From Muricea muricata (Eukaryota > Cnidaria > Anthozoa > Malacalcyonacea > Plexauridae), in contig OY979726.1 in NCBI GenBank assembly GCA_963855995.1, positions 1,948,501 through 2,012,500 on the forward strand: a stretch of DNA of 64,000 nt. The letters run 5' to 3'. Of this stretch, positions 1 to 64,000 are shown piece after piece (position 1 is the first letter of the stretch; each line of letters begins with the position of its first letter). The translations under genes were made by a program, and so were the position numbers. The notes beneath the pieces are model-generated. The model worked only from the letters and a program-made list of their open reading frames with translations. It had not been told where the DNA came from and made no database searches.

Positions 1-357
1 AAGGTAAACTTTTGCGTGATATTGTTGTAGGGCTATCTAGGGGCATAGTCCAGTTCTTTACTGAAGTAAAATGACACTTCCATTTTTAGTCAATAAAAGT
101 CAAGGTACTGAATTTTACGTATTTTAAGCAAAAAAAATATTGGAAAAACATACTTATGTTAAAGTACTACTGAAATAGAATTTGATGGAACATTTATTTG
201 GGCAATAGTTGAACGGTAACGGCCCAGAGCCACACTCTGATTCCCGGGCTCTCTAATATCTCTGGGCTTTTCTGTTGGTCATGTAACTTAAAATAATACA
301 GACCGTATTAAGGACGATATTGAATTGCATATCGCAAATTGTGTCAAATACTATAAT

Positions 358-1079
358 TTAGGAGAGTTTATTTCCGATAACATTTCCAGTACCTTGAATT
401 TGGACGGTTTCTTTCTTAACTGATGCTGTACCGTCATTATTATCGTTGCTGATAAAGTTCTCACCAGGTTTTCCTTCGATTAAACGTTCAGAATACTTTC
501 GACCATTTTGTTCCTTTGCTTTGAAAACATTCACTTCTCTTTCTAATCGTTTTCGATCCGTCTCTATTTCTTCGATCTGAATTTGAAGTTCTTTTATCTG
601 GAATAGATGAAACAGCAAACTTGGTCGGCGCAAACATATCATCAATTCAATATCATAACAAGATTATTTGCACTGTCAGATTAACCAAGAGAAGACAAGA
701 CAAGAAATTATCAATTAAAAATATGTTTTTAATTCTTACTACACAATGAAGCTCCGATTCTTTTTTCCTCCAAGCTTCTTTTTGCTTCCGGAATTCTTCG
801 GCCATTTCAGAATGAACAGCGTTGCATTCACGTCTAAAAAGAGAAACAAAATTAATACAAGGGCAAACTGAGAATATTAGGTTTATAGATTAAATTTCCT
901 CCTGTAGTAACATTGGATCAATAAGAAATGATCCTTACTGGACTCCTAGAACAATAATGTAGAACTGACACAGAAAAACCATCAATCTACCTTAATCGTT
1001 GTGTCCATTTATTCTCCATATCTTCCAGCTCTTTACTCAAATTATTGGAGTAACTCTCCCGTAGTCTGTCTATCTCAGT
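358..1079 (-). CDS. Gene B exons 31-33: C-terminal coiled coil and stop
   Basis: Exons 1079-991 (89 bp), 833-740 (94 bp) and 597-358 (240 bp including TAA). They encode more coiled coil (TEIDRLRESYSNNLSKELED, EFRKQKEAWRKKESEL, IKELQIQIEEIETDRKRLER) and a short polar tail ending VIGNKLS. Phases 0/2/0 all fit. No motif is seen at the C-terminus. A weak 114-bp-repeat fragment lies in the intron at 895-975. Confidence 0.85.
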
Positions 1080-4000
1080 CTGTAAAATAAAAGTGCTCCC
1101 TTAATTCTGACGTTGTATGGGATCGAAATACTTTAAAGCTAAATATGGATTTTAAATTGCATGTGAATTCCAGGTTTCCAGTTAAAATAAATCTTCTATT
1201 CACAGAGATTGTTCTAAGGTGGTGATGGAACAACGAGCTGGAATGGGAAAAATACAACAATTCGCGTCCCATCGCTAAGCGCAAAAATTTTCGTGGGTTT
1301 TTTACGTTTGTAAGCCATTTATATACAGAACCCGACGGTTCTGTAACTGTAACTGTCATGTTATGTCACGTTGTATCAATTTTTATTATAAAACATACTA
1401 ATATTGTGGAGTAGAAGCTTGTTCAGGATTCCAAATGATACAAAAGCGATAAAACTTGTAAAAAATCGTTTCTTACACGTGAAACGGACTCAGTTTTGAT
1501 CATTTTTATTTTTAAACAGTAACAGTTATAACGGCAAACGTCGCGTTTCAAACGGCAAACATCACGTTACAAACGTAAAAAAAACTCGCACAAATGTTTG
1601 CGCTTAGTGGTTGGATGAAAATTGCTGTATTTCTAGACTTGTGAGTTTTGTAGTAACGGTTTACCAAACAAAACTTTGGGACTATGCGTGAACAAAAGTT
1701 ATACGTCCGCCACTTTTTTGCATGTTATGATATTGATAAACTTTTGTCAAGAAAAGTATCAAAAGTAGTTATATTTGCACACTGCGTAGCAGCTTACAAA
1801 TGGTTGTCGAGTTTTCTACCTGCAGTAAATGCGTTCTGTTCTGTGCCTTTTTCAACTTTTCTTTCACGACAAAATAATCATTGTCCTTGTCTTCGTCAAC
1901 CGAGGTCGTTTCTTCTTCATTGTTCAAACCATTCACTGAAACACGACTCGATTTACTTTGTCGGCTCTCGTTCTCGTTTGCAACCTGAGCCTTGTGCAGA
2001 GCATGCAATATTCTCTCCTTCTCCGTCGCTTCGCGGTTTATTTCCAACTCTTGCTGTTTGCCCTTTAGAACTTCGCTCTGGAGCTTCTTCCACAAGTCCT
2101 TACAATCACTTTCAAGTTGGGAAACGCGCTTCTTCAAGTACTTTTTCGAATTTTCTTTTATTTTCGACGGGCTTTTCTCGTTGTGCAATTCCTCCAACTT
2201 TAGTTTGGATTCGCCATCAGGAAAGTTGCTGCTGTTTGTCATCAAATGAAGTTTTTGTTTTTCTATTTCCAACTGATCGATGAGTTTTTCATTTTCGCTC
2301 GCGAGGAGGATGTTGTCTTCCTCCAATTTTCGCAAAGCCACTAGTTCCTGTTCGAGTTCACGAACACGGTTTTTTAATTGCTCGCAATTTTTACACTGTT
2401 CTTGTTGTTGCTGCTGCTGCTGTTGTTGTTGTTGTTGCCGCTCAACTTCTTTACCCAACTCTTCACTTCGCCCTTTCTCTTCGCTCAACTGCCGTTCGAA
2501 ATTCTCACATTTCTCCAAAAGTTCAGGGTAATTTCCAACCTGTTCCTGCAAGTTTGTGATAACTTCGTTCAATTCTCGACAATTCTCTTTTAGTTTCGTT
2601 ATCTCCGCGTCTTTTTCTTTAGTTATGGCGGTCTTTTCTTGCTCCGATAAATTTGTAAGCGAATAAAGCTGTTGAGATAAAGTCAGAGCCAAATTCCTTT
2701 CGACTTCTTGTAGTTCTTCTTGATGCAAACGTTTTAAGTTGTCCAACCCCTTCGCATGAACTTCGCAGTTGCTTTTCTTGTTGTCGTTGAAAGAAACTAA
2801 GCTATTAATTTGGGATTTCAGGTTTTGATTTTGTTTCTCAACAGAAGCGATCCTTTCTTCGTAATAAGTTGTTAGTTTTTGCTGTTCTTCAGTGTGGAAG
2901 TTTCGCGACTCTTCAAGCTCGTTTTCGTATTTAAACGCCATTAAGGATTTGTCATTTTTTATTGCTTTTAGTTTCTAAAGGGAAGAAATTGAATATGAAC
3001 ACTTGCAAATATTGTACAAAACTGAAGGATGGTTGTAACTTCTAAGCACAAAATAAATCTATAACAAATACAAAAAACGTTGTTCTGAAGTACGGATGTT
3101 CATGCATGATTAAGGGACAACTGAGTTGGATTGTATTATATATCATTTTGATAAACAAAAAAACGTTTTACAAAGCTTCAATGTGATTAATTTCTTCTTT
3201 ATTGTAATTAAATGCATTTGAAATGTATATTTTGGAGACTTGCAGTCGAATCCAACACATTTTTGGTAAAAATATTGTGGTGGATACTACGGCACACGAA
3301 AAAATAGCTTAAAATATTCAAGCTACTGAAATATAGCATTTTTACGCCAAGAGAATAAACTGTGTCTATTGAACGAATTTTTTAGATCGACTGTTCCATC
3401 CACCATATTAGCCCAGCTTTCAGGTCCGCTTATGTCCAATTCCAGTTTCTCTTTTGCATGAATACATATATAACAATAACAAGAACAATTTGCACAGAGT
3501 GGGTAATATCCCGCATTGCAAATTTACCGAATGATATATTTGAACCAGTGTGTGCACTACGACTAACCATAGTTAATAGAGTAGATGGTTTGGAAACTCA
3601 TTAGAATAGCAATATATCTCATTATCTATGTTGGTCAACGTTTATGCAAAAATATGGTTCTTCATCGTCACGTGTGTATTGTGTTTTTGCCAAATCCACC
3701 AATAGCAATTCTTGAATTACCCTATTGTTCAAGTCGCGCATGGCTAACTTTCCTAAAACGTTGTTATTGGTTAGTTAGGCAAGAATACAATACGCACGTG
3801 ACGATGAAGGACCTTATTTCCGCATAAACCAGAACAACAACATAGATAATGACTTATATTGTAGTTCTAATGAGTTTCCAAACCATCTAGCTCTATTAAC
3901 TACGGACTGACAGTGTTCATAATATGCCCCTTAAATGTCATGTGATGTAAGCTTGTTTTCAACCGAAGAACGTGGTAGCGCAAACATCATTCGAACTGGG

Positions 4001-7000
4001 CGAAAAACATCGAATATTTGCTGACAACATGACAACAAACAGTATTCATAATTTTATTTTATCTTGTATGTGTTATGTCAAAGTCTCGTGTCTTGAAAAA
4101 TCGTGATTATATCTAGCAGGATCGAAGGAACTAGACTCAGTTTTGAAATATCACATACTCAAACCGACCTGACACCTTACAGGGACCGCGGAGCAATTTT
4201 TAGATTGAGGGGGCCGAATGCTTAGCTTCCCAGGGATGGGAAGGGGGCCGGGGCAACAATCGAGTCCCCATTCTTGCTTCATTCTTTTTCAACTTTTTTC
4301 CGTTTTTTTAAGTTTTTTTCTTAAACTATCTTGCGGTTGCGACGTGCTTATGTTTCTTGTTGGGGTTTTTTTCGTTCTTTATTAGTAAATACTGGAAAAA
4401 ATATATGTATGTTATTTCGACGCCAATCCTTTTGCTGGATGTCAGAGTGCGTTTTCCCAAAATCACAGCCAAAATGTCAGTAATGAGGTGCTCTTGACCT
4501 GAGCTGTAACGCTACTTATTGGAAAAACGTCAAGTAGCACTGGTTATAATTAACCGCCATTCAATCAATCACAGGAAAATTATTGGGGGGGGGGGCAAGG
4601 CCCCCGGGCCCCCCCTCCTCCGCGGTCCCTGCCTTAGCTCAGTTGGCTGAGCATTGGCATTCCAAAGATCGCAGGTTCCATTCCCGCCGTGGTCAGGCAT
4701 ATTTTTAATTTGCTTGGCGTTGAATATACAGTAGACTCAGAGTAATGACATCTCAAACATAACAGAAAACATCGAGAATGAAAGGCAGCCTTTGTCATAA
4801 TTGTTTTCACGTTAATTACTCTCTTAAAGCCACTTCTAGAAATGTTTAAACAAGGGTGGCGCATGCAAATTCATGCAAATCTCCCGCGTTTGGCAACACA
4901 AAGACAATATATAAAAAATGTGTAGTTGTAGTTGGATAATCGGCCGATCACGCACGACGTATAATCGTCCATATTTTCTCTTCACCTCATCCAGCCACCC
5001 CGTACCCTGGTACCATGCATGCAGTGTGTGGTAAAATTCATAAGATGACCGTATACTTTAATAATTTGAATAACTTCTATACAGTACATAACTTCTTTGT
5101 AAGGTTGCATGCACAATACTATGCTTAAGTTTGTAGAAATACGACAGGAAAACTTATCATCGCAAAACCTTCGATCCGTTTGCTCGGATCTTCATCAGTG
5201 CAATTAACGCTCCTTAATTTTTATACTCGATGACCTTATCGCAAACATTAACGTAACAATACGTATAGTCACGTCAAATTTCGGTATTGTGTCCTCGTAT
5301 TTAGTACTTTTTTAGTGAATGCGAAGTGTACTTTTTATTCACTATAACACATACTAAAATATTCTAAATTTCTAATAACTCTAATATAGTGCCTGTGTCT
5401 GCAATGCATGACGTTCATGTTGAATTAAAATTATACCCAGACAAGCATAAAATATAAATTGAAATCGCTAATACAGTTTCATTTAATATTTAGCCTCAAT
5501 TATAGGTGCCTATATGTACTGCATTATACAATATGGTTGTATTTATATACAGTGTCCAGAGCAATTAATATTGTATGTACTCTGATCGACTTACCATTTC
5601 CAATTGTTTGATATCGTTGTCACTTGGTAAACATTCAGGAATATTGGCTGATTGTTTCACCTCCTCATTCGAGACCATCTTATGGTCCAAACTCGTCTCT
5701 CCCTGTTCTTGGTTGGCGAGCTCTGTCTTCAAAGCCTCGATTGTATTTTTACTTAAAATTTCATCCACAGAATTTAACTCATCTTCAGCTTTGAGCAATC
5801 GTTTGAACGTTTGGTTTTCCTTTTCGAGCGTTTGTAGTTTCTCGCCAAATTCGTTGCGAAGTTTTTCATTTTGCAGCTCGGCTTGCTGTTTGTCCTTGTA
5901 CAACTTTTCGTTCATCGCCAACAAGCTTTTGTTTGCCTTCATAAGCTTTCGACTGAGCTGTCTTAGTTGTTTGACGTCCATATTTTGAGGCAGCGATGTT
6001 TTCGAAGCTTTCGATTCTTCAGTTACTTCACCAGAGGGATCTTTAACATTCGTCGCTTTATTTCCTTCTTCGCCCTCTGTAATAAATCACAAATACCAGA
6101 AATGATGATTGGTTTCAAAACGGCGTTATTGTGCTCCACGCACTGAGCTCTAACTCAGTGGCTCCACCATAAAGCAATATTATCATCAATGTTAACGTCA
6201 TGCAAATTTTGCAGTAATAAGTTCAATGAAGCGAGAACTATTTGGACATAATAGCTTTCCAGCCACTACATGTTCTTCATTATTGCCCATATATGCAATA
6301 ACGCATAGCTGATGGTATTAAAAGCAAGCTCGCCTACATTGACTCACGGTTTTTTTCTATTTTTGTCGAACATCTGCTTGGTAGGATAGTACTTCCTAAG
6401 CCCTCTCAAAACTGACATATGCTTGTCTTTTTTTTAGTTTCTAAAGACAATTACTGCCAAGTTAAGTGCATGTCTGCTGTATTTTTAATCGGCTAGTGAA
6501 ATTTGTATTCGCAGGAGGAAACGGTTGAGGCGGGTTATAACTGGGTACGTTTCTGTGATGGTCATGAAGAGTTAGCTTCAAGTTTTGAAGCGGAATTTTT
6601 AAGAAATGCTATAAGTATATATTGATTTTTGATTAAGATGATGATTAATCCGTTTTCCCAGTTGGTGATTCCTTACGAATCAGTCTTCAAATCTGAGAAT
6701 TTACCCTCATAAAAATTCCTGTTGTGAGGAGCGCTGAAACATAGAAACTAAATGACAACGCGATGGCATTTCTTAACTGTAAAAACGGCTAAAATTAAGA
6801 CATAGCCTTCATAAGGAGAAGCTTGTAAGACATAAATTGAAGCTTTGCTGTAAAAGGGTGGCTCGTGGGAGGAGGTGGGGTAAGGTTTAAGATTAAGATT
6901 AGTGTTAGAGTTAATGAACTGCCACAAAATCATAGTTTACCCTAACCTGTTCGCGGGCATCTAAATTAACATAAATTGCGCTTCCTCTTTCAGCGACTCC

Positions 7001-10000
7001 CTCCATAGTTTAGTGATCAGGGTATTGTACAGGCATCTCAAAGGTGCGATTAATTCTGCAAGATAACCTATTTTGACATGTTTGACACGGTTCTATAGGC
7101 CAGAAAAGGACCCCTGCGGACAATGCAATTGACTGGCCCGAAACTGCGTAATGAACATGCGCATAAGGCGCGACTACACAAACTTCGAAGATTCTGCTTC
7201 GAGTGGTTCTTCTTGACGAGGCCGCAAGGCAAGGCAGCCTTCCAGAAATTTCGATAAAAGGTAAACTTTTACAACGGGCCTGCTTTTACAACTAGCTGAT
7301 CTGACCGTGAGTAAAAGGCCTGGAACTAGCTACCAAATAGAAATCCATTTTGCTGTTGTTAATCACTTATATCTTTTGCTTTCGTTTGTGAAACTTGTTG
7401 AAACTTAGTAACTCTCTTTAATAAAGAAAATTATAAGTCTGCCAGAAATTTAGAAGCAAAGTAAATTATATTTCATGAGAAATTTGATCATTTGGATAGA
7501 AAAATGGATTTCTACTTGGCAATTAGTGCTAGTACTTTTTCGTGTTTTCAGATCAACTGGAATATATGAACTTTCAGAAGATCTTGCTGATTTATACAAT
7601 CACAATTTGCTTCTAGCGCTTGTGGGACGTGTACACCCACGCATGCGTAAACTAAGCCGCGACGTGTTCTGTGCTACTTACCTTATTTTCAGGTATCGCC
7701 TTCCCCCATTTGGGACCGGTCATTATTAATGAAAGGGGGCGAGAGTGGGGTGGGATGTCTTTGCGTTAGTGAGTAAGTGGCGTATCAACTTTTTCAAGGT
7801 CGAAATTTAGCTGATCTCTAAGCGCGAAGAGCATGATGGGCGGCATAAACCTGTCAATTGCCAGATTAAAATGTTTTTAGATTTTTTATAATTACCGAAT
7901 CATGCACAATTCGCTCGTGCTGCTCAGAGACTTTGGAAGTTTAAAGCCTGTTTTTCCAACGTTTTGCGTCGCGCAATCAAATTCGCCTAGTGGAAATATT
8001 ACCGTACTTCTTTGCAGTGTATTAATAATTAGTGTGTGTTTAATAAATAGAACATGCCATTAATATCATTATTATCATCCCAATTATCAGTAAATCATGC
8101 ACTAACTATTATCATAGTTAATAGAGCTAGATGGTTTGGAAACTCATTAGAACTACAATATAAGTCATTATCTATGTTGATGTTCTGGTTTATGCGGAAA
8201 TAAGGTCCTTCATCGTCACGTGCGTATTGTATTCTTGCTTAACTAACCAATAACAACGTTTTAGGAAAGTTAGCCATGCGCGACTTGAACAATAGGGTAA
8301 TTCAAGAATTGCTATTGGTGGATTTGGCAAAAACACAATACACACGTGACGATGAAGAACCATATTTTTGCACGAACGTTGACCAACATAGATAATGAGA
8401 TATATTGCTATTCTAATGAGTTTCCAAACCATCTACTCTATTAACTATGCTATTATGATTATGTACAAGTTAGTATAAATTAATTTTATAATTGTTTTTG
8501 TTAGTTCATTACTCCGTAGTTTAAAATTAAGGTCTAACTTTTGGGTATGATATAAAATTATTTGCTTGATGTAACATTTAAATACACAGTATCATTAGTA
8601 ATAGTACCAAACAGTGGTATTAGCGTTAATAAAGCCAAAATGATAATTAGTTATCTGAAAGCTTAAAATATACATTTAGTTTTTATATTATTTTAGGTGT
8701 GTGTAATATTATTGTTACCCAGAATAGGGATATACAGAAGATTTCATTCAAGTATATAATGTCTCCTCACTTCTGCACTGCGCTTGTTGTTCTACACTTT
8801 TAATTTCCTTGCTAGAAAGATAGCGACGAAAACTGTCAGTCGTTTCGAACCAGTGAACTCTCTATAATTCTACCTGGAACGATAACATGGCCGCCATCTT
8901 TGAAGCCAAATTGAAAGCCGCCATTGATAACCAGGAGTAAAAAAAGTCGCCCATTTTCAAACGCTGTTTAACACTGCAATAGCGCCCTTTTAATCTGGTT
9001 TAAACTCAAATGTCTTCTAGTCTCAAAACAGGGTTAAAAAACAGCGTTTACAACGGTGATTTTTTTGTGGCTACTGGCAATCATAGGCGGTCTGAAATTT
9101 TGCTTCAAAAATGGCGGCAAGTTATCGTTCCAAATATAATTACACAGAATTTATTGGTCAAAATGCGTTTAGATTATTATAGCAGTTTAATGGTGGGAAT
9201 TTACTAAACCGGCTAAGTTTTACTTTGCTAGGAAGACGACGGCTGTGGGGACAAAAAACATCAAAGCCCTTATGAGGAGTGAGACTTCTGTTGTATCCGT
9301 ATTCTGTGATATTAGTTAGTATTAATGTTACATATATTAATTACAACACCCACTGGAAGTCAGCTCTAAATCTCTTGGAATTCACTCTTGATAAAAACCA
9401 ATCTCCCTTGAGCTAAGCAAAAGACAAAATCCAGCACACAAGACGATGATTAGTAATAAAATAGTAAAATATATTGTTAGTTAAATATATTGTTAGTAAA
9501 ATATATTGTATGTGTCATTGATACATAACGCTATAAATATTTACAATTGAATAAAATATACAAGTTCCATTTGTGCAAAAATATATAAAAAAAACTTTTC
9601 AATTTCAAAAGTAGAAATATTTCTTTGATTTGAGCAATTTCTGCCGCAAAATCAAAATCACCTTTCTTTGTCTGTTTACAATGGTATTGTTGGACAAAAT
9701 GTGGGAGAAAACCTTTCTTAGTTTCGACACTAAATTCCGCCCCACAATACCATTGGCGACTATTTCAAAACCAGTTTATTTTGAAACGCCAATTTCTAGC
9801 AAAAATTATCAACGTTCGTATAAGTAGAATAAAACTACTTTAAATACCGCAAGAATAGTAGTAAATAAATATGTTAGTAATATGCTACGATATATTAGTA
9901 AAATACAATTCTGCTAAATTACGAGGTACAATTAAAAATGCATATGTTATTGTCGTCAGTAATGTAATACTAAAGTTAGTACATTAGTAGATTATTTTAC

Positions 10001-13000
10001 GTCATAATTGACATTGTCATATACCCAGTCTACTCTAAGTAGTTCCAGGTAACAGCGTACAAGCCGGAATAAATACCCACCAAAGTCTAACACTGTTTAT
10101 GTCAGAGAAACTAGGCCCTTTAAAAGCTTTCCAGGTTTTTGTGATCACATCATAGGAATCTTATATGAGTTTTTGGAGATTGTACCAAAAACTTTGAGGC
10201 CTACAAATCGATGGTTAAGATCATCAAAGAGAGCTTTTGTTAGTTTTTCAGAACGTAGAATTGATCAATCGTGAAAAAACCTCTCTTGTTTTGATCACAG
10301 AAACCTGAATAGCGCAAACCGCTAGCCTAAGGACAGCTGGCGTTTAAAACGCTAACATGCAAGCTATACTAACAGATCAGTTTCTAATAATAGTCTAACC
10401 ATAGATTGAGATGTTCTACAGCTATGTTTGTTTCAAAACATTTACTTCTAGATACTACGCCTAGCCATTAGTTACTTCACTTTGAAGCTCATTAAACTAT
10501 CATCATTATTTTATCCTTGATAATATTAATAAAGAATTAGGAATTAGTAGAACTTACAAAGGTGGAGGGAAATTAAGAAATTTGCAATGAATTGACATCA
10601 AGTGAAGAAGCGAATAATATATATATATATATCTTGTTAGGTATAAATTTTGTGTAATTGTAGCCGAAAAAATCTGTATAAATGATAAATATACAAAATA
10701 TATAAAACTCCTTGTGCGTGATTCAATATTGTGCAGTTTTTTGGCTGTTGGTATGATCTCGCTTTGCTAGAACGAAACGAGAGGCAGGATGATTTGGATG
10801 TATTGAGGTAAGCTCACGGTTCAGGATTCAGTACAAATTCATTATTTTCTAAGTAATAGAATATAGTAGTAACAAACGAAAGCTTGTTGAAGCAGCAACA
10901 CTAAAACAGCATCGTGTTTAACTATGAGATCTTCTAGCCCAGGGGTCAGTTGTAAACTTTCTAAACGTGTTTACTAGCTGGTAAAACTCATATTAAAGTT
11001 TAGCATTTTCGACTTTGCAAGTTCAATATCCAGTGGCAGCGCCAAAGAGGGGGGGGGGGGGGCAAGGGAGGCATTTGTGTCCTGCCTCCGAGATTGCCCC
11101 CACACTCCGAGATCGCAACAAAGTTTGGCAAAAATTAAGGGCCATCTATTGACTATCATTAGTATCTAAAACAATCTCCCTACCCCCTACCCCCCCCAAA
11201 AAACACTCCTTTGCCCTCCAATTGCCCCTTATTCAGTTTAGCCTGGCGCCGCTACTGTCAATATTTCTGGTGTCATTGCGGTGTTATCCTTTCTGTGGCG
11301 GTTGACAAAACCCTATCTGGCGGATAACGCTATCCGCATATCGTACAACGAATCGAGGCATTTCAGTTTTTTAACTCGAATGTAAACTTCATCTCAGACC
11401 AGGCAAGCTATATCAGTACCTCAAAATTCTTTCACGTACATTCCATCCTGTCCCAGCTAAGCAGAATCATACCAACAGCCCATGAAAATATCGAATTATA
11501 AATATATTATTCACATTCGGATATATTTAGTACTTACCCTGACCCCCTGTAGTTTCGCCTAATCTCTCCGTCAACAGTCCTTGAATTTCCTTTTCCAATT
11601 GATAATATTTCGCAGAAAATGCTCCATCATCCTCAAAAAGATCAGTGTTGTCATCTATGTCATCGTCGGAAACTTTATTATTCGTCATAACGGCAGGCTT
11701 GGTTACATATTCAGTCTTTTTCTCCTCGACCAGCGGCTCTGCTGATCGTTTCCTTGGTTTGACTCTAGGAGACCCATCGTTACCATTTATGACCCTATGT
11801 GACCCATTTTGGTCGGTAGTATCCTTCTTTTGTCTTAGTTTTTCGTTTTCGTCCATTTTCGACTATAAAAATGCCAATTAAGTTAAAAACATTTAATTTC
11901 TAAAAATTTTTTCCTAGAGGTCCAGTAAGGATCACCTCTTATTGATGCAGTGTTACCACAGGAAGAAACCTAAACTAAACTAACTTCTATCAGTTCTAAA
12001 CTGTTCTTCCTAGAGGTCCAGTCAGTAGCGAAGCCAGCCCGACAATTTGGTTATGCTGTGCAAATTTAAATCATTATCATTATTCATTTCTTTAGAAATT
12101 CATTCCTTGTACGGTCAAAAACACAGAAAAATTTGCATTTGCATGACCAAATGTCTGGCTGGGTTCGCTACTGGGTCCAGTAAGGATCATCTCTTATGGA
12201 TCCAGTGTTTACTACAGGAGGAAAACGTAAACTAAACTCCTAGATCATATTATTGACAAAGTTTTTTCCATGCTTATCAGATCAACCAACCTTTCTGTCA
12301 GCATTAGGAGATCCCTCCCCACCATTTAACATTTTGGAGTGACCGTTAAAATCCCTAATTTTCCCATGGGCTTTTTCGCTACTTTCCAATCGTTGTTTTA
12401 GTGCCTTGTTCTCGTCTAAGACAGCCCGTAATTCCTTGTGGGACTTTTCAAGCTTCTCCTACAAAAAACATTAAAGATTTCTCAATTTAAAAGCTGCCAA
12501 ACTGCCACACAAGTTGTGGCTGTCACACAACTTTATCATCATAAATCCAGTTTACAATAATATCAGCCGCACACACCTGTAGATTTGAGATATCCTCTTC
12601 CATCTCATCAATCTCATTTTCTCTCTGTGTCCCCTCGTGTTCCAGTTCGACCAATTGTTCCTCGAGACCCTTACATCTCGTCTCCAGTTTCCTTTTATGT
12701 TCCACGACTCGTTCCACTTCCTCCAAGTCCTCGAGCTGCGAATTTATCGTTGCATTCAAGCGTTCTATCTCAGCATGGGCGTCTTCAAGTTCTTTAGACA
12801 GAAGCTCTACTTGATTTTCAAGTTCATTTACCAATGTATTCTGCTCATTTCCGCCTTCACACTTAGTATGAGTAATTTTTGAGCCTGTTTTGTCCTCAAA
12901 TACATCACCGTCGTCCTCTTCTGTGATGGAAGATTTACTTCTTGACTTCAAAGCTTCATGTGTTTCCTGAAGTTGTTTCAATTGTTCTTCAATCTTTCTA

Positions 13001-16000
13001 TACTGCGTTTGGCTTGTTTTACGTTCTTTTTCAAGGTATAATACCTTTTCTTCCAAAGAATCATAAGATACCGCCTTTTCACGAATATTTTCGTATTTCT
13101 TACTCAACTCATTAAATTTCTTGTCCTTCTGTTGAAATTTGTCTTCCAACTCTCTCTTCTCGCATTCCAGTCGTATTAAGCGCTGCGTCGCTTCTTGGTT
13201 GGCTATATTCCTGTCTTCTAAGAGTTTATTTCTTTTTTGAAGTTTATTCAACGACGCCTCTTGCTCTTTGCTAGCAGTTTTCACTGTTTGAAGTTCGTCT
13301 TCCATGCTATTGCATTTATCGAAAAGTTCTTCGAGTTGTTGTTTGAGCTCGTCTCTTTCTTTCGTCAGTTCCGAAACGAATGAGCTTGTTGAGTCGCTGT
13401 TGACGCTGCTACTTTCTTTGTTGGCTACCTTTTCAACTTCCGGTTTGGCTTTCGTATCTGAGAAGGAAATGATGTTATACAGCATGAAGACTCTTATTGA
13501 TGAATGTGCAATGGATTAACTATGGTTTATTTAGATATACATCATATCAGTCAAATGTGTGGGTTTTAATTTGAAGATAATTAGCCTGTTTTTTTCTTAA
13601 ACCCCTGGGAGACACAACTGTGGAACGCATAAGAATATAATTAGCTTATTTTCAAATTCCATTGCCGAGTTTTCTTTGTTATATGTTTCCAGTTAATTAA
13701 AGATGCTTCTCAACTCATCATCAAACACAAAGGAAACCACCACCGTGTCGATACCACGGCGATAAATGCCCATAAATGAACGCAACTTTCGTGTCGACAT
13801 TTTTGGTAAAATTAAGTTTTTAGTTCGAGAAGCAATAAAATAAACTCAAAATTGCACAGTTGCCAGCATACAAAACTCCTTAAATTGTGTGTAAAAACCT
13901 TTATATAGCGCATTTTTGAAATGTTTTTCAACACAATTTTCGGTGCTTTATATATACATACATCATAAATAAACGCTTTGTCGTCTATAATAGTCCCACC
14001 TTCCACTCTCAGTTTGATAATTTTTGACAACTGTAAAAGATTTTCTTATAGTTTCCTGATATGGTTGCACAAAAACAAACGCAATAAACAAGCCAGTTCG
14101 GGTTAAGCATTTCAATTTACCTTCAGAACGTTTCTTGTCAACTTCGTCTTTCATTCCAGCGGCTGTTATCACGCGGGCGCTGATCAATCCCTTAACACGT
14201 TCAAAATAAAAATAGCATTTCGTTAGGAAAAACTTACTCAAGTGGTACGACGAAGCTGAAAATTCTCTGTGCAAATTTTAGATAATTATCATTGTCCATT
14301 TCTTTAAAAATTGATCGTTTTGACAGTCTTTAAACACCAGATAATTTTAACAGCATGACCAAATTATCTGGTTGGCTTTAGCACCGCTAACTCAAGTCTA
14401 GAAAGTACTATAATCAATGTACCTTTTGGTGGGCATAATATTTTTTAAGTCTTTCGGTTGAAACACGATTTGAGCTTTCTTCGTCTTCTTCTTTTCCATC
14501 CTTGATCCAAGGATGTTGAAAAGCTTGGTCAACTTTCATTCTTTTGCTGAAATTATTGTTCAAAGACGAAAATTATTATATATGCTCCATAATGTCTTCG
14601 AAAATAAGAGGTTCACTACACTGAACACCGTAAATTTTCCTTCGGAATGCTCACTAAGTTTCAAGGTAATAGTATCAAAAACTAACGTTGCTAGTGTCGG
14701 AAGTGCAGCCAAAAGCACACAAAAACATACAATCTTTCACTACATGAAACGATTAAATCAAATTCAACGTTTCGAGGGTAAGCTTTTCAAAAGTCAAGCG
14801 GTCAATGTTGACAAGAGCTTCGTTCCAAACATCCTTAGCATCGAATTCTGATTATATCGTTTATGGTAGTGAAAGATCCTATGTTTTCGCATGTTTTACC
14901 AAAGAATGCAAACAAAATTTAATATCTTGTAGTTGCTAAAAATATTGATGGAAACAAACATCTAAGATGCTAAAATAAAGAAAATGCTTTAAGCTGTCTC
15001 CAGTAAACTTCATTAAACGAGCAGTTATTAAACTATGGTGAGAAAAGCTTACTTGGGATCTTTGACCAACAACTTCGTAAGAAAATCTTTTGCATTCTCA
15101 CTAACCCCTTGGAACAATTTCTCGGGCATTTTCCATACGGCTCGAGTAACATTAGAAAGTGTGATATCAGGATCATCGTTCCAAAACGGAGACACACCCG
15201 TCAGACTGTGGTGAAGAAATGTTACATTATGTGGCAATAAAATGGAAGAAATTGAGATAAGGTCTGGCAGTGGCGAAGCCAGCCCAACATTTGGTCATGC
15301 AAATTCAAATTTTTCTGTGTTTTTGACCGTATAAGGAATCAAATTCTAAAGAAATGAATAATGATAATGACTTAAATTTACATCGCATGACAAAATTGTC
15401 GGGCTGGCTTTGCTACTGAGGTCAGGCATGATTTTTAAACTAAACTTCGAGTTCCTTGTATGTTTGCATGGTGAATATCAAATTAAAATATAATGTGGAA
15501 ACCCCACGTAAGTTTATTATCGCAAAGCTTTCGATCCGCAAGCTCGGATCTTCATCATGAGTGCTAATAATAATGCTGGGATCTTCATCAATGCTAATAT
15601 TAGCGCTGATGAAAATCCGAGCTTACGGATCGAAAGCTTTGCGATGGTAACACAAAATCATATTTTAAACTAAACTTTATCATCGGGCTGTCTACGCTAC
15701 CAGATCTACTAATTGTTTGTTAAAGAAATTGTTTTCCAAAATGTACTTACAGTACGTATAAGATAACACCAACGCTCCTGAAACAAAAAATATTGAAATA
15801 CAAAACTTAATTCTTCAAAGTAAACATCAAACTAGACTTCCATAATTAGTACAAATAAAATTAACAATGTTCTCAAAAAACATACCACATGTCCGTTGCA
15901 GGGGTAATGGTTTCGTAATTTACAACCTCTGGAGCTAAAATGAGAGACATATCGCTGAGATTAGGACGAGAGAATAGGCTAGGCAATATTTCATTCAAAA

Positions 16001-19000
16001 GGATTATTATTACAGTCGATTTCAGTTAGCTTTTCATCCAAAATATTTCAAACTTTCTTGCGAAGCTCAAAAGTTCATTTCAGAATTCGCAAGGCTGTGA
16101 TTAGCCCTTCAACTGAAAGAAGCGAATCAAAAGCTTAAGTTTGGAAGTTCTGAAATGAACTTTTGATTCGCAACGAACTTCCGAACATTACAATGAACGG
16201 TTAGCTGAAATCGACTGTAGGACTATGTGACCAGTATAGCACTGGACAGTTTATGCATTATATTTTTACCTACGAACTCTGGAGTACCAAACAATACTTT
16301 AAGATCTTTTTCGGCATTCAGTTTTCTTGCGAGGCCAAAGTCGATCAATTTTAAATTGCTGCTTTCTTCGGATGTAAACATAATGTTTTGAGGCTGCAAA
16401 GGAATAATCATATTGAATATATGATTGTTTGTGTTTGAGCCTCCCGAAGAAGATTCCCAGCTTAAACATGGTAGTCTAGTGTGGGTAGTATTCTGCAATA
16501 AACTGTCGTGGTTTGTGTCTGAACTAGCTGAAAACATATCTCAAACGTAGTGGTCCAGTGTAGGTAGTACTCTACAATATGCTGTCGTGGTATGTGTCTG
16601 AACTACCTGAAAACGTGATGGTCCACTGTAGGTAGTATTCTACAATAAGCTGTCGTAGTTTGTGTCGAACTACCCCAAAAAGATATATTAAACGTGGTGG
16701 TCCAGTCTAGGTAGTATTCTAAAATACACTTTTGTGCTTTGTGTCTCAATAACCAGTACTTAAATTAACAAGCACTCTAACCTTCAAATCCAGGTGTAAA
16801 ATATGTTTTTCGTGCATGTCTTTGACTCCTTCCAAAATTTGCTTCACGTATCTTGTAATCTCGTATTCCGTTAAGTAATTTTTGTCTGACAATCGTTGTA
16901 GTATTTCCCCTCCACGCATTCTGTAGACATAAAAAGAAGAAACGCTTGTCAGTGAAGAAAGTCAAGCTGTTTTCTTTTTTATTCGATAACTACGTCGATC
17001 CAAAATGATGCTTACAGTTCAAGGACCAGAATAAGTCTTCTTGATTCTTCAAACGCTTCGTACAGCCGAATGTATCTGCGATGTCTTAAATGATTCATAA
17101 TATCTATTTCATGTTGGAACTGATCGCGTTGACTCTTTCTGACTTTGATATACTTCACGGCATAATCGCGTCCTGTCGCCTTGTGAATAGCGTAGTAGAT
17201 GATCCCATAGCGCCCCCTTAAAAATGAGGGTTATAAATTGGGTTATATTTGCCTACAAATCTTTATTAACTTTGGTATCTCATAAAGGAAAAAAAACAAG
17301 AAAAACTTGATTTTGGGAGCCGAAACATTATTTTCTTCAGTTGGCACTTCTTTTAAAATTCACTACCAAGCTAAACGCTTAACATCCTGCAAATCTTCAA
17401 CAGAAAGCGGACACTTTTTTTACATATCTGGCCTGCCATAAATTCAAAAACAATAACAGAAAAAAAAACAATGAGATCTTAATGACTGATTCTTTTTTCA
17501 TTCAGAAATATTTACACAATGTAAAACCTACGGAACTGTCAGTTGCATGGATAAATTTGGTTTTCACATTCTGAAAATTTGGTATATAACCAATATAAAA
17601 ACGTTCCTTACCTTCCAATTTCTTCTTTGATGTCATAGTGTTCGTTGATGTCATCTTCTCGCAATGAAACCCGCGGATGATCATCGTGATTATCAACTCC
17701 ATCTTCCACATCGTTAGCCGAGTTTTCCTCAGAAATTTCCTCTTCTTCCTCATCTTCTTCCTCATCTTCTTCCTCATCCTCGTAACCTTCAAGCCAGAAC
17801 AAGACCATTATTTCGATTGTTAGTTTAGTTGAATGTACGTAAGTTTCACCTGTAGTGACAGTGAAATAATGGACCTTAGTTTAGTTCAGGTTTCTTCCTG
17901 TAGTACCACTGGATCAATAAGAGATCATTTTTACTGGACCACCAGGAAGAACAGTTTAGAACTGATAGAGCTATCCAGCATAAATAAAGTTAGTTTAGTA
18001 TAGGTTTCCTCCTGTAGTAACACTGGATCAATAAGAGGTGATCTTTACTGGACCTCTAGGAAGAACAGTTTAGAACAGATAGAGCTACCCGGTATAAATA
18101 AAGTTAGTTTAGTTTAGGTTCCTCCTGTAGTAACACTGGATCAAAAAGAGATCATCCTTACTGGACCTCCAGGAAGAACAGTTTAAAAGTGATAGAGCTA
18201 TCCAGCATAAATAAAGTTAGTTTAGTTTAGGTTTCCTCCTGTAGCAACACCGGATAAATATACCTTTAGAGAAAACAATTTAGATCTACTGCCGTTCTCA
18301 GGTTTAACTAAAGTCAGTTTTCCTCACCTTCAATGCGCAATCGAGCTGAGCAAGATATGCTATCCAATGGATTTGTAATGACACATTTATACATTCCACG
18401 CCTCTCGGCGCCTGCCGATCTTAGGACCAAAGAGTGCGTGTTATCCGTGGTACTCTTGCGGATCTTTATCCATCTGTCTTCCTGCAACAAGATGTCACCA
18501 TGATACCATTCCACTGTGGGAAGTGGTCGACCACTGATTTGTACGTCAAACTGGACACGTTTTCCTTCTTCTACGCAAGAATCGCGCATTTCTCGAACGA
18601 AATCTGGCGAAACTGAAAGAGATTATGAAAGAGACAAAGTTTGTTGAGTTTATGATTTCTCTTGTAGTAACACTGGATAAATAAGAGATGATCCTTACTG
18701 GATCTCTAAGAAGAACAGTTTAGAACTGATAGAGCTATCCAGTATAAATAAAGTTAGTTTAGTTTAGGTTTCCTCCTGTAATAACACTAGATCAATAAGA
18801 GATGATCCTTACTGGATCTCTAGGAAGAACAGTTTAGAACTGATAGAGCTATCCAGTATAAATAAAGTTAGTTTAGTTTAGGTTTTCTCCTGTAGTAACA
18901 CTGGATCAATAAGAGATGATCTTTACCGAACCTCTAGGAAGAACAGTTTAGAACTGATAGAGCTATCCAGTGTAAATATAGTTAGTTTAGTTTAGGTTTC

Positions 19001-22000
19001 CTTCTGTAGTAACACTGGATCAATAAGAGATGATCCTTACTGGACCTCTAGGAAGAACAGTTTAGAACTGATATAGCTACTCAGTCTAAATAAAGTTAGC
19101 TTAGTTTAGCTTTCCGCCTGTATATAGTAACACTGGATCAATAAGAGATGATCCTTACTGGACCTCTAGGAAGAACAGTTTAGAACTGATAGAGCTATCC
19201 AGTGTAAATATAGTTAGTTTAGTTTAGGTTTCCTCCTGTAGTAACACTCGATAAATAAGAGATGATCCTTACAGGACCTCTAGGAAGAACAGTTTAGAAC
19301 TGATAGAGCTATCCAGTGTAAATATAGTTAGTTTAGTTTAGGTTTCCTCCTGTAGTAACACTCGATAAATAAGAGATGATCCTTACAGGACCTCTAGGAA
19401 GAACAGTTTAGAACTGATAGAGCTATCCAGTATAAATAAAGTTAGTTTAGTTTAGGTTTCCTCCTGTAGTAACACTCGATAAATAAGAGATGATCCTTAC
19501 AGGACCTCTAGGAAGAACAGTTTAGAACTGATAGAGCTATCCAGTATAAATAAAGTTAGTTTAGTTTAGGTTCCTCCTGTAGTAACACTGGATCAATAAG
19601 AGTCCTATCTCTAGAAAGAACTGGCAGAGTTACTCTGAGTGAATATTTTCACACCTTGCACTTCAAGATTGGTTTTGCATGTCGCCTGACCAAACTGATT
19701 TTGAATCATACAGGAATAACTTCCTTCGTCCACTAGCTCACATTGACCAATAGAAAGACTGTATTCGTTTCCTTCCTTTTCCATCGTCACGTCACTGTCG
19801 TTAATAGTCAGGGCTTTGTCATGCCTAAACCACGTGACGGACAGTGCCGTGGAATCACGTACTGTACACGTCATCAAGACCGGCGTTCCCTTGGGAACGG
19901 TGTGAGTGGAAGGTAATGGGTCAACAAATTCTGGTTTTGCTGGAAAATAGAAAGGGCAGTCGGTAAAATATAATGCAAAGCAAACAAAAAACCATCGGAT
20001 ATTTCGCTATCAGGGAGCGTTTGTTTGAAATTCATTTAGTTTAAACAGTGGATAAGTAAAATTTAACTCACACTCTCATTTAACTTGTGAACGACTGAAG
20101 TTGAGTTTTTACACTACATATGTAAATATATACATTAGCGTTTTTTTCAGGTCGAAGTAGCTGTTCAAAGAATACAAAGATATTGCATACTTATCCACCA
20201 TTTTAACTAAACGGGTTTAAAACATCCATGCCCTAAATGTTACAAATTGAACTTAGTGAAACGTCTTCATTTTGTGCGCTTTTAACTGCACTACTCATAC
20301 TGGCGCCGTTAGTTAAAGATAATGTATATTAATTGAATGTGCATGAAAAGATGCTTCCTTCCAAACGGAACGAAAATATTAAGGATGTCCCCTAAAAGAC
20401 CGTTTCATCGTTGCAACTCTCTCCTTCATCAAAGAAGGATGACAGAGACACCTTGGAACAGGTCAGTTTGAGCTGTCTTTCGTAATTCAGTGGGGATGAA
20501 AACAAAAACCTCCCCCAGACCCCAACTAAAAAGTTAGCGACACTTACCATCAACGTCATCATTGTTTTCTTTTTCCTCCGAGATTTCTCCAAGTTTTTCC
20601 TGGCTTCTCGTTGGCGTCTGGTTCGGTCTGGTGTTGGCCAGGCCTGAACTCAGAAAGTCCAGTATTTCTTTATTCTCCTTGAACAAACCTTCAAGAACAT
20701 CCTTGTCGTCCACGTCGGCTGTGTTTATCTGTTCCAGTGAGCCAGATTCGCTGTGGGCATAAAATTAAACAGAACGTTGATTTAATTAATTATCTCACGG
20801 AAACTCGGCGTGTAATTTTTGTTCTCACTAGAACAGGACAAACTCTCGCTTCTCAACTTTCGTCAACTTTCATGCAACTCTTGTTCTCGTTTGACCAGGA
20901 CATGAGAATTGAGAAAACTCTCATACAAACTCTCGCTTGTCAACTCTCATCAACTCTCATGCAACTCTTGTTCTCGTTTGACCAGGACATGAGAGTTGAG
21001 AAAACTCTCATACAAACTCTCTCTTGTCAACTCTCATCAACTCTCATCAACTCTCATGCAACTCTTGTTCTCGTTTGACGAGGACATAAGAGTTGAGAAA
21101 ACTCTCGTGCAAACTCTCGCTTGTCAACTCTCATCAACTCTCATGCAACTCTTGTTCTCGTTTGACCAGGACATGAGAGTTGAGAAAACTCTCATAAAAA
21201 CTCTCTCTTGTCAGCTCTCATCAACTCTCATGCAACTCTTGTTCTCGTTTGACGAGGACATAAGAGTTGAGAAAACTCTCGTGCAAACTCTCGCTTGTCA
21301 ACTCTCATCAACTCTCATGCAACTCTTGTTCTCGTTTGACCAGGACATGAGAGTTGAGAAAACTCTCATAAAAACTCTCTCTTGTCAACTCTCGTCAACT
21401 CTCATGCAACTCCTGTTCTCGTTTGAACAGGACATGAGAGTTATAAAAGAAGGACTTACCTCTGAGAAGCCTCGGTGTCGCTATCCAATATCTTCATGGC
21501 ACGTTTATTCAACTGTCCACCCTCGGCTACAAACACTGACGGCATGGATTTGCTGAAATCCCTTTTCGTTTCAGCCAATGGGGTTGGCTTCACTGCAGGC
21601 TGCTCACTATCCAGCTTCACAACGGATTTACTCTTTCCTTTAGCTCCAGCAGTGAATAGCGAACTCATCGAGGATAGTCTCCTAACAGCCCGAACCGCAT
21701 TCACCGATTTCTGAAACGTTAGGAAATTAATCCATTATTTCATGGGCAAACGATCACTTCAGTAATTACAGACAAAACTTTGGCACCGTTAACTCTTCTG
21801 GAGAGGTTTCTTTGTTACCAGGTTTTGTCATAGAAATTCATATTGCGAAGTGTTTCAAGCAGCAAACTTGAGACACAAAGCAAAAGAACGGTTGATACGT
21901 TCGCCTGAAGATCGGCTTTCTAATTACCATACTAACAAAAAGCTTCAAATGTACCTGCCAACGCCGTTTTGCAAGAAACTTCTTGAGATTATCTGTCTTG

Positions 22001-25000
22001 ATTTTGTTACTTCCTCGATTTTTCTAAAGAGATGAAAACTGATCTGTCGAACTGATTTGTCAAAACAATTTTGCCTTACCAGATTTCATGATGTGAATCT
22101 TAGCGTTTGATTTTGTAGTTTGTTGCAGGGTTTTAAATCATGGAGTAGTGATTGGATTGAAGAACTTTCCGCAGTTCATAAAGAAGCAATATGGGATATT
22201 GCGGCGTCCGAGCAAGACTTCTCAACAACCGAACGTCCTTCTTCAGTGAGTTAGCGTGCAATTCCTAAAGTTAATGAAACAAACCTTGATCCATTCATGT
22301 TTCAGACACTCATCAGCCGATTTCCTCTTGCTAAACGAAAATAAATAACTTTAGATTATAGCTCTGTTAGTTGACAACAACAGATCACCTGAAACTATGA
22401 TTAGTGCAAAGTATGGACAAGAGAGTGCTCCAGAATAACTTAGTTTAACGCGACTTCATTGCTTGTCATCCCATGTACTTCTTACTGAAAAGACAATGCA
22501 TGGAACTATAACCAAGCACTTTTCGATAAGAATCGTACAACGTCATTACCTTGGAGGCTTTTGAAGCAACTTTTCAATGAAGTCTTTAGCTTCGTGGCTG
22601 ATCTCAGTGAAAGCCTCGTCGTCAAAATCATATTCAGCAGCAGTGACATAAGACAACGTTTCCTGGTCGTCATCGCCCAGGAAGGGAGACAGACCACTGA
22701 TACTGAAAATAAATTGGAAAGCATTTCACTTTATAAAGAAAAGATACACTTGTATTGGTCTTTCTGTTATTCTTACATTCATGAGAATTTATTAAACCTT
22801 CAGGGGTCGGTTGTACGAAAAGTGAAGAGCGCTAGCCACCGGATGGGGATTTTTTTAAAACATTCTAAACATGTTACAGTTACTGGTAAAACCCATATCA
22901 AAGCTCAGCATTTTCGGGTTGAAGTCACTTTTCATCTCTTTATACAACCGACCCCAGTCTTCTAGGAAACTATGTTAAACGTTTGCATTATTTTCATAAA
23001 TTTCTATATTCGGCAAAACTGATCAAGCCCCGCTTTGCCCAGTGTTCAACCTATAAGCTTTTCCTTTCGGTATTAGTCTTTTTTGAAAACCGCAAACATC
23101 TGTGGATTGCTTTGGGGAGCAATGCCACACTTCAAAACTACTCCAAAATGTAAAATTGGAGCAAGAAAATATAAAAGATTGCTCATTATTTCTAAGGAAA
23201 GCCTCAAAGGCTATTTGCACTATTTTCTTGTCTCATGACTGCAGCTCTCTATTTGCACTGTCCCTCGGATCTATTAATTGTGTCGAGGCATATTATACTT
23301 CCGATACCAAAACCTTCAGCTCTAGGCTTAAGATCTCTAGTGGCCCCAAAGGAACGAGCCAACAACAAACGATCATTTATGCCCACTTACAGAATATAGG
23401 CTATGACACCAACGCTCCTGTAAAAAGATAATTTGAGATCATTAAACGATTTTTTTATAATGGAGAGCATTAGAGAGTCTTCAGTGAAAAAAAAACACAT
23501 TTGCATTTTAATTTTGGCTGTGACTGTTATCAGTAATAATTGTAGTTTTCACTCACCACATATCGCTTGCGAGGCAGACTGGCTCAAAATTTATCACTTC
23601 CGGAGCTAAAACGAGAGACGAATACATAGGTAATGAATATGAATATATTCTATTAGCTTTATTCATAGATTATACTGATTTTTGTCTCTCAAACTCACCA
23701 ACAAATTCTGGCGTTCCTTGCATAGTTTTAACAGTCTTTCCTGGTTTTAATTCTTTGGCCAAACCAAAGTCGATCAACTTGATATCCCAGGTGTCTTTGC
23801 TTACACAAACAATATTCTCAGGCTAGAAAGAAAAGAGAAACATAAATTTTTGAAAACTTGCAACATATAGGGCCAGATATTGTGGTTTTTTTCAACAGAT
23901 ATTGCTAACTGCTGGCGAAGGACGCAACTACACATCTAGAAATGCCACAGACTCGATGCAAGTTGTGGATCTTACCAGCTTGATGGAAGTTGTCATCAAG
24001 TTGCATCAAGTCTGTTGTCTTCATCAAGTTGTATCTGGTCCGTGACTTGATGCAACTTGATATTTTCAGACTAGCTGCAAGATTTTGGAACAAATTCTAT
24101 ACCAAGCTTGTGGATAAAAAGTCTTGACGACGATACTCAAATTCAAACTACATAACGAAGTTCGCCCACCTTCAAATCTAGGTGGACGACGTTTAACTTG
24201 TGCATGTATTGTAATCCCTCCAGTAACTGCCTCATATAGTACGCACACTCTTTCTCAGTCACCGTTTCTTCATTCGCTATCCTTTCAAACAATTCACCAC
24301 CAGTTATGCTGTAATGCAGGAAGATTGAAGTGTTTTAGTCAGCAATATAGTTCAAGCTCGATTGCATTGGAAAATCAAAACATTAACAAGGAAACATTTT
24401 TTTAGAAATTAAGAACACAACAGACTTACTATTCCATAATAAGAACAAAGCTTCTAGGAACTTCGTAAGCATCGAACAACCCAACCAGTCGTCTGTGATT
24501 TAGTTTTCCCATAATCTGAATTTCTTTCAGAACATCGTCTTTCGTTTGACTCGTAACTTTCACCCATTTCGCTGCAAATTCTTCTTGAGTTGACTGTTTC
24601 ACTACGCGTTTTACCACTCCAAATTTACCTCTGAAAATTTAACAACAATAAGTTAAACAAAAAACGAAAGGTCTTGAGCATTTGGTAAACAGTTTAGTTT
24701 AGGCTTCCTCCTGTAGTAACACTGGATCAATAAGAGATTACCCTTAATGGACCTCTAGGAAAAACAGTTCAAAACTGATAAAGCTATCCAGTATAAATAA
24801 AGTTAGTTTAGGTTTCCTCCTGTAGTAACACTGGATCAATAAGAGATGATCCTTACTAGACCACCAGGACAGCTCAGAACTAAGTAGCATACGTCAGTTT
24901 AGTTAGTCTAGTTTAGGTTGATGTTTACTGGACCTCTAGAAAGAACGATTTAGCTAATACAGCTATAGTTCTTCCCGTAGATAGAGAACAATTTTATTAA

Positions 25001-28000
25001 AACTGTTAGAAGAATTCATGTATAAAGCATTTCAATTCAGTAAAAACTCTCACCTTCCCAATTCCTCATAAATCGTATAGTCATCATCGACTTTCGATTT
25101 CTTAATTACAACAGGTGAACGTGGAACATGATTCAGTTGCCCTAAAAGTCAAATTGGAAAAAGAATGAGATATAAAACATTATCGCCATATTTGATATTC
25201 CTTTGTTATTTTTTAAAATGTATGTGTTTTCTTCCGACGGCGAGTTAAAAGCGGCCAGCTCACAGTAAGGAGTATCAAAAAGCCTACAGTTTCTATTTAT
25301 AAAGCGGGAGATTTATTTATGTTTGTAATTTAAATATGAATGGTTCGAAACAGGCGGTTAATGAGGTTGCCTCAAAGCTTATAGTTACAAATTAAGGAAT
25401 TATTTTAGATAAGTAATTGTTGTTTAAGTATAGAGTACGTACACGGGTCTCAATGAGAGTGACAATGATAATTAATAACCGCAAATTCTCGAAGCAACCT
25501 TACTGAGTTTGTTTCCATATCAGATTTAGTTATTTATAGTTCAATATCAGACCTTTTTAACTCAATACCTCCCACTTCCTTATTGGGAAGTAAAAAGGTG
25601 CAATATCGTTTGCAAATGCATTGACCGAGTGGGCCCTTGGCACAGAACGTTGCGACAACGCTGAAATTTGGTTGAAAATGCGTAGACAACGCAATTTCAA
25701 CGCAATGCTGACGTTATTTTACCAACATTGGCGTGGCTAATTTTATGATGTTGATTTTACATGCAATCTCAACTAGTTTCCTCAACGCCGATTCATCGTT
25801 CAGACATATTTGACGACTTGTTCCCAAACTTGTTTCAACGTTAGGGAAGTAACGTCGATTCAATTTGCATTTACAATGTTCTTTTAACGTCGATTAAACT
25901 CTATGAAAGTGATTATAGACTTTGATTTAGCCTTTAACCAACGTAATTTCACCAGCAGGAAGCTTTGAGATGCTGCACAAAGCAGGCAACTTTTGAAGTA
26001 TTTAAAAATCGTGATCATTTATGATATATAGAATCATTAATTCCATAAAATATTATCCAGGGGGTAAAACAGCACATGCATGGGTACTGTTTACTGTTCT
26101 CCGATATAATGTTAGTGTGTTGTAATAAATTGTTTATTTTACCTTCGCTGTTCAAGTTTTCGTCCTGAAAAGAAAGAAGGGAAACTAAGAAATTTGTTAA
26201 AAACTTTTGCCGTTTTTAACACAAATCTAATTATGTTTAGTTAAAGACGATGCTTCTGTATAATTTTTCATATCAAAAAGAGTAGGATAAGAGAGTTCAA
26301 TTGCAAGTGCGATAAAAACAACCTAGCTGTAACAAACTGGTTGCAATTATGAGTAGTGAAGATAAGCAGCACTTATTTGTAAAACTAACCTTCTAAGGCC
26401 TATTTTATGCATAGAACCTTAGCTTAATTGGTCACCTATCATGTACTCATCATTGGAAAAAATTTGAAAATCATGCATGGATCTTAACTGAAAGTAGAAT
26501 TTTAGATTTCCATAATTATTCTACATTTCCATGCTATGAAAAAAGTATGACAAATCCACGTACGGAATTCAGCAAACTCATAGTTGCTATATATATGAAA
26601 GAAATTTTTATGGTATGGATTGCCAATATTCTTTCCAGGGCATATAATGGCATATACTAATACACGATTTTGCAACTGTAAGCGTGCGAGGCAAATTATG
26701 ACATCATGTCATGCTAAGAAGCATGGCTCTTATTTCATCGAGCCGATTAAAAAGAAACCTATACGACAAAGCTTCTAAGCCAACTAAGAATTTTAGAATT
26801 ACTACAGGAATGAACGATTGGAAAATTCATTCGCAAAAACTAAAGAAAACAAAGAAAATAATTATATGAAAAAAATTGGCTCCCTAATTTGTCCCTTCGT
26901 CCAACATCTTAGCCAATTCTACACTCTAAATATATTTAACTAAAAATACTTTGCCTTCTAGGGCGTTCAAGCTTGGAAGTTTACAATGGTCATTACAAAA
27001 GCAGCATTGTATCTTTTTTCAGTCTTATCACAATCCAAGATGAGATCGATAACAGTTGAGCTTCATTGCATAAACTCTCTACTTTCCCACGCTCACAAAC
27101 TGCATGAAACATTCAATGAGATAATTATGCGACAAATATGTGACCATTGGTCACTTTGTACACTCGAAACAACCACAGCTAAGTAAAATCGATGCAGATT
27201 GACACAAATCGCTGTCCAAACAAGAAATGGTCTCGAAACTCTGTCTGGTTGCTTCATGATATAGATTTGAACGAGGGATCAATTTAACACTGCTTGCAAT
27301 CCTATATTAATTGCTTCCCACGCGCTGGCACAGTTCTGTTGATATCAGCATCTTCCATTCAAAATAAACAGCCGAGAATTCGAGGTACAATTTTGCGGTA
27401 TATTTTGTATAACGATTCATATGAAGCATTAAAAGAGATTCACCACCATGCTATACAATTACTATAATTTATCACGAAGCCTTGTTCTTCACATCATTTC
27501 AACAAAAAGTGAAAATGAAATACGTCAAAATGATATAAATTGATTTTACTGCATTGAACCCTCGCCTATTTCAAGAATGCAATTTTTCGAACATGTACTG
27601 GTCAACGATATAGCCAATCTATTTGCAGGTTCAGCATAACGGTAGAATTGTAATTTATGGTCTGATAATAAGCTAAATAAAGGTTACTTTGTACTTTCTT
27701 CTTCAGAAATTAAAGATTTTGTAAAAACACGATATTGTGATAGTGTGTGATAAACGTATATACTAAAACTACAGTGTTTAAACAGATATTTCAATCGACG
27801 TGCTTCGCGCTTAATCCGCCATGATGAAAAATACAATTCGGTTCGAGCCTCTTTTACATTAAGATACAAGCATTATTTCTTGCAATTGCCTGACGAAATA
27901 TAATGCTCTTCAAAGGTTTGCCTTGTATCAAAACATTCGTCCATTGCTTTCAAAGTAAGTCACACGAACAGGACTAAAAGTCTTCAAGGAAGTCGAATTG

Positions 28001-30181
28001 TTCATCTTCACACAACAGGGAATGTACTTACCAAGTTGAAAGTCCTTCTAATAAACTTTGCAACCCTCCTCATACTTCGACTGCGATGCTGCCCAGACCT
28101 CTTGGCCTTTTCCTGGCCTTCTGTGGCCAGCATAGTAAACTGAAGTCTTTCCCAAATAAAGAAATTCTTATATCAGACTAACTTAGATGCCGTTAATTTG
28201 CTATTGTTTTGCCAGAAATATTCGCTCGCTGTCGTGAAATTGCCTGTGCATAAATTCAATGCTTCGTTAGGTTGTTTTGTGCCAAAAACGACATCAAACC
28301 ACCACGCACTTCTAGCACTGCAGGAGATTTTGCTTTGAACAGGGTGGAAATTCTATGGGAACCACTAGGTTATTAATTAAAGAAGTAAGGCTTAAATAAA
28401 TTGAGAACTTCAGGTGGAAATCACAAGATTTAAGAGGTTGGGAATATCAGCATGAAGAAATGAAATACTTCGGTGATAATTATATCATTAAAACAATTAA
28501 TTTTTCAATGAGTCACGAAAAGCAATTGAGGAACTGCAAGTTTGATATCGATACAATTATGTTCCTGTTAAAGAGGTTTCCAACAAAGAAGAGTTTTAGT
28601 ACAATAACTCATTCCGCAAAGAAGAGTTAAAAAATAAGAACAAAGTTTTCCAAAAAAACTTCAATAGACTACCACTTTGAGACAGCGCCTTCTCTTCAGA
28701 ACATGGCCCAATATCATATTCTTTAAGGCCATAATTACACTCTTGACTGGCAATTTAAATGTTCAAATGCATGAATGGCTTCATGGCAAAGAACTTTCTA
28801 ATTGAAAGACAAGACATAAAAAAGCTCGACACCCACAAGCCGATCTTACATAAGTGTTATATCTTTCTGAAGACGAATTCCAATGGCCATTTTATAGGCG
28901 AGCTGATTTATCGATTCGCATGCAAGTCATTAAGCAACTTAATTATTACAACTTAACTGTCTTGCATTGCAACCCTGGCAATTTAAATGTAATGCTTTGT
29001 AAAAAATTAAACTCTATTAATATTGTAAAAATGTGCATAATTATGAAGAATTTCGTGGCAAATTGAAGTTAATACTGTTTAATAGGCTGACGTAATATTA
29101 GGGAAATCAGTGAATCAGCAAGCAGGATTAGGTAGAACACAGCAAACTACGCGACTAAGACTTACTACAAGTTATACCGAAGGCATTTGATATATAAATT
29201 CAACAAGCAGCAAGGACTTTACATTAGCTACGTTGCGCAGGCATTCATCGATACAATTCTATTCTTAGTAATATAATCTTAATTAATCTATTCCTTATCA
29301 TCATATATAACCAAGTTACTTACCGTGCTTGCTTTCTTGTACATTTTTCCTTCGTCAGACACGATTTCACTTTTTTCATTCAAATCTAATTTCTCTTTTT
29401 CTCCTGCGTTTAAACGTTCCGTTATACTTTCAAATTTTTCCACAACTTTCTCTTGCTCTAATTGAAGTTTGATATGCTCACGCTGAAGTCGATTTAGTTC
29501 GTATTTTGTGTTTGTTAATTTGATCCCCAAATCCTCCGCTTCTACGAGAGCCTTGTCTCGCTCATCCGTCAGCGTTAGAATCTGGCTATTGAGGGAAGAA
29601 ACCTGTAATAAGATCGGCATGTTAGGATGCAAGATATTTAGTTCCTCCTGTAGTAACACAGTATCATTATAAGAGATGCTCCTTACTGGACCTCTAGGAA
29701 GAACAGTCCAGAACTGATAGAGCTATCCAGTATAAAAAAGTCAGTTTAGTTTAGGTTTCCTCCTGCTGTAACACTCGATCAATTATAAAAGATGATGATC
29801 CTTACTGGACCTCTAAGAAGAACAGTTTAGAACTGATAGAGCTATCCAGTATAAATAAAGTTAGTTTAGTTTAGGTTTCCTTCTGTAATAACACTGGATC
29901 CATAATCTAAGATCCTTACTGCACTTTCAGAACCGATAGAGCTATTCAGAAGAAAGGCGTACAGTAGTGGATCAGTATGAGGTGATCCTTATAGGACTAT
30001 TAGCATCTTCAAGTGTACAGCAAAGATCACAGGTTACCTCGCTGTCGAAGTGGCGAGCAAATGAGATAGTGGCTCGTTCAGTTTCTTCTAAGGCAACCTG
30101 TTTCTCTTTTAAAACGTTTTCATAAAGTTCTCGCAGTGATGAATATTTCTGGATTAAATCTTCGTTTTCTGTGCTTGACAT
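358..30181 (-). CDS. Giant twin-kinase coiled-coil/Ig protein (gene B), 33 exons
   Basis: Predicted multi-exon gene of 6861 nt (2286 aa), every intron phase compatible. Exons are listed in the segment entries that follow. Domain order by residue: coiled coil 1-150; kinase 1 about 168-424; calmodulin-binding-like tail 425-466; linker to 598; I-set Ig 599-693; Ig 694-788; acidic linker 789-830; kinase 2 about 835-1093; tail to 1142; coiled coil 1143-2286. Both kinases keep all catalytic residues and carry HLDLK catalytic loops, typical of the MLCK/titin/twitchin group. A role in actomyosin or cytoskeletal regulation is inferred from the family. The nearest known layout is SPEG/obscurin, but those lack long flanking coiled coils, and I see no FnIII or RhoGEF domain. 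The stop is at 358-360, and an AATAAA lies about 160 nt downstream on the minus strand (193-198). The start is the least certain part, and small exons could have been missed in introns of 2.6-5.5 kb. Confidence 0.8.
1820..2974 (-). CDS. Gene B exon 30: large coiled-coil exon with polyglutamine
   Basis: The 1155-bp exon encodes 385 residues of near-continuous coiled coil, phase 0 at both ends. A run of 12 Gln, encoded by mixed CAA and CAG around 2401-2438, is followed by a CKNCEQL motif. A Ser-rich, less helical segment (NGLNNEEETTSVDEDKD) lies near the end. The reading frame runs 5 codons or more past the donor (CAG|GTAGAA) and is open to about 1769; that extension is intron. The mixed codons make the polyQ less prone to slippage than a pure CAG tract. 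Confidence 0.88.
3570..3902 (+). mobile_element. 333-bp MITE, family 1, copy 1
   Basis: The 333-bp element has long terminal inverted repeats starting TAGTTAATAGAG and containing GATGGTTTGGAAACTCATT. A nearly identical 333-bp copy in opposite orientation lies at 8115-8447, and a diverged fragment at about 61200-61450. A short open frame across it is not a gene. Confidence 0.8.
4180..4631 (+). mobile_element. MITE with CAGGGACCGCGGAG terminal inverted repeats
   Basis: The 452-bp element begins CAGGGACCGCGGAG and ends with its inverse CTCCGCGGTCCCTG. It is flanked by CCTTA (4175-4179 and 4632-4636), a 5-bp match rather than the 8 bp expected of hAT elements. A G/C homopolymer stretch lies near the right end. 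It has no coding capacity and seems to have landed in a tRNA-like SINE. Confidence 0.7.
4632..4770 (+). mobile_element. tRNA-derived SINE-like unit
   Basis: An A-box-like TTAGCTCAGTTGG and a B-box-like GGTTCCATTCC are spaced as in tRNA-promoter SINEs, followed by a GTGGTCAGGCATATTTTT tail resembling cnidarian SINEs I recall. The anticodon arm is too short for a functional tRNA. The 3' end is uncertain. The adjacent MITE interrupts its 5' end. Confidence 0.55.
5130..5215 (+). repeat. Half foldback element
   Basis: Only one arm (tcatcgcaaaaccttcgatc, then a gctcggatcttcatcagtgc tail) is present, with no opposing arm. Likely a degraded member of the same family. Confidence 0.6.
5595..6076 (-). 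CDS. Gene B exon 29: coiled coil
   Basis: The 482-bp exon enters in phase 1 and leaves in phase 0, encoding 160 residues. A charged Ser/Thr-rich start (EGEEGNKATNVKDPSGE) is followed by a coiled coil (MDVKQLRQLSRKLMKANKSL and later FKRLLKAEDELNSVDEIL). The acceptor TTATTACAG and donor GTAAGT are strong. It is isolated by introns of 5.5 and 2.6 kb that contain MITEs, so it could belong to alternative isoforms. Phase continuity on both sides supports inclusion. Confidence 0.8.
8115..8447 (-). mobile_element. 333-bp MITE, family 1, copy 2
   Basis: Reverse-complement copy of 3570-3902 with the same length and only a handful of differences, indicating recent mobility. It lies in the intron between gene B exons 28 and 29, as does the surrounding AT-rich sequence. 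Confidence 0.8.
8851..9131 (+). mobile_element. Partial copy of the CAGTGAACTCT MITE family
   Basis: Has the left end CAGTGAACTCT and both sub-terminal inverted repeats (ggaacgataac at 8876, gttatcgttcc at 9121), but the right outer end is missing. A 65-codon open frame inside it is spurious. Confidence 0.7.
11031..11257 (+). mobile_element. hAT-like MITE (CAGTGGCAGCGCCA ends)
   Basis: The 227-bp element has imperfect terminal inverted repeats CAGTGGCAGCGCCA and TGGCGCCGCTACTG. It is flanked by TCAATATC and TCAATATT, an 8-bp target-site duplication with one mismatch, as expected of hAT transposition. It contains a poly-G tract. Confidence 0.8.
11538..12458 (-). CDS. Gene B exons 27-28: duplicated linker exons
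   Basis: Exon 12458-12291 (168 bp) and exon 11862-11538 (325 bp) look like diverged copies of each other. DENKALKQRL pairs with DENEKLRQK, and NGHSKMLNGGEGSPN pairs with NGSHRVINGNDGSPR. The second copy continues with a basic PRKRSAEPL segment and an acidic SDDDIDDNTDLFEDD run. The intron between them holds a 114-bp-type repeat unit split by a 151-bp hAT-like MITE. The donor of the first exon (GTTGGT) is weak, but the phases fit. Confidence 0.78.
11915..12240 (-). repeat. 114-bp minisatellite units, reverse, split by a MITE
   Basis: About one and a half units of the 114-bp repeat in reverse orientation (aggtccagtaaggatcatct, then ctacaggaggaaa), interrupted at 12023-12173 by a hAT-like MITE. 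In the intron between gene B exons 27 and 28. Confidence 0.8.
12023..12173 (+). mobile_element. 151-bp hAT-like MITE, copy 1
   Basis: Ends CAGTAGCGAAGCCAGCCCGA and its inverse (GGCTGGGTTCGCTACTG). It is flanked by a perfect 8-bp duplication GGTCCAGT (12015-12022 and 12174-12181). It sits inside a 114-bp minisatellite unit, so it arrived after that unit. Confidence 0.88.
12577..14190 (-). CDS. Gene B exons 25-26: kinase 2 tail and long coiled coil
   Basis: Exon 14190-14121 (70 bp) encodes GLISARVITAAGMKDEVDKK, in the position of the calmodulin-binding helix but poor in basic residues. Exon 13457-12577 (881 bp, 293 codons) is almost entirely heptad coiled coil: LTKERDELKQQLEELFDK, LEEKVLYLEKERK, LENQVELLSKELEDAHAE and others. 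One acidic Ser-rich break (SSITEEDDGDVFEDK) lies in the middle. The composition is myosin-tail-like, with no other domain. Homo-oligomerisation is the likely role (inference). Confidence 0.88.
14423..17216 (-). CDS. Gene B exons 18-24: kinase domain 2 (MLCK/titin-type)
   Basis: Exons 17216-17016, 16920-16782, 16393-16270, 15934-15886, 15777-15751, 15205-15053 and 14546-14423. Motifs: GRGRYGIIY; AVK with Lys868; alpha-C Glu883; HLDLKPQN with Asp958; DFG with Asp978; FGTPEFVAPEVV; ATDMWSVGVILYVL; and HPWIK. All catalytic residues are present. The first six exons equal those of kinase 1 in both length and phase. The last exon continues into an acidic stretch and TERLKKYYAHQK, which aligns with the start of the MLCK regulatory tail but is less basic than in kinase 1. 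Confidence 0.93.
15268..15418 (+). mobile_element. 151-bp hAT-like MITE, copy 2
   Basis: Same family and same length as 12023-12173, in opposite orientation by internal sequence. Flanks are AGGTCTGG and AGGTCAGG (7 of 8 matching). A third, degraded relative lies near 14270-14400. It is in the intron between gene B exons 23 and 24. Confidence 0.85.
15449..15668 (+). repeat. Foldback hairpin element, copy 1
   Basis: Carries the hairpin core CGCAAAGCTTTCGATCCG and its inverse CGGATCGAAAGCTTTGCG, flanked by a leader (agttccttgtatgtttgcat) and an AAAATATAAT.TTGTGGAAAC segment. Intronic in gene B. Confidence 0.75.
16430..16740 (-). repeat. 80-bp minisatellite, reverse orientation
   Basis: Three to four units of the 46660-47450 family, reverse-complemented (gtggtccagtgtaggtagta), in the intron between kinase 2 exons 18 and 19 of gene B. 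Confidence 0.88.
17612..17786 (-). CDS. Gene B exon 17: acidic linker and start of kinase 2
   Basis: The 175-bp exon encodes a Glu/Asp tract made of repeated DEEE units, then a His/Asp-rich segment, then HYDIKEEIGR, the first beta strand of kinase 2. The intron then splits the Gly-loop at the same codon as in kinase 1 (EELGR, phase 2). The acidic tract is encoded by GAG/GAA/GAT repeats and could vary in length. Confidence 0.85.
17870..18290 (+). repeat. 114-bp minisatellite array, forward
   Basis: Tandem units of the consensus block tttcctcctgtagtaacact, then ggatcaataagagatgatcc, then ttactggacctctaggaaga and gatagagctatccagtataa. Ends about 40 bp from the Ig 2 exon donor. Confidence 0.9.
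18328..18612 (-). CDS. Gene B exon 16: I-set immunoglobulin domain 2
   Basis: A second 285-bp phase 1-1 exon, the same length as the first Ig exon. It starts SPDFVREM and has PTVEWYHGD with the core Trp and RGMYKCVITNP with the F-strand Cys. The B-strand Cys is replaced (QFDVQI where FxC is expected), so the intradomain disulfide cannot form. That is common in intracellular titin-like Ig domains and supports a cytoplasmic protein. Same-orientation 114-bp arrays flank the exon on both sides. Confidence 0.93.
18650..19612 (+). repeat. 114-bp minisatellite array, forward (largest)
   Basis: About eight and a half units with exact 114-bp spacing (block starts at 19227, 19341 and 19455). Neighbouring units share private variants such as actcgataaataagag, the mark of local amplification. 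It fills the intron between the two Ig exons. Confidence 0.92.
19655..19939 (-). CDS. Gene B exon 15: I-set immunoglobulin domain 1
   Basis: One 285-bp symmetric phase 1-1 exon encodes a whole I-set Ig domain (residues about 599-693). Visible hallmarks are KPEFVDPLP at the start, the first Cys in VLMTC, the core Trp in VTWFRHD, and DEGSYSCMIQN with the second Cys, followed by a Gly-rich F-G turn. A one-exon, class 1-1 Ig is the classic shuffling-compatible unit of titin, twitchin and SPEG-like proteins. The donor GTGTGA is weaker than its neighbours. A 114-bp minisatellite array ends about 40 bp beyond this exon. Confidence 0.93.
20548..20750 (-). CDS. Gene B exon 14: acidic interdomain linker
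   Basis: The 203-bp exon enters in phase 2 and leaves in phase 1, encoding about 67 residues rich in Asp, Glu and Asn. A short amphipathic stretch (KENKEILDFL) is present but no recognised domain. It links the kinase 1 tail to the first Ig domain. The acceptor (cccacag) and donor (GTAAGT) are both strong. Confidence 0.75.
20830..21445 (+). repeat. 87-bp minisatellite array
   Basis: Seven units whose gcaactcttgttctcgtttg block recurs at 20874, 20961, 21058, 21145, 21232, 21319 and 21406: spacing 87 bp except one of 97 caused by an extra tcaactctca. Because 87 is a multiple of three, long meaningless frames run through it. A related short array is at 40140-40320. Confidence 0.92.
21460..22023 (-). 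CDS. Gene B exons 12-13: calmodulin-binding-like tail of kinase 1
   Basis: Exon 22023-21955 (69 bp) encodes a basic helix ending LKKFLAKRRWQ. Exon 21710-21460 begins KSVNAVRAVRRLSSMSSLF. Joined in phase 0, they closely follow the smooth-muscle MLCK autoinhibitory/calmodulin-binding region, in which ARRKWQK is followed by NAVRAIGRLSS. Kinase 1 is therefore probably Ca2+/calmodulin-regulated (inference from the motif). The rest of the second exon is a Ser/Lys-rich linker without a recognised domain. The donor at 21454-21459 lies about 10 bp from the end of an 87-bp minisatellite array. Confidence 0.85.
22285..25141 (-). CDS. Gene B exons 4-11: kinase domain 1 (MLCK/titin-type)
   Basis: Exons 25141-25054, 24630-24430, 24308-24170, 23822-23699, 23605-23557, 23417-23391, 22702-22550 and 22330-22285 encode a complete Ser/Thr kinase. 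Visible motifs: Gly-loop GRGKFGVV; AAK with Lys199; alpha-C Glu214; HLDLKPEN with Asp289; DFG with Asp309; GTPEFVAPEV; SDMWSVGVIAYIL; and the terminal HEWIK. HLD in place of HRD is characteristic of MLCK, titin, twitchin and DAPK kinases. No catalytic residue is missing, so activity is expected. Exon lengths 201/139/124/49/27/153 recur exactly in kinase 2. The 27-bp exon (23417-23391) encodes only SVGVIAYIL and its flanks. Confidence 0.93.
24690..24975 (+). repeat. 114-bp minisatellite array, forward
   Basis: Two to three diverged units of the 114-bp repeat in the intron before kinase 1 exon 5, about 60 bp from its acceptor. Confidence 0.85.
25620..25930 (+). repeat. Dispersed AACGTTGAAA-type repeat
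   Basis: An AT-rich segment with many short blocks mixing aacgtt, caacg and ttgaaa (gttgaaaatgcgtagacaac, aacgtcgattaaac). Similar texture occurs at 33117-33372, 42905-43165 and 58550-58740. Probably a degraded non-autonomous transposon family; boundaries are vague. Confidence 0.45.
26143..30181 (-). CDS. Gene B exons 1-3: N-terminal coiled coil
   Basis: Exons 30181-30038, 29602-29324 and 26164-26143 encode residues 1-148. The sequence is heptad-rich and charged (for example ERDKALVEAEDLGIKL), with no signal peptide or membrane segment. Exon 3 is only 22 bp, with a clean TTTTCAG acceptor. The proposed start is ATG 30181, giving MSSTENED. Its Kozak context is weak (T at -3), and the same stretch also looks like a 3' splice site: a tgctgac branch-point-like motif, a T-rich tract, then CAAG just after the ATG. 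The true start may therefore lie in an upstream exon; see the candidate at 33619-33707. Confidence 0.65.
29640..29960 (+). repeat. 114-bp minisatellite array, forward
   Basis: Nearly three units in the first intron of gene B, starting about 40 bp from the exon 2 acceptor. Confidence 0.85.
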
Positions 30182-32416
30182 GCATATACAAAAGAATAGA
30201 AAAAAGTCAGCAATAATCCAGCAATGAGCTAGTAGGGCTATGCTACCCAACAGCCAGACTAACGTGTCTGTCCAAAAGCGTAAACTGTGAACTACGAGGG
30301 TGCAAAGGATGATGGAATATCGTTAATTTAGGCCCTGATATCAGGGAATTACTTTTGTAGCACATACGTTTTTCATCGTAACTTTCCTATGAGCCGTCGA
30401 TGCTGTTTCAATGAAAGAATTACAAGTTTAGGGGTGAAAATAAGCAATAACCCCTCAGTCTTTGCGCGGTCATAGTGTACAGTTTACAGGCTTTTGGAAG
30501 GACAACCTTCATTGAGTTAGCTGTGTAAAGTTCTTGATCTCAACAACAGCTCATTTAACTTGTTACGCAAGTCATTCGAATCTAACAACTTGTTTTCACC
30601 CAGCATGCAATCAAAATTTCAAAATTTTGGACTTTGGACATCAGTGAACATATGGACAGCTCAATTTGCAAAGCAACTTTTCTGTACAATAAACAGAAGG
30701 ATTAGCATGTTTAAAACGTTTTCATCTCTCAAGATAAATACAGCGAAGTCAAAATAAACTAAAACGTCTACTGGCTATATATCTACACTCAGATATATTA
30801 AACTGACACTCTTGAATAAACAAATTACTCCTATGACGATGCAAAACAGGGTATCACAAATAATGCATCACCATATAATTTTGATGTACCATTAAAGAAT
30901 TATAACTCCTCATTACCCATCTTCTAAGACGATTCCAAGAAGGAATTCCACAGTAACTACACACGTTTGTTAAAATCCTTTAAGAACATTGGCTTCTACT
31001 TGCACGACTAGCCACTTAATTTGATATTGCAAACAGTTTCGTTTTGGCAAAAGCGAAAATGCAATTTTAAGAATAGCAACAGTCAACTGGCAGTTCAATA
31101 TCGCAAGGTCGTCGTTGTTAGCAAGTTGAATATGCAAGTTGAATATTTTCGACGTTTTTGGCATGGAGAATGTTTGAACTTGTTGCAAAGCCAATTGTGC
31201 TCGGGATTAAGGAGATTAAAAGAACTGAAGATAAGTTGGCAACGCGCTATGTGTATTAATACAGCCTGACAAAGTGTTTAAGTTTTTTTATGCAACTTAA
31301 TTGTAAATATGGAAATCAAAAGGATCAAGCCTGGTCCAAAAACCATCTGCTAAGCGACTATTTAAGAAAATATCAAAAGAAACCACAAATTCCGAAAGGT
31401 CAACATGTGAATATTAAAAATAAGTGCTTGTCAAAAATTGACATTTTCAACTGGTTGTCTTGTTGTTATTCATATTAAGCTACGACGGCAACCTGACGAC
31501 CTGGGCAAAAGCAAACGGACTCAAAAAAATAATTGTATAAAAAGCTTGTCATTTGTAATCGATGTTATGATTTCAGTACCACAAATTGAGACGATAAAAC
31601 AGAGTTTTTTTTGTGAAGAAAAATTCTATGCAGTTTAATTCAATTTTCAGCAGTTTAATTTTCTTCGTCTACTATTCACGAGGCTTGGAATGCTGACGTT
31701 GGAGACATGACGTGCTTTGGCGTTGTAACGAAAGCAAAGACGACGTCTTCATTTCTCCTGCGACATTGATTGACGATAGTCTTTTTTTAAATAATGTTAA
31801 ATTCATTGCACGACTAGCCAGTGTCGTCCAGTTATATGTCGGCGACGGTACCTTGCGTGAATATTTAACAATTAGACAACGAGGTCGAGTTGTCTGATTG
31901 ATTTAGTAAACACTCTGAACTGTATTTTGTTTTGTTGTTTTTCTCAATCATGGACTATTACGAATAGTCCATGGTGAGAGTCCAATCAAAACTCTGGATT
32001 TGTGATAGTCCATGGTCGAGTGTATACTAAAATATAATGTACGTTGATGTCACATGTTTGATGTCACACGCATATACAGTTGTATCATTACACTTCGTCT
32101 AAATAATGAATTAGTCATGCAACAGTTACTGCTATAGCTGGAAATCAGGCTCAATGATGTCATGATATAAAATAAACGCAATATTGGGGAGCAAAATTAA
32201 CCCAAGAATAGCCAAGCTCTTATCTTAGTTCCCAGCTGTTATGAATCAAACACGAGGGTCTAGAACGGGGTTCTACTACTCCAGCCCAAAGTTTCACTAA
32301 ATCCTAGTATTCAAATCCTGTCGTCCCAGTGTATGTCTTGCTCAAATCTTAACCCCATTCCCAGTTCCATTTGTTTTATGGAACCCTACTTTCTCAGCCA
32401 ATAAAAAGGCCACCAG

Positions 32417-32640
32417 TTCCTTGTAGGTTTGCATGCATGGTCAATATCACTATACCATTTTGTGGAAACACCGCGTAAATTTATCATCGCAAAGCTTTCG
32501 ATCCGCAAGCTCGAATCTTTATGAGTATTATGCAACTAAATTAGTCTCATATTGGCACTGATGAAGATTCGAGCTTACGGATCGAAAGCTTTGCGATGAT
32601 AAATTTACATGGTGTTTCCACAAAAATATAGTGAAACAGG
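32417..32640 (+). repeat. Foldback hairpin element, copy 2
   Basis: Same leader and inverted core (cgcaaagctttcgatccg and its inverse) with a longer, unrelated loop. Both arms extend to TGTTTCCACA, giving arms of about 60 bp. Intergenic, between genes A and B. Confidence 0.75.
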
Positions 32641-33618
32641 CTGCCCCCAGTTCCCTTTTCCGCTTTCAGGACCCTCATAAGCCAATCCTAGTATATCATA
32701 GCTCTCATTTTTTTAAATAGCATTAGACTCGTAAGTCGGTTACATGAATTAGAGTCTTTATACACAAATTAATTGACTCAGACGTTCCAATGTCAAGAAT
32801 AATTAGCGAGCATGAATATTTGATTTAGAACGCTGTTTGCTTTTTCCCAAATGCAAATGGCTAATTTGGCCTCGCAACACTCCGCTTGCCAAAATTGGCT
32901 CGTGGGCTCACTGGGCTCATCAGTCTCTTGGTAAAGATTTAACTATCTTTTGAACGAAGGTGACATTTCGAGATCTAAACTATGCATGTATGTATACTAT
33001 TGCTCGACATTTAATCAAACGCTATGTGATCCAAGTTAAATGAATACAAGCCATATCGCACCTAAAAGGGTTCGTATATACTACACATACGGTGATATAA
33101 CATCATTAATATCCTAGCGGCCTGGACGTTGTTACGAGGTTAAAAATTGGTTGAAAATTCGTTAATACTTCAACAACGCGATTTCTAAGTAATTCTTTCA
33201 TTGTTTTAGATTTAGTATTCGCAAAAAGCAAACTGTTAATGACATTGATAACGTAATTCCAACGTTATTTTAAAGTCACGTTTATTAAATCTTTTTTAAC
33301 GATCGTTTCAGCGTCTTAAAGGTGATTTCAGCCATTAGTTCAACGTTTAACAAACAAAATTTTGCCTGCAGGGTAAAACCATGCAGGCAGGAAAGTAAAG
33401 CCATATACTTGCTTCCCATCCTGCAAGTAGGCACCATATTATCCAATGACAGAAGACAGAACTTTCATGATCAAATGGAAGTTAAGACAGTTAAAAAGAC
33501 GTGCATTATAAATTAATTGGGTGCCAATAATCCATCATCCATAGACTACACTGTAATAACCCTGCAATGTTCTTCGGAAAATCTGGTTTATCACACAAAC
33601 ACTTAACCAACGGCTTAC

Positions 33619-33707
33619 CTCGCGGGGTTGAACTTTATCTCAGCTCCATTTTCACGTCGTGTTCCGTTCGAAGGTGCTACGTTTTACAGGTCTCCAGGGT
33701 GAACGTA
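33619..33707 (-). other. Candidate non-coding (5' UTR) exon
   Basis: An 89-bp segment bounded by a good acceptor (TTTTTCAG) and donor (GAG|GTAAGC) on the minus strand, between the two genes. It has no usable ATG frame. If joined to an acceptor at CAAG just inside gene B exon 1, the frame stays open for over 20 codons after a TAA but has no Met. It may be a 5' UTR exon of gene B or fortuitous. Confidence 0.3.
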
Positions 33708-34418
33708 CTGAAAAATGAAAATTACAAAGACTCAAAGTTATGAATTGTTTACTGGAGCTAAACCCTTCTCTCTGAGTTTGTTGACTTAACACATAATTGA
33801 ATGTGTCAAATCGCGTCGCATCATAAATACAGGATGCGTACATAGGAACATTAACCTTATACTGAAGCCTGTCTGGCAAAGGTCAGAATAGTCGGTGCTA
33901 GCACAGACAGAAACACAATATAGACTGTATTTATCTTGAGTAACCTTATCAATATTACTTTGATGAACTGTTTTCCTTATGTGCAACCCAAATTCTTTAA
34001 TTGAGCATTTGCTCATCATGCAAACAACAAGCGAGGTGATGTTTCGCTCAGGTTGGAGTGGAGCTTAGCCTGTCAGCATTCTCTTCAAATGTATAAGAAG
34101 TACGGTGATCGATTACTAACGAAGCAGCTTCTATTACTTCTATAGTAGGAGTAAAACAAATATAGCCTGTCCTGTCATCAACTTTGGGTCTTCAGTTGCA
34201 ATAACAAGAGTGTTACATTCTACAGACTTTTAATAAAAATTTTGACGACTCTTTTTAGCGTATAAAAGCGCTGCATCCATAAATAGAATCATCCGGTGCC
34301 AGAGAGCAGTGCCTTATACTCGGTTGAACACATTGTTGATTCTTGAAGACAAAATAAAACTCTCAAATGACGTTTGCACGTGGAGAGAAGACCAATAACA
34401 CTGATGTTTTTAACATTA

Positions 34419-34589
34419 GGCCTGGTTTTCATATATCGTAATTCATCGCAACTCATCGCCGATCCATTGTGGGAGATCATTGAAGGATAAAATGATTTCA
34501 GAAACACAAAAGATTTTATCCATCATTAATCACCGACAATAAAACCAAAAAGACATCGACGATGAATTACGATATATGAAAACCAGGCC
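34419..34589 (+). mobile_element. Mariner-like MITE (GGCCTGGTTTTC ends, TA duplication)
   Basis: The 171-bp element has arms GGCCTGGTTTTCATATATCG and the near-perfect inverse at the right end, flanked by TA. It has no coding capacity. A spurious 72-codon frame crosses it. Confidence 0.78.
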
Positions 34590-34755
34590 TATGCGCTTTA
34601 CATGCTCACAACCTTGTTGCAAATGAGTTCAACGTGAGTTTATAAGCAACGTAACACAGGATAACTTTTCTTCTGAACTTTACGAAGACAAAGCAGAAAG
34701 AAATTCCTTTTCAATTTGCTTTTGTTCAACCATAGCTTATGCTCGCAATGTTATA

Positions 34756-34908
34756 CAGTGTGTCCAAAAAAAAAGGCTACCCTTTGAAGTCAAGTGTCAG
34801 CACCGGCACGTCAAATTTGAATGTTAATTTGCATAATTCAAATAACTTGCATAAAAATTCCAACAGCTCTGGCGACTTCAAAGGGTAGTTATTTTTTGGG
34901 ACACACTG
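34756..34908 (+). mobile_element. Mariner-like MITE (CAGTGTGTCC ends, TA duplication)
   Basis: The 153-bp element starts CAGTGTGTCCaaaaaa and ends with the inverse GGGACACACTG. It is flanked by TA on both sides, the Tc1/mariner target duplication. The arms also share CTACCCTTTGAAGT. Confidence 0.8.
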
Positions 34909-34965
34909 TACCAAAGGAACTGTGAATGTGTAAAACGTTATTGCAGAGGATTTTTATGCATACAT

Positions 34966-35321
34966 CAGTGAACTCTAAATTAGACCGGAACGATAGCTTG
35001 GCCGCCATCTTTGAAGCCATATTGGTTATCAATAGGTTATCAAGTTCAGTCCTTTTCTATTGTTTCTCTCGGCGCGGTTGACATCATTCTTCTGGAAATG
35101 TACCGATATTTGATGTTTTTATTTTGACTTAAGAGGTAATTTTATGGTTTATGAACTTATAACCTAGTTTGCGATACAGTCTTTTTTAAAAATAGCAAAT
35201 ACCTCGGGAAAATAGTACTAAGACTGTTTACGACATTTGTAGTTGTTGCCGCCATCTTGGCTTCACCCAAACGTAGGGTTTTTATCTGGAGTTATCGTTC
35301 CAGTATTTATAGAGTTCACTG
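34966..35321 (+). mobile_element. hAT-like MITE with CAGTGAACTCT ends
   Basis: The 356-bp element has ends CAGTGAACTCT and AGAGTTCACTG and sub-terminal GGAACGATA(A/G)C repeats followed by a GGCCGCCATCTTTGAAGC motif. Flanks GCATACAT and GTATACAT match at 7 of 8. A related, right-truncated copy is at 8851-9131. Confidence 0.8.
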
Positions 35322-35424
35322 GTATACATTGATTTTTGCCAAATTAACACAGAATGGGCTCACAGAATGAGCATAAGCTATGGTAGAACAAAAGCAAATT
35401 CTTTCTGCTCTGTCTTAAAAGTTC

Positions 35425-37797
35425 TCCTTTGTTATATTACGTATGTTGTAGTCTTCAGTCTAACGATTTCCTGCACATTTCTTGCAACTTTGAATTTACT
35501 CATGCAAAATTCTTTCAGTGACACCATGCTAACCTAACCTAAAGTATTTTTCATCCTTCTAACTTAAAATCATTTTTATCCAAAGAACATTCGGTTTAAA
35601 TTGTCTCATCGTAAGTGGCATATCAATGTCAAAATTTACTGCAAATGTCACTAATATCTGTCCGGGGGTCGTTATATTAAATCTCTTGAACCTCCTGGAA
35701 TTCTAGTTAGCATATTTTGTTTATGCAATTGTAGAGATAGAATTTTAACTCGTTATATAATAGGGTGTCCATTGTAAACAGAACAATTTCAAGCTAGTAC
35801 TGTAATTTTTGTAAAAGCACATAATCTATTTGGCTGCAGTGGCTTCAAAAGTCATTTTTTCAGCATTTTTAAGTTTAAAGTCCTGGCGAAACGAGCACAA
35901 TGTTAGTTTAAAATTCTTTTATGCTTTCCTGCAAGGCGAAACTGTCAACAAGTCAGATCAATAAAAACTGTTGAATGTGTAATGTTTTAAGGGCAAGGGT
36001 TGCAAACCAGGCCAAGACTAAACCAATCAAGGCTTATACTCCCCTACAATACATCGTTTAAACCAACAACTCGAATTTAATATTACCTTTACCTACCTTC
36101 AAGCCAGCTCGGCTAAAGACCACTCAATCAAGACACCAAATGTCAATATTTTCCAAGCTCTCGAAGGATAAACATCTAAAATAACCTTTCGTGACTCATA
36201 AACATATACAATTGAGTACATCTGTAATGAAATAGTAGACTAGGCTATTAAGTACCTGTCCATAAACAAAAACTAACCAATGATATTGAAGAAAAAAATT
36301 ATAAACACACAAGCTACTTGTGACCGCATAATTGCATCATGATGCTTTTGAATTTTGACCGTGATAAAAAATTCATGATTTTATTAATAGCAATAATATT
36401 TTCTGTGAAAGCATAATCGATTCAAATTAAATACTACCATAGATAAATAATTGTTTTTACATGCATATTAAACATAATAGTGTATCTTTAGAAACTAGAG
36501 TGTTTTGTGTCATAACGATTTTCCCACAACACTTCATGATCAATTGCTGTTTAATTGGAAAAGCTGATTTTCCCCATTGAGTTTTGTGTGGTATCTGTAT
36601 GCAGGAAAAGTACGAAGAGCTGAAGGTACGAAAAGCTGACACCTTCTATGCTGTTTGGAGGAAAGGGGACCGTAAAAACTGTTGCAGACCTGCCAACCCT
36701 CCAGAAGTTGCCGAGAGTTGCCCGATATAGCTCTTTGATCTCCCGAGAGTAAAAAATTTCTCCCGGTATTGGTGAGAGTTACGATCAGTTATTATTGACT
36801 CTTGTCGATCTCATTGACAAGCTTTACATGAAGAATAAATTCGAAAGCAGATATGTTATATAAACATTCGTTTCTCCCTCTAATCAGCAGAATCATCCGC
36901 TGATTTTGGTCTTAAAATTAAAGTTCTTCCTGAAAATCAGTCGCCAGGGTTGTCAGGTCTGCATTTGCCTTCGCGGGATCCCTGGGTGTAAACTATACAG
37001 CAATGAAGCGTGAATTCAATTGTTCTTTGAAAACCGTCCTCCAATGATGAACAGGAGGCCCACTACACCTTGGAGGAGATCCTGAGAGATGAACACATTC
37101 CCATCCTGGATCAGGCGCTCCGCAATTTTTATACCCACTGATATTAGTTAATTTCGATCGAAATTCGAAATCTTCCTAGTAAGACTACTTCGCTCCAGTT
37201 TCTTCATAGATCAAACTTGCTTTTCCTGTAAGATTTCGTAATATCGTGTGGGTTTGTCTGAAAAAATAGAATGGACATGAATTACGTCAACATTGATCAG
37301 TTATATCATATAACGTTACATAGTTCATCAATTTGATTAGTTATAAGTCGTCAATTAGTTCATCATTTATTCGCTGAGTTAATGATTCTGTTAGTAATCT
37401 ATTTAGCAAGTTTAAGGCTAATTCATCCATCTAGTTACTTGACCGTGAACAGTTGAGAAAAAAATCATCATCAACTATATGTCTCGATTCTTCCGGCAAG
37501 AATCGAAGTATCAAATCTATGCTTTTGGGAATCTTTCAAAAGCGCAGGCTCCACCATTCCTGCCCTATAGTTGAAAATGAATTCCTCTCAACTGTTCCCG
37601 GCTTGAATAAACCTCAGAAGTGCTTACGTCACGCGATTTTCAAGTCATAAAAATACAAGGTAAATTTTTCCCACATGCTTCTCACATTGCATTGCATTTC
37701 ATTGTTTAACTCTGGCGTGACGTAAGGACTTCTAACGTCTATTTCGACATGTGTTCGATTTCCACTTGAATTAAGACACATTTAATTATTATACCCT
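35425..37797. other. 3' intergenic region of gene A
   Basis: AT-rich. Apart from the ATTAAA just below the gene A stop, nothing recognisable. No GUK-like exon was found on the minus strand. Short open frames (for example 37453-37650 on the plus strand) lack splice or domain support. Confidence 0.5.
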
Positions 37798-38086
37798 TTA
37801 GAAATTGTGGCTAGCTTTGTAAACAATTACTTCGTTGGCAAACCTACTTTCAGCCTGTGAATCAGTCTCAGATGCCAAACTTTCAGCACTTGATCTCCAT
37901 TTTGAAGTACGATATCGCCTCAGTTTTGACAAACTTTCAACCGAGTTTCTCCTTGACCGACGAGAAGGGCTCCTCAAACTGTCGTCCGAGAACACGCTGC
38001 CATCGTCGCCCTCTGACTCGCGAGTCGTCGAATTTGCTTTGGTACCAGTGTCGTCCAATTCCGGCGAGCTGTAAGCGGAGGACATA
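37798..38086 (-). CDS. Gene A exon 16: Arg/Ser-rich C-terminal tail
   Basis: The 289-bp exon completes the Tyr codon at the SH3 end and encodes SSPELDDTGTK, acidic Ser clusters, then RSPSRRSRRNSVESLSKLRR, ending IVYKASHNF and TAA. In DLG5 this place is the basic SH3-GUK hook followed by the GUK domain, which is absent here. A possible internal donor (GAA|GTAATT, 10 codons before the stop) could splice onward to a GUK exon, but no such exon was recognised down to 30.2 kb. ATTAAA follows about 20 nt after the stop. Confidence 0.65.
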
Positions 38087-41000
38087 CTACATCATATTTT
38101 ATTCAGTGAATGACTATAAGCATTAAAAAACTTTATTTTAACTTTATTTATACTGGATAGCTCTATCAGTTCTAAACTGTTCTTTCTAAAGGTCCAGTAA
38201 GGATCATTTCTTATTGATCCAGTGTTACTACAGGAGGAAACCTAAACTAAACTAACTTTATTTATACTGGATCACTCTATCACTTCTAAACTGTCCTTTC
38301 TAGAGGTCCAGTAGGGATCATCTCTTGTTGATCCAGTGTTACTACAGGAGGAAACCTAAACTAAACTAACTTTATTTATACTGGATAGCTCTATCAGTTT
38401 TAAACTGTTCTTCCTAGAGATCCAGTAAGGATCATCTCTAATTGATTCAGTGTTACTACAGCAGGAAACTAAAACTAAACTAACTTTTACTGAAACCTAA
38501 TTAAAAACTAAAGTAACTTTATTCATCTGTCTGGATAGCTCTACCAGTTCTAAACTAGAGGTCCAGTAAGGATAACTTATTGACCTCAAAATGCTACAAG
38601 AGGAAGCTGAAATTAAACTTATTATAACGTACAAATAACAAACCACTAAGCAACATGCATCCATGATATAACTACCTCTACTAATATTTTAATTGATTAA
38701 AGACTTACTAATTCATTGCAGTTATGAGTCCTTCTTTCTTCGTTCCGTCATCCCCAGGTTGCTCTCTCAACGCATACCATTGCCATGTTTCCCCAACGGG
38801 GTCGTAATTTGCCCTCGTGTTTGTTACTCGTAGTTTGTCACCAATACTATACGTGAGTTCGGTCGAGCCCTTTGCAACGTTAGAAACACGAGCTCTATGG
38901 AATTGAAAGAATGAAACATCTTTTGAATAAACCCCTGGATCAATAAGAAACGACCATTACTAAAGGATAACAATTGCTTAAAACTGATAGCGTTAGTTTA
39001 GTTTAGGTTTCCTCCTGTAGTAACACTAGATCAATAAGGGATGATCCTTACTGGACCTCTAGGAAGAACAGTTTAGAACTGATCGAGCTATCCAGCATAA
39101 ACAAAGTTAGTTTAGTTTAGGTTTCTTCCTGTAGTAACACTACATCAATAAGAGATGATCTTTACTTGACCTCTAAGAAGAACAGTTTAGAGCTGATAGA
39201 GCTATCCTATATAAATAAAGTTAGTTTAGTTTAGGTTTCCTCCAGTAGTAACACTGGATAAATAAGAGATGATCCTTACTGGACTTCAAGGAAGAACAGT
39301 TTAGAACTGATAGAGCTATCCAGTATAAATAAAGTTAGTTTAATTTAGGTTTCCTCCTGTAGTAACACTGGATCAGTAAGAGATGATCCTTACTGGACGT
39401 CTAGGAAGAACAGTTTAGAACTGATAGAGCTATCCAGTATAAATAAAGTTAGTTTAGTTTAGGTTTCCTCCTGTAGTAACACTGGATTAATAAGAGATGA
39501 TCCTTACTGGACCTCCAGGAAGAACAATTCAGAACTGATAGAGCTATCCAGTAGAAATAAAGTTAGTTTAGTTCTCGTTTTCTCCTGTAGTAACACTAGA
39601 TGTTCCTTGCTTGACCTCTGGGAAGAACAGTTTAGAATTAATATCTAGTGTGAATAAATAAATTCAGCAGAGCTTACCTTACATAAAGAGAGTCTAATAT
39701 TCCTTCTTTTAAAACATCGTCAACATCTGAAAAACATTCAATAATACTTAGTACCAAGGAAGCCAGGCCGGCATCTTATAAATTCAATATTTAAACATAC
39801 TTGAATAGTTTTGTACTTCCATTCTGATGTAGTTACAATGTCTGAGCATTCTTAGTATCCTCGTCGCGTAATCCAATGTAACTTGACTAACCGTGTAACT
39901 GTTCAACTGCAAACGAAGATATATACTATTCACTGTTACGAATAAATAACGAGTCCTATCTATGATAAATAAGACATGATTCAGGTTTAACTTCATTTCG
40001 AATGAGAGCTACACTTGGCTGATACAATTGTAGCGTCATTATATCGACAAATTCTCTTGCACTTTTTTACAGGCTTTTATATCAACTTATTCTTCAAAAA
40101 TCAGATGCTACTTAGAGCTAGGCGGTGATATTTTTTGAGAGCTGGGAAAAACTCTCGCTTGTAAATTCTCAACAACTTTCATGCAGCTCTTGTTCCCGTT
40201 TGACCAGGATATAAGAGTTAAAAAAACTCACATAAAAACTCTCGCTTCTCAACTCTCCTCAACTCTCATGCAACTCTTCCTCTCGTTTGACCAGGACATG
40301 AGAGTTGAGCAAAACCTCATCATTTCATATGCACCACAGGATACATAACCTATCGAAGGAGAAAGGATACAGTTTCTCACCTGTAGCAAACGATCGCCGA
40401 TCCTAACCCCAGCCTCTTCTGCCAGACTCTGTTTCTGGAATCCCGTCACATAAATACCAACACAGTTCCCTCCGTTTATCTTTAGACCTAAACATTCTTC
40501 GGAACGCTTGTCCAAACGAACAACACGGGATCTGCGGAAGAAATAGGTGTGACTGTTATTGCTGTTGTTGTTATTGCATAGGAAGCCCTTGAGCAACTAT
40601 TGTGTTTATATTTATTATATACAAATGAACACGACAGTTGCACATGGATGCCTATGGTTATTGTTGTTAATGTTGATGTTGTTGATGATGTTGATCATGA
40701 TGTTGATGTTGTTCATGATGTTGATGTTGTTCATGATGTTATGTTGATGTTGTTCATGATGTTGATGTCGTTGATGTTGTTCATGATGTTGATGTTGTTC
40801 ATGATGTTGGTAATGTTGATGTTGTTTATTATGTTGATGATGTTGATGTTGTTCATGATGTTGATGTCGTTGATGTTGTTCATGATGCTGATGTTGTTCA
40901 TGATGTTGATGTTGTTCATGATGTTGATGTTGTTCATGATGTTGATGTTTTTTCATGATGTTGATGGCTTGATGCTCATGTTGATATTGATGTTTATGTT

Positions 41001-44000
41001 TATGTTGACATTGTTGTTGTTGTTCATGTTTGCTGTGCATGTTTGTTTAATACGCACCAGGCTACAGAAACGCAAACAAGCCTTACCTTTCCTTGGAAAC
41101 AGGAACGGTGAATGTGATTGCTTGACTTGCAATGGAAACAGGTCTGGCCTGTTTGACCGACACAATGCTACCCTGACTGCAAACTGTACCAGACGAACGC
41201 GATGTACTTCTAGGTCTCATGCTACTGTTGTCAGAGTTAAGCGAATGAGTCAAAGACTGCGTTCTACTCAATGAATCCTAGTAAACAAAAAGAAATTAAA
41301 TGCCTTTTAACATACTGGGGTCGGTTGTACGAAATAGTGATTTTTTCAACTGCCGCAGAAAGGCATAAAAAGCAATGACACTACGGATTTTGAACTCGCA
41401 AGAAATGAAAAGTGTCTTTAACTTGAAATGCTGAACTTTAATATGGGTTTTGTCAGTTACTGAACATGTTTAGAAAGTTTGCAAAAATCACTATCCGGTG
41501 GATTGCTTCTGTGTGTACTTTTAGTGGTCTTGCATTGAGAGTTTTCGCTCTGGTCCAGACTTGAAGTCTAAAGAATATGATAAGTAATTGTGTGTTTCCA
41601 CTTGTGGCTAGGCTACCTTCTTTGGGTACTTTGGTTTTCCCAAATGAATCAAACTTCGAACCCTTCGACCTTTCACCGCATAAAATACACTGTCATCAGT
41701 TGAAGACTCTTCGGCGATTGTCGGCGGAACTCCGTAGCCATCGTTATGTTTTCGGTCCGTCTTCGAGTAGCCTTCGCTTTCCGAAGCAGTTGTCGGTGAA
41801 TAAACTGACGCAGACTCCATACTCGAAATGTATGATGGGATAGAGCTTATACTAGACCCTCCGCCAATTGAATGATTGCTTTCGATTGAAATGACTGAAT
41901 CGCGATTTGGATACTTGTCACGTGATGCGGCTCTGCTCTTTCTAATCGTGTTGTAGTGGCATGGGCACTAGTAAGAAACAACTAGATTGAGCAAGATTTT
42001 TATAGCCCTTTTTTTTGGCCTTTGGTCACAGTTCAGTAAGAGATGATCTTTAGGAAAATCAGTTTGGAATTAGCTATCTAAGATAAATAAAGTTAGTATC
42101 CTCCAGTAGTAACACTGGATCAATAACAGATGATCCTTACTGGATCTCTAGGAAGAACAGTTTTGAACTGATAGAGCTATCCAGTATAAATAATGTTAGT
42201 TTAGCTTAGGTTTCCTCCTGTAGTAACACCAGATCAATAGGAAATGATCCTTACTGGACCTTTAGGAAGAACAGTTTAGAAATGATAGAGCTATCCAGGA
42301 AAAATAAAGCGATAGGCTTGCTCCTGTAGTAACACTGGATCAATTAGAGATGATCCTTACTGGACCTCTAGAAAAAACAGTTTTGAACTGATAGAGCTAC
42401 CCAGTATAAATAAAGTTAGTTTAGTTTAGATTTTCTCTAATGATACGTGGAATAATCATTAATCCAGTTGCCCAGCATATATAGGTCAGTGAAGACTATT
42501 TTACCTTCCAAAGTGAAGGTGAAAGTTTCCTGGTTATCTCCATCGACATTTTTTCGCCTCTCTTTGAGTACTTATCCAAGGCTGAGGACAAAATTTTTGA
42601 AAGATTCTTTCCATTAATCTACGAAAAACAGAGAGTGGATAAAACAATATTGGAGAGCACCGGCAGCGGAAAAAATTGAGTTTGAAAAACCAAATTGTAC
42701 TGCCGTTAAAACAACGTAGAAAAGACCCTAGGTAGCCCAAAACTCGGTATAAATTCAAACATCTATTCAGTTTCATATTGCGGTCTGTGAAGTAGCGGTG
42801 GTTGCGTAATTGTATATGTATATTGCGCAACCACCGCTACGTCACAGACCGCAATATGAAACTGAATAGATGTTTGAATTTATAAAAAAACACCGAGTTT
42901 TGGGCTACCTAGGATAAGGCTTTGTCAACGTCATCAACCATAACTCGATATGCAATCGACATGGAAACAGCGTTGAGATTACAAGTGAAATCGACGTGAT
43001 ATAATCAACCATGAATGGACGTTAGATCGACGTTTGTTTGCTAATGTTGAACCAAAGTTTGTAAAACAAAGCCAAAATAACGTTGACATTGTGTTATCCA
43101 TTTAACAACTTATTTTCAACGAAATTTCAACATCTTAACAGTGCCCTAATTGTGCCGCTGGGACGCAGAACAAATTGTTTATTGTTTAAATTAGATGTAG
43201 TCTAACCGTGTTGATGTAGTCCGCCTTTTCGACATTGCCAGATTCTTTTGCCAAACCCGAATCAAGTTGTTTGATATACACGCCCCAATGGACCCCACAT
43301 CCTGATTTGATAAAATAAGAAAAAAATATTCTCGGAATCAGAAATACTAAATATGTCAGAAATATTAACTGTTAGTATGCATTAACTGTGAGTAAAAGGC
43401 CTGGAACTAGCTACCAAATAGAAATCCATTTCGCTGTTGTTTTCCTTTGTGAAACTTGTTGAAACTTAGTAACCGTCTTTAAGAAAGAAAATTGTAAGTC
43501 TGCCAGAAATTTAGAAATGATTTGCATCGAAAAATGGATCTCCATTTGACAACTAGTGCCAGTACCTTTCCGTGTTTTCAGATCAACTGTTGCAGAGTGC
43601 TGTTTATACCTAGCTTGGATCTCTTTGGTATTGGTACTTCTGTCTCGAACGTGATTTCACAAGGCGTTTTGTATCTTCGCAACGTCTAAAATATACATAC
43701 ACCTTGTCCAGACATGTCTGTTCGGAGTCATGTAGCATGCTGACAACCGTTAATGCTTGGCGCTCGATCATAGGTCACCGACATCGGCGACGACATTTGT
43801 CGGTAATTATTCATATATAAAATCCTTTGGAAATTTTCCCCTTGAACGATTACCAACAATTGATATGTCGTCGACATACGAGAACCAGGTCTTACAAAAA
43901 CTTATTCACGAGCTTGGAGCGAACTCATCTTTTTCACAATTGTTGAAACACATGATCGACTCACATCATAGATTGAAATTTTTCGTTGGTCTGGTCTTAC

Positions 44001-47000
44001 TTACCAAATTTAATTCATTTTCGCTTTCTTCCAGTAATTTTCTAACTTTGTCGACATCGGCGCCCACAACGCTTTCTTGGTTTACCGACACGACGTCATC
44101 GTATTTCCTGTGGAAATTGTACGAAAACGGTTTTAAATCCTACCCTAAGCGATATTCGTCGGATTTCAAAATTCTGATGTGATATCTCTGGCCCAGTGCC
44201 TGGTTTAGAAATTCCTTAATTGTCTGGGGAACAGCTGTTTAAAGCTAAGCGTTAACTTATTTCAATATATCATTTTCTTTCAAAACTTGGAAGCCAAGCT
44301 GCTTCTCACCAAATAGCCCATGGGACTTGGAAGAGATTGGAATTAGATTGGAATTATCATCAAATTGGAATAAGCGATGCGAACGCATTCTGATATCGGA
44401 GAGCAAGGTAACAAGCCTGCAGCAGACTTGCTGTAACTTGCGCGGGTGTGTATCATCTATCAGATTCGCCTTAAGTTTTGGCTACCATGCATAGGATGAA
44501 TAGCGGAAAATTTGGTTAATAAAACTGAGCGTGTGATCCCGTGTATCACTGTTTCATACCGGTGTAATCGATATCTCAAAGCAGCTAAGTCCCGCCTACA
44601 CTGAAATTCCGACCCCCGTCTGGGGTACAATACGTGCAAGATGACGTACCTAATATTGTACTGTTTCATCAGCCGATCATCAACTTTCGTTACCATGACC
44701 GTGTTGTGACCACTTATGATCGCAGGCGCAAGATACAACTCAAACTCAGGAAGGTCAGCCTAAAATATACACGCATCTTTCATTTTGAAATGATATAAAC
44801 AGAATTGGTCGTTCCAATCGAAGACCCTTTGTCGGTAAATAAGTTCGTTGCTTCCCGACAAAAGCCTTCGCTTAAAACGTCGAATTCTGTTTACATCGTT
44901 TCAGGTGGTGAAAGACCATTTGTGTGTCTTTAACTGCACCACCGAATCTGGAAATGTTGCACTGCAAAACATTAACGATCCTGTAGTTAAGCTGCTGTAC
45001 TTCTGGCAATTCAGTTATAGTTTAATTCAATAAGTGTCTAAATGTTCAATGTCTAAATTGTACTCACTTTTGCAACAGTAACACTGACTTGATCATAACG
45101 CACTAGTGACTGAAAATAGAGAAAAGATAGTTTAAACGACACCATAGCATGGCATAGCATAGCATATCACATGCAATACATCACACCACACCACACCACA
45201 CCACACCACACCACACCACACCACACCACACCACACCACACCACACCACACCACACCACACCACACCACACCACACCACACCACACCACACCACACCACA
45301 CCACACCACACCACACCACACCACACCACACCACACCACACCACACCACACCACACCACACCACACCACACCACACCACACCACACCACACCACACCACA
45401 CCACACCACACCACACCACACCACACCACACCACACCACACCACACCACACCACACCACACCACACCACACCACACCACACCACACCACACCACACCACA
45501 CCACACCACACCACACCACACCACACCACACCACACCACACCACACCACACCACACCACACCACACCACACCACACCACACCACACCACACCACACCACA
45601 CCACACCACACCACACCACACCACACCACACCACACCACACCACACCACACCACACCACACCACACCACACCACACCACTTACCCCATGTGAACCCATCA
45701 TTGACTCCGTACAAAACTGACAATCAGCCAAATTACACTGAGAATCTGAAGCATCACTAAAATTCCCGTTAGCATCAACGCTTCTGACTCTTCTTGCCAA
45801 CCTATCGCGCTCGTCCTTCACTCGATCAAGTTGAGACAATGTAGAAAGATTCCTTTGTATAGCTTCGTCTCTTGATACCACAATACTGGATATATCTCTC
45901 TGTAACTTCTTTTTTTCCTTCACGGCATATTTCCATTGCTTGACAATGTGTTCGTTCGTTGCCTTGCTTCTTTCAAGCAACGTCTGTGCCTTCTGAATAG
46001 CACTTTCCAGCTCGGAGCATTTCAACTGCGTTTCCTTTGAAAGGGAAGAACATACTTAATGATAACGAAATGATTGCACGGATGGCGATGACATGGAACT
46101 ACAGGCTGTATCAAAAAATGGTTATCCAACTTTGGAGTGATCTAGGGCGCCCAATATTTATTCTGCAGAAATAATTCTACCACAGTTGGAAAGACCAGAC
46201 TTTTAGCTTTTCATTGTCACCGCTTTTATAAAATTTAAATGAAAATTGGACAAATAGGTATCAAATAAAAATTTCAGCTCAAAATCGTATATTTCAACCT
46301 CAAATTAACAATGAAAAACATAACACAAGAAAATTCCTTGCCATTAACTGCATAAACTTCTCGTTTACCTTCAATTCGCCGTTAACTCGTCTCAATTCCT
46401 GAGCAATGTTAAAATTCGCTTTCAAGACTACATCGTGTTCGTTCAGGCAATCTTTTGCTTCCTTTTTCGATGCAGAAAGTTGAGATTCCATTCCAATACA
46501 TCGTTGTTGCAGTTCATTGCTCGTCTGTTCCTTTTCCTTTACTGTTGTTTCCAGTTCCGAAATGGCACTTCGTAACCGAGAAATTGTTTTGTTGTCTCGT
46601 TCTTTTGCCTAAAGCACGAAAAAATACTAGAGAAATTAACGTACGATACAATGTCTTAGAGGATAAATGTTTTGGGGAACATCAGTTCAGACACAAACCA
46701 CGACGTACAGGTAATTATAGAGTACTACCTGTACTGGAGCCGGTACTGGAGATACTTTTCAAATATCTATTTCAGGTAGTTCAGACAAAAACCACGACAG
46801 CTTATTTTAGTACACTACCTATACTGGACCAGTGTACCACCACATTTGAGATATCTTTTTCAGGTAGTTCAGACAGAAACTACGACAGCTTATTGTAGAA
46901 TACTACCTACACTGGACCACCACGTTTAAGATATCTTTTTCAGGTAGTTCACACAAAAACCACGACAGCTTATTGTAGAATACTACCTACACTGGACCAC

Positions 47001-49407
47001 TATGTTTGAGATATCTTTTTCAGGTAGTTCAGACAGAAACCACGACAGCTTATTGTAGAATACTACCTACACTGGACCACCACGTTTAAGATATCTTTTT
47101 CAGGTAGTTCACACAAAAACCACGACAGCTTATTGTAGAATACTACCTACACTGGACCACTATGTTTGAGATATCTTTTTCAGGTAGTTCAGACAGAAAC
47201 CACGACAGCTTATTGTAGAATACTACCTACACTGGACCGCCACATTTAAGATATCTTTTTCAGGTAGTTCACACAAAAACCACGACAGCTTATTGTAGAA
47301 TACTACCTACACTGGACCACTATGTTTGAGATATCTTTTTCAGGTAGTTCAGACACAAACTACGACAGCTTATTGTAGAATACTACCTACACTGGACCAC
47401 TATGTTTGAGATATCTTTTTCAGGCAGTTCAGACACAAACTACGACAACTAATTATACGGAACGCTTCCTACAATAAAACACCACGTCTTATAATCGTGT
47501 TCCCGCAGCTTGGGACAAACCACTGCAATTAACTTATTAAAGATCACTATCCGGACTGGAATCTGAAATTCTTATGGAATTTATGACCAGAACTATGCAG
47601 CTTCATGATAACTACAGCTAAAGTCTTTGACTGCTGGAAAATGTTTACAAGTCTTCACTATTAAGTCTTTCTTCAAGAAATTAGTGGAAAGAAGCACTGT
47701 TTTTCCTCTTTCTCATCTTTTCTTTAGCAATTCGAGCGCAATAGTTTATTCAGTGTCACAATAAGCATGCTTGAACATTTTTCATACAATCTAGATTAAG
47801 ATTTATGAGCTGTCTCTCCCGCTGGGCAAATTATACTAAGCTTCTTCAAACAAAATAATGCGACTTAATGTTCCGTTAAGAACTTAATCGATAAGACCGC
47901 AAAGATTAGACACAAATCGCCTAATGATGAATGTCGACAAGATCCTAGCAATTTATATGATCATCGATATTATTGATTAAACGAGACTGAAGGCCACTGT
48001 ACCAATGCGATGGCAACATTAAAATATGGCTAACACAACAACGACCTTTCATCATTTCCGTACTGTCCACAGAAACAGCATATCATGTAAGGTTCCAATT
48101 TCCGGTAAACGTTTTTTAATTATACTTTAATTTTGCTGAAACATCAAAACACTGTGCTTATTCTTCTACCAGGCAGCATTGAAAACAGCGGCATGTGTCC
48201 AACAAGAGCTAGTTTAAACCAGTGTGAACAAATTCTGTTCCATGTATGGATACAAAACCTGTGTTTCAGGTTCACCTCGGTACACATCGATGTAGATGAG
48301 CTGATGAAATTAAATTAAACGTTGCTATTTGTATCTTTCTTTCCTCGCTGTTCTATTTACGCTTGTTCATGTGCTTCAACAATTGCATACGAAAATATGG
48401 AATATTTCACCGCCTAAAACGTTCTAAACAGAATTCCACGTTTCGAGCAGATACACCCTTCGTCGTCCGACGAGTGTAGAATGTTCAGACGAGGTCTTGA
48501 AACGTCGAATTTTGATTGCAATTTACCGATACTACTTCAAGTCTTTCAACTGTGCTTGAAATTATCGAAGAAGATTACTAATAATGGTGAATACAATATA
48601 AATAATCGGACTTGCCTCATTCTGTTGTATCATCAGCGTATCCAATTGATCCAACGTCGTTTCCCATTTGCTAGCCGCCTTCTCCCATTCTTCAAGTGCC
48701 CTGTCTCTCTCCAACAATATTTTATCCCTTTCGCGACAGACAGATTTCAACTGCCTCGCAAGGAGTTCCTTTTCCGCTAGGGTTTTAGTCAATTTTCTTT
48801 CGTTCTCGCTGAGGAATGCCTCCGCGCCTTTTCCGTTCTGTTCGTTGATCTTACTCATCTCTATCACGTATTTCCTCAGCGTTATCGCTTCCACCAACGC
48901 GCTCACTCGAGTTAAGAGCAACTTTTCACACTCTTTGCAAGGTCTAGCGTGGTGTTCGGTCGGGTCTTGTTCGCCGTCGGAGTAAGCCTTTGGGCCGATA
49001 TTTCCTACAATATCGTCTCGGGATGTTGGCTCTCCGTTTGTAAACGCATCATAGTCGATTTCGCTGTCGCTGAGCACATTCTCGCTCGCTTTCAATTCTT
49101 TTCTATAAACACTCCGTAGTCGCGAGCGTAATGAGTCCACCTCGGCCTCGAACTGACCCACTTTGTCGTTTGAATCTTCGAGTTCGGTTTTCAATCTTTT
49201 GCACTGTTCGAAATGATCGCTCGACTCCTCAAGGACGTGATTATCGTCAGCTCCCAGGTCAATATGATCCAAGCTCTCCTTCGACTTATTTGGCCTGATA
49301 CTTAACTTGATTTTCAAACTCGAGCGTCTCTTTAGAAACGAGGAAGGCCGGAGGAACCTTTTCTTTTTGTCCACTCTCGACTCGGAAGGCTCATTTTTCT
49401 CCTCCAT
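37798..49407 (-). CDS. DLG5-like MAGUK protein lacking GUK (gene A), 16 exons
   Basis: The predicted mRNA coding sequence of 3246 nt (1081 aa) is joined from 16 exons with compatible phases. Order: basic N-terminus and coiled coil 1-461; PDZ about 462-548; PDZ about 549-641; Ser-rich linker to 822; PDZ 823-908; SH3 about 918-985; Arg/Ser-rich tail to 1081. Coiled coil plus tandem PDZ plus PDZ-SH3 is the plan of DLG5, a scaffold of cell polarity and Hippo signalling; CARMA proteins are related but have one PDZ and a CARD. No GUK domain, CARD or fourth PDZ could be found. The start ATG has an upstream in-frame TAA and a good Kozak context. The stop is followed by ATTAAA about 20 nt downstream. 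Membrane-associated scaffold function is inferred from the family. Confidence 0.78.
38138..38600 (-). repeat. 114-bp minisatellite array, reverse
   Basis: About four units in reverse orientation, so on the transcribed minus strand they read TATAAATAAAG and TTTCCTCCTGTAG, an AATAAA plus an acceptor-like site. In gene A intron 15. Confidence 0.9.
38709..40531 (-). CDS. Gene A exons 12-15: PDZ domain 3 and SH3 domain
   Basis: Exons 40531-40381, 39906-39801, 39726-39678 and 38894-38709. The PDZ has RVVRLDKRSEECLGLKINGG with an LGL carboxylate loop, IYVTGF, SLAEEAGVRIGDRLLQLN and a final MEVQNYS. The SH3 has DSLYVRARV, ELTYSIGDKLRVTNT, WQWYAL and EGLITAMNY, matching the MAGUK-type SH3 that in DLG5 follows a PDZ directly. 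The 49-bp exon 39726-39678 links the two. The SH3 exon (38894-38709) lies between oppositely oriented 114-bp arrays. Confidence 0.85.
38935..39650 (+). repeat. 114-bp minisatellite array, forward
   Basis: About six units in gene A intron 14, opposite in orientation to the array at 38138-38600 on the other side of the SH3 exon. Confidence 0.9.
40140..40320 (+). repeat. 87-bp-type minisatellite, short array
   Basis: About two units of the family at 20830-21445 (tgaccaggacatgagagttg). It ends about 55 bp from the donor of gene A exon 12. Confidence 0.85.
40660..41030 (+). repeat. GTTGATGTTGTTCATGAT minisatellite
   Basis: Imperfect GTT/GAT/CAT trinucleotide-based repeat with an 18-bp-like period (ttgatgttgttcatgatg), about 370 bp, in gene A intron 11. 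It lies about 60 bp from the exon 11 donor. Confidence 0.9.
41087..41967 (-). CDS. Gene A exons 10-11: Ser-rich linker
   Basis: Exons 41967-41617 (351 bp, phase 0) and 41277-41087 (191 bp, phase 0 to 2). The sequence is low-complexity Ser/Thr/Arg with likely phosphorylation sites (RKSRAAS, RPRSTSRSSGT) and no fold. It corresponds to the long variable linker between the PDZ pairs of DLG5 proteins, but is much shorter (about 180 residues). Confidence 0.75.
42030..42430 (+). repeat. 114-bp minisatellite array, forward
   Basis: Three to four units in gene A intron 9, starting about 60 bp from exon 10 and ending about 70 bp from exon 9. Confidence 0.88.
42505..45109 (-). CDS. Gene A exons 4-9: tandem PDZ domains 1 and 2
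   Basis: Exons 45109-45068 (42 bp), 44759-44650, 44107-44005, 43685-43610, 43301-43207 and 42618-42505. PDZ 1 runs from RYDQVSVTVAKADLPEF through NTVMVTKVDD and DDVVSVNQESVVGADIDKVR to LNLTLRRYK. PDZ 2 runs from CEITFETEVPIPKRSK through GVYIKQLDSGLAKESG and INGKNLSKILSSAL to MSMEITRK. The GLGF carboxylate loops are degenerate in both, as in DLG5 PDZ 1-2, so classical C-terminal peptide binding may be altered. The donor of exon 8 (ACG|GTTAGA) is weak. A 187-bp perfect-arm palindrome lies in the intron before exon 9. Confidence 0.78.
42727..42913 (+). mobile_element. Near-perfect 187-bp palindrome (foldback element)
   Basis: Two arms of about 80 bp, beginning CCTAGGTAGCCCAAAACTCG and ending at GGTTGCG, pair with only a few mismatches around a 19-bp AT-rich spacer (42807-42825). 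It lies in gene A intron 8 and would form a long RNA hairpin in the pre-mRNA. Confidence 0.85.
45182..45678 (+). repeat. (CCACA)n pentanucleotide microsatellite
   Basis: Nearly 500 bp of perfect CCACA units (about 99 copies) without any visible interruption. On the transcribed strand it reads TGTGG. Its last unit overlaps the sixth base of the donor of gene A exon 3. It produces long false frames on both strands. Such purity suggests recent expansion, or an assembly-length estimate. Confidence 0.95.
45684..49407 (-). CDS. Gene A exons 1-3: N-terminus and coiled coil
   Basis: Exons 49407-48616 (792 bp), 46608-46369 (240 bp) and 46034-45684 (351 bp), all phase 0. The start is very basic (KKKRFLRPSSFLKRRSSLKI), followed by acidic and coiled-coil stretches. 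A CKECEKLLLTRVSALVEAIT segment and ERDRALEEWEKAASKWETTL resemble the DLG5 coiled coil. Exon 1 ends GAG|GCAAGT, the consensus of a GC-AG intron. Exon 3 ends GGG|GTAAGT, and the intron turns into a pure CCACA repeat after six bases. A longer open frame into that repeat is not coding. Confidence 0.85.
46660..47450 (+). repeat. 80-bp minisatellite with 160-bp dimer structure
   Basis: About ten units of 80 bp (caggtagttcagacagaaac, ctacactggaccac). From 46861 on, units alternate between two variants: acacaaaaac with cacgtttaag, and agacagaaac with tatgtttgag. The repeating block is thus a 160-bp dimer. In gene A intron 1. Confidence 0.92.
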
Positions 49408-49794
49408 CTTAACTTACGGTTCAATTGCTATTCATTTTCAATCGACGGAACGGCGAAGTTCAATTCGGTACTCGCTTTCGATGGCAGAAACGCCAAAATT
49501 CCTTTCGCTGTGTAGCATTTCACGGTCTATAAAAGGGCAGTATTGCATTGAATAAGTAAATAAAAACATATAAAAGAGACCATTAGCGTGATAAATAGCT
49601 GAGAAGCGTGCATTGTAAAACGCGATGGGATGTACGGCTCAGGACACGGGCGGTCTCCTTGATTTAAAATACTTGGGTCTGCACGATAAATTATCCAGCC
49701 TTTTGACCGACAAGTGTTTGACATTAATCCAACGGACAAATATTTCGATAAAACTACAAATGTATTTCCCGTAAAATTTCCACAGGTAATTCGA

Positions 49795-50690
49795 TTTCCT
49801 TCTGAGTTAAACGAGATGATTCTTACTGGATTTCTAGGGAGAATAATTTGGAACTATAATAAAGAGCAAGTAGACATAAGGTTAGTTTGATAATGGTTTT
49901 CTCCTGTAGTTAGTACAAGACGCGATCCAAACGAGATTTCCACAGAAAACAGTAAAACAGCTATCCAGTAGTTTAGATCTACATTCTTGAAGAACAGTTA
50001 ACACATAAAGTTAGTTTAGTTCAGGTTTCCTCCTGTAACAACGCGGGATCAATAAGAGATGATCCTTACTGGATCTCTGAGGAACCCAGCTTAGAACTGA
50101 TAGAGCTATATATCCAAAGAGAATAAAGTTAGTTTAATATAGGTTTCCTCCTGTAGCAACAATGGATTAATAAGAGATGATCATTACTGAATCTCTAGAA
50201 AGGACAGCTTAGAACCATAGAGCTATTCCGTATAAATAAAGTTAGTTTAGTTTAGGTTTCCTTCTGTAGCAACACTGGATCAATAAGAGATGTACCCTAC
50301 TGGACCTCTGGGAAGAACAGTTTAGAACTGACAGAGCTATCCAGTATAAATAAAGTTAGTGTAGTATAGGTTTCCTCTTGTAGTAACACTGGATCAATAA
50401 GAGATGATCCTTACTGGGCCTCTAGGAAGAACAGTTTAGAACTGATAGAGCTATTCAGTATAAATAAAGTTAGTTTAGTTTAGGTTTCCTCCTGTAGCAA
50501 CACTGGATGAATAAGAGATGATCCTTACTGGGCCTCTAGGAGAAAAGTTTAGAATTACTGACAGAACAATCCAGTATGAATACAGTAAGTTCGTTCGGGT
50601 TTCCCCCTATGGCAACAACACTAGATCAATAAATGATGATCCTTATACAGTATATTGGACATCTCCACGGAGAAAAGGTTTGAACGAATA
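49795..50690 (+). repeat. 114-bp minisatellite array, forward
   Basis: Seven to eight units, the outer ones strongly diverged, upstream of gene A exon 1. Confidence 0.88.
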
Positions 50691-51006
50691 GGGTAAGTCA
50701 AAAAGCTTTGTTGAGATAATCGGACACAAATCATACTAACAATAGAAGATGATAATCAATTAAACTCAACTTTAAGACTATTAATAAATAAAAAATGCTT
50801 TTCTCATAATACTTAATATATGCGACATTTCCTAAACACACAGTATAATTGTTTATAAATCAACAAATATATTGTCGTATATTAGATTTGTTTTGGCTGT
50901 TGTCATGATAATTTAAATATTACAATGTCATATAATATTCGTCCGCAGACGGAAAAAAAAGTGTTGCGCACTTCTTGCACTTATAAAGACATGAACAAAC
51001 ATCATG

Positions 51007-51480
51007 AACTAACTTTATTTATACTGGATAGCTCTATCAGTTCTAAAGTGTTCTTCCTAGAGGTCCAGTGAAGATCATCTCTTATTGATCCAGTGTTACT
51101 ACAGGAGGAAACCTAAACTAAACTAACTTTATTTATACTGGATAGCTCTATCAGTTCTAAAGTGTTCTTCCACTAAGGATCATCTCTTATTGATCCAGTG
51201 TTACTACAGGAAGAAACCTAAACTAGACTAACTTTAATTACACTGGACAGTTCTAAAGTGTTCTTCCTAGAGATCCAGTAAGGATCATCTCTTATTGATC
51301 CAGTGTTATACTACAGGAGGAAATCTACCCTAAACTAACTTTATTTATAATGGGATAGTGCTATCAATTTTTAAAACTGTTCTTCCTATAGATCTTGTAA
51401 GGATCATCTCTCGTTGATCCAGTGTTACGTATACATGAGGAATTCTAAACTAAAACTAACTTTATTTCAGTTCTAAATTA
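51007..51480 (-). repeat. 114-bp minisatellite array, reverse
   Basis: About four units in reverse orientation, 0.3 kb from the forward array at 49795-50690. The two form a large inverted pair. Confidence 0.88.
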
Positions 51481-52009
51481 TTGTTTTTCCTGAGAAATGG
51501 TTGTATGCAAAACAGGAACAAGAAAAATCATATTGAGCCCTTGTATTGCTTGCTACACGTTTGGCACTGTTACAAGTCATTGTTCCTTCTTAACAAAAAT
51601 AATACCGGAACAAAATTAATTCCAGTCAATGAACTGGAAGGTACCAGCATTGAACAAAACTGCTGCGACAACGATACCCAAGCCCACCCACTTTGACAAC
51701 CCCACCATTGTTAGTAATTTCCTAACTCCAGGAGCGCATACTTTGTAACAAAAAGACTAATTTGTCATTTCTGGACCGTGCTAACCCCAATGGTAACAGA
51801 AACAGCAGACAACAATTGGCAAATTTGGAAAGGAGGTGAATCAGTTGGAAATTTTCGGTTGACATACAAATCATTGTATAAGGTTTATGAGGTGTAGGCT
51901 ATTGTTGCCAACTTCGCGTAGGAATATGTAAACGGTAAACCAGGTGACACAGTAAGAAACGACCCAGACTTGACGTAAGTTGTGGATTTTACCGGCTTGA
52001 TGGAGGTTT

Positions 52010-52195
52010 AAGTTCCTTGCATGTTTGCATGGTGAATATCAAATTAAAATATAATTTTGTGGAAACACCACGTAAGTTTATTATCGTAAGGGCTTCGATC
52101 CGTAAGCTCGGATCTTCATCAGTGTTCATCAGTGTTCGAAAGCTTTGCGATAATAAACTTACGTGGTGTTTCGGCAAAATTATATTTTAATTTTA
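52010..52195 (+). repeat. Foldback hairpin element, copy 3
   Basis: Same family as 15449-15668, with leader agttccttgcatgtttgcat. The right arm is partly deleted (tcagtgttcgaaagctttgcg), leaving an asymmetric hairpin. Confidence 0.72.
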
Positions 52196-52680
52196 TGGAG
52201 GTCTGCTATCAAATTACTTGTATCAAGCCAGTTGGCTTCATCAATTCGCATCTCGTCTGCGAAAATCAGACTCATTCATCGTACAAAAGAACCCTAACTC
52301 TATTCTGATCCCTGACCGAAATTCATCGCCCCTTCTAAACTGTGGAACAATCTACCAGCAAAAATTTGGATTATTGTACAAACGCCTTTAGACTCAAGAC
52401 TTTCCGTTTTAAGGACGCTTTTTTATTAAAATTTATTATATTGATGCAAGTAAACACAATATCTTATTAAGTTTGTACTCATATATTGTAATGTGCTTTT
52501 GTCAAAATTTATTACATTAAGTTTGTAACTACGCTACAAGAAACAATAAAGTGTTGCTATTTTCTGTTGCTGCAATTACGCACGTTTTGGCTGTGTAGTA
52601 CCTTGTATATAGTATACATCAAATGATTGAGCATTGTCCAATGTGTTACAGGTTGAAAATTATATTGTAAAAATAATAGT

Positions 52681-52872
52681 AAGTTCCTTGTATGATTAAA
52701 TGGTGAATATCAAATTAAAATATAATTTTGTGGAAACACCACGTAATTTTATTATCGCAGAGCTTTCGATTCGTAAGCTCGGATCTTCATCAGTGCTAAT
52801 GAAGATCCGAGCTTACGGATCGAAAGCTCTGCGATGATAAAATTACGTGGTGTTTCCACAACATTATATTTT
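52681..52872 (+). repeat. Foldback hairpin element, copy 4
   Basis: The most symmetric copy: arms from TTTTGTGGAAACACCACGTAA to its inverse pair almost without mismatch around a loop of a few bases (cagtgctaatg). It lies 0.5 kb from copy 3. Confidence 0.78.
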
Positions 52873-54284
52873 AATAAAACTAATAGTGTTGTTATTTTCT
52901 GTTACAAGATATCGCCAGGCTTGTTGCAAACGCTTTGTATATAGTATACATCAAATGATTGCTCTATACGTTACCATCATCATTCCATATGTTGCCGGGC
53001 AAAAATGAAATTGTTTTCAACTCTCATTGTGAAACCAAATATATACTTTAATGCAATTACTGTCAAGCAATTTCAACCCATATGCCATTTCAAAACATCC
53101 AATTTAAGCATGGTACTATGACCATTTTTAGTAACTCTGCTTAAAATATCTGACTGGGTTATACAAATGGAAATTTTGTCTCATGCAGTTTTTGACAAAT
53201 AAAAATATGTTATTTTAAATATCTTCCTTGCAAAAGCGTCTCATTGCCATAGATAAACGTGTTTTCCTGTGTGATAAACGATGAATATTTCAGCCGTTTA
53301 GTTTTGGTGATATCTTATGATGCGAAAACGTTCCGGCGTCTTTATGGTTTCATTTCTTTTATCAAATAATGAAATAACATTGTGAGAATTAGGGGTAATG
53401 TTTAGACAGTTGTCCTGACAACACCATGCATACACAGAGATCCCCGCGTAACACCTGCTGAGGCCTGCAACAATGAGAGCTTCAGTTATGCCAAGCTTAA
53501 GGTGGCTGAAATTCACGTTCCAAATTTATGCATGCAGCCATCCGTTTATAAATTCGCACGATATATTGTTGAAATCGATTTAAAAACGTTAAATTTAAGC
53601 ACCTTGCAAATTTGTACTGGGTCGAACACGCAGGCAAACACAGTGAACTGTCTTTGTTTTCACTTACAGTTTTTAGGTTTACAGACTTTAGCGCTCAATC
53701 TGAGTACACATCTCTCAGATTACCACAAACATAAACTGAACTGTACAAAACTGAAGTGCCGCATCTCTTTTTCGTAAAATGTTGAAATTGTATCAATTTT
53801 CAATATTCTAAACGAGCGCTTCAGACTGTTCTTGGATAATGCAGACGTAATAAACCAAGACCAAAAGAAGCAATGAATGTTTCGACTTCTTCTGTCAGCA
53901 AGCCAAAAACAGCTTGACTTTTTTACGCCAATAATTTACTTGGAACCGGTGTTCAAATAAGAGTCAATAAATCATTGCGTGTAGACAATGAATAAGAAGC
54001 AAAAATAATTATGAATCTACCGAAAACCTCAGGTATAATTCTTCTATGAGCACTCTTTTGCCGTTGCTACGACGTTGCTAAGGACTTGATCGAGAGCCAT
54101 ACGTTCGCGTGAGCAAGCTGCGTGACCATTTAATATCTCGTGCGATGTTATAGATTATTTATTATTGTCACTTCCGGCATTGCAAAAGAGGCTTTTGTGA
54201 GAACTTGAAGGAAGGAAATTAGTATACGGCGCGTTAACATTACAACAGGAAACCTTTATTTGTCACGAAATAAATAGAAATAAA

Positions 54285-55150
54285 CTGTTCTTCCTGGAGG
54301 TCCAGTATAAGGATCATCACTTATTTATTGATCCAGTGTTACGACAGGAGGAAACTAAACTAAACTAACTTTATTTATACTGGATAGCTCTATTGGTTTT
54401 ATACTGTTCTTCCTAGAGATCCAGTAAGGATCATCTCTTATTGATCTAGTGTTACTACAGGAGGAAACCTAAACTAAATTAACTTTATTTATACTGGATA
54501 GCTCTATCAGTTCTAAACTGTTCTTCTTAGAGGTCCAGTAAGGATCATCTCTTATTGATCCAGTGTTACTACAGAAGGAAACCTAAACTAAACTAACTTT
54601 ATTTATACTGGATAGCTCTATCAGTTCTAAACTGTTCTTCCTAGAGGTCTAGTAAGAATCATCTCTTATTCACCCAGTGTTACCACAGGAGGAAATCTAA
54701 ACTAAACTATAACTTTATTTATACTGGATAGCTCCATTAGCTCTACCCTGTTCTTCCTAGAGGTCCAGTAAGGATCATCTCTCATTGATCCAGTGTTACC
54801 ACAGGAGGGAACCTAAACTAAACTAACTTAGTTTATTTATACTGGATAGCTATATCAGTTCTAAACTGTTCTTCCTAGGGATCCAGTAAGGACCATCTTT
54901 TTTGATCCAGTGTTACTACAGGAGGGAACCTAAACTAAACTAAGTTTATTTATATTGGATCGCTCTATCAATTCTAAAGTGTTCTTACAAGAGGTCCAGT
55001 AAGGATCATCTCTTATTGATCCAATGTTACTACAGGAGGAAACCTAAACCAAACTAACTATATTTATACTAGATACCGTTATCAGTTCTAAACTGTTCTT
55101 CCTAGACCTAGAGGTCCATGAAAAATATCTCCTACTGAATATTGATGCAG
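54285..55150 (-). repeat. 114-bp minisatellite array, reverse
   Basis: Seven to eight reverse units with scattered single-base differences. The last unit has a partial duplication (cctagacctagaggtcc). Confidence 0.9.
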
Positions 55151-55977
55151 TGTAATTACTCCCAAAAATAATCACAATCAATCCACTTATTGTAATGACA
55201 TAATAAGCGAAATAAATGACTTGATTGTTACCAGAGACAATCGATCATTCCTCTAACATTCTTTCACGCACATATTGACGTATTATGCCGCTGGGAAATC
55301 TACGTATGCCATCAGTTCAGATATACTGTACTTTATTAGACTACATTGCGAACTGGGCAACGTATTAGACAGCTAGTAATCAAACTACCGCGCAGAATTG
55401 TACGAACTTTGAATATAATTTTATAAAAGTGCACATGCAAGGACTGATATAAAAACGCTAAATAATCGGTAAACGTCAGCAATGCTGTACGAGCGAGTAA
55501 AGACATGATGTAATTTACGACAAGTTAGGGCAGGATTTCATTTAGCGTTTCTTTTTAGTGGTCAACCTTCAGTTCTGAAGGAATTGAAGATAATATAATT
55601 ATTTCAGGGTGTTGACAATGGCCTTGGTATTTCGAAATATGTCGGTTGACTCCCCCTCTCCCTCAATTCGAGTAGCTATATAGGGGCATACGTTTGACGT
55701 TAAGTTGAATGCAGTTTACTTCGGTTCTTTTCCATATTGCTCTTACAAAAAGATCTTGTTGTAAAACCGAAAGTTTTGCATCTTATCATACCTTTTTATC
55801 AGCTGTGAACGTCCATAACGCTTCCTTTGTATCAAGTCAACAATTCTACCACTTCCTGTAGACCGGGCACCTCGGTTATAGCTGTAACACAAACCACAAC
55901 CTTGGTTAGGAAGTTATCGTAAGTCTAAACGGACAACTTCCTTGTGGTAACAGCGACACACGGGTCTTATAACCTAC

Positions 55978-56055
55978 CTTGCAAGCTTCATAAAGGTCCT
56001 TCCTCCATGCCAGTGGGGTGTCTGGTATTGCAATTTTAATCTGGTCTAAATCCAT
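55978..56055 (-). CDS. Candidate first coding exon of an unknown gene
   Basis: ATG at 56055 opens 26 codons (MDLDQIKIAIPDTPLAW, then RKDLYEACK) ending at a good donor AAG|GTAGGT. An acceptor-like site (gtgttacag) follows at about 55881, but in-phase reading hits a stop at once unless an alternative donor four bases downstream is used. That gives a peptide of about 43 residues. It could be a small gene, or a distal 5' exon of gene A. No family recognised. Confidence 0.3.
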
Positions 56056-56254
56056 AGATTAGTGGCCTCCTAGAGGAAAAGCACAATTAAAATGAATTTT
56101 TGGACACAAAGAATCACAGAGGGAAGCCAGTGGATCCGTACACTAAAATAGAACATGTCATGTGTTGTATACATATAGCATACGTTGTATGTAATTATGA
56201 CGAAATTCGAGACGAACCAAGTTAAACAAGTCTACGTAAGAATCCTTCTATATT

Positions 56255-56975
56255 AGGCCAGTGTTACTACAGGGGGAAACTTAAACTAACCTAACTTTAT
56301 TTGTACTGGATAGCTCTATCAGTTCTAAACTGTTCTTCCCAGTCGTGGAGATCCAGTAAGAATAATCTTTTATTGAATCAGTCAGTGGCGGATCCAGGGT
56401 AAGTCAAAATAAATTATAGCAGCTCAATTTTAAATTGAAAATAGCTTTAAAACAATGTCATAGGTTATGAATAAAGTCTAACCAATGAAGTTGCTTTGAA
56501 GGTATTTTAAAATGTAAATATATCCTAGAATGAGCTGTGGTAATTTATTTTGACTTACGCTTGATCCGCCACTGGAACCAGTGTTACTACAGGAGGAAAA
56601 CTAAACTAACTTTATTTATACTGGATAGCTCTATCAGTTCTAAACTGTTCTTCCTAGAGATCCAGTAAGGATCAACTCTTATTGATCCAGCGTTACTACG
56701 ATTACCATTTATTGACACTAGATATTATAAACACCATAAAGCGAATACATTGTTTACTAAATGGCCCAAACCTTTCTTTTTTTGTTGAACTTTCTTATTG
56801 TGGTTAAATTTCCAGATGTAAACTAACTTTGTTTATACTGGATAGCTCTATCAGTTCTAAACTGTCCTTCCTAGAGGTCCAGTAAGGATCATCTCTTATT
56901 GATCCAGTGTTACTACAGGAGGACACCTGAACTAAACTAACTTTATTTATACTGGATAGATCTAACAGTTCTAAT
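56255..56975 (-). repeat. 114-bp minisatellite units, reverse, interrupted
   Basis: Units at 56255-56382, 56575-56700 and 56815-56975, separated by a 192-bp hAT-like MITE and by about 110 bp of unrelated AT-rich sequence. Confidence 0.85.
56383..56574 (+). mobile_element. hAT-like MITE inside a minisatellite unit
   Basis: The 192-bp element has ends CAGTGGCGGATCCAGGGTAA and its imperfect inverse (TTACGCTTGATCCGCCACTG). Flanks GAATCAGT and GAACCAGT match at 7 of 8. The insertion splits a 114-bp repeat unit exactly at the cagtgttac block. Confidence 0.85.
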
Positions 56976-56999
56976 TATTTTTACTAATGGCTGGAAAAG

Positions 57000-59470
57000 A
57001 AACATGCTTGCTTTCTGCAATGTTTCCTTGTTTGCCTACTTCAGAAAACATCATTTGCATGCAGTAATCATGTTTGCATGTTTCCTAAACAGTTTCTCGC
57101 ATGAGAAACATTGTTTTCAATACGCATTTGCAAGCAATGTGTCAGGAATCGCGGGCACTCGTAAACAAGATTATCTTAAGATTCGTGCGACCTAATTCGT
57201 GCTTTCCTCATGAAAATGCTTTAACGCGACTTCCATTTTCGTTCATGGGCAACGCGTCTGTTGGCGTACTTAACTCCAGAAATAAAAAAAATTAACTTGT
57301 CAACAATCTGTAATGAGGGGGTTGTCAGTCGAGTGTGTATATAGTCTTCGATATTTGAGAAAGACTGTTCGATAATTCAGCACGTCGCATACACATGCGT
57401 CTAGCGTGGACAAACATGTTCGCCAATCATTCTCGTTAAAGTACCTGAAGACAATTTGCGAAGCGCAAAGCTCAACTTGATCCACTTAGTGAGGAACTGC
57501 TGCCTAGCTCCCGGCTGTATATAGATTATTGTTAATCACTCGAGACTTATCTCGCAAGTATATATCTCTGTTTTAAATTCAGCCCAATCAATTGATCCAC
57601 ATTGCAAAAACCTTAAATGAGGGGGGCTGCGCGAATGTCACTAAGAGTAACGAGTGGGCGGCAGCACTTAGGGATACGGTGACAGTTGCAATTGCTCATA
57701 TGGCTGTGCATCTCTAGCGCACGTAGCATGCGAGTATGTTGAGTATCACTGTGGCCATATGTACCTTACCCACGCAGATGATATATGATGTTCACAGTGA
57801 GTTATACGAACCAATCAAAGGTCAGAATTACGAAGGCTTACGAAGACATGGCAGAAAGAATTTTCTTTTCAATTTGCTTTTGTTCTACCATAGCTTATGC
57901 TCGTGGTCTAATTACGCTTGTGATATGTCGCACACTTCACTGCATTTCCTTGTTTTGTCTTTTGTTTTGGCTTGTGCTGACGTCGCTAGTGAGAACCAGG
58001 GTTAAAGTATATGTTGGTGGTTTGAAATGTGATATTGCACGGACTGCACAAAAACTTTTTCGATCTCAGCTCGGTCTTGGCTCGTTTTTAGCTTTTCGCG
58101 ATTCTGTTTTAGATCGATCTCAGATCGCTCTATGTCGCACGCCCTCTTTAGATGATTTGCGAAGAACGCTTCTCCAATTTTATCGAAAGGGAGCTCTCGC
58201 CTTGGCTGTTAGCTAGGCCTGCACATGTTAATCGTCGATACCCATTAGGATATGCCTTAATTAATTAATCTACCCATACGGTCAACAGCCCACATGGAGG
58301 GGATCGTGATGTGTACCGTTGAGTGGGCAGCAGCAATCGAGATGTTGGCAGATTGCTTCCTAGCTCTCGTAAGGCGCGTGGCGTGAGAGTATTAAATGAA
58401 AGCAATCGACGTACTACTAACCGCAGGCGTGCGTCCTACACGACCGTTGACGTATTCCCTTACTACTCTCTTTTAGCTGATACCAAGCTGATTTGCGCGG
58501 GCTGGCCAAACCCTGTTCGACAACATTGATACAGCAGAATTGGACAATCTGTTCCAGGTTGTTAAAAACAGGCTTGAAAAATGTTTTGCTGTCCAATGTT
58601 CCAAGGTATCAACAATACTGTTTACCATTGTTGAGCTTGAATTAGCCCGCAACAGGTTTAATATGCTGAACAATATTGTAGACAACGTTGAACAATGTTG
58701 GCAGCGAAATATTCTTCAATGCTGTTTATTCAATAGCATTTTTTTGCTGTGTACTGCAGAACAGTAGTATAACTCCTTTGCCCGCCGCCTGGGCATCCAA
58801 TCAATTGCGGAGACACCTGAGAAACGGTCTAGGGGGCCACCTCGAGAGATAGTTCGTCGCAAAGGTTTAATGACGTAGCTTTTACCCTTTTACTTTCTGT
58901 GTAAATCCAGTACAAGAAATAATAGTGTTCGAAAGTGTTTTACTACAAGGAGAAAACGTGGAGAGATCCCTGGGCAGGGCACCTTCCTGTTCCTTTTTGC
59001 GGGACGACCCTCCTCATTTCCCCTCTCTGGATGCTTGATCTGCACCAGCTATAATAGTTTTTGGGTAAGATTTGCGTGTGTGTAATTGCTTAGTTTTATT
59101 GCGTACTTTTATTTTGTAAACAGTTAAATGGACGACTTTCCTAAAAACCAGCTTTTTTAAAGAAAGTTTAAATCTGAATACGATATAATTGTGTCGCGGT
59201 ATAACCGCGCACTTAGTTAAACCAAAGTAAAGCTGTCGACATTCCCATATAAGGGGGATCGTGTGCAAATGAGTGGGCTGCATTAATTAACTCACGCAAA
59301 ATTCGCACTTATAGTTTCATGACAAACGCACGTGGCATGCAAATGCGTACCGCATGACCCTACACCATAGATATCTCATATACACTAGATAGCGCATCTG
59401 TATATCAAAAATGAAGCCAAAAATCTCAGCAGTATCCCCTCATAACAATAGGCGGCGTTTCCTCTCCTCA
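57000..59470. other. Gene-poor region
   Basis: Contains a solo transposon arm (57840-57905) and degraded repeat texture. Open frames up to 143 codons (57785-58216, plus) show no recognisable domain and start within repeat sequence. Nothing else supported. Confidence 0.45.
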
Positions 59471-59873
59471 CCTGTTACAAGTATATTTCACACTAGTCAG
59501 ACCTCTACCAGAATATTGCTGTCCGGTGTGGCATTCCTCTTTGACAATCAACTTGTCAGATAGAGTTGAACGGGCCTAGAAACGCTCAATGCGGATAATT
59601 TATCCAACTTTGAACTACGACGCAGCTCTAATTCAAGCCAAATGTTCACCCTTAAGCGTAAGACGTGACTCTATACGCACCAAAACATTCGATAAATTAA
59701 GACAGCCTGGTTCACGCTTTGAACATTTAGTACCACCATCTCGAGACAATGAACATGGTCGAAATTTAAGGTACGGAAACAGACTAACATTGCATCCTTA
59801 CAAGACGGAAGGTTTTAAGAAAAGTCTTTTTCCTAGCATGTGTCTTGAATCACATAGTCTTTATATATTGTAA
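59471..59873 (+). pseudogene. 5'-truncated LINE reverse transcriptase C-terminus
   Basis: Translation gives the C-terminal signature common to animal non-LTR retrotransposon ORF2 proteins: LVRPLPEYCCPVWHSSLT, LSDRVERA, KRSMRIIYPTLNYDAAL, TKTFDKL, FEHLVPPSRDNEHGRNLR and YKTEGFKKSLFP, then a stop. A TAG at 59577-59579 replaces the usual Gln between ERA and KRSMRII, and everything upstream is lost. This is a dead-on-arrival copy in sense orientation on the plus strand. Confidence 0.82.
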
Positions 59874-60475
59874 ATAACATACTTCTTAAATTTGTACTTT
59901 TAAAGATACATGTTTTTATCTAAATAATTTAGTTAAATACGTAACGATTGTTGTAACATAGCAATGATAGCATGTACTGTTGTCTACTTACATTGGTTAA
60001 TAATTTCAATTGTAAATAACTTCGCAATTCGCTCTCGAGCGCGACGATTTTATAATAAAACCCCTTGATTGATCTATGCCCTACACGTGCTCCAATTACC
60101 AGACGTCGCGTGATGGACATGAAATACAAAACATTCTCTATAACCTTTTGAATAGGGCCCTCATGCATGCAACATACTCATTATTTCATCAGAGAGTTGA
60201 CTGTCATGGTTATCACATGACTCATTGTCGGTGATGATTCAACGAGAAAATTAACAAAGGGTATCGTCATGATTAATTTATTTTTGAGTCGGGTTTTTTT
60301 AATATACCGCGGGTTATATCCAGAGGGGTTTTTTACCTTGAACAAATAACTAGATGAAACTTGTGGGAAAATCCCGAAAGATTCCACTCGAAGGTGAATT
60401 AAGTAGGTTAAATACCTCGAAAGTCGGGATTTATGCCATATAAAGCGCTCGAACGGTGCTCGTCCTTAGGATCTT

Positions 60476-60798
60476 TATATGACATAAATCCCTTCTTCTC
60501 GGTAATTAACTTATCATCTGACGTCGTGGCGGCCATGCTGGTGTACCAGAACGAAAAAATTAAATATATCATTTGAGGGATTGAGTGCAAACGTCTATAT
60601 GTAACATTTTACGTACAGGGTGTTTCCACTTATTCCTTAGGGATAAAAGCAACAACGTCTTTGGCGGCCATATTGGTGTACTTTTCAAAATAATATATTT
60701 AAAATTCTTTTGTTCTGGTACACCGACATGGGGGCCACGACGTCAAATGAAAAGGCTGTGTCGGTTAAATACAGAGAAGAAGGCATTTATGTCATATA
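60476..60798 (+). repeat. Inverted repeat with GGCGGCCAT motifs
   Basis: Arms at about 60476-60558 and 60708-60798 share tatgacataaat, cttcttctc and gacgtcgtggcggccat, then tggtgtaccagaac. Foldback structure around a 150-bp centre. No coding content. Confidence 0.65.
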
Positions 60799-61199
60799 TT
60801 TTCTTGTTGAATGATTAATTGATTAGCGATAATGTGTCGTCGACCATTAGCGACGTATGAGAACCTGGCTTTCTGCCTAGTTCTCATATATTGTTGGTCA
60901 ATGCTTATTAAAAACAACAGTTACTGTTGGAAAGTTTGAATACAGGTGTGAAATGCAGTTTCATGTTCTGATCATGTGATACAATAGCTTTTTTGTTTAG
61001 TAATTCTTTCATTGCTAAAGATTCTTCTCACCTGCGTCTTCTAAAATCTCTGAATATTTGCAATTGAAATACTACCAGTAGGCATACATATAAGCTCAAA
61101 GTCAAGGAAATGGATTTGCGTTGTTAACTAAGCAGAATGAGAGCAAGCGTAGAATGAGAGCAAACACAGCAAGTGTATTCCAACTTTTGAGCAGTGACT

Positions 61200-61450
61200 G
61201 CATATAGACCTTCATCGTACGTATGTACATACTCAATCCATCAGCAGCAATTCATGAATTGCCCAATTCCTCATGTCGCGCTTGGCTAACTTTCCTAGAA
61301 CGTTGTTATTGGTTAGTGAAGCGAGAATACAATACGCACGTGACGATGAAGGACCTTATTTCGGCACAAACCAAAACAAAAACGTAGATAGAGACATCTC
61401 TGGTAATTCTAATGAGTTACGAAACCGTTTCTTCTATTAACAAAGGTCTT
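61200..61450 (+). mobile_element. Diverged copy of the 333-bp MITE
   Basis: Shares the internal block around cacgtgacgatgaaggacc and the right terminal repeat (attctaatgagtt, ctattaac), but its left part is degraded. Boundaries are approximate. Confidence 0.6.
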
Positions 61451-62913
61451 CGTTATATACTAACGTCATCATTCGGCTTTGTGACGGTAAATGACGCGCT
61501 TACTGGTAGAGTTCGAGGGTTAACTATCCAACATGAAAACCAACACTAGCAATTATAAATTGGACATGAAACGTGCTTGCAACGCACAAAAACAGGGCTT
61601 CCAATATTTCCTCTGGTAGAGCACAATTTATCGGCATGTAACCGACGCACGCAAAATTAGTAATCACCAACAGTCGACGTCGCTATTATTTAATATTCGC
61701 GTTTATTGAGAGAAAAGAAAACATAATGAGAAAGTGAGTAGCACTTGCACGTCAATAGACAAATTTGGCTAACGTTTGCTTACACCCAATTCAGATTTTA
61801 AGATCACTCACATGCCTAGTTACTATTATATTAGCTTGCGGCAGCGTAACGGAGAACAAAAGTAACTACGCATTTAGAAGTAAGGACATGAGTGAATAAC
61901 TCGTATTCATCATTCGTTTGCGTGGTTAGTTTTGTGCTAATGTACTCTTTCGCAAACCAGAACAATGGTATCCAACCATGTGAATAATCTGAGAATGGAA
62001 TCGCGTGGCAACGCAAAATAACATTGTTGGCCAAACTTGATTCAAAGATGACAATCAAGTTATCGATCGAGTCCAATTAGAGTTGAGAACTGACTTATTT
62101 CACGGAATAGGCGTTGTTAACTCTGAATGATTGTTCTCAGCTTTTTTACTGTAATAACTAATAACCGGAAAGAAAACAGATTTTTTACATCATCACTACG
62201 TGATCAGCCCATCCCTGGAATTGATACTTATTTTATTCAGCAGGAGGAGACGATATGATGTAATGTACCCCGTTGATCTGATTTACTGTGCTCCTTCCTT
62301 CAATGTTTCTTTCTTCAATGTAGAGGCAGGCCTCTCTTGATAATTATTTTAAGACCTTGAGTAGTGGCCCAAACAAGGTCCTGGCCTCCCGGCCGCAGTA
62401 GAAAACAAGAGTGGAAGCGTTGAATTCTGTTTTTCTTGTTAGTGAACGATCCTACGTTTTCATGAACCTCATACTATGACTGACATTCGGACGTCACAGT
62501 CATATACGAAATTGCTTAGACAAACACATTTATTTTACAATGAACAAACGCAAAAAGTAGAACCAGGAATTTGATAGGCTTATAAAAAGCCGAGAGAATT
62601 TCGAACTCATTGCCCTCGTGATTCGTTCAGTCCAATCGGACAAATTCCAGAAAACAACACAACACAAGCAGGCTAAAAAAGTTAAATTTAGTCACAATTA
62701 CGCGAGTCAACCATTACGTGAGGAACCCACAGGACACCAGGACTCGAGGAGTAAATGAAGCCAACTGAAGCTATGCACAATCAAGGCAAACAGCCACAGG
62801 ACAAAGTTATAAGTACACGGTTTTTTTATATAATTACCATAAATTTCAGTGCTTATTGCACAAATTTATGAAAAATCTTTTAAATACAGTCAAAGTTTTA
62901 ACTTGCTGCTTTA

Positions 62914-63096
62914 AGTGTATTTTATGTTGAAATTGTCCTCAATGTGATTCCAAACGATGGTAATCGGTCACTCTTAACATGCAATAGCTCGCCTCCATCC
63001 TTTCTAATTTCAAGCACATGCAGGCGAGATATCAGAGTTGATAAACATCGGCTTAAAATCACATCGAGGACAATTTAAACATAAAATACACTCAAA
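62914..63096 (+). repeat. Inverted repeat element
   Basis: Arms AGTGTATTTTATGTTGAAAT/TGTCCTC at the left and the inverse near 63050-63096 (gaggacaatttaaacataaa). About 180 bp overall, MITE-like. Confidence 0.65.
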
Positions 63097-64000
63097 GGAA
63101 ACTATTTGATGACTGTATTTAAGGTATTTTTAACAAATTGGTGTATAGTGAATACTAAAATACTGAATACAAACAATATTTATATTAATATAAAAATGTG
63201 AGGTTTGTCTTGGCCTTCTGTGAGACAACTGGCAATCAATTCCTCAAGACAAATTAAAGTTATGCTTGTGTGCTGCTAAACCCTGCCCAAACGCCCTCGC
63301 ACGAAAACGCCAGCTAATAACAAGGTCTTTTACGTTAATCAGCACTCACTTGGTGGAATCAGGAAGCTTGTGAGTTGTGTGCGTAGGCAAGGTAATTTAT
63401 GCCGCACAAATGCGTCGTCTATTTATAAAAGACCAGCGTACCGGACGAAGTGCCATAACAACCCTTAATCACATACACGAAACAACACGTCACTTAACGC
63501 TGGTACACATTGCCTAAACAGATCGTAAAGATTCAACGTTGGACTGTTGGAGTGCGAAATAAAAGCTTCTAGAAACTTTGATAAGATTTTCTCAACAAAG
63601 CACAAGTCACAGAGACGCCAAACTACAAGAATTTAAGCTGGAAATACGCTGTGGAAATACCAAAATTATCAGTTGTGAGCTTAAAGTTAAACTTCCCTGT
63701 ATATAAGCTTAGAACTTTTATAATCTTTTCCTCGTCACACATAAACAGGTAAACGAGCTTGTGATTTGGTTCCATAAATTTCGCGTTGAAGATATTTGGC
63801 TATAAGAAGAATCTGACCAACTTTGCCAAATTACAGTCTTTGCTTTGGCAAAATTTGATGCGCGAAACCTCGAGAAGGACGGGAGACATCAGATTACGTC
63901 CTTTAATTACACGTAACACGGTCGTATCATAGACAAATTGATCAAAGTATCCATAACGAATAAACTTGGGGGCGTTGCTGTGGTAATGCTAAACGTTTAA

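Follow-up and report, generated by a model that had tools for sequence, protein, structure and literature searches.

A probable octocoral myosin light chain kinase with two dissimilar kinase domains and a predicted coiled-coil stalk

The Ser/Thr kinase of Aurelia is a protein of 563 residues with two Ig domains and a single kinase domain, about 60% identical to the myosin light chain kinase (MLCK) of Hydra; in the available text of that report it is described, like its Hydra homologue, as having no autoinhibitory region and no calmodulin site, and the Ca2+ mechanism in Aurelia could not be deduced (Tanaka 2018, PMC5958069). Thus, as far as that text goes, Cnidaria need not use a calmodulin site. 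Experiments with ML-7 in a sponge support an ancient MLCK pathway, and regulation by troponin is reported as unique to bilaterian muscle (PMC9287330, from its partial text). Corals and sea anemones are reported to have a connectitin with three kinases, in which kinase-A includes A1 and A2; obscurin is said to carry kinase-B as well, and OBSCN is stated to be absent in cnidarians (Hanashima 2025, PMC12198301, partial text). The last statement disagrees with another source, also cited from part of its text, according to which the canonical layout of obscurin first appears in Cnidaria (PMC12812942).

Here, we describe a predicted gene with two kinase domains in the genome of a probable octocoral. 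Its product resembles the Aurelia and Hydra kinases in being a cnidarian protein of MLCK class with two Ig domains; unlike the Aurelia kinase, which has one kinase domain and, in the available text, no reported calmodulin region, it has a clear candidate calmodulin motif behind its first kinase. The catalytic domains, the calmodulin-motif tail of kinase 1 and the Ig domains nearby also liken it to other MLCKs (vertebrate smooth-muscle MYLK and MYLK4) and to the twitchin kinases; unlike these, it has two kinases in one frame and two Ig domains, no Fn3 was found, and it ends in a coiled-coil tail for which no known family was found.

Gene model and gene boundaries

The window, a stretch of 64,000 bases on contig 11 (G000:C11:1948501-2012500), belongs to a 453-Mb, 74-contig animal assembly. 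A gene model assembled by hand on its minus strand runs from 30181 to 358 and joins 33 exons into one open frame of 2286 residues, with no internal stop and with GT-AG borders at all 32 introns (Table 1). The initial annotation had read 33 exons in a single frame, and this is borne out; the two junctions that it had singled out for long-read cDNA (14546-13457, from kinase 2 to the tail, and 29324-25054, from the N-terminal coil to kinase 1) coincide with exon ends of the model. The protein would begin with a short coil (residues 1-148), followed by kinase 1 and its tail (166-475), a linker, two I-set Ig domains (599-693 and 694-788), an acidic linker (789-834, 61% charged), kinase 2 and its tail (835-1143) and a C-terminal tail, in part coiled coil, that extends to residue 2286. 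Pfam places all four domains of the kinase-Ig-Ig-kinase core where they had been proposed. The Kozak context of the putative start looks weak by eye and exon 1 could be internal; a gene finder trained on all exons likewise starts at this ATG. The acceptor of exon 3 has the top score in the model (9.8 bits). That of exon 25 is weak (-1.3 bits), and exon 25 is the weakest link in the fusion of kinase and tail.

Table 1. Exons of the two-kinase gene model and copies of the ~114-base repeat (positions in the window)
Feature	Position	Strand	Description
Exon 1	30038..30181	-	Residues 1-48, N-terminal coil; putative start ATG at 30181
Exon 2	29324..29602	-	N-terminal coil; heptad segment, residues 36-112
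Exon 3	26143..26164	-	22 bases; restores phase (0 to 1) between coil and kinase 1
Exons 4-8	25141-25054, 24630-24430, 24308-24170, 23822-23699, 23605-23557	-	Kinase 1
Exons 9-13	23417-23391, 22702-22550, 22330-22285, 22023-21955, 21710-21460	-	Kinase 1 and regulatory tail
Exons 4-13 overall	21460..25141	-	Pfam Pkinase, E 6.1e-75
Exon 12	21955..22023	-	Putative autoinhibitory/calmodulin-binding tail of kinase 1, first half; exon 13 begins (21710) with the second half
Exon 14	20548..20750	-	Linker
Exon 15	19655..19939	-	Ig domain 1 (Pfam I-set, E 2.9e-18)
Exon 16	18328..18612	-	Ig domain 2 (Pfam I-set, E 3.2e-19)
Exon 17	17612..17786	-	Acidic linker and beginning of kinase 2
Exons 18-21	17216-17016, 16920-16782, 16393-16270, 15934-15886	-	Kinase 2
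Exons 22-24	15777-15751, 15205-15053, 14546-14423	-	Kinase 2
Exons 18-24 overall	14423..17216	-	Pfam Pkinase, E 9.2e-76
Exon 25	14121..14190	-	Last part of kinase 2 tail, lacking the Trp anchor, and link to the coiled coil
Exon 26	12577..13457	-	First coiled-coil segment of tail
Exons 27-28	12458-12291, 11862-11538	-	Last part of coil 1; a Pro/Gly-rich break begins
Exons 29-30	6076-5595, 2974-1820	-	Further helical tail; polyglutamine run
Exons 31-33	1079-991, 833-740, 597-358	-	Last part of tail, with stop codon
~114-base repeat copies	17876-18260, 18636-19602, 29642-29900, 38139-38487, 38992-39601		
~114-base repeat copies, continued	42091-42426, 50005-50645, 51038-51467, 54281-55106		

Introns and intergenic stretches of the window hold a family of tandem repeats with a unit of ~114 bases, copies of which carry splice-like AG/GT sites, and the intron that separates exons 13 and 14 contains a minisatellite of 87 bases (20838-21442). 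As to the rest of the assembly, cox1 on the mitochondrial contig (C74) lies, as read by eye, on the strand opposite to the adjacent cox2-atp8-atp6, and the contig has an open frame of 525 residues with a MutS_V match; a mitochondrial MutS gene and such a gene order are hallmarks of octocorals, and the animal is probably one. A nuclear copy of the mitochondrial cox1, with one stop, is found at G000:C1:38414782-38416095, and the GFP family has one match in the genome, with three stops, which was left aside as a taxon marker.

Because phase continuity alone is weak proof, gene boundaries were scored with a dynamic-programming gene finder that used coding statistics from the model exons, splice matrices from general knowledge and a new-gene penalty of 6; in a held-out run, whose values are given in brackets below, the exons of the tail and of the N-terminal coil were excluded from training. 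When trained on the model exons, the gene finder returned one gene at 30181..358, with 34 exons, and a separate upstream gene at 49407..35826; the held-out run returned a single gene from 46491 to 33, with the upstream gene merged in. A forced boundary inside kinase 1, between exons 5 and 6, cost 14.2 (16.5), one between the two Ig domains 7.7 (7.7), and those at the links of the N-terminal coil 6.7 and 7.1 (7.2 and 15.8). At intron 25 the cost was 18.2 (14.8) and at intron 24 it was 6.9 (9.2), of which 6 is the new-gene penalty; the link between kinase 2 and the tail is no stronger than the weaker of these introns, intron 24. Moreover, the far tail is not secure, since introns 27-29 cost little to break: 2.1, 3.9 and 3.1 (1.4, 5.1 and 6.1).

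These costs bear on an alternative that we consider unlikely, namely that the locus gives rise to separate or alternative products. The kinase-Ig-Ig-kinase protein would then end at 14414, two codons past exon 24, and the coiled coil would be a second gene or isoform starting from an ATG at 14154, inside exon 25, or would split again after intron 27. The best two-gene model has exactly this stop and this start and, with the new-gene penalty set aside, is worse than one gene by only 0.9 (3.2); the ease with which introns 27-29 are broken also speaks for it, as would two AATAAA/ATTAAA hexamers within intron 25, although base composition predicts about 1.2 by our own estimate and two is thus close to chance. 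However, the gap from stop to start is just 259 bases, as against ~7 kb to the upstream gene, an alignment to the tail of DAPK1 extends over the opening 10 residues of exon 25, and a boundary placed in intron 25 carries a high cost. For these three reasons the locus is probably one gene. The fusion of the core to coils, as initially annotated, stands insofar as there is one open frame; the joining of kinase 2 to the tail is predicted and likely, but not secure. In any event, if the products were separate, the enzyme of the kinase part would remain two-headed and of MLCK class.

On the other side, the boundary to the upstream gene cost 0.0 (2.4). A fusion with this coil-PDZ gene (49407..37204), merged with the two-kinase gene in the first gene finder run as well as in the held-out run (46491..33), was considered and rejected: with coding statistics from final exons the two come apart (49407..35826 and 30181..358), and the likely terminal exon of the neighbour (37257-37204) has an in-frame stop. 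Since held-out training merges both again, their separation is likely but not proven. The neighbour (37204-49407, minus strand) was named DLG5-like by eye and has a long coil and one PDZ domain (Pfam 3.4e-5), with no guanylate-kinase domain noticed by eye; it includes a polyHis/Gln/Asn-coding repeat (40615-41046), and its span contains 100 copies of ACACC with 99% matches (45178-45679).

Kinase class and the calmodulin motif

The Lys, Glu, HLD and DFG residues typical of an active enzyme are present in both kinases, as read by eye from the alignment. Against the PDB, kinase 1 scores best with MYLK4 (2x4f, 2.5e-81), twitchin (1kob, 1.1e-80) and DAPK1 (1.2e-80), and lower with titin (1e-67) and the obscurin chain 8ak2 (4.8e-57); kinase 2 scores best with twitchin (1koa, 8.1e-77), MYLK4 (7.2e-76) and DAPK1 (8e-76), and lower with titin (5.7e-63) and obscurin (2.2e-60). 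As the MLCK and DAPK scores are close, it is the kinase together with its tail that supports the assignment to the MLCK class. Kinase 1 shares 54% identity with a kinase on contig C3 of the same genome and 49% both with one on C10 and with MYLK4, and kinase 2 is 35-46% identical to nine other rows of A/MLCK/DAPK type over 141 columns. Identity to presumed B-type fragments at C10 is 32% for kinase 1 and 28% for kinase 2, the label B being our own reading of fragments that score 29.0 and 29.7 bits, under the Pfam cut-off of 31.7. Since they lie nearer to the A/MLCK/DAPK rows than to the presumed B-type fragments, both look like A/MLCK-class kinases, and by sequence they are of the MLCK/twitchin class and not an obscurin/SPEG pair.

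The two kinases are 41% identical to each other and have six exon lengths in common (201, 139, 124, 49, 27 and 153). The idea that kinase 2 arose from kinase 1 by a recent tandem duplication, as these lengths would suggest, was rejected, kinase 1 being nearer to the C3 and C10 kinases and to MYLK4. In a tree of the 11 rows compared (supports 35-100, most below 65) kinases 1 and 2 do not group, and kinase 2 falls with the C10 kinase at a support of 48. Because identities and tree separate them, the twin kinases would be old, or kinase 2 fast-evolving. Elsewhere in the genome, an MLCK-class kinase on C5 (L023, G000:C5:10337878-10338783) is encoded by a single frame without interruption; its glycine loop is disturbed, and it may be a retrocopy. 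The stretch G000:C9:4326653-5148408 holds at least 17 kinase-positive open frames of 1209-2479 residues over 0.8 Mb, six of them exactly 1285 residues long among the matches listed.

The core had initially been called SPEG/obscurin-like. This holds for the layout, since two kinases in one predicted frame with Ig domains between them are shared with obscurin, UNC-89 and SPEG, but not for the kinases, with their better scores against MYLK4, twitchin and DAPK. One could still suppose a sarcomeric scaffold of obscurin, SPEG or connectitin type without the Ig/Fn3 array, in which kinases 1 and 2, both of A/MLCK appearance, would be the A1 and A2 named in hexacorals with a three-kinase connectitin (Hanashima 2025, PMC12198301, partial text), and a cnidarian protein with MLCK-type kinases and Ig domains does recall the connectitin of that source. 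We regard this origin as improbable. The second kinase does not appear to be of B type, in contrast to that of obscurin, SPEG and UNC-89; no Fn3 was found at E<=0.01 in the inter-kinase stretch, which has two Ig domains only, nor did small local Ig/Fn3 profiles detect an Fn3 among the window's ORFs of at least 25 residues; and of the 26 RhoGEF matches that the genome gave, not one lies on contig 11, in an exon-by-exon search that short pieces could escape. Thus, the window gene does not appear to be a member of the obscurin/SPEG family, and in place of a long Ig/Fn3 array it has a coiled-coil tail. Moreover, C10 already holds a locus with I-set (2.6e-20), kinase (2e-69), I-set (1e-12) and fn3 (1.1e-20) matches and weaker kinase fragments. 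No RhoGEF match was found near it in the exon-by-exon search; judged by its domains, which include the Fn3 not found in the window gene, it is the better obscurin/connectitin-like candidate.

The tail of kinase 1 (43 residues) matches calmodulin-binding peptides of smooth-muscle MLCK in the PDB (5jth, E 2.7e-4), with 14 of 20 positions identical to the 5jth peptide by our own count. It has Trp, Val, Val and Leu at the spacing 1-5-8-14, which is the classical calmodulin-binding pattern. Kinase 2 has Gly at the position aligned to this Trp, and an autoinhibitory/calmodulin-binding segment is recognizable in kinase 1 only, although kinase 2 may bind calmodulin all the same. Kinase 1 is not the sole candidate for gating by calmodulin, because the C10, C5 and C3 kinases also have basic tails with Trp, as seen by eye; its tail does appear to be the closest match to the motif among the kinase tails looked at. 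Myosin regulatory light chains are candidate substrates of kinase 1: there are 25 myosin light chain matches in the genome, and all four loci that were read have the MLCK site [TA]SN[VI]F after basic residues (RATSNVF, RATSNIF, RAASNVF and RTTSNVF).

The coiled-coil tail

The C-terminal part has 1143 residues, in keeping with the coil of about 1100 residues initially annotated, but only 546 of them pass the heptad test, and a Pro/Gly-rich break (residues 1493-1640) interrupts it. Passing windows number 23/44 in exons 26-27, 0/15 in the break, 1/11 in the rest of exon 29, 8/49 in exon 30 and 4/14 in exons 31-33, with 4/16 in the N-terminal coil and 0/38 in each kinase. AlphaFold2 without an alignment predicts helices at 23-130, 132-175 and 201-292 of exon 26 (mean pLDDT 81.7) and a mostly helical exon 30 with three breaks (mean pLDDT 76.0). 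The hydrophobic heptad z is 11.6 in the tail segments, 20.4 in myosin fragments of the same genome and -0.1 in the kinases. The charge repeat is absent from the tail (z of -1.1 at 28/3 residues and -1.3 at 28) and present in six myosin tail fragments of the same genome (5.8 and 4.9). Since heptads are there and the 28-residue charge repeat is not, the tail looks like a generic interrupted coiled coil and would serve as a dimeriser or tether, not as a filament former of myosin type.

Relatives of the tail were not found in the searches made. A stretch of 1167 residues matches no Pfam family at E<=0.01, exons 26, 29 and 30, scanned as open frames, give only matches under the Pfam cut-offs, and the first 340 residues have one weak tropomyosin match (E 0.016). 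Two queries spanning most of the tail match the window only (3/3 and 5/5), with no paralogue found in the same genome; exon 26 has no relatives in the genome and viral contig collections searched, and in Foldseek it finds generic coiled coils, none at E<=0.001. A PDB search with the N-terminal coil gave no meaningful match.

ROCK, MRCK and citron kinases are of AGC class, sit on a long interrupted coiled coil with C-terminal membrane-binding domains and act on myosin, and stalks of the ROCK type tether and space their kinases. By analogy, a myosin-directed kinase on a long interrupted coiled coil could be an actin or cortex kinase that works in the same way, its stalk measuring the distance from membrane or cortex to myosin, and not a muscle protein at all. 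This is quite improbable: the window kinases are of MLCK class and the ancestry is unrelated, and the tail has no Rho-binding, PH or citron family at E<=0.01. The myosin-like rod of the initial annotation, self-assembling on actomyosin in the manner of a myosin or paramyosin tail and so building a kinase scaffold into thick filaments, would suit the heptads of several segments and the fact that myosin is the target of MLCK-class kinases, but is very improbable given the missing charge repeat, an interrupted coil and the lack of myosin-tail homology, with none of the 16 genome matches to Myosin_tail_1 (PF01576) on contig 11.

A two-headed kinase for cnidarian contraction

The reading we prefer, tentatively and with a probability of roughly 0.43, is that one gene encodes a two-headed octocoral kinase of MLCK class, with a calmodulin-gated kinase 1, a kinase 2 without that switch and a coiled-coil tether. 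At rest, the basic tail of kinase 1 would block its active site; binding of Ca2+/calmodulin to the Trp-anchored motif would free the kinase, which may then act on the myosin regulatory light chain, phosphorylating its Thr-Ser. Kinase 2 would work without the calmodulin switch, having either no gate or another kind of control, and its target would be the light chain or some neighbouring substrate. The two Ig domains would space the kinases and may bind actomyosin, and the interrupted coiled coil would dimerise the protein and tether or space the kinases rather than build filaments. Rather doubtful is the further step that four kinases would reach the contractile array with every dimer, an ungated pair setting the resting tone and a pair gated by Ca2+/calmodulin answering Ca2+.

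The gene probably encodes an octocoral MLCK whose two kinase domains differ and which, as is likely but less secure, has a coiled-coil stalk. Our literature searches found no description of such a two-kinase coiled-coil protein, which does not prove its absence from print; the fusion, if transcribed, would be a kinase architecture without counterpart in the literature searched and, if the join is real, another means, besides Ig/Fn3 arrays, of holding MLCK at the contractile machinery. Since the MLCKs of Aurelia and Hydra are reported, in the available text, without a calmodulin site (Tanaka 2018, PMC5958069), kinase 1 bears on the open question of Ca2+ control in cnidarian contraction, and its calmodulin-type tail makes that question testable: with or without a real coiled-coil join, an anthozoan kinase whose putative calmodulin-binding tail comes close to that of vertebrates offers a concrete candidate for expression and assay. 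If the reading as a two-headed dimer is true, the protein would supply the calmodulin-dependent kinase that has been missing from the picture of cnidarian contraction.
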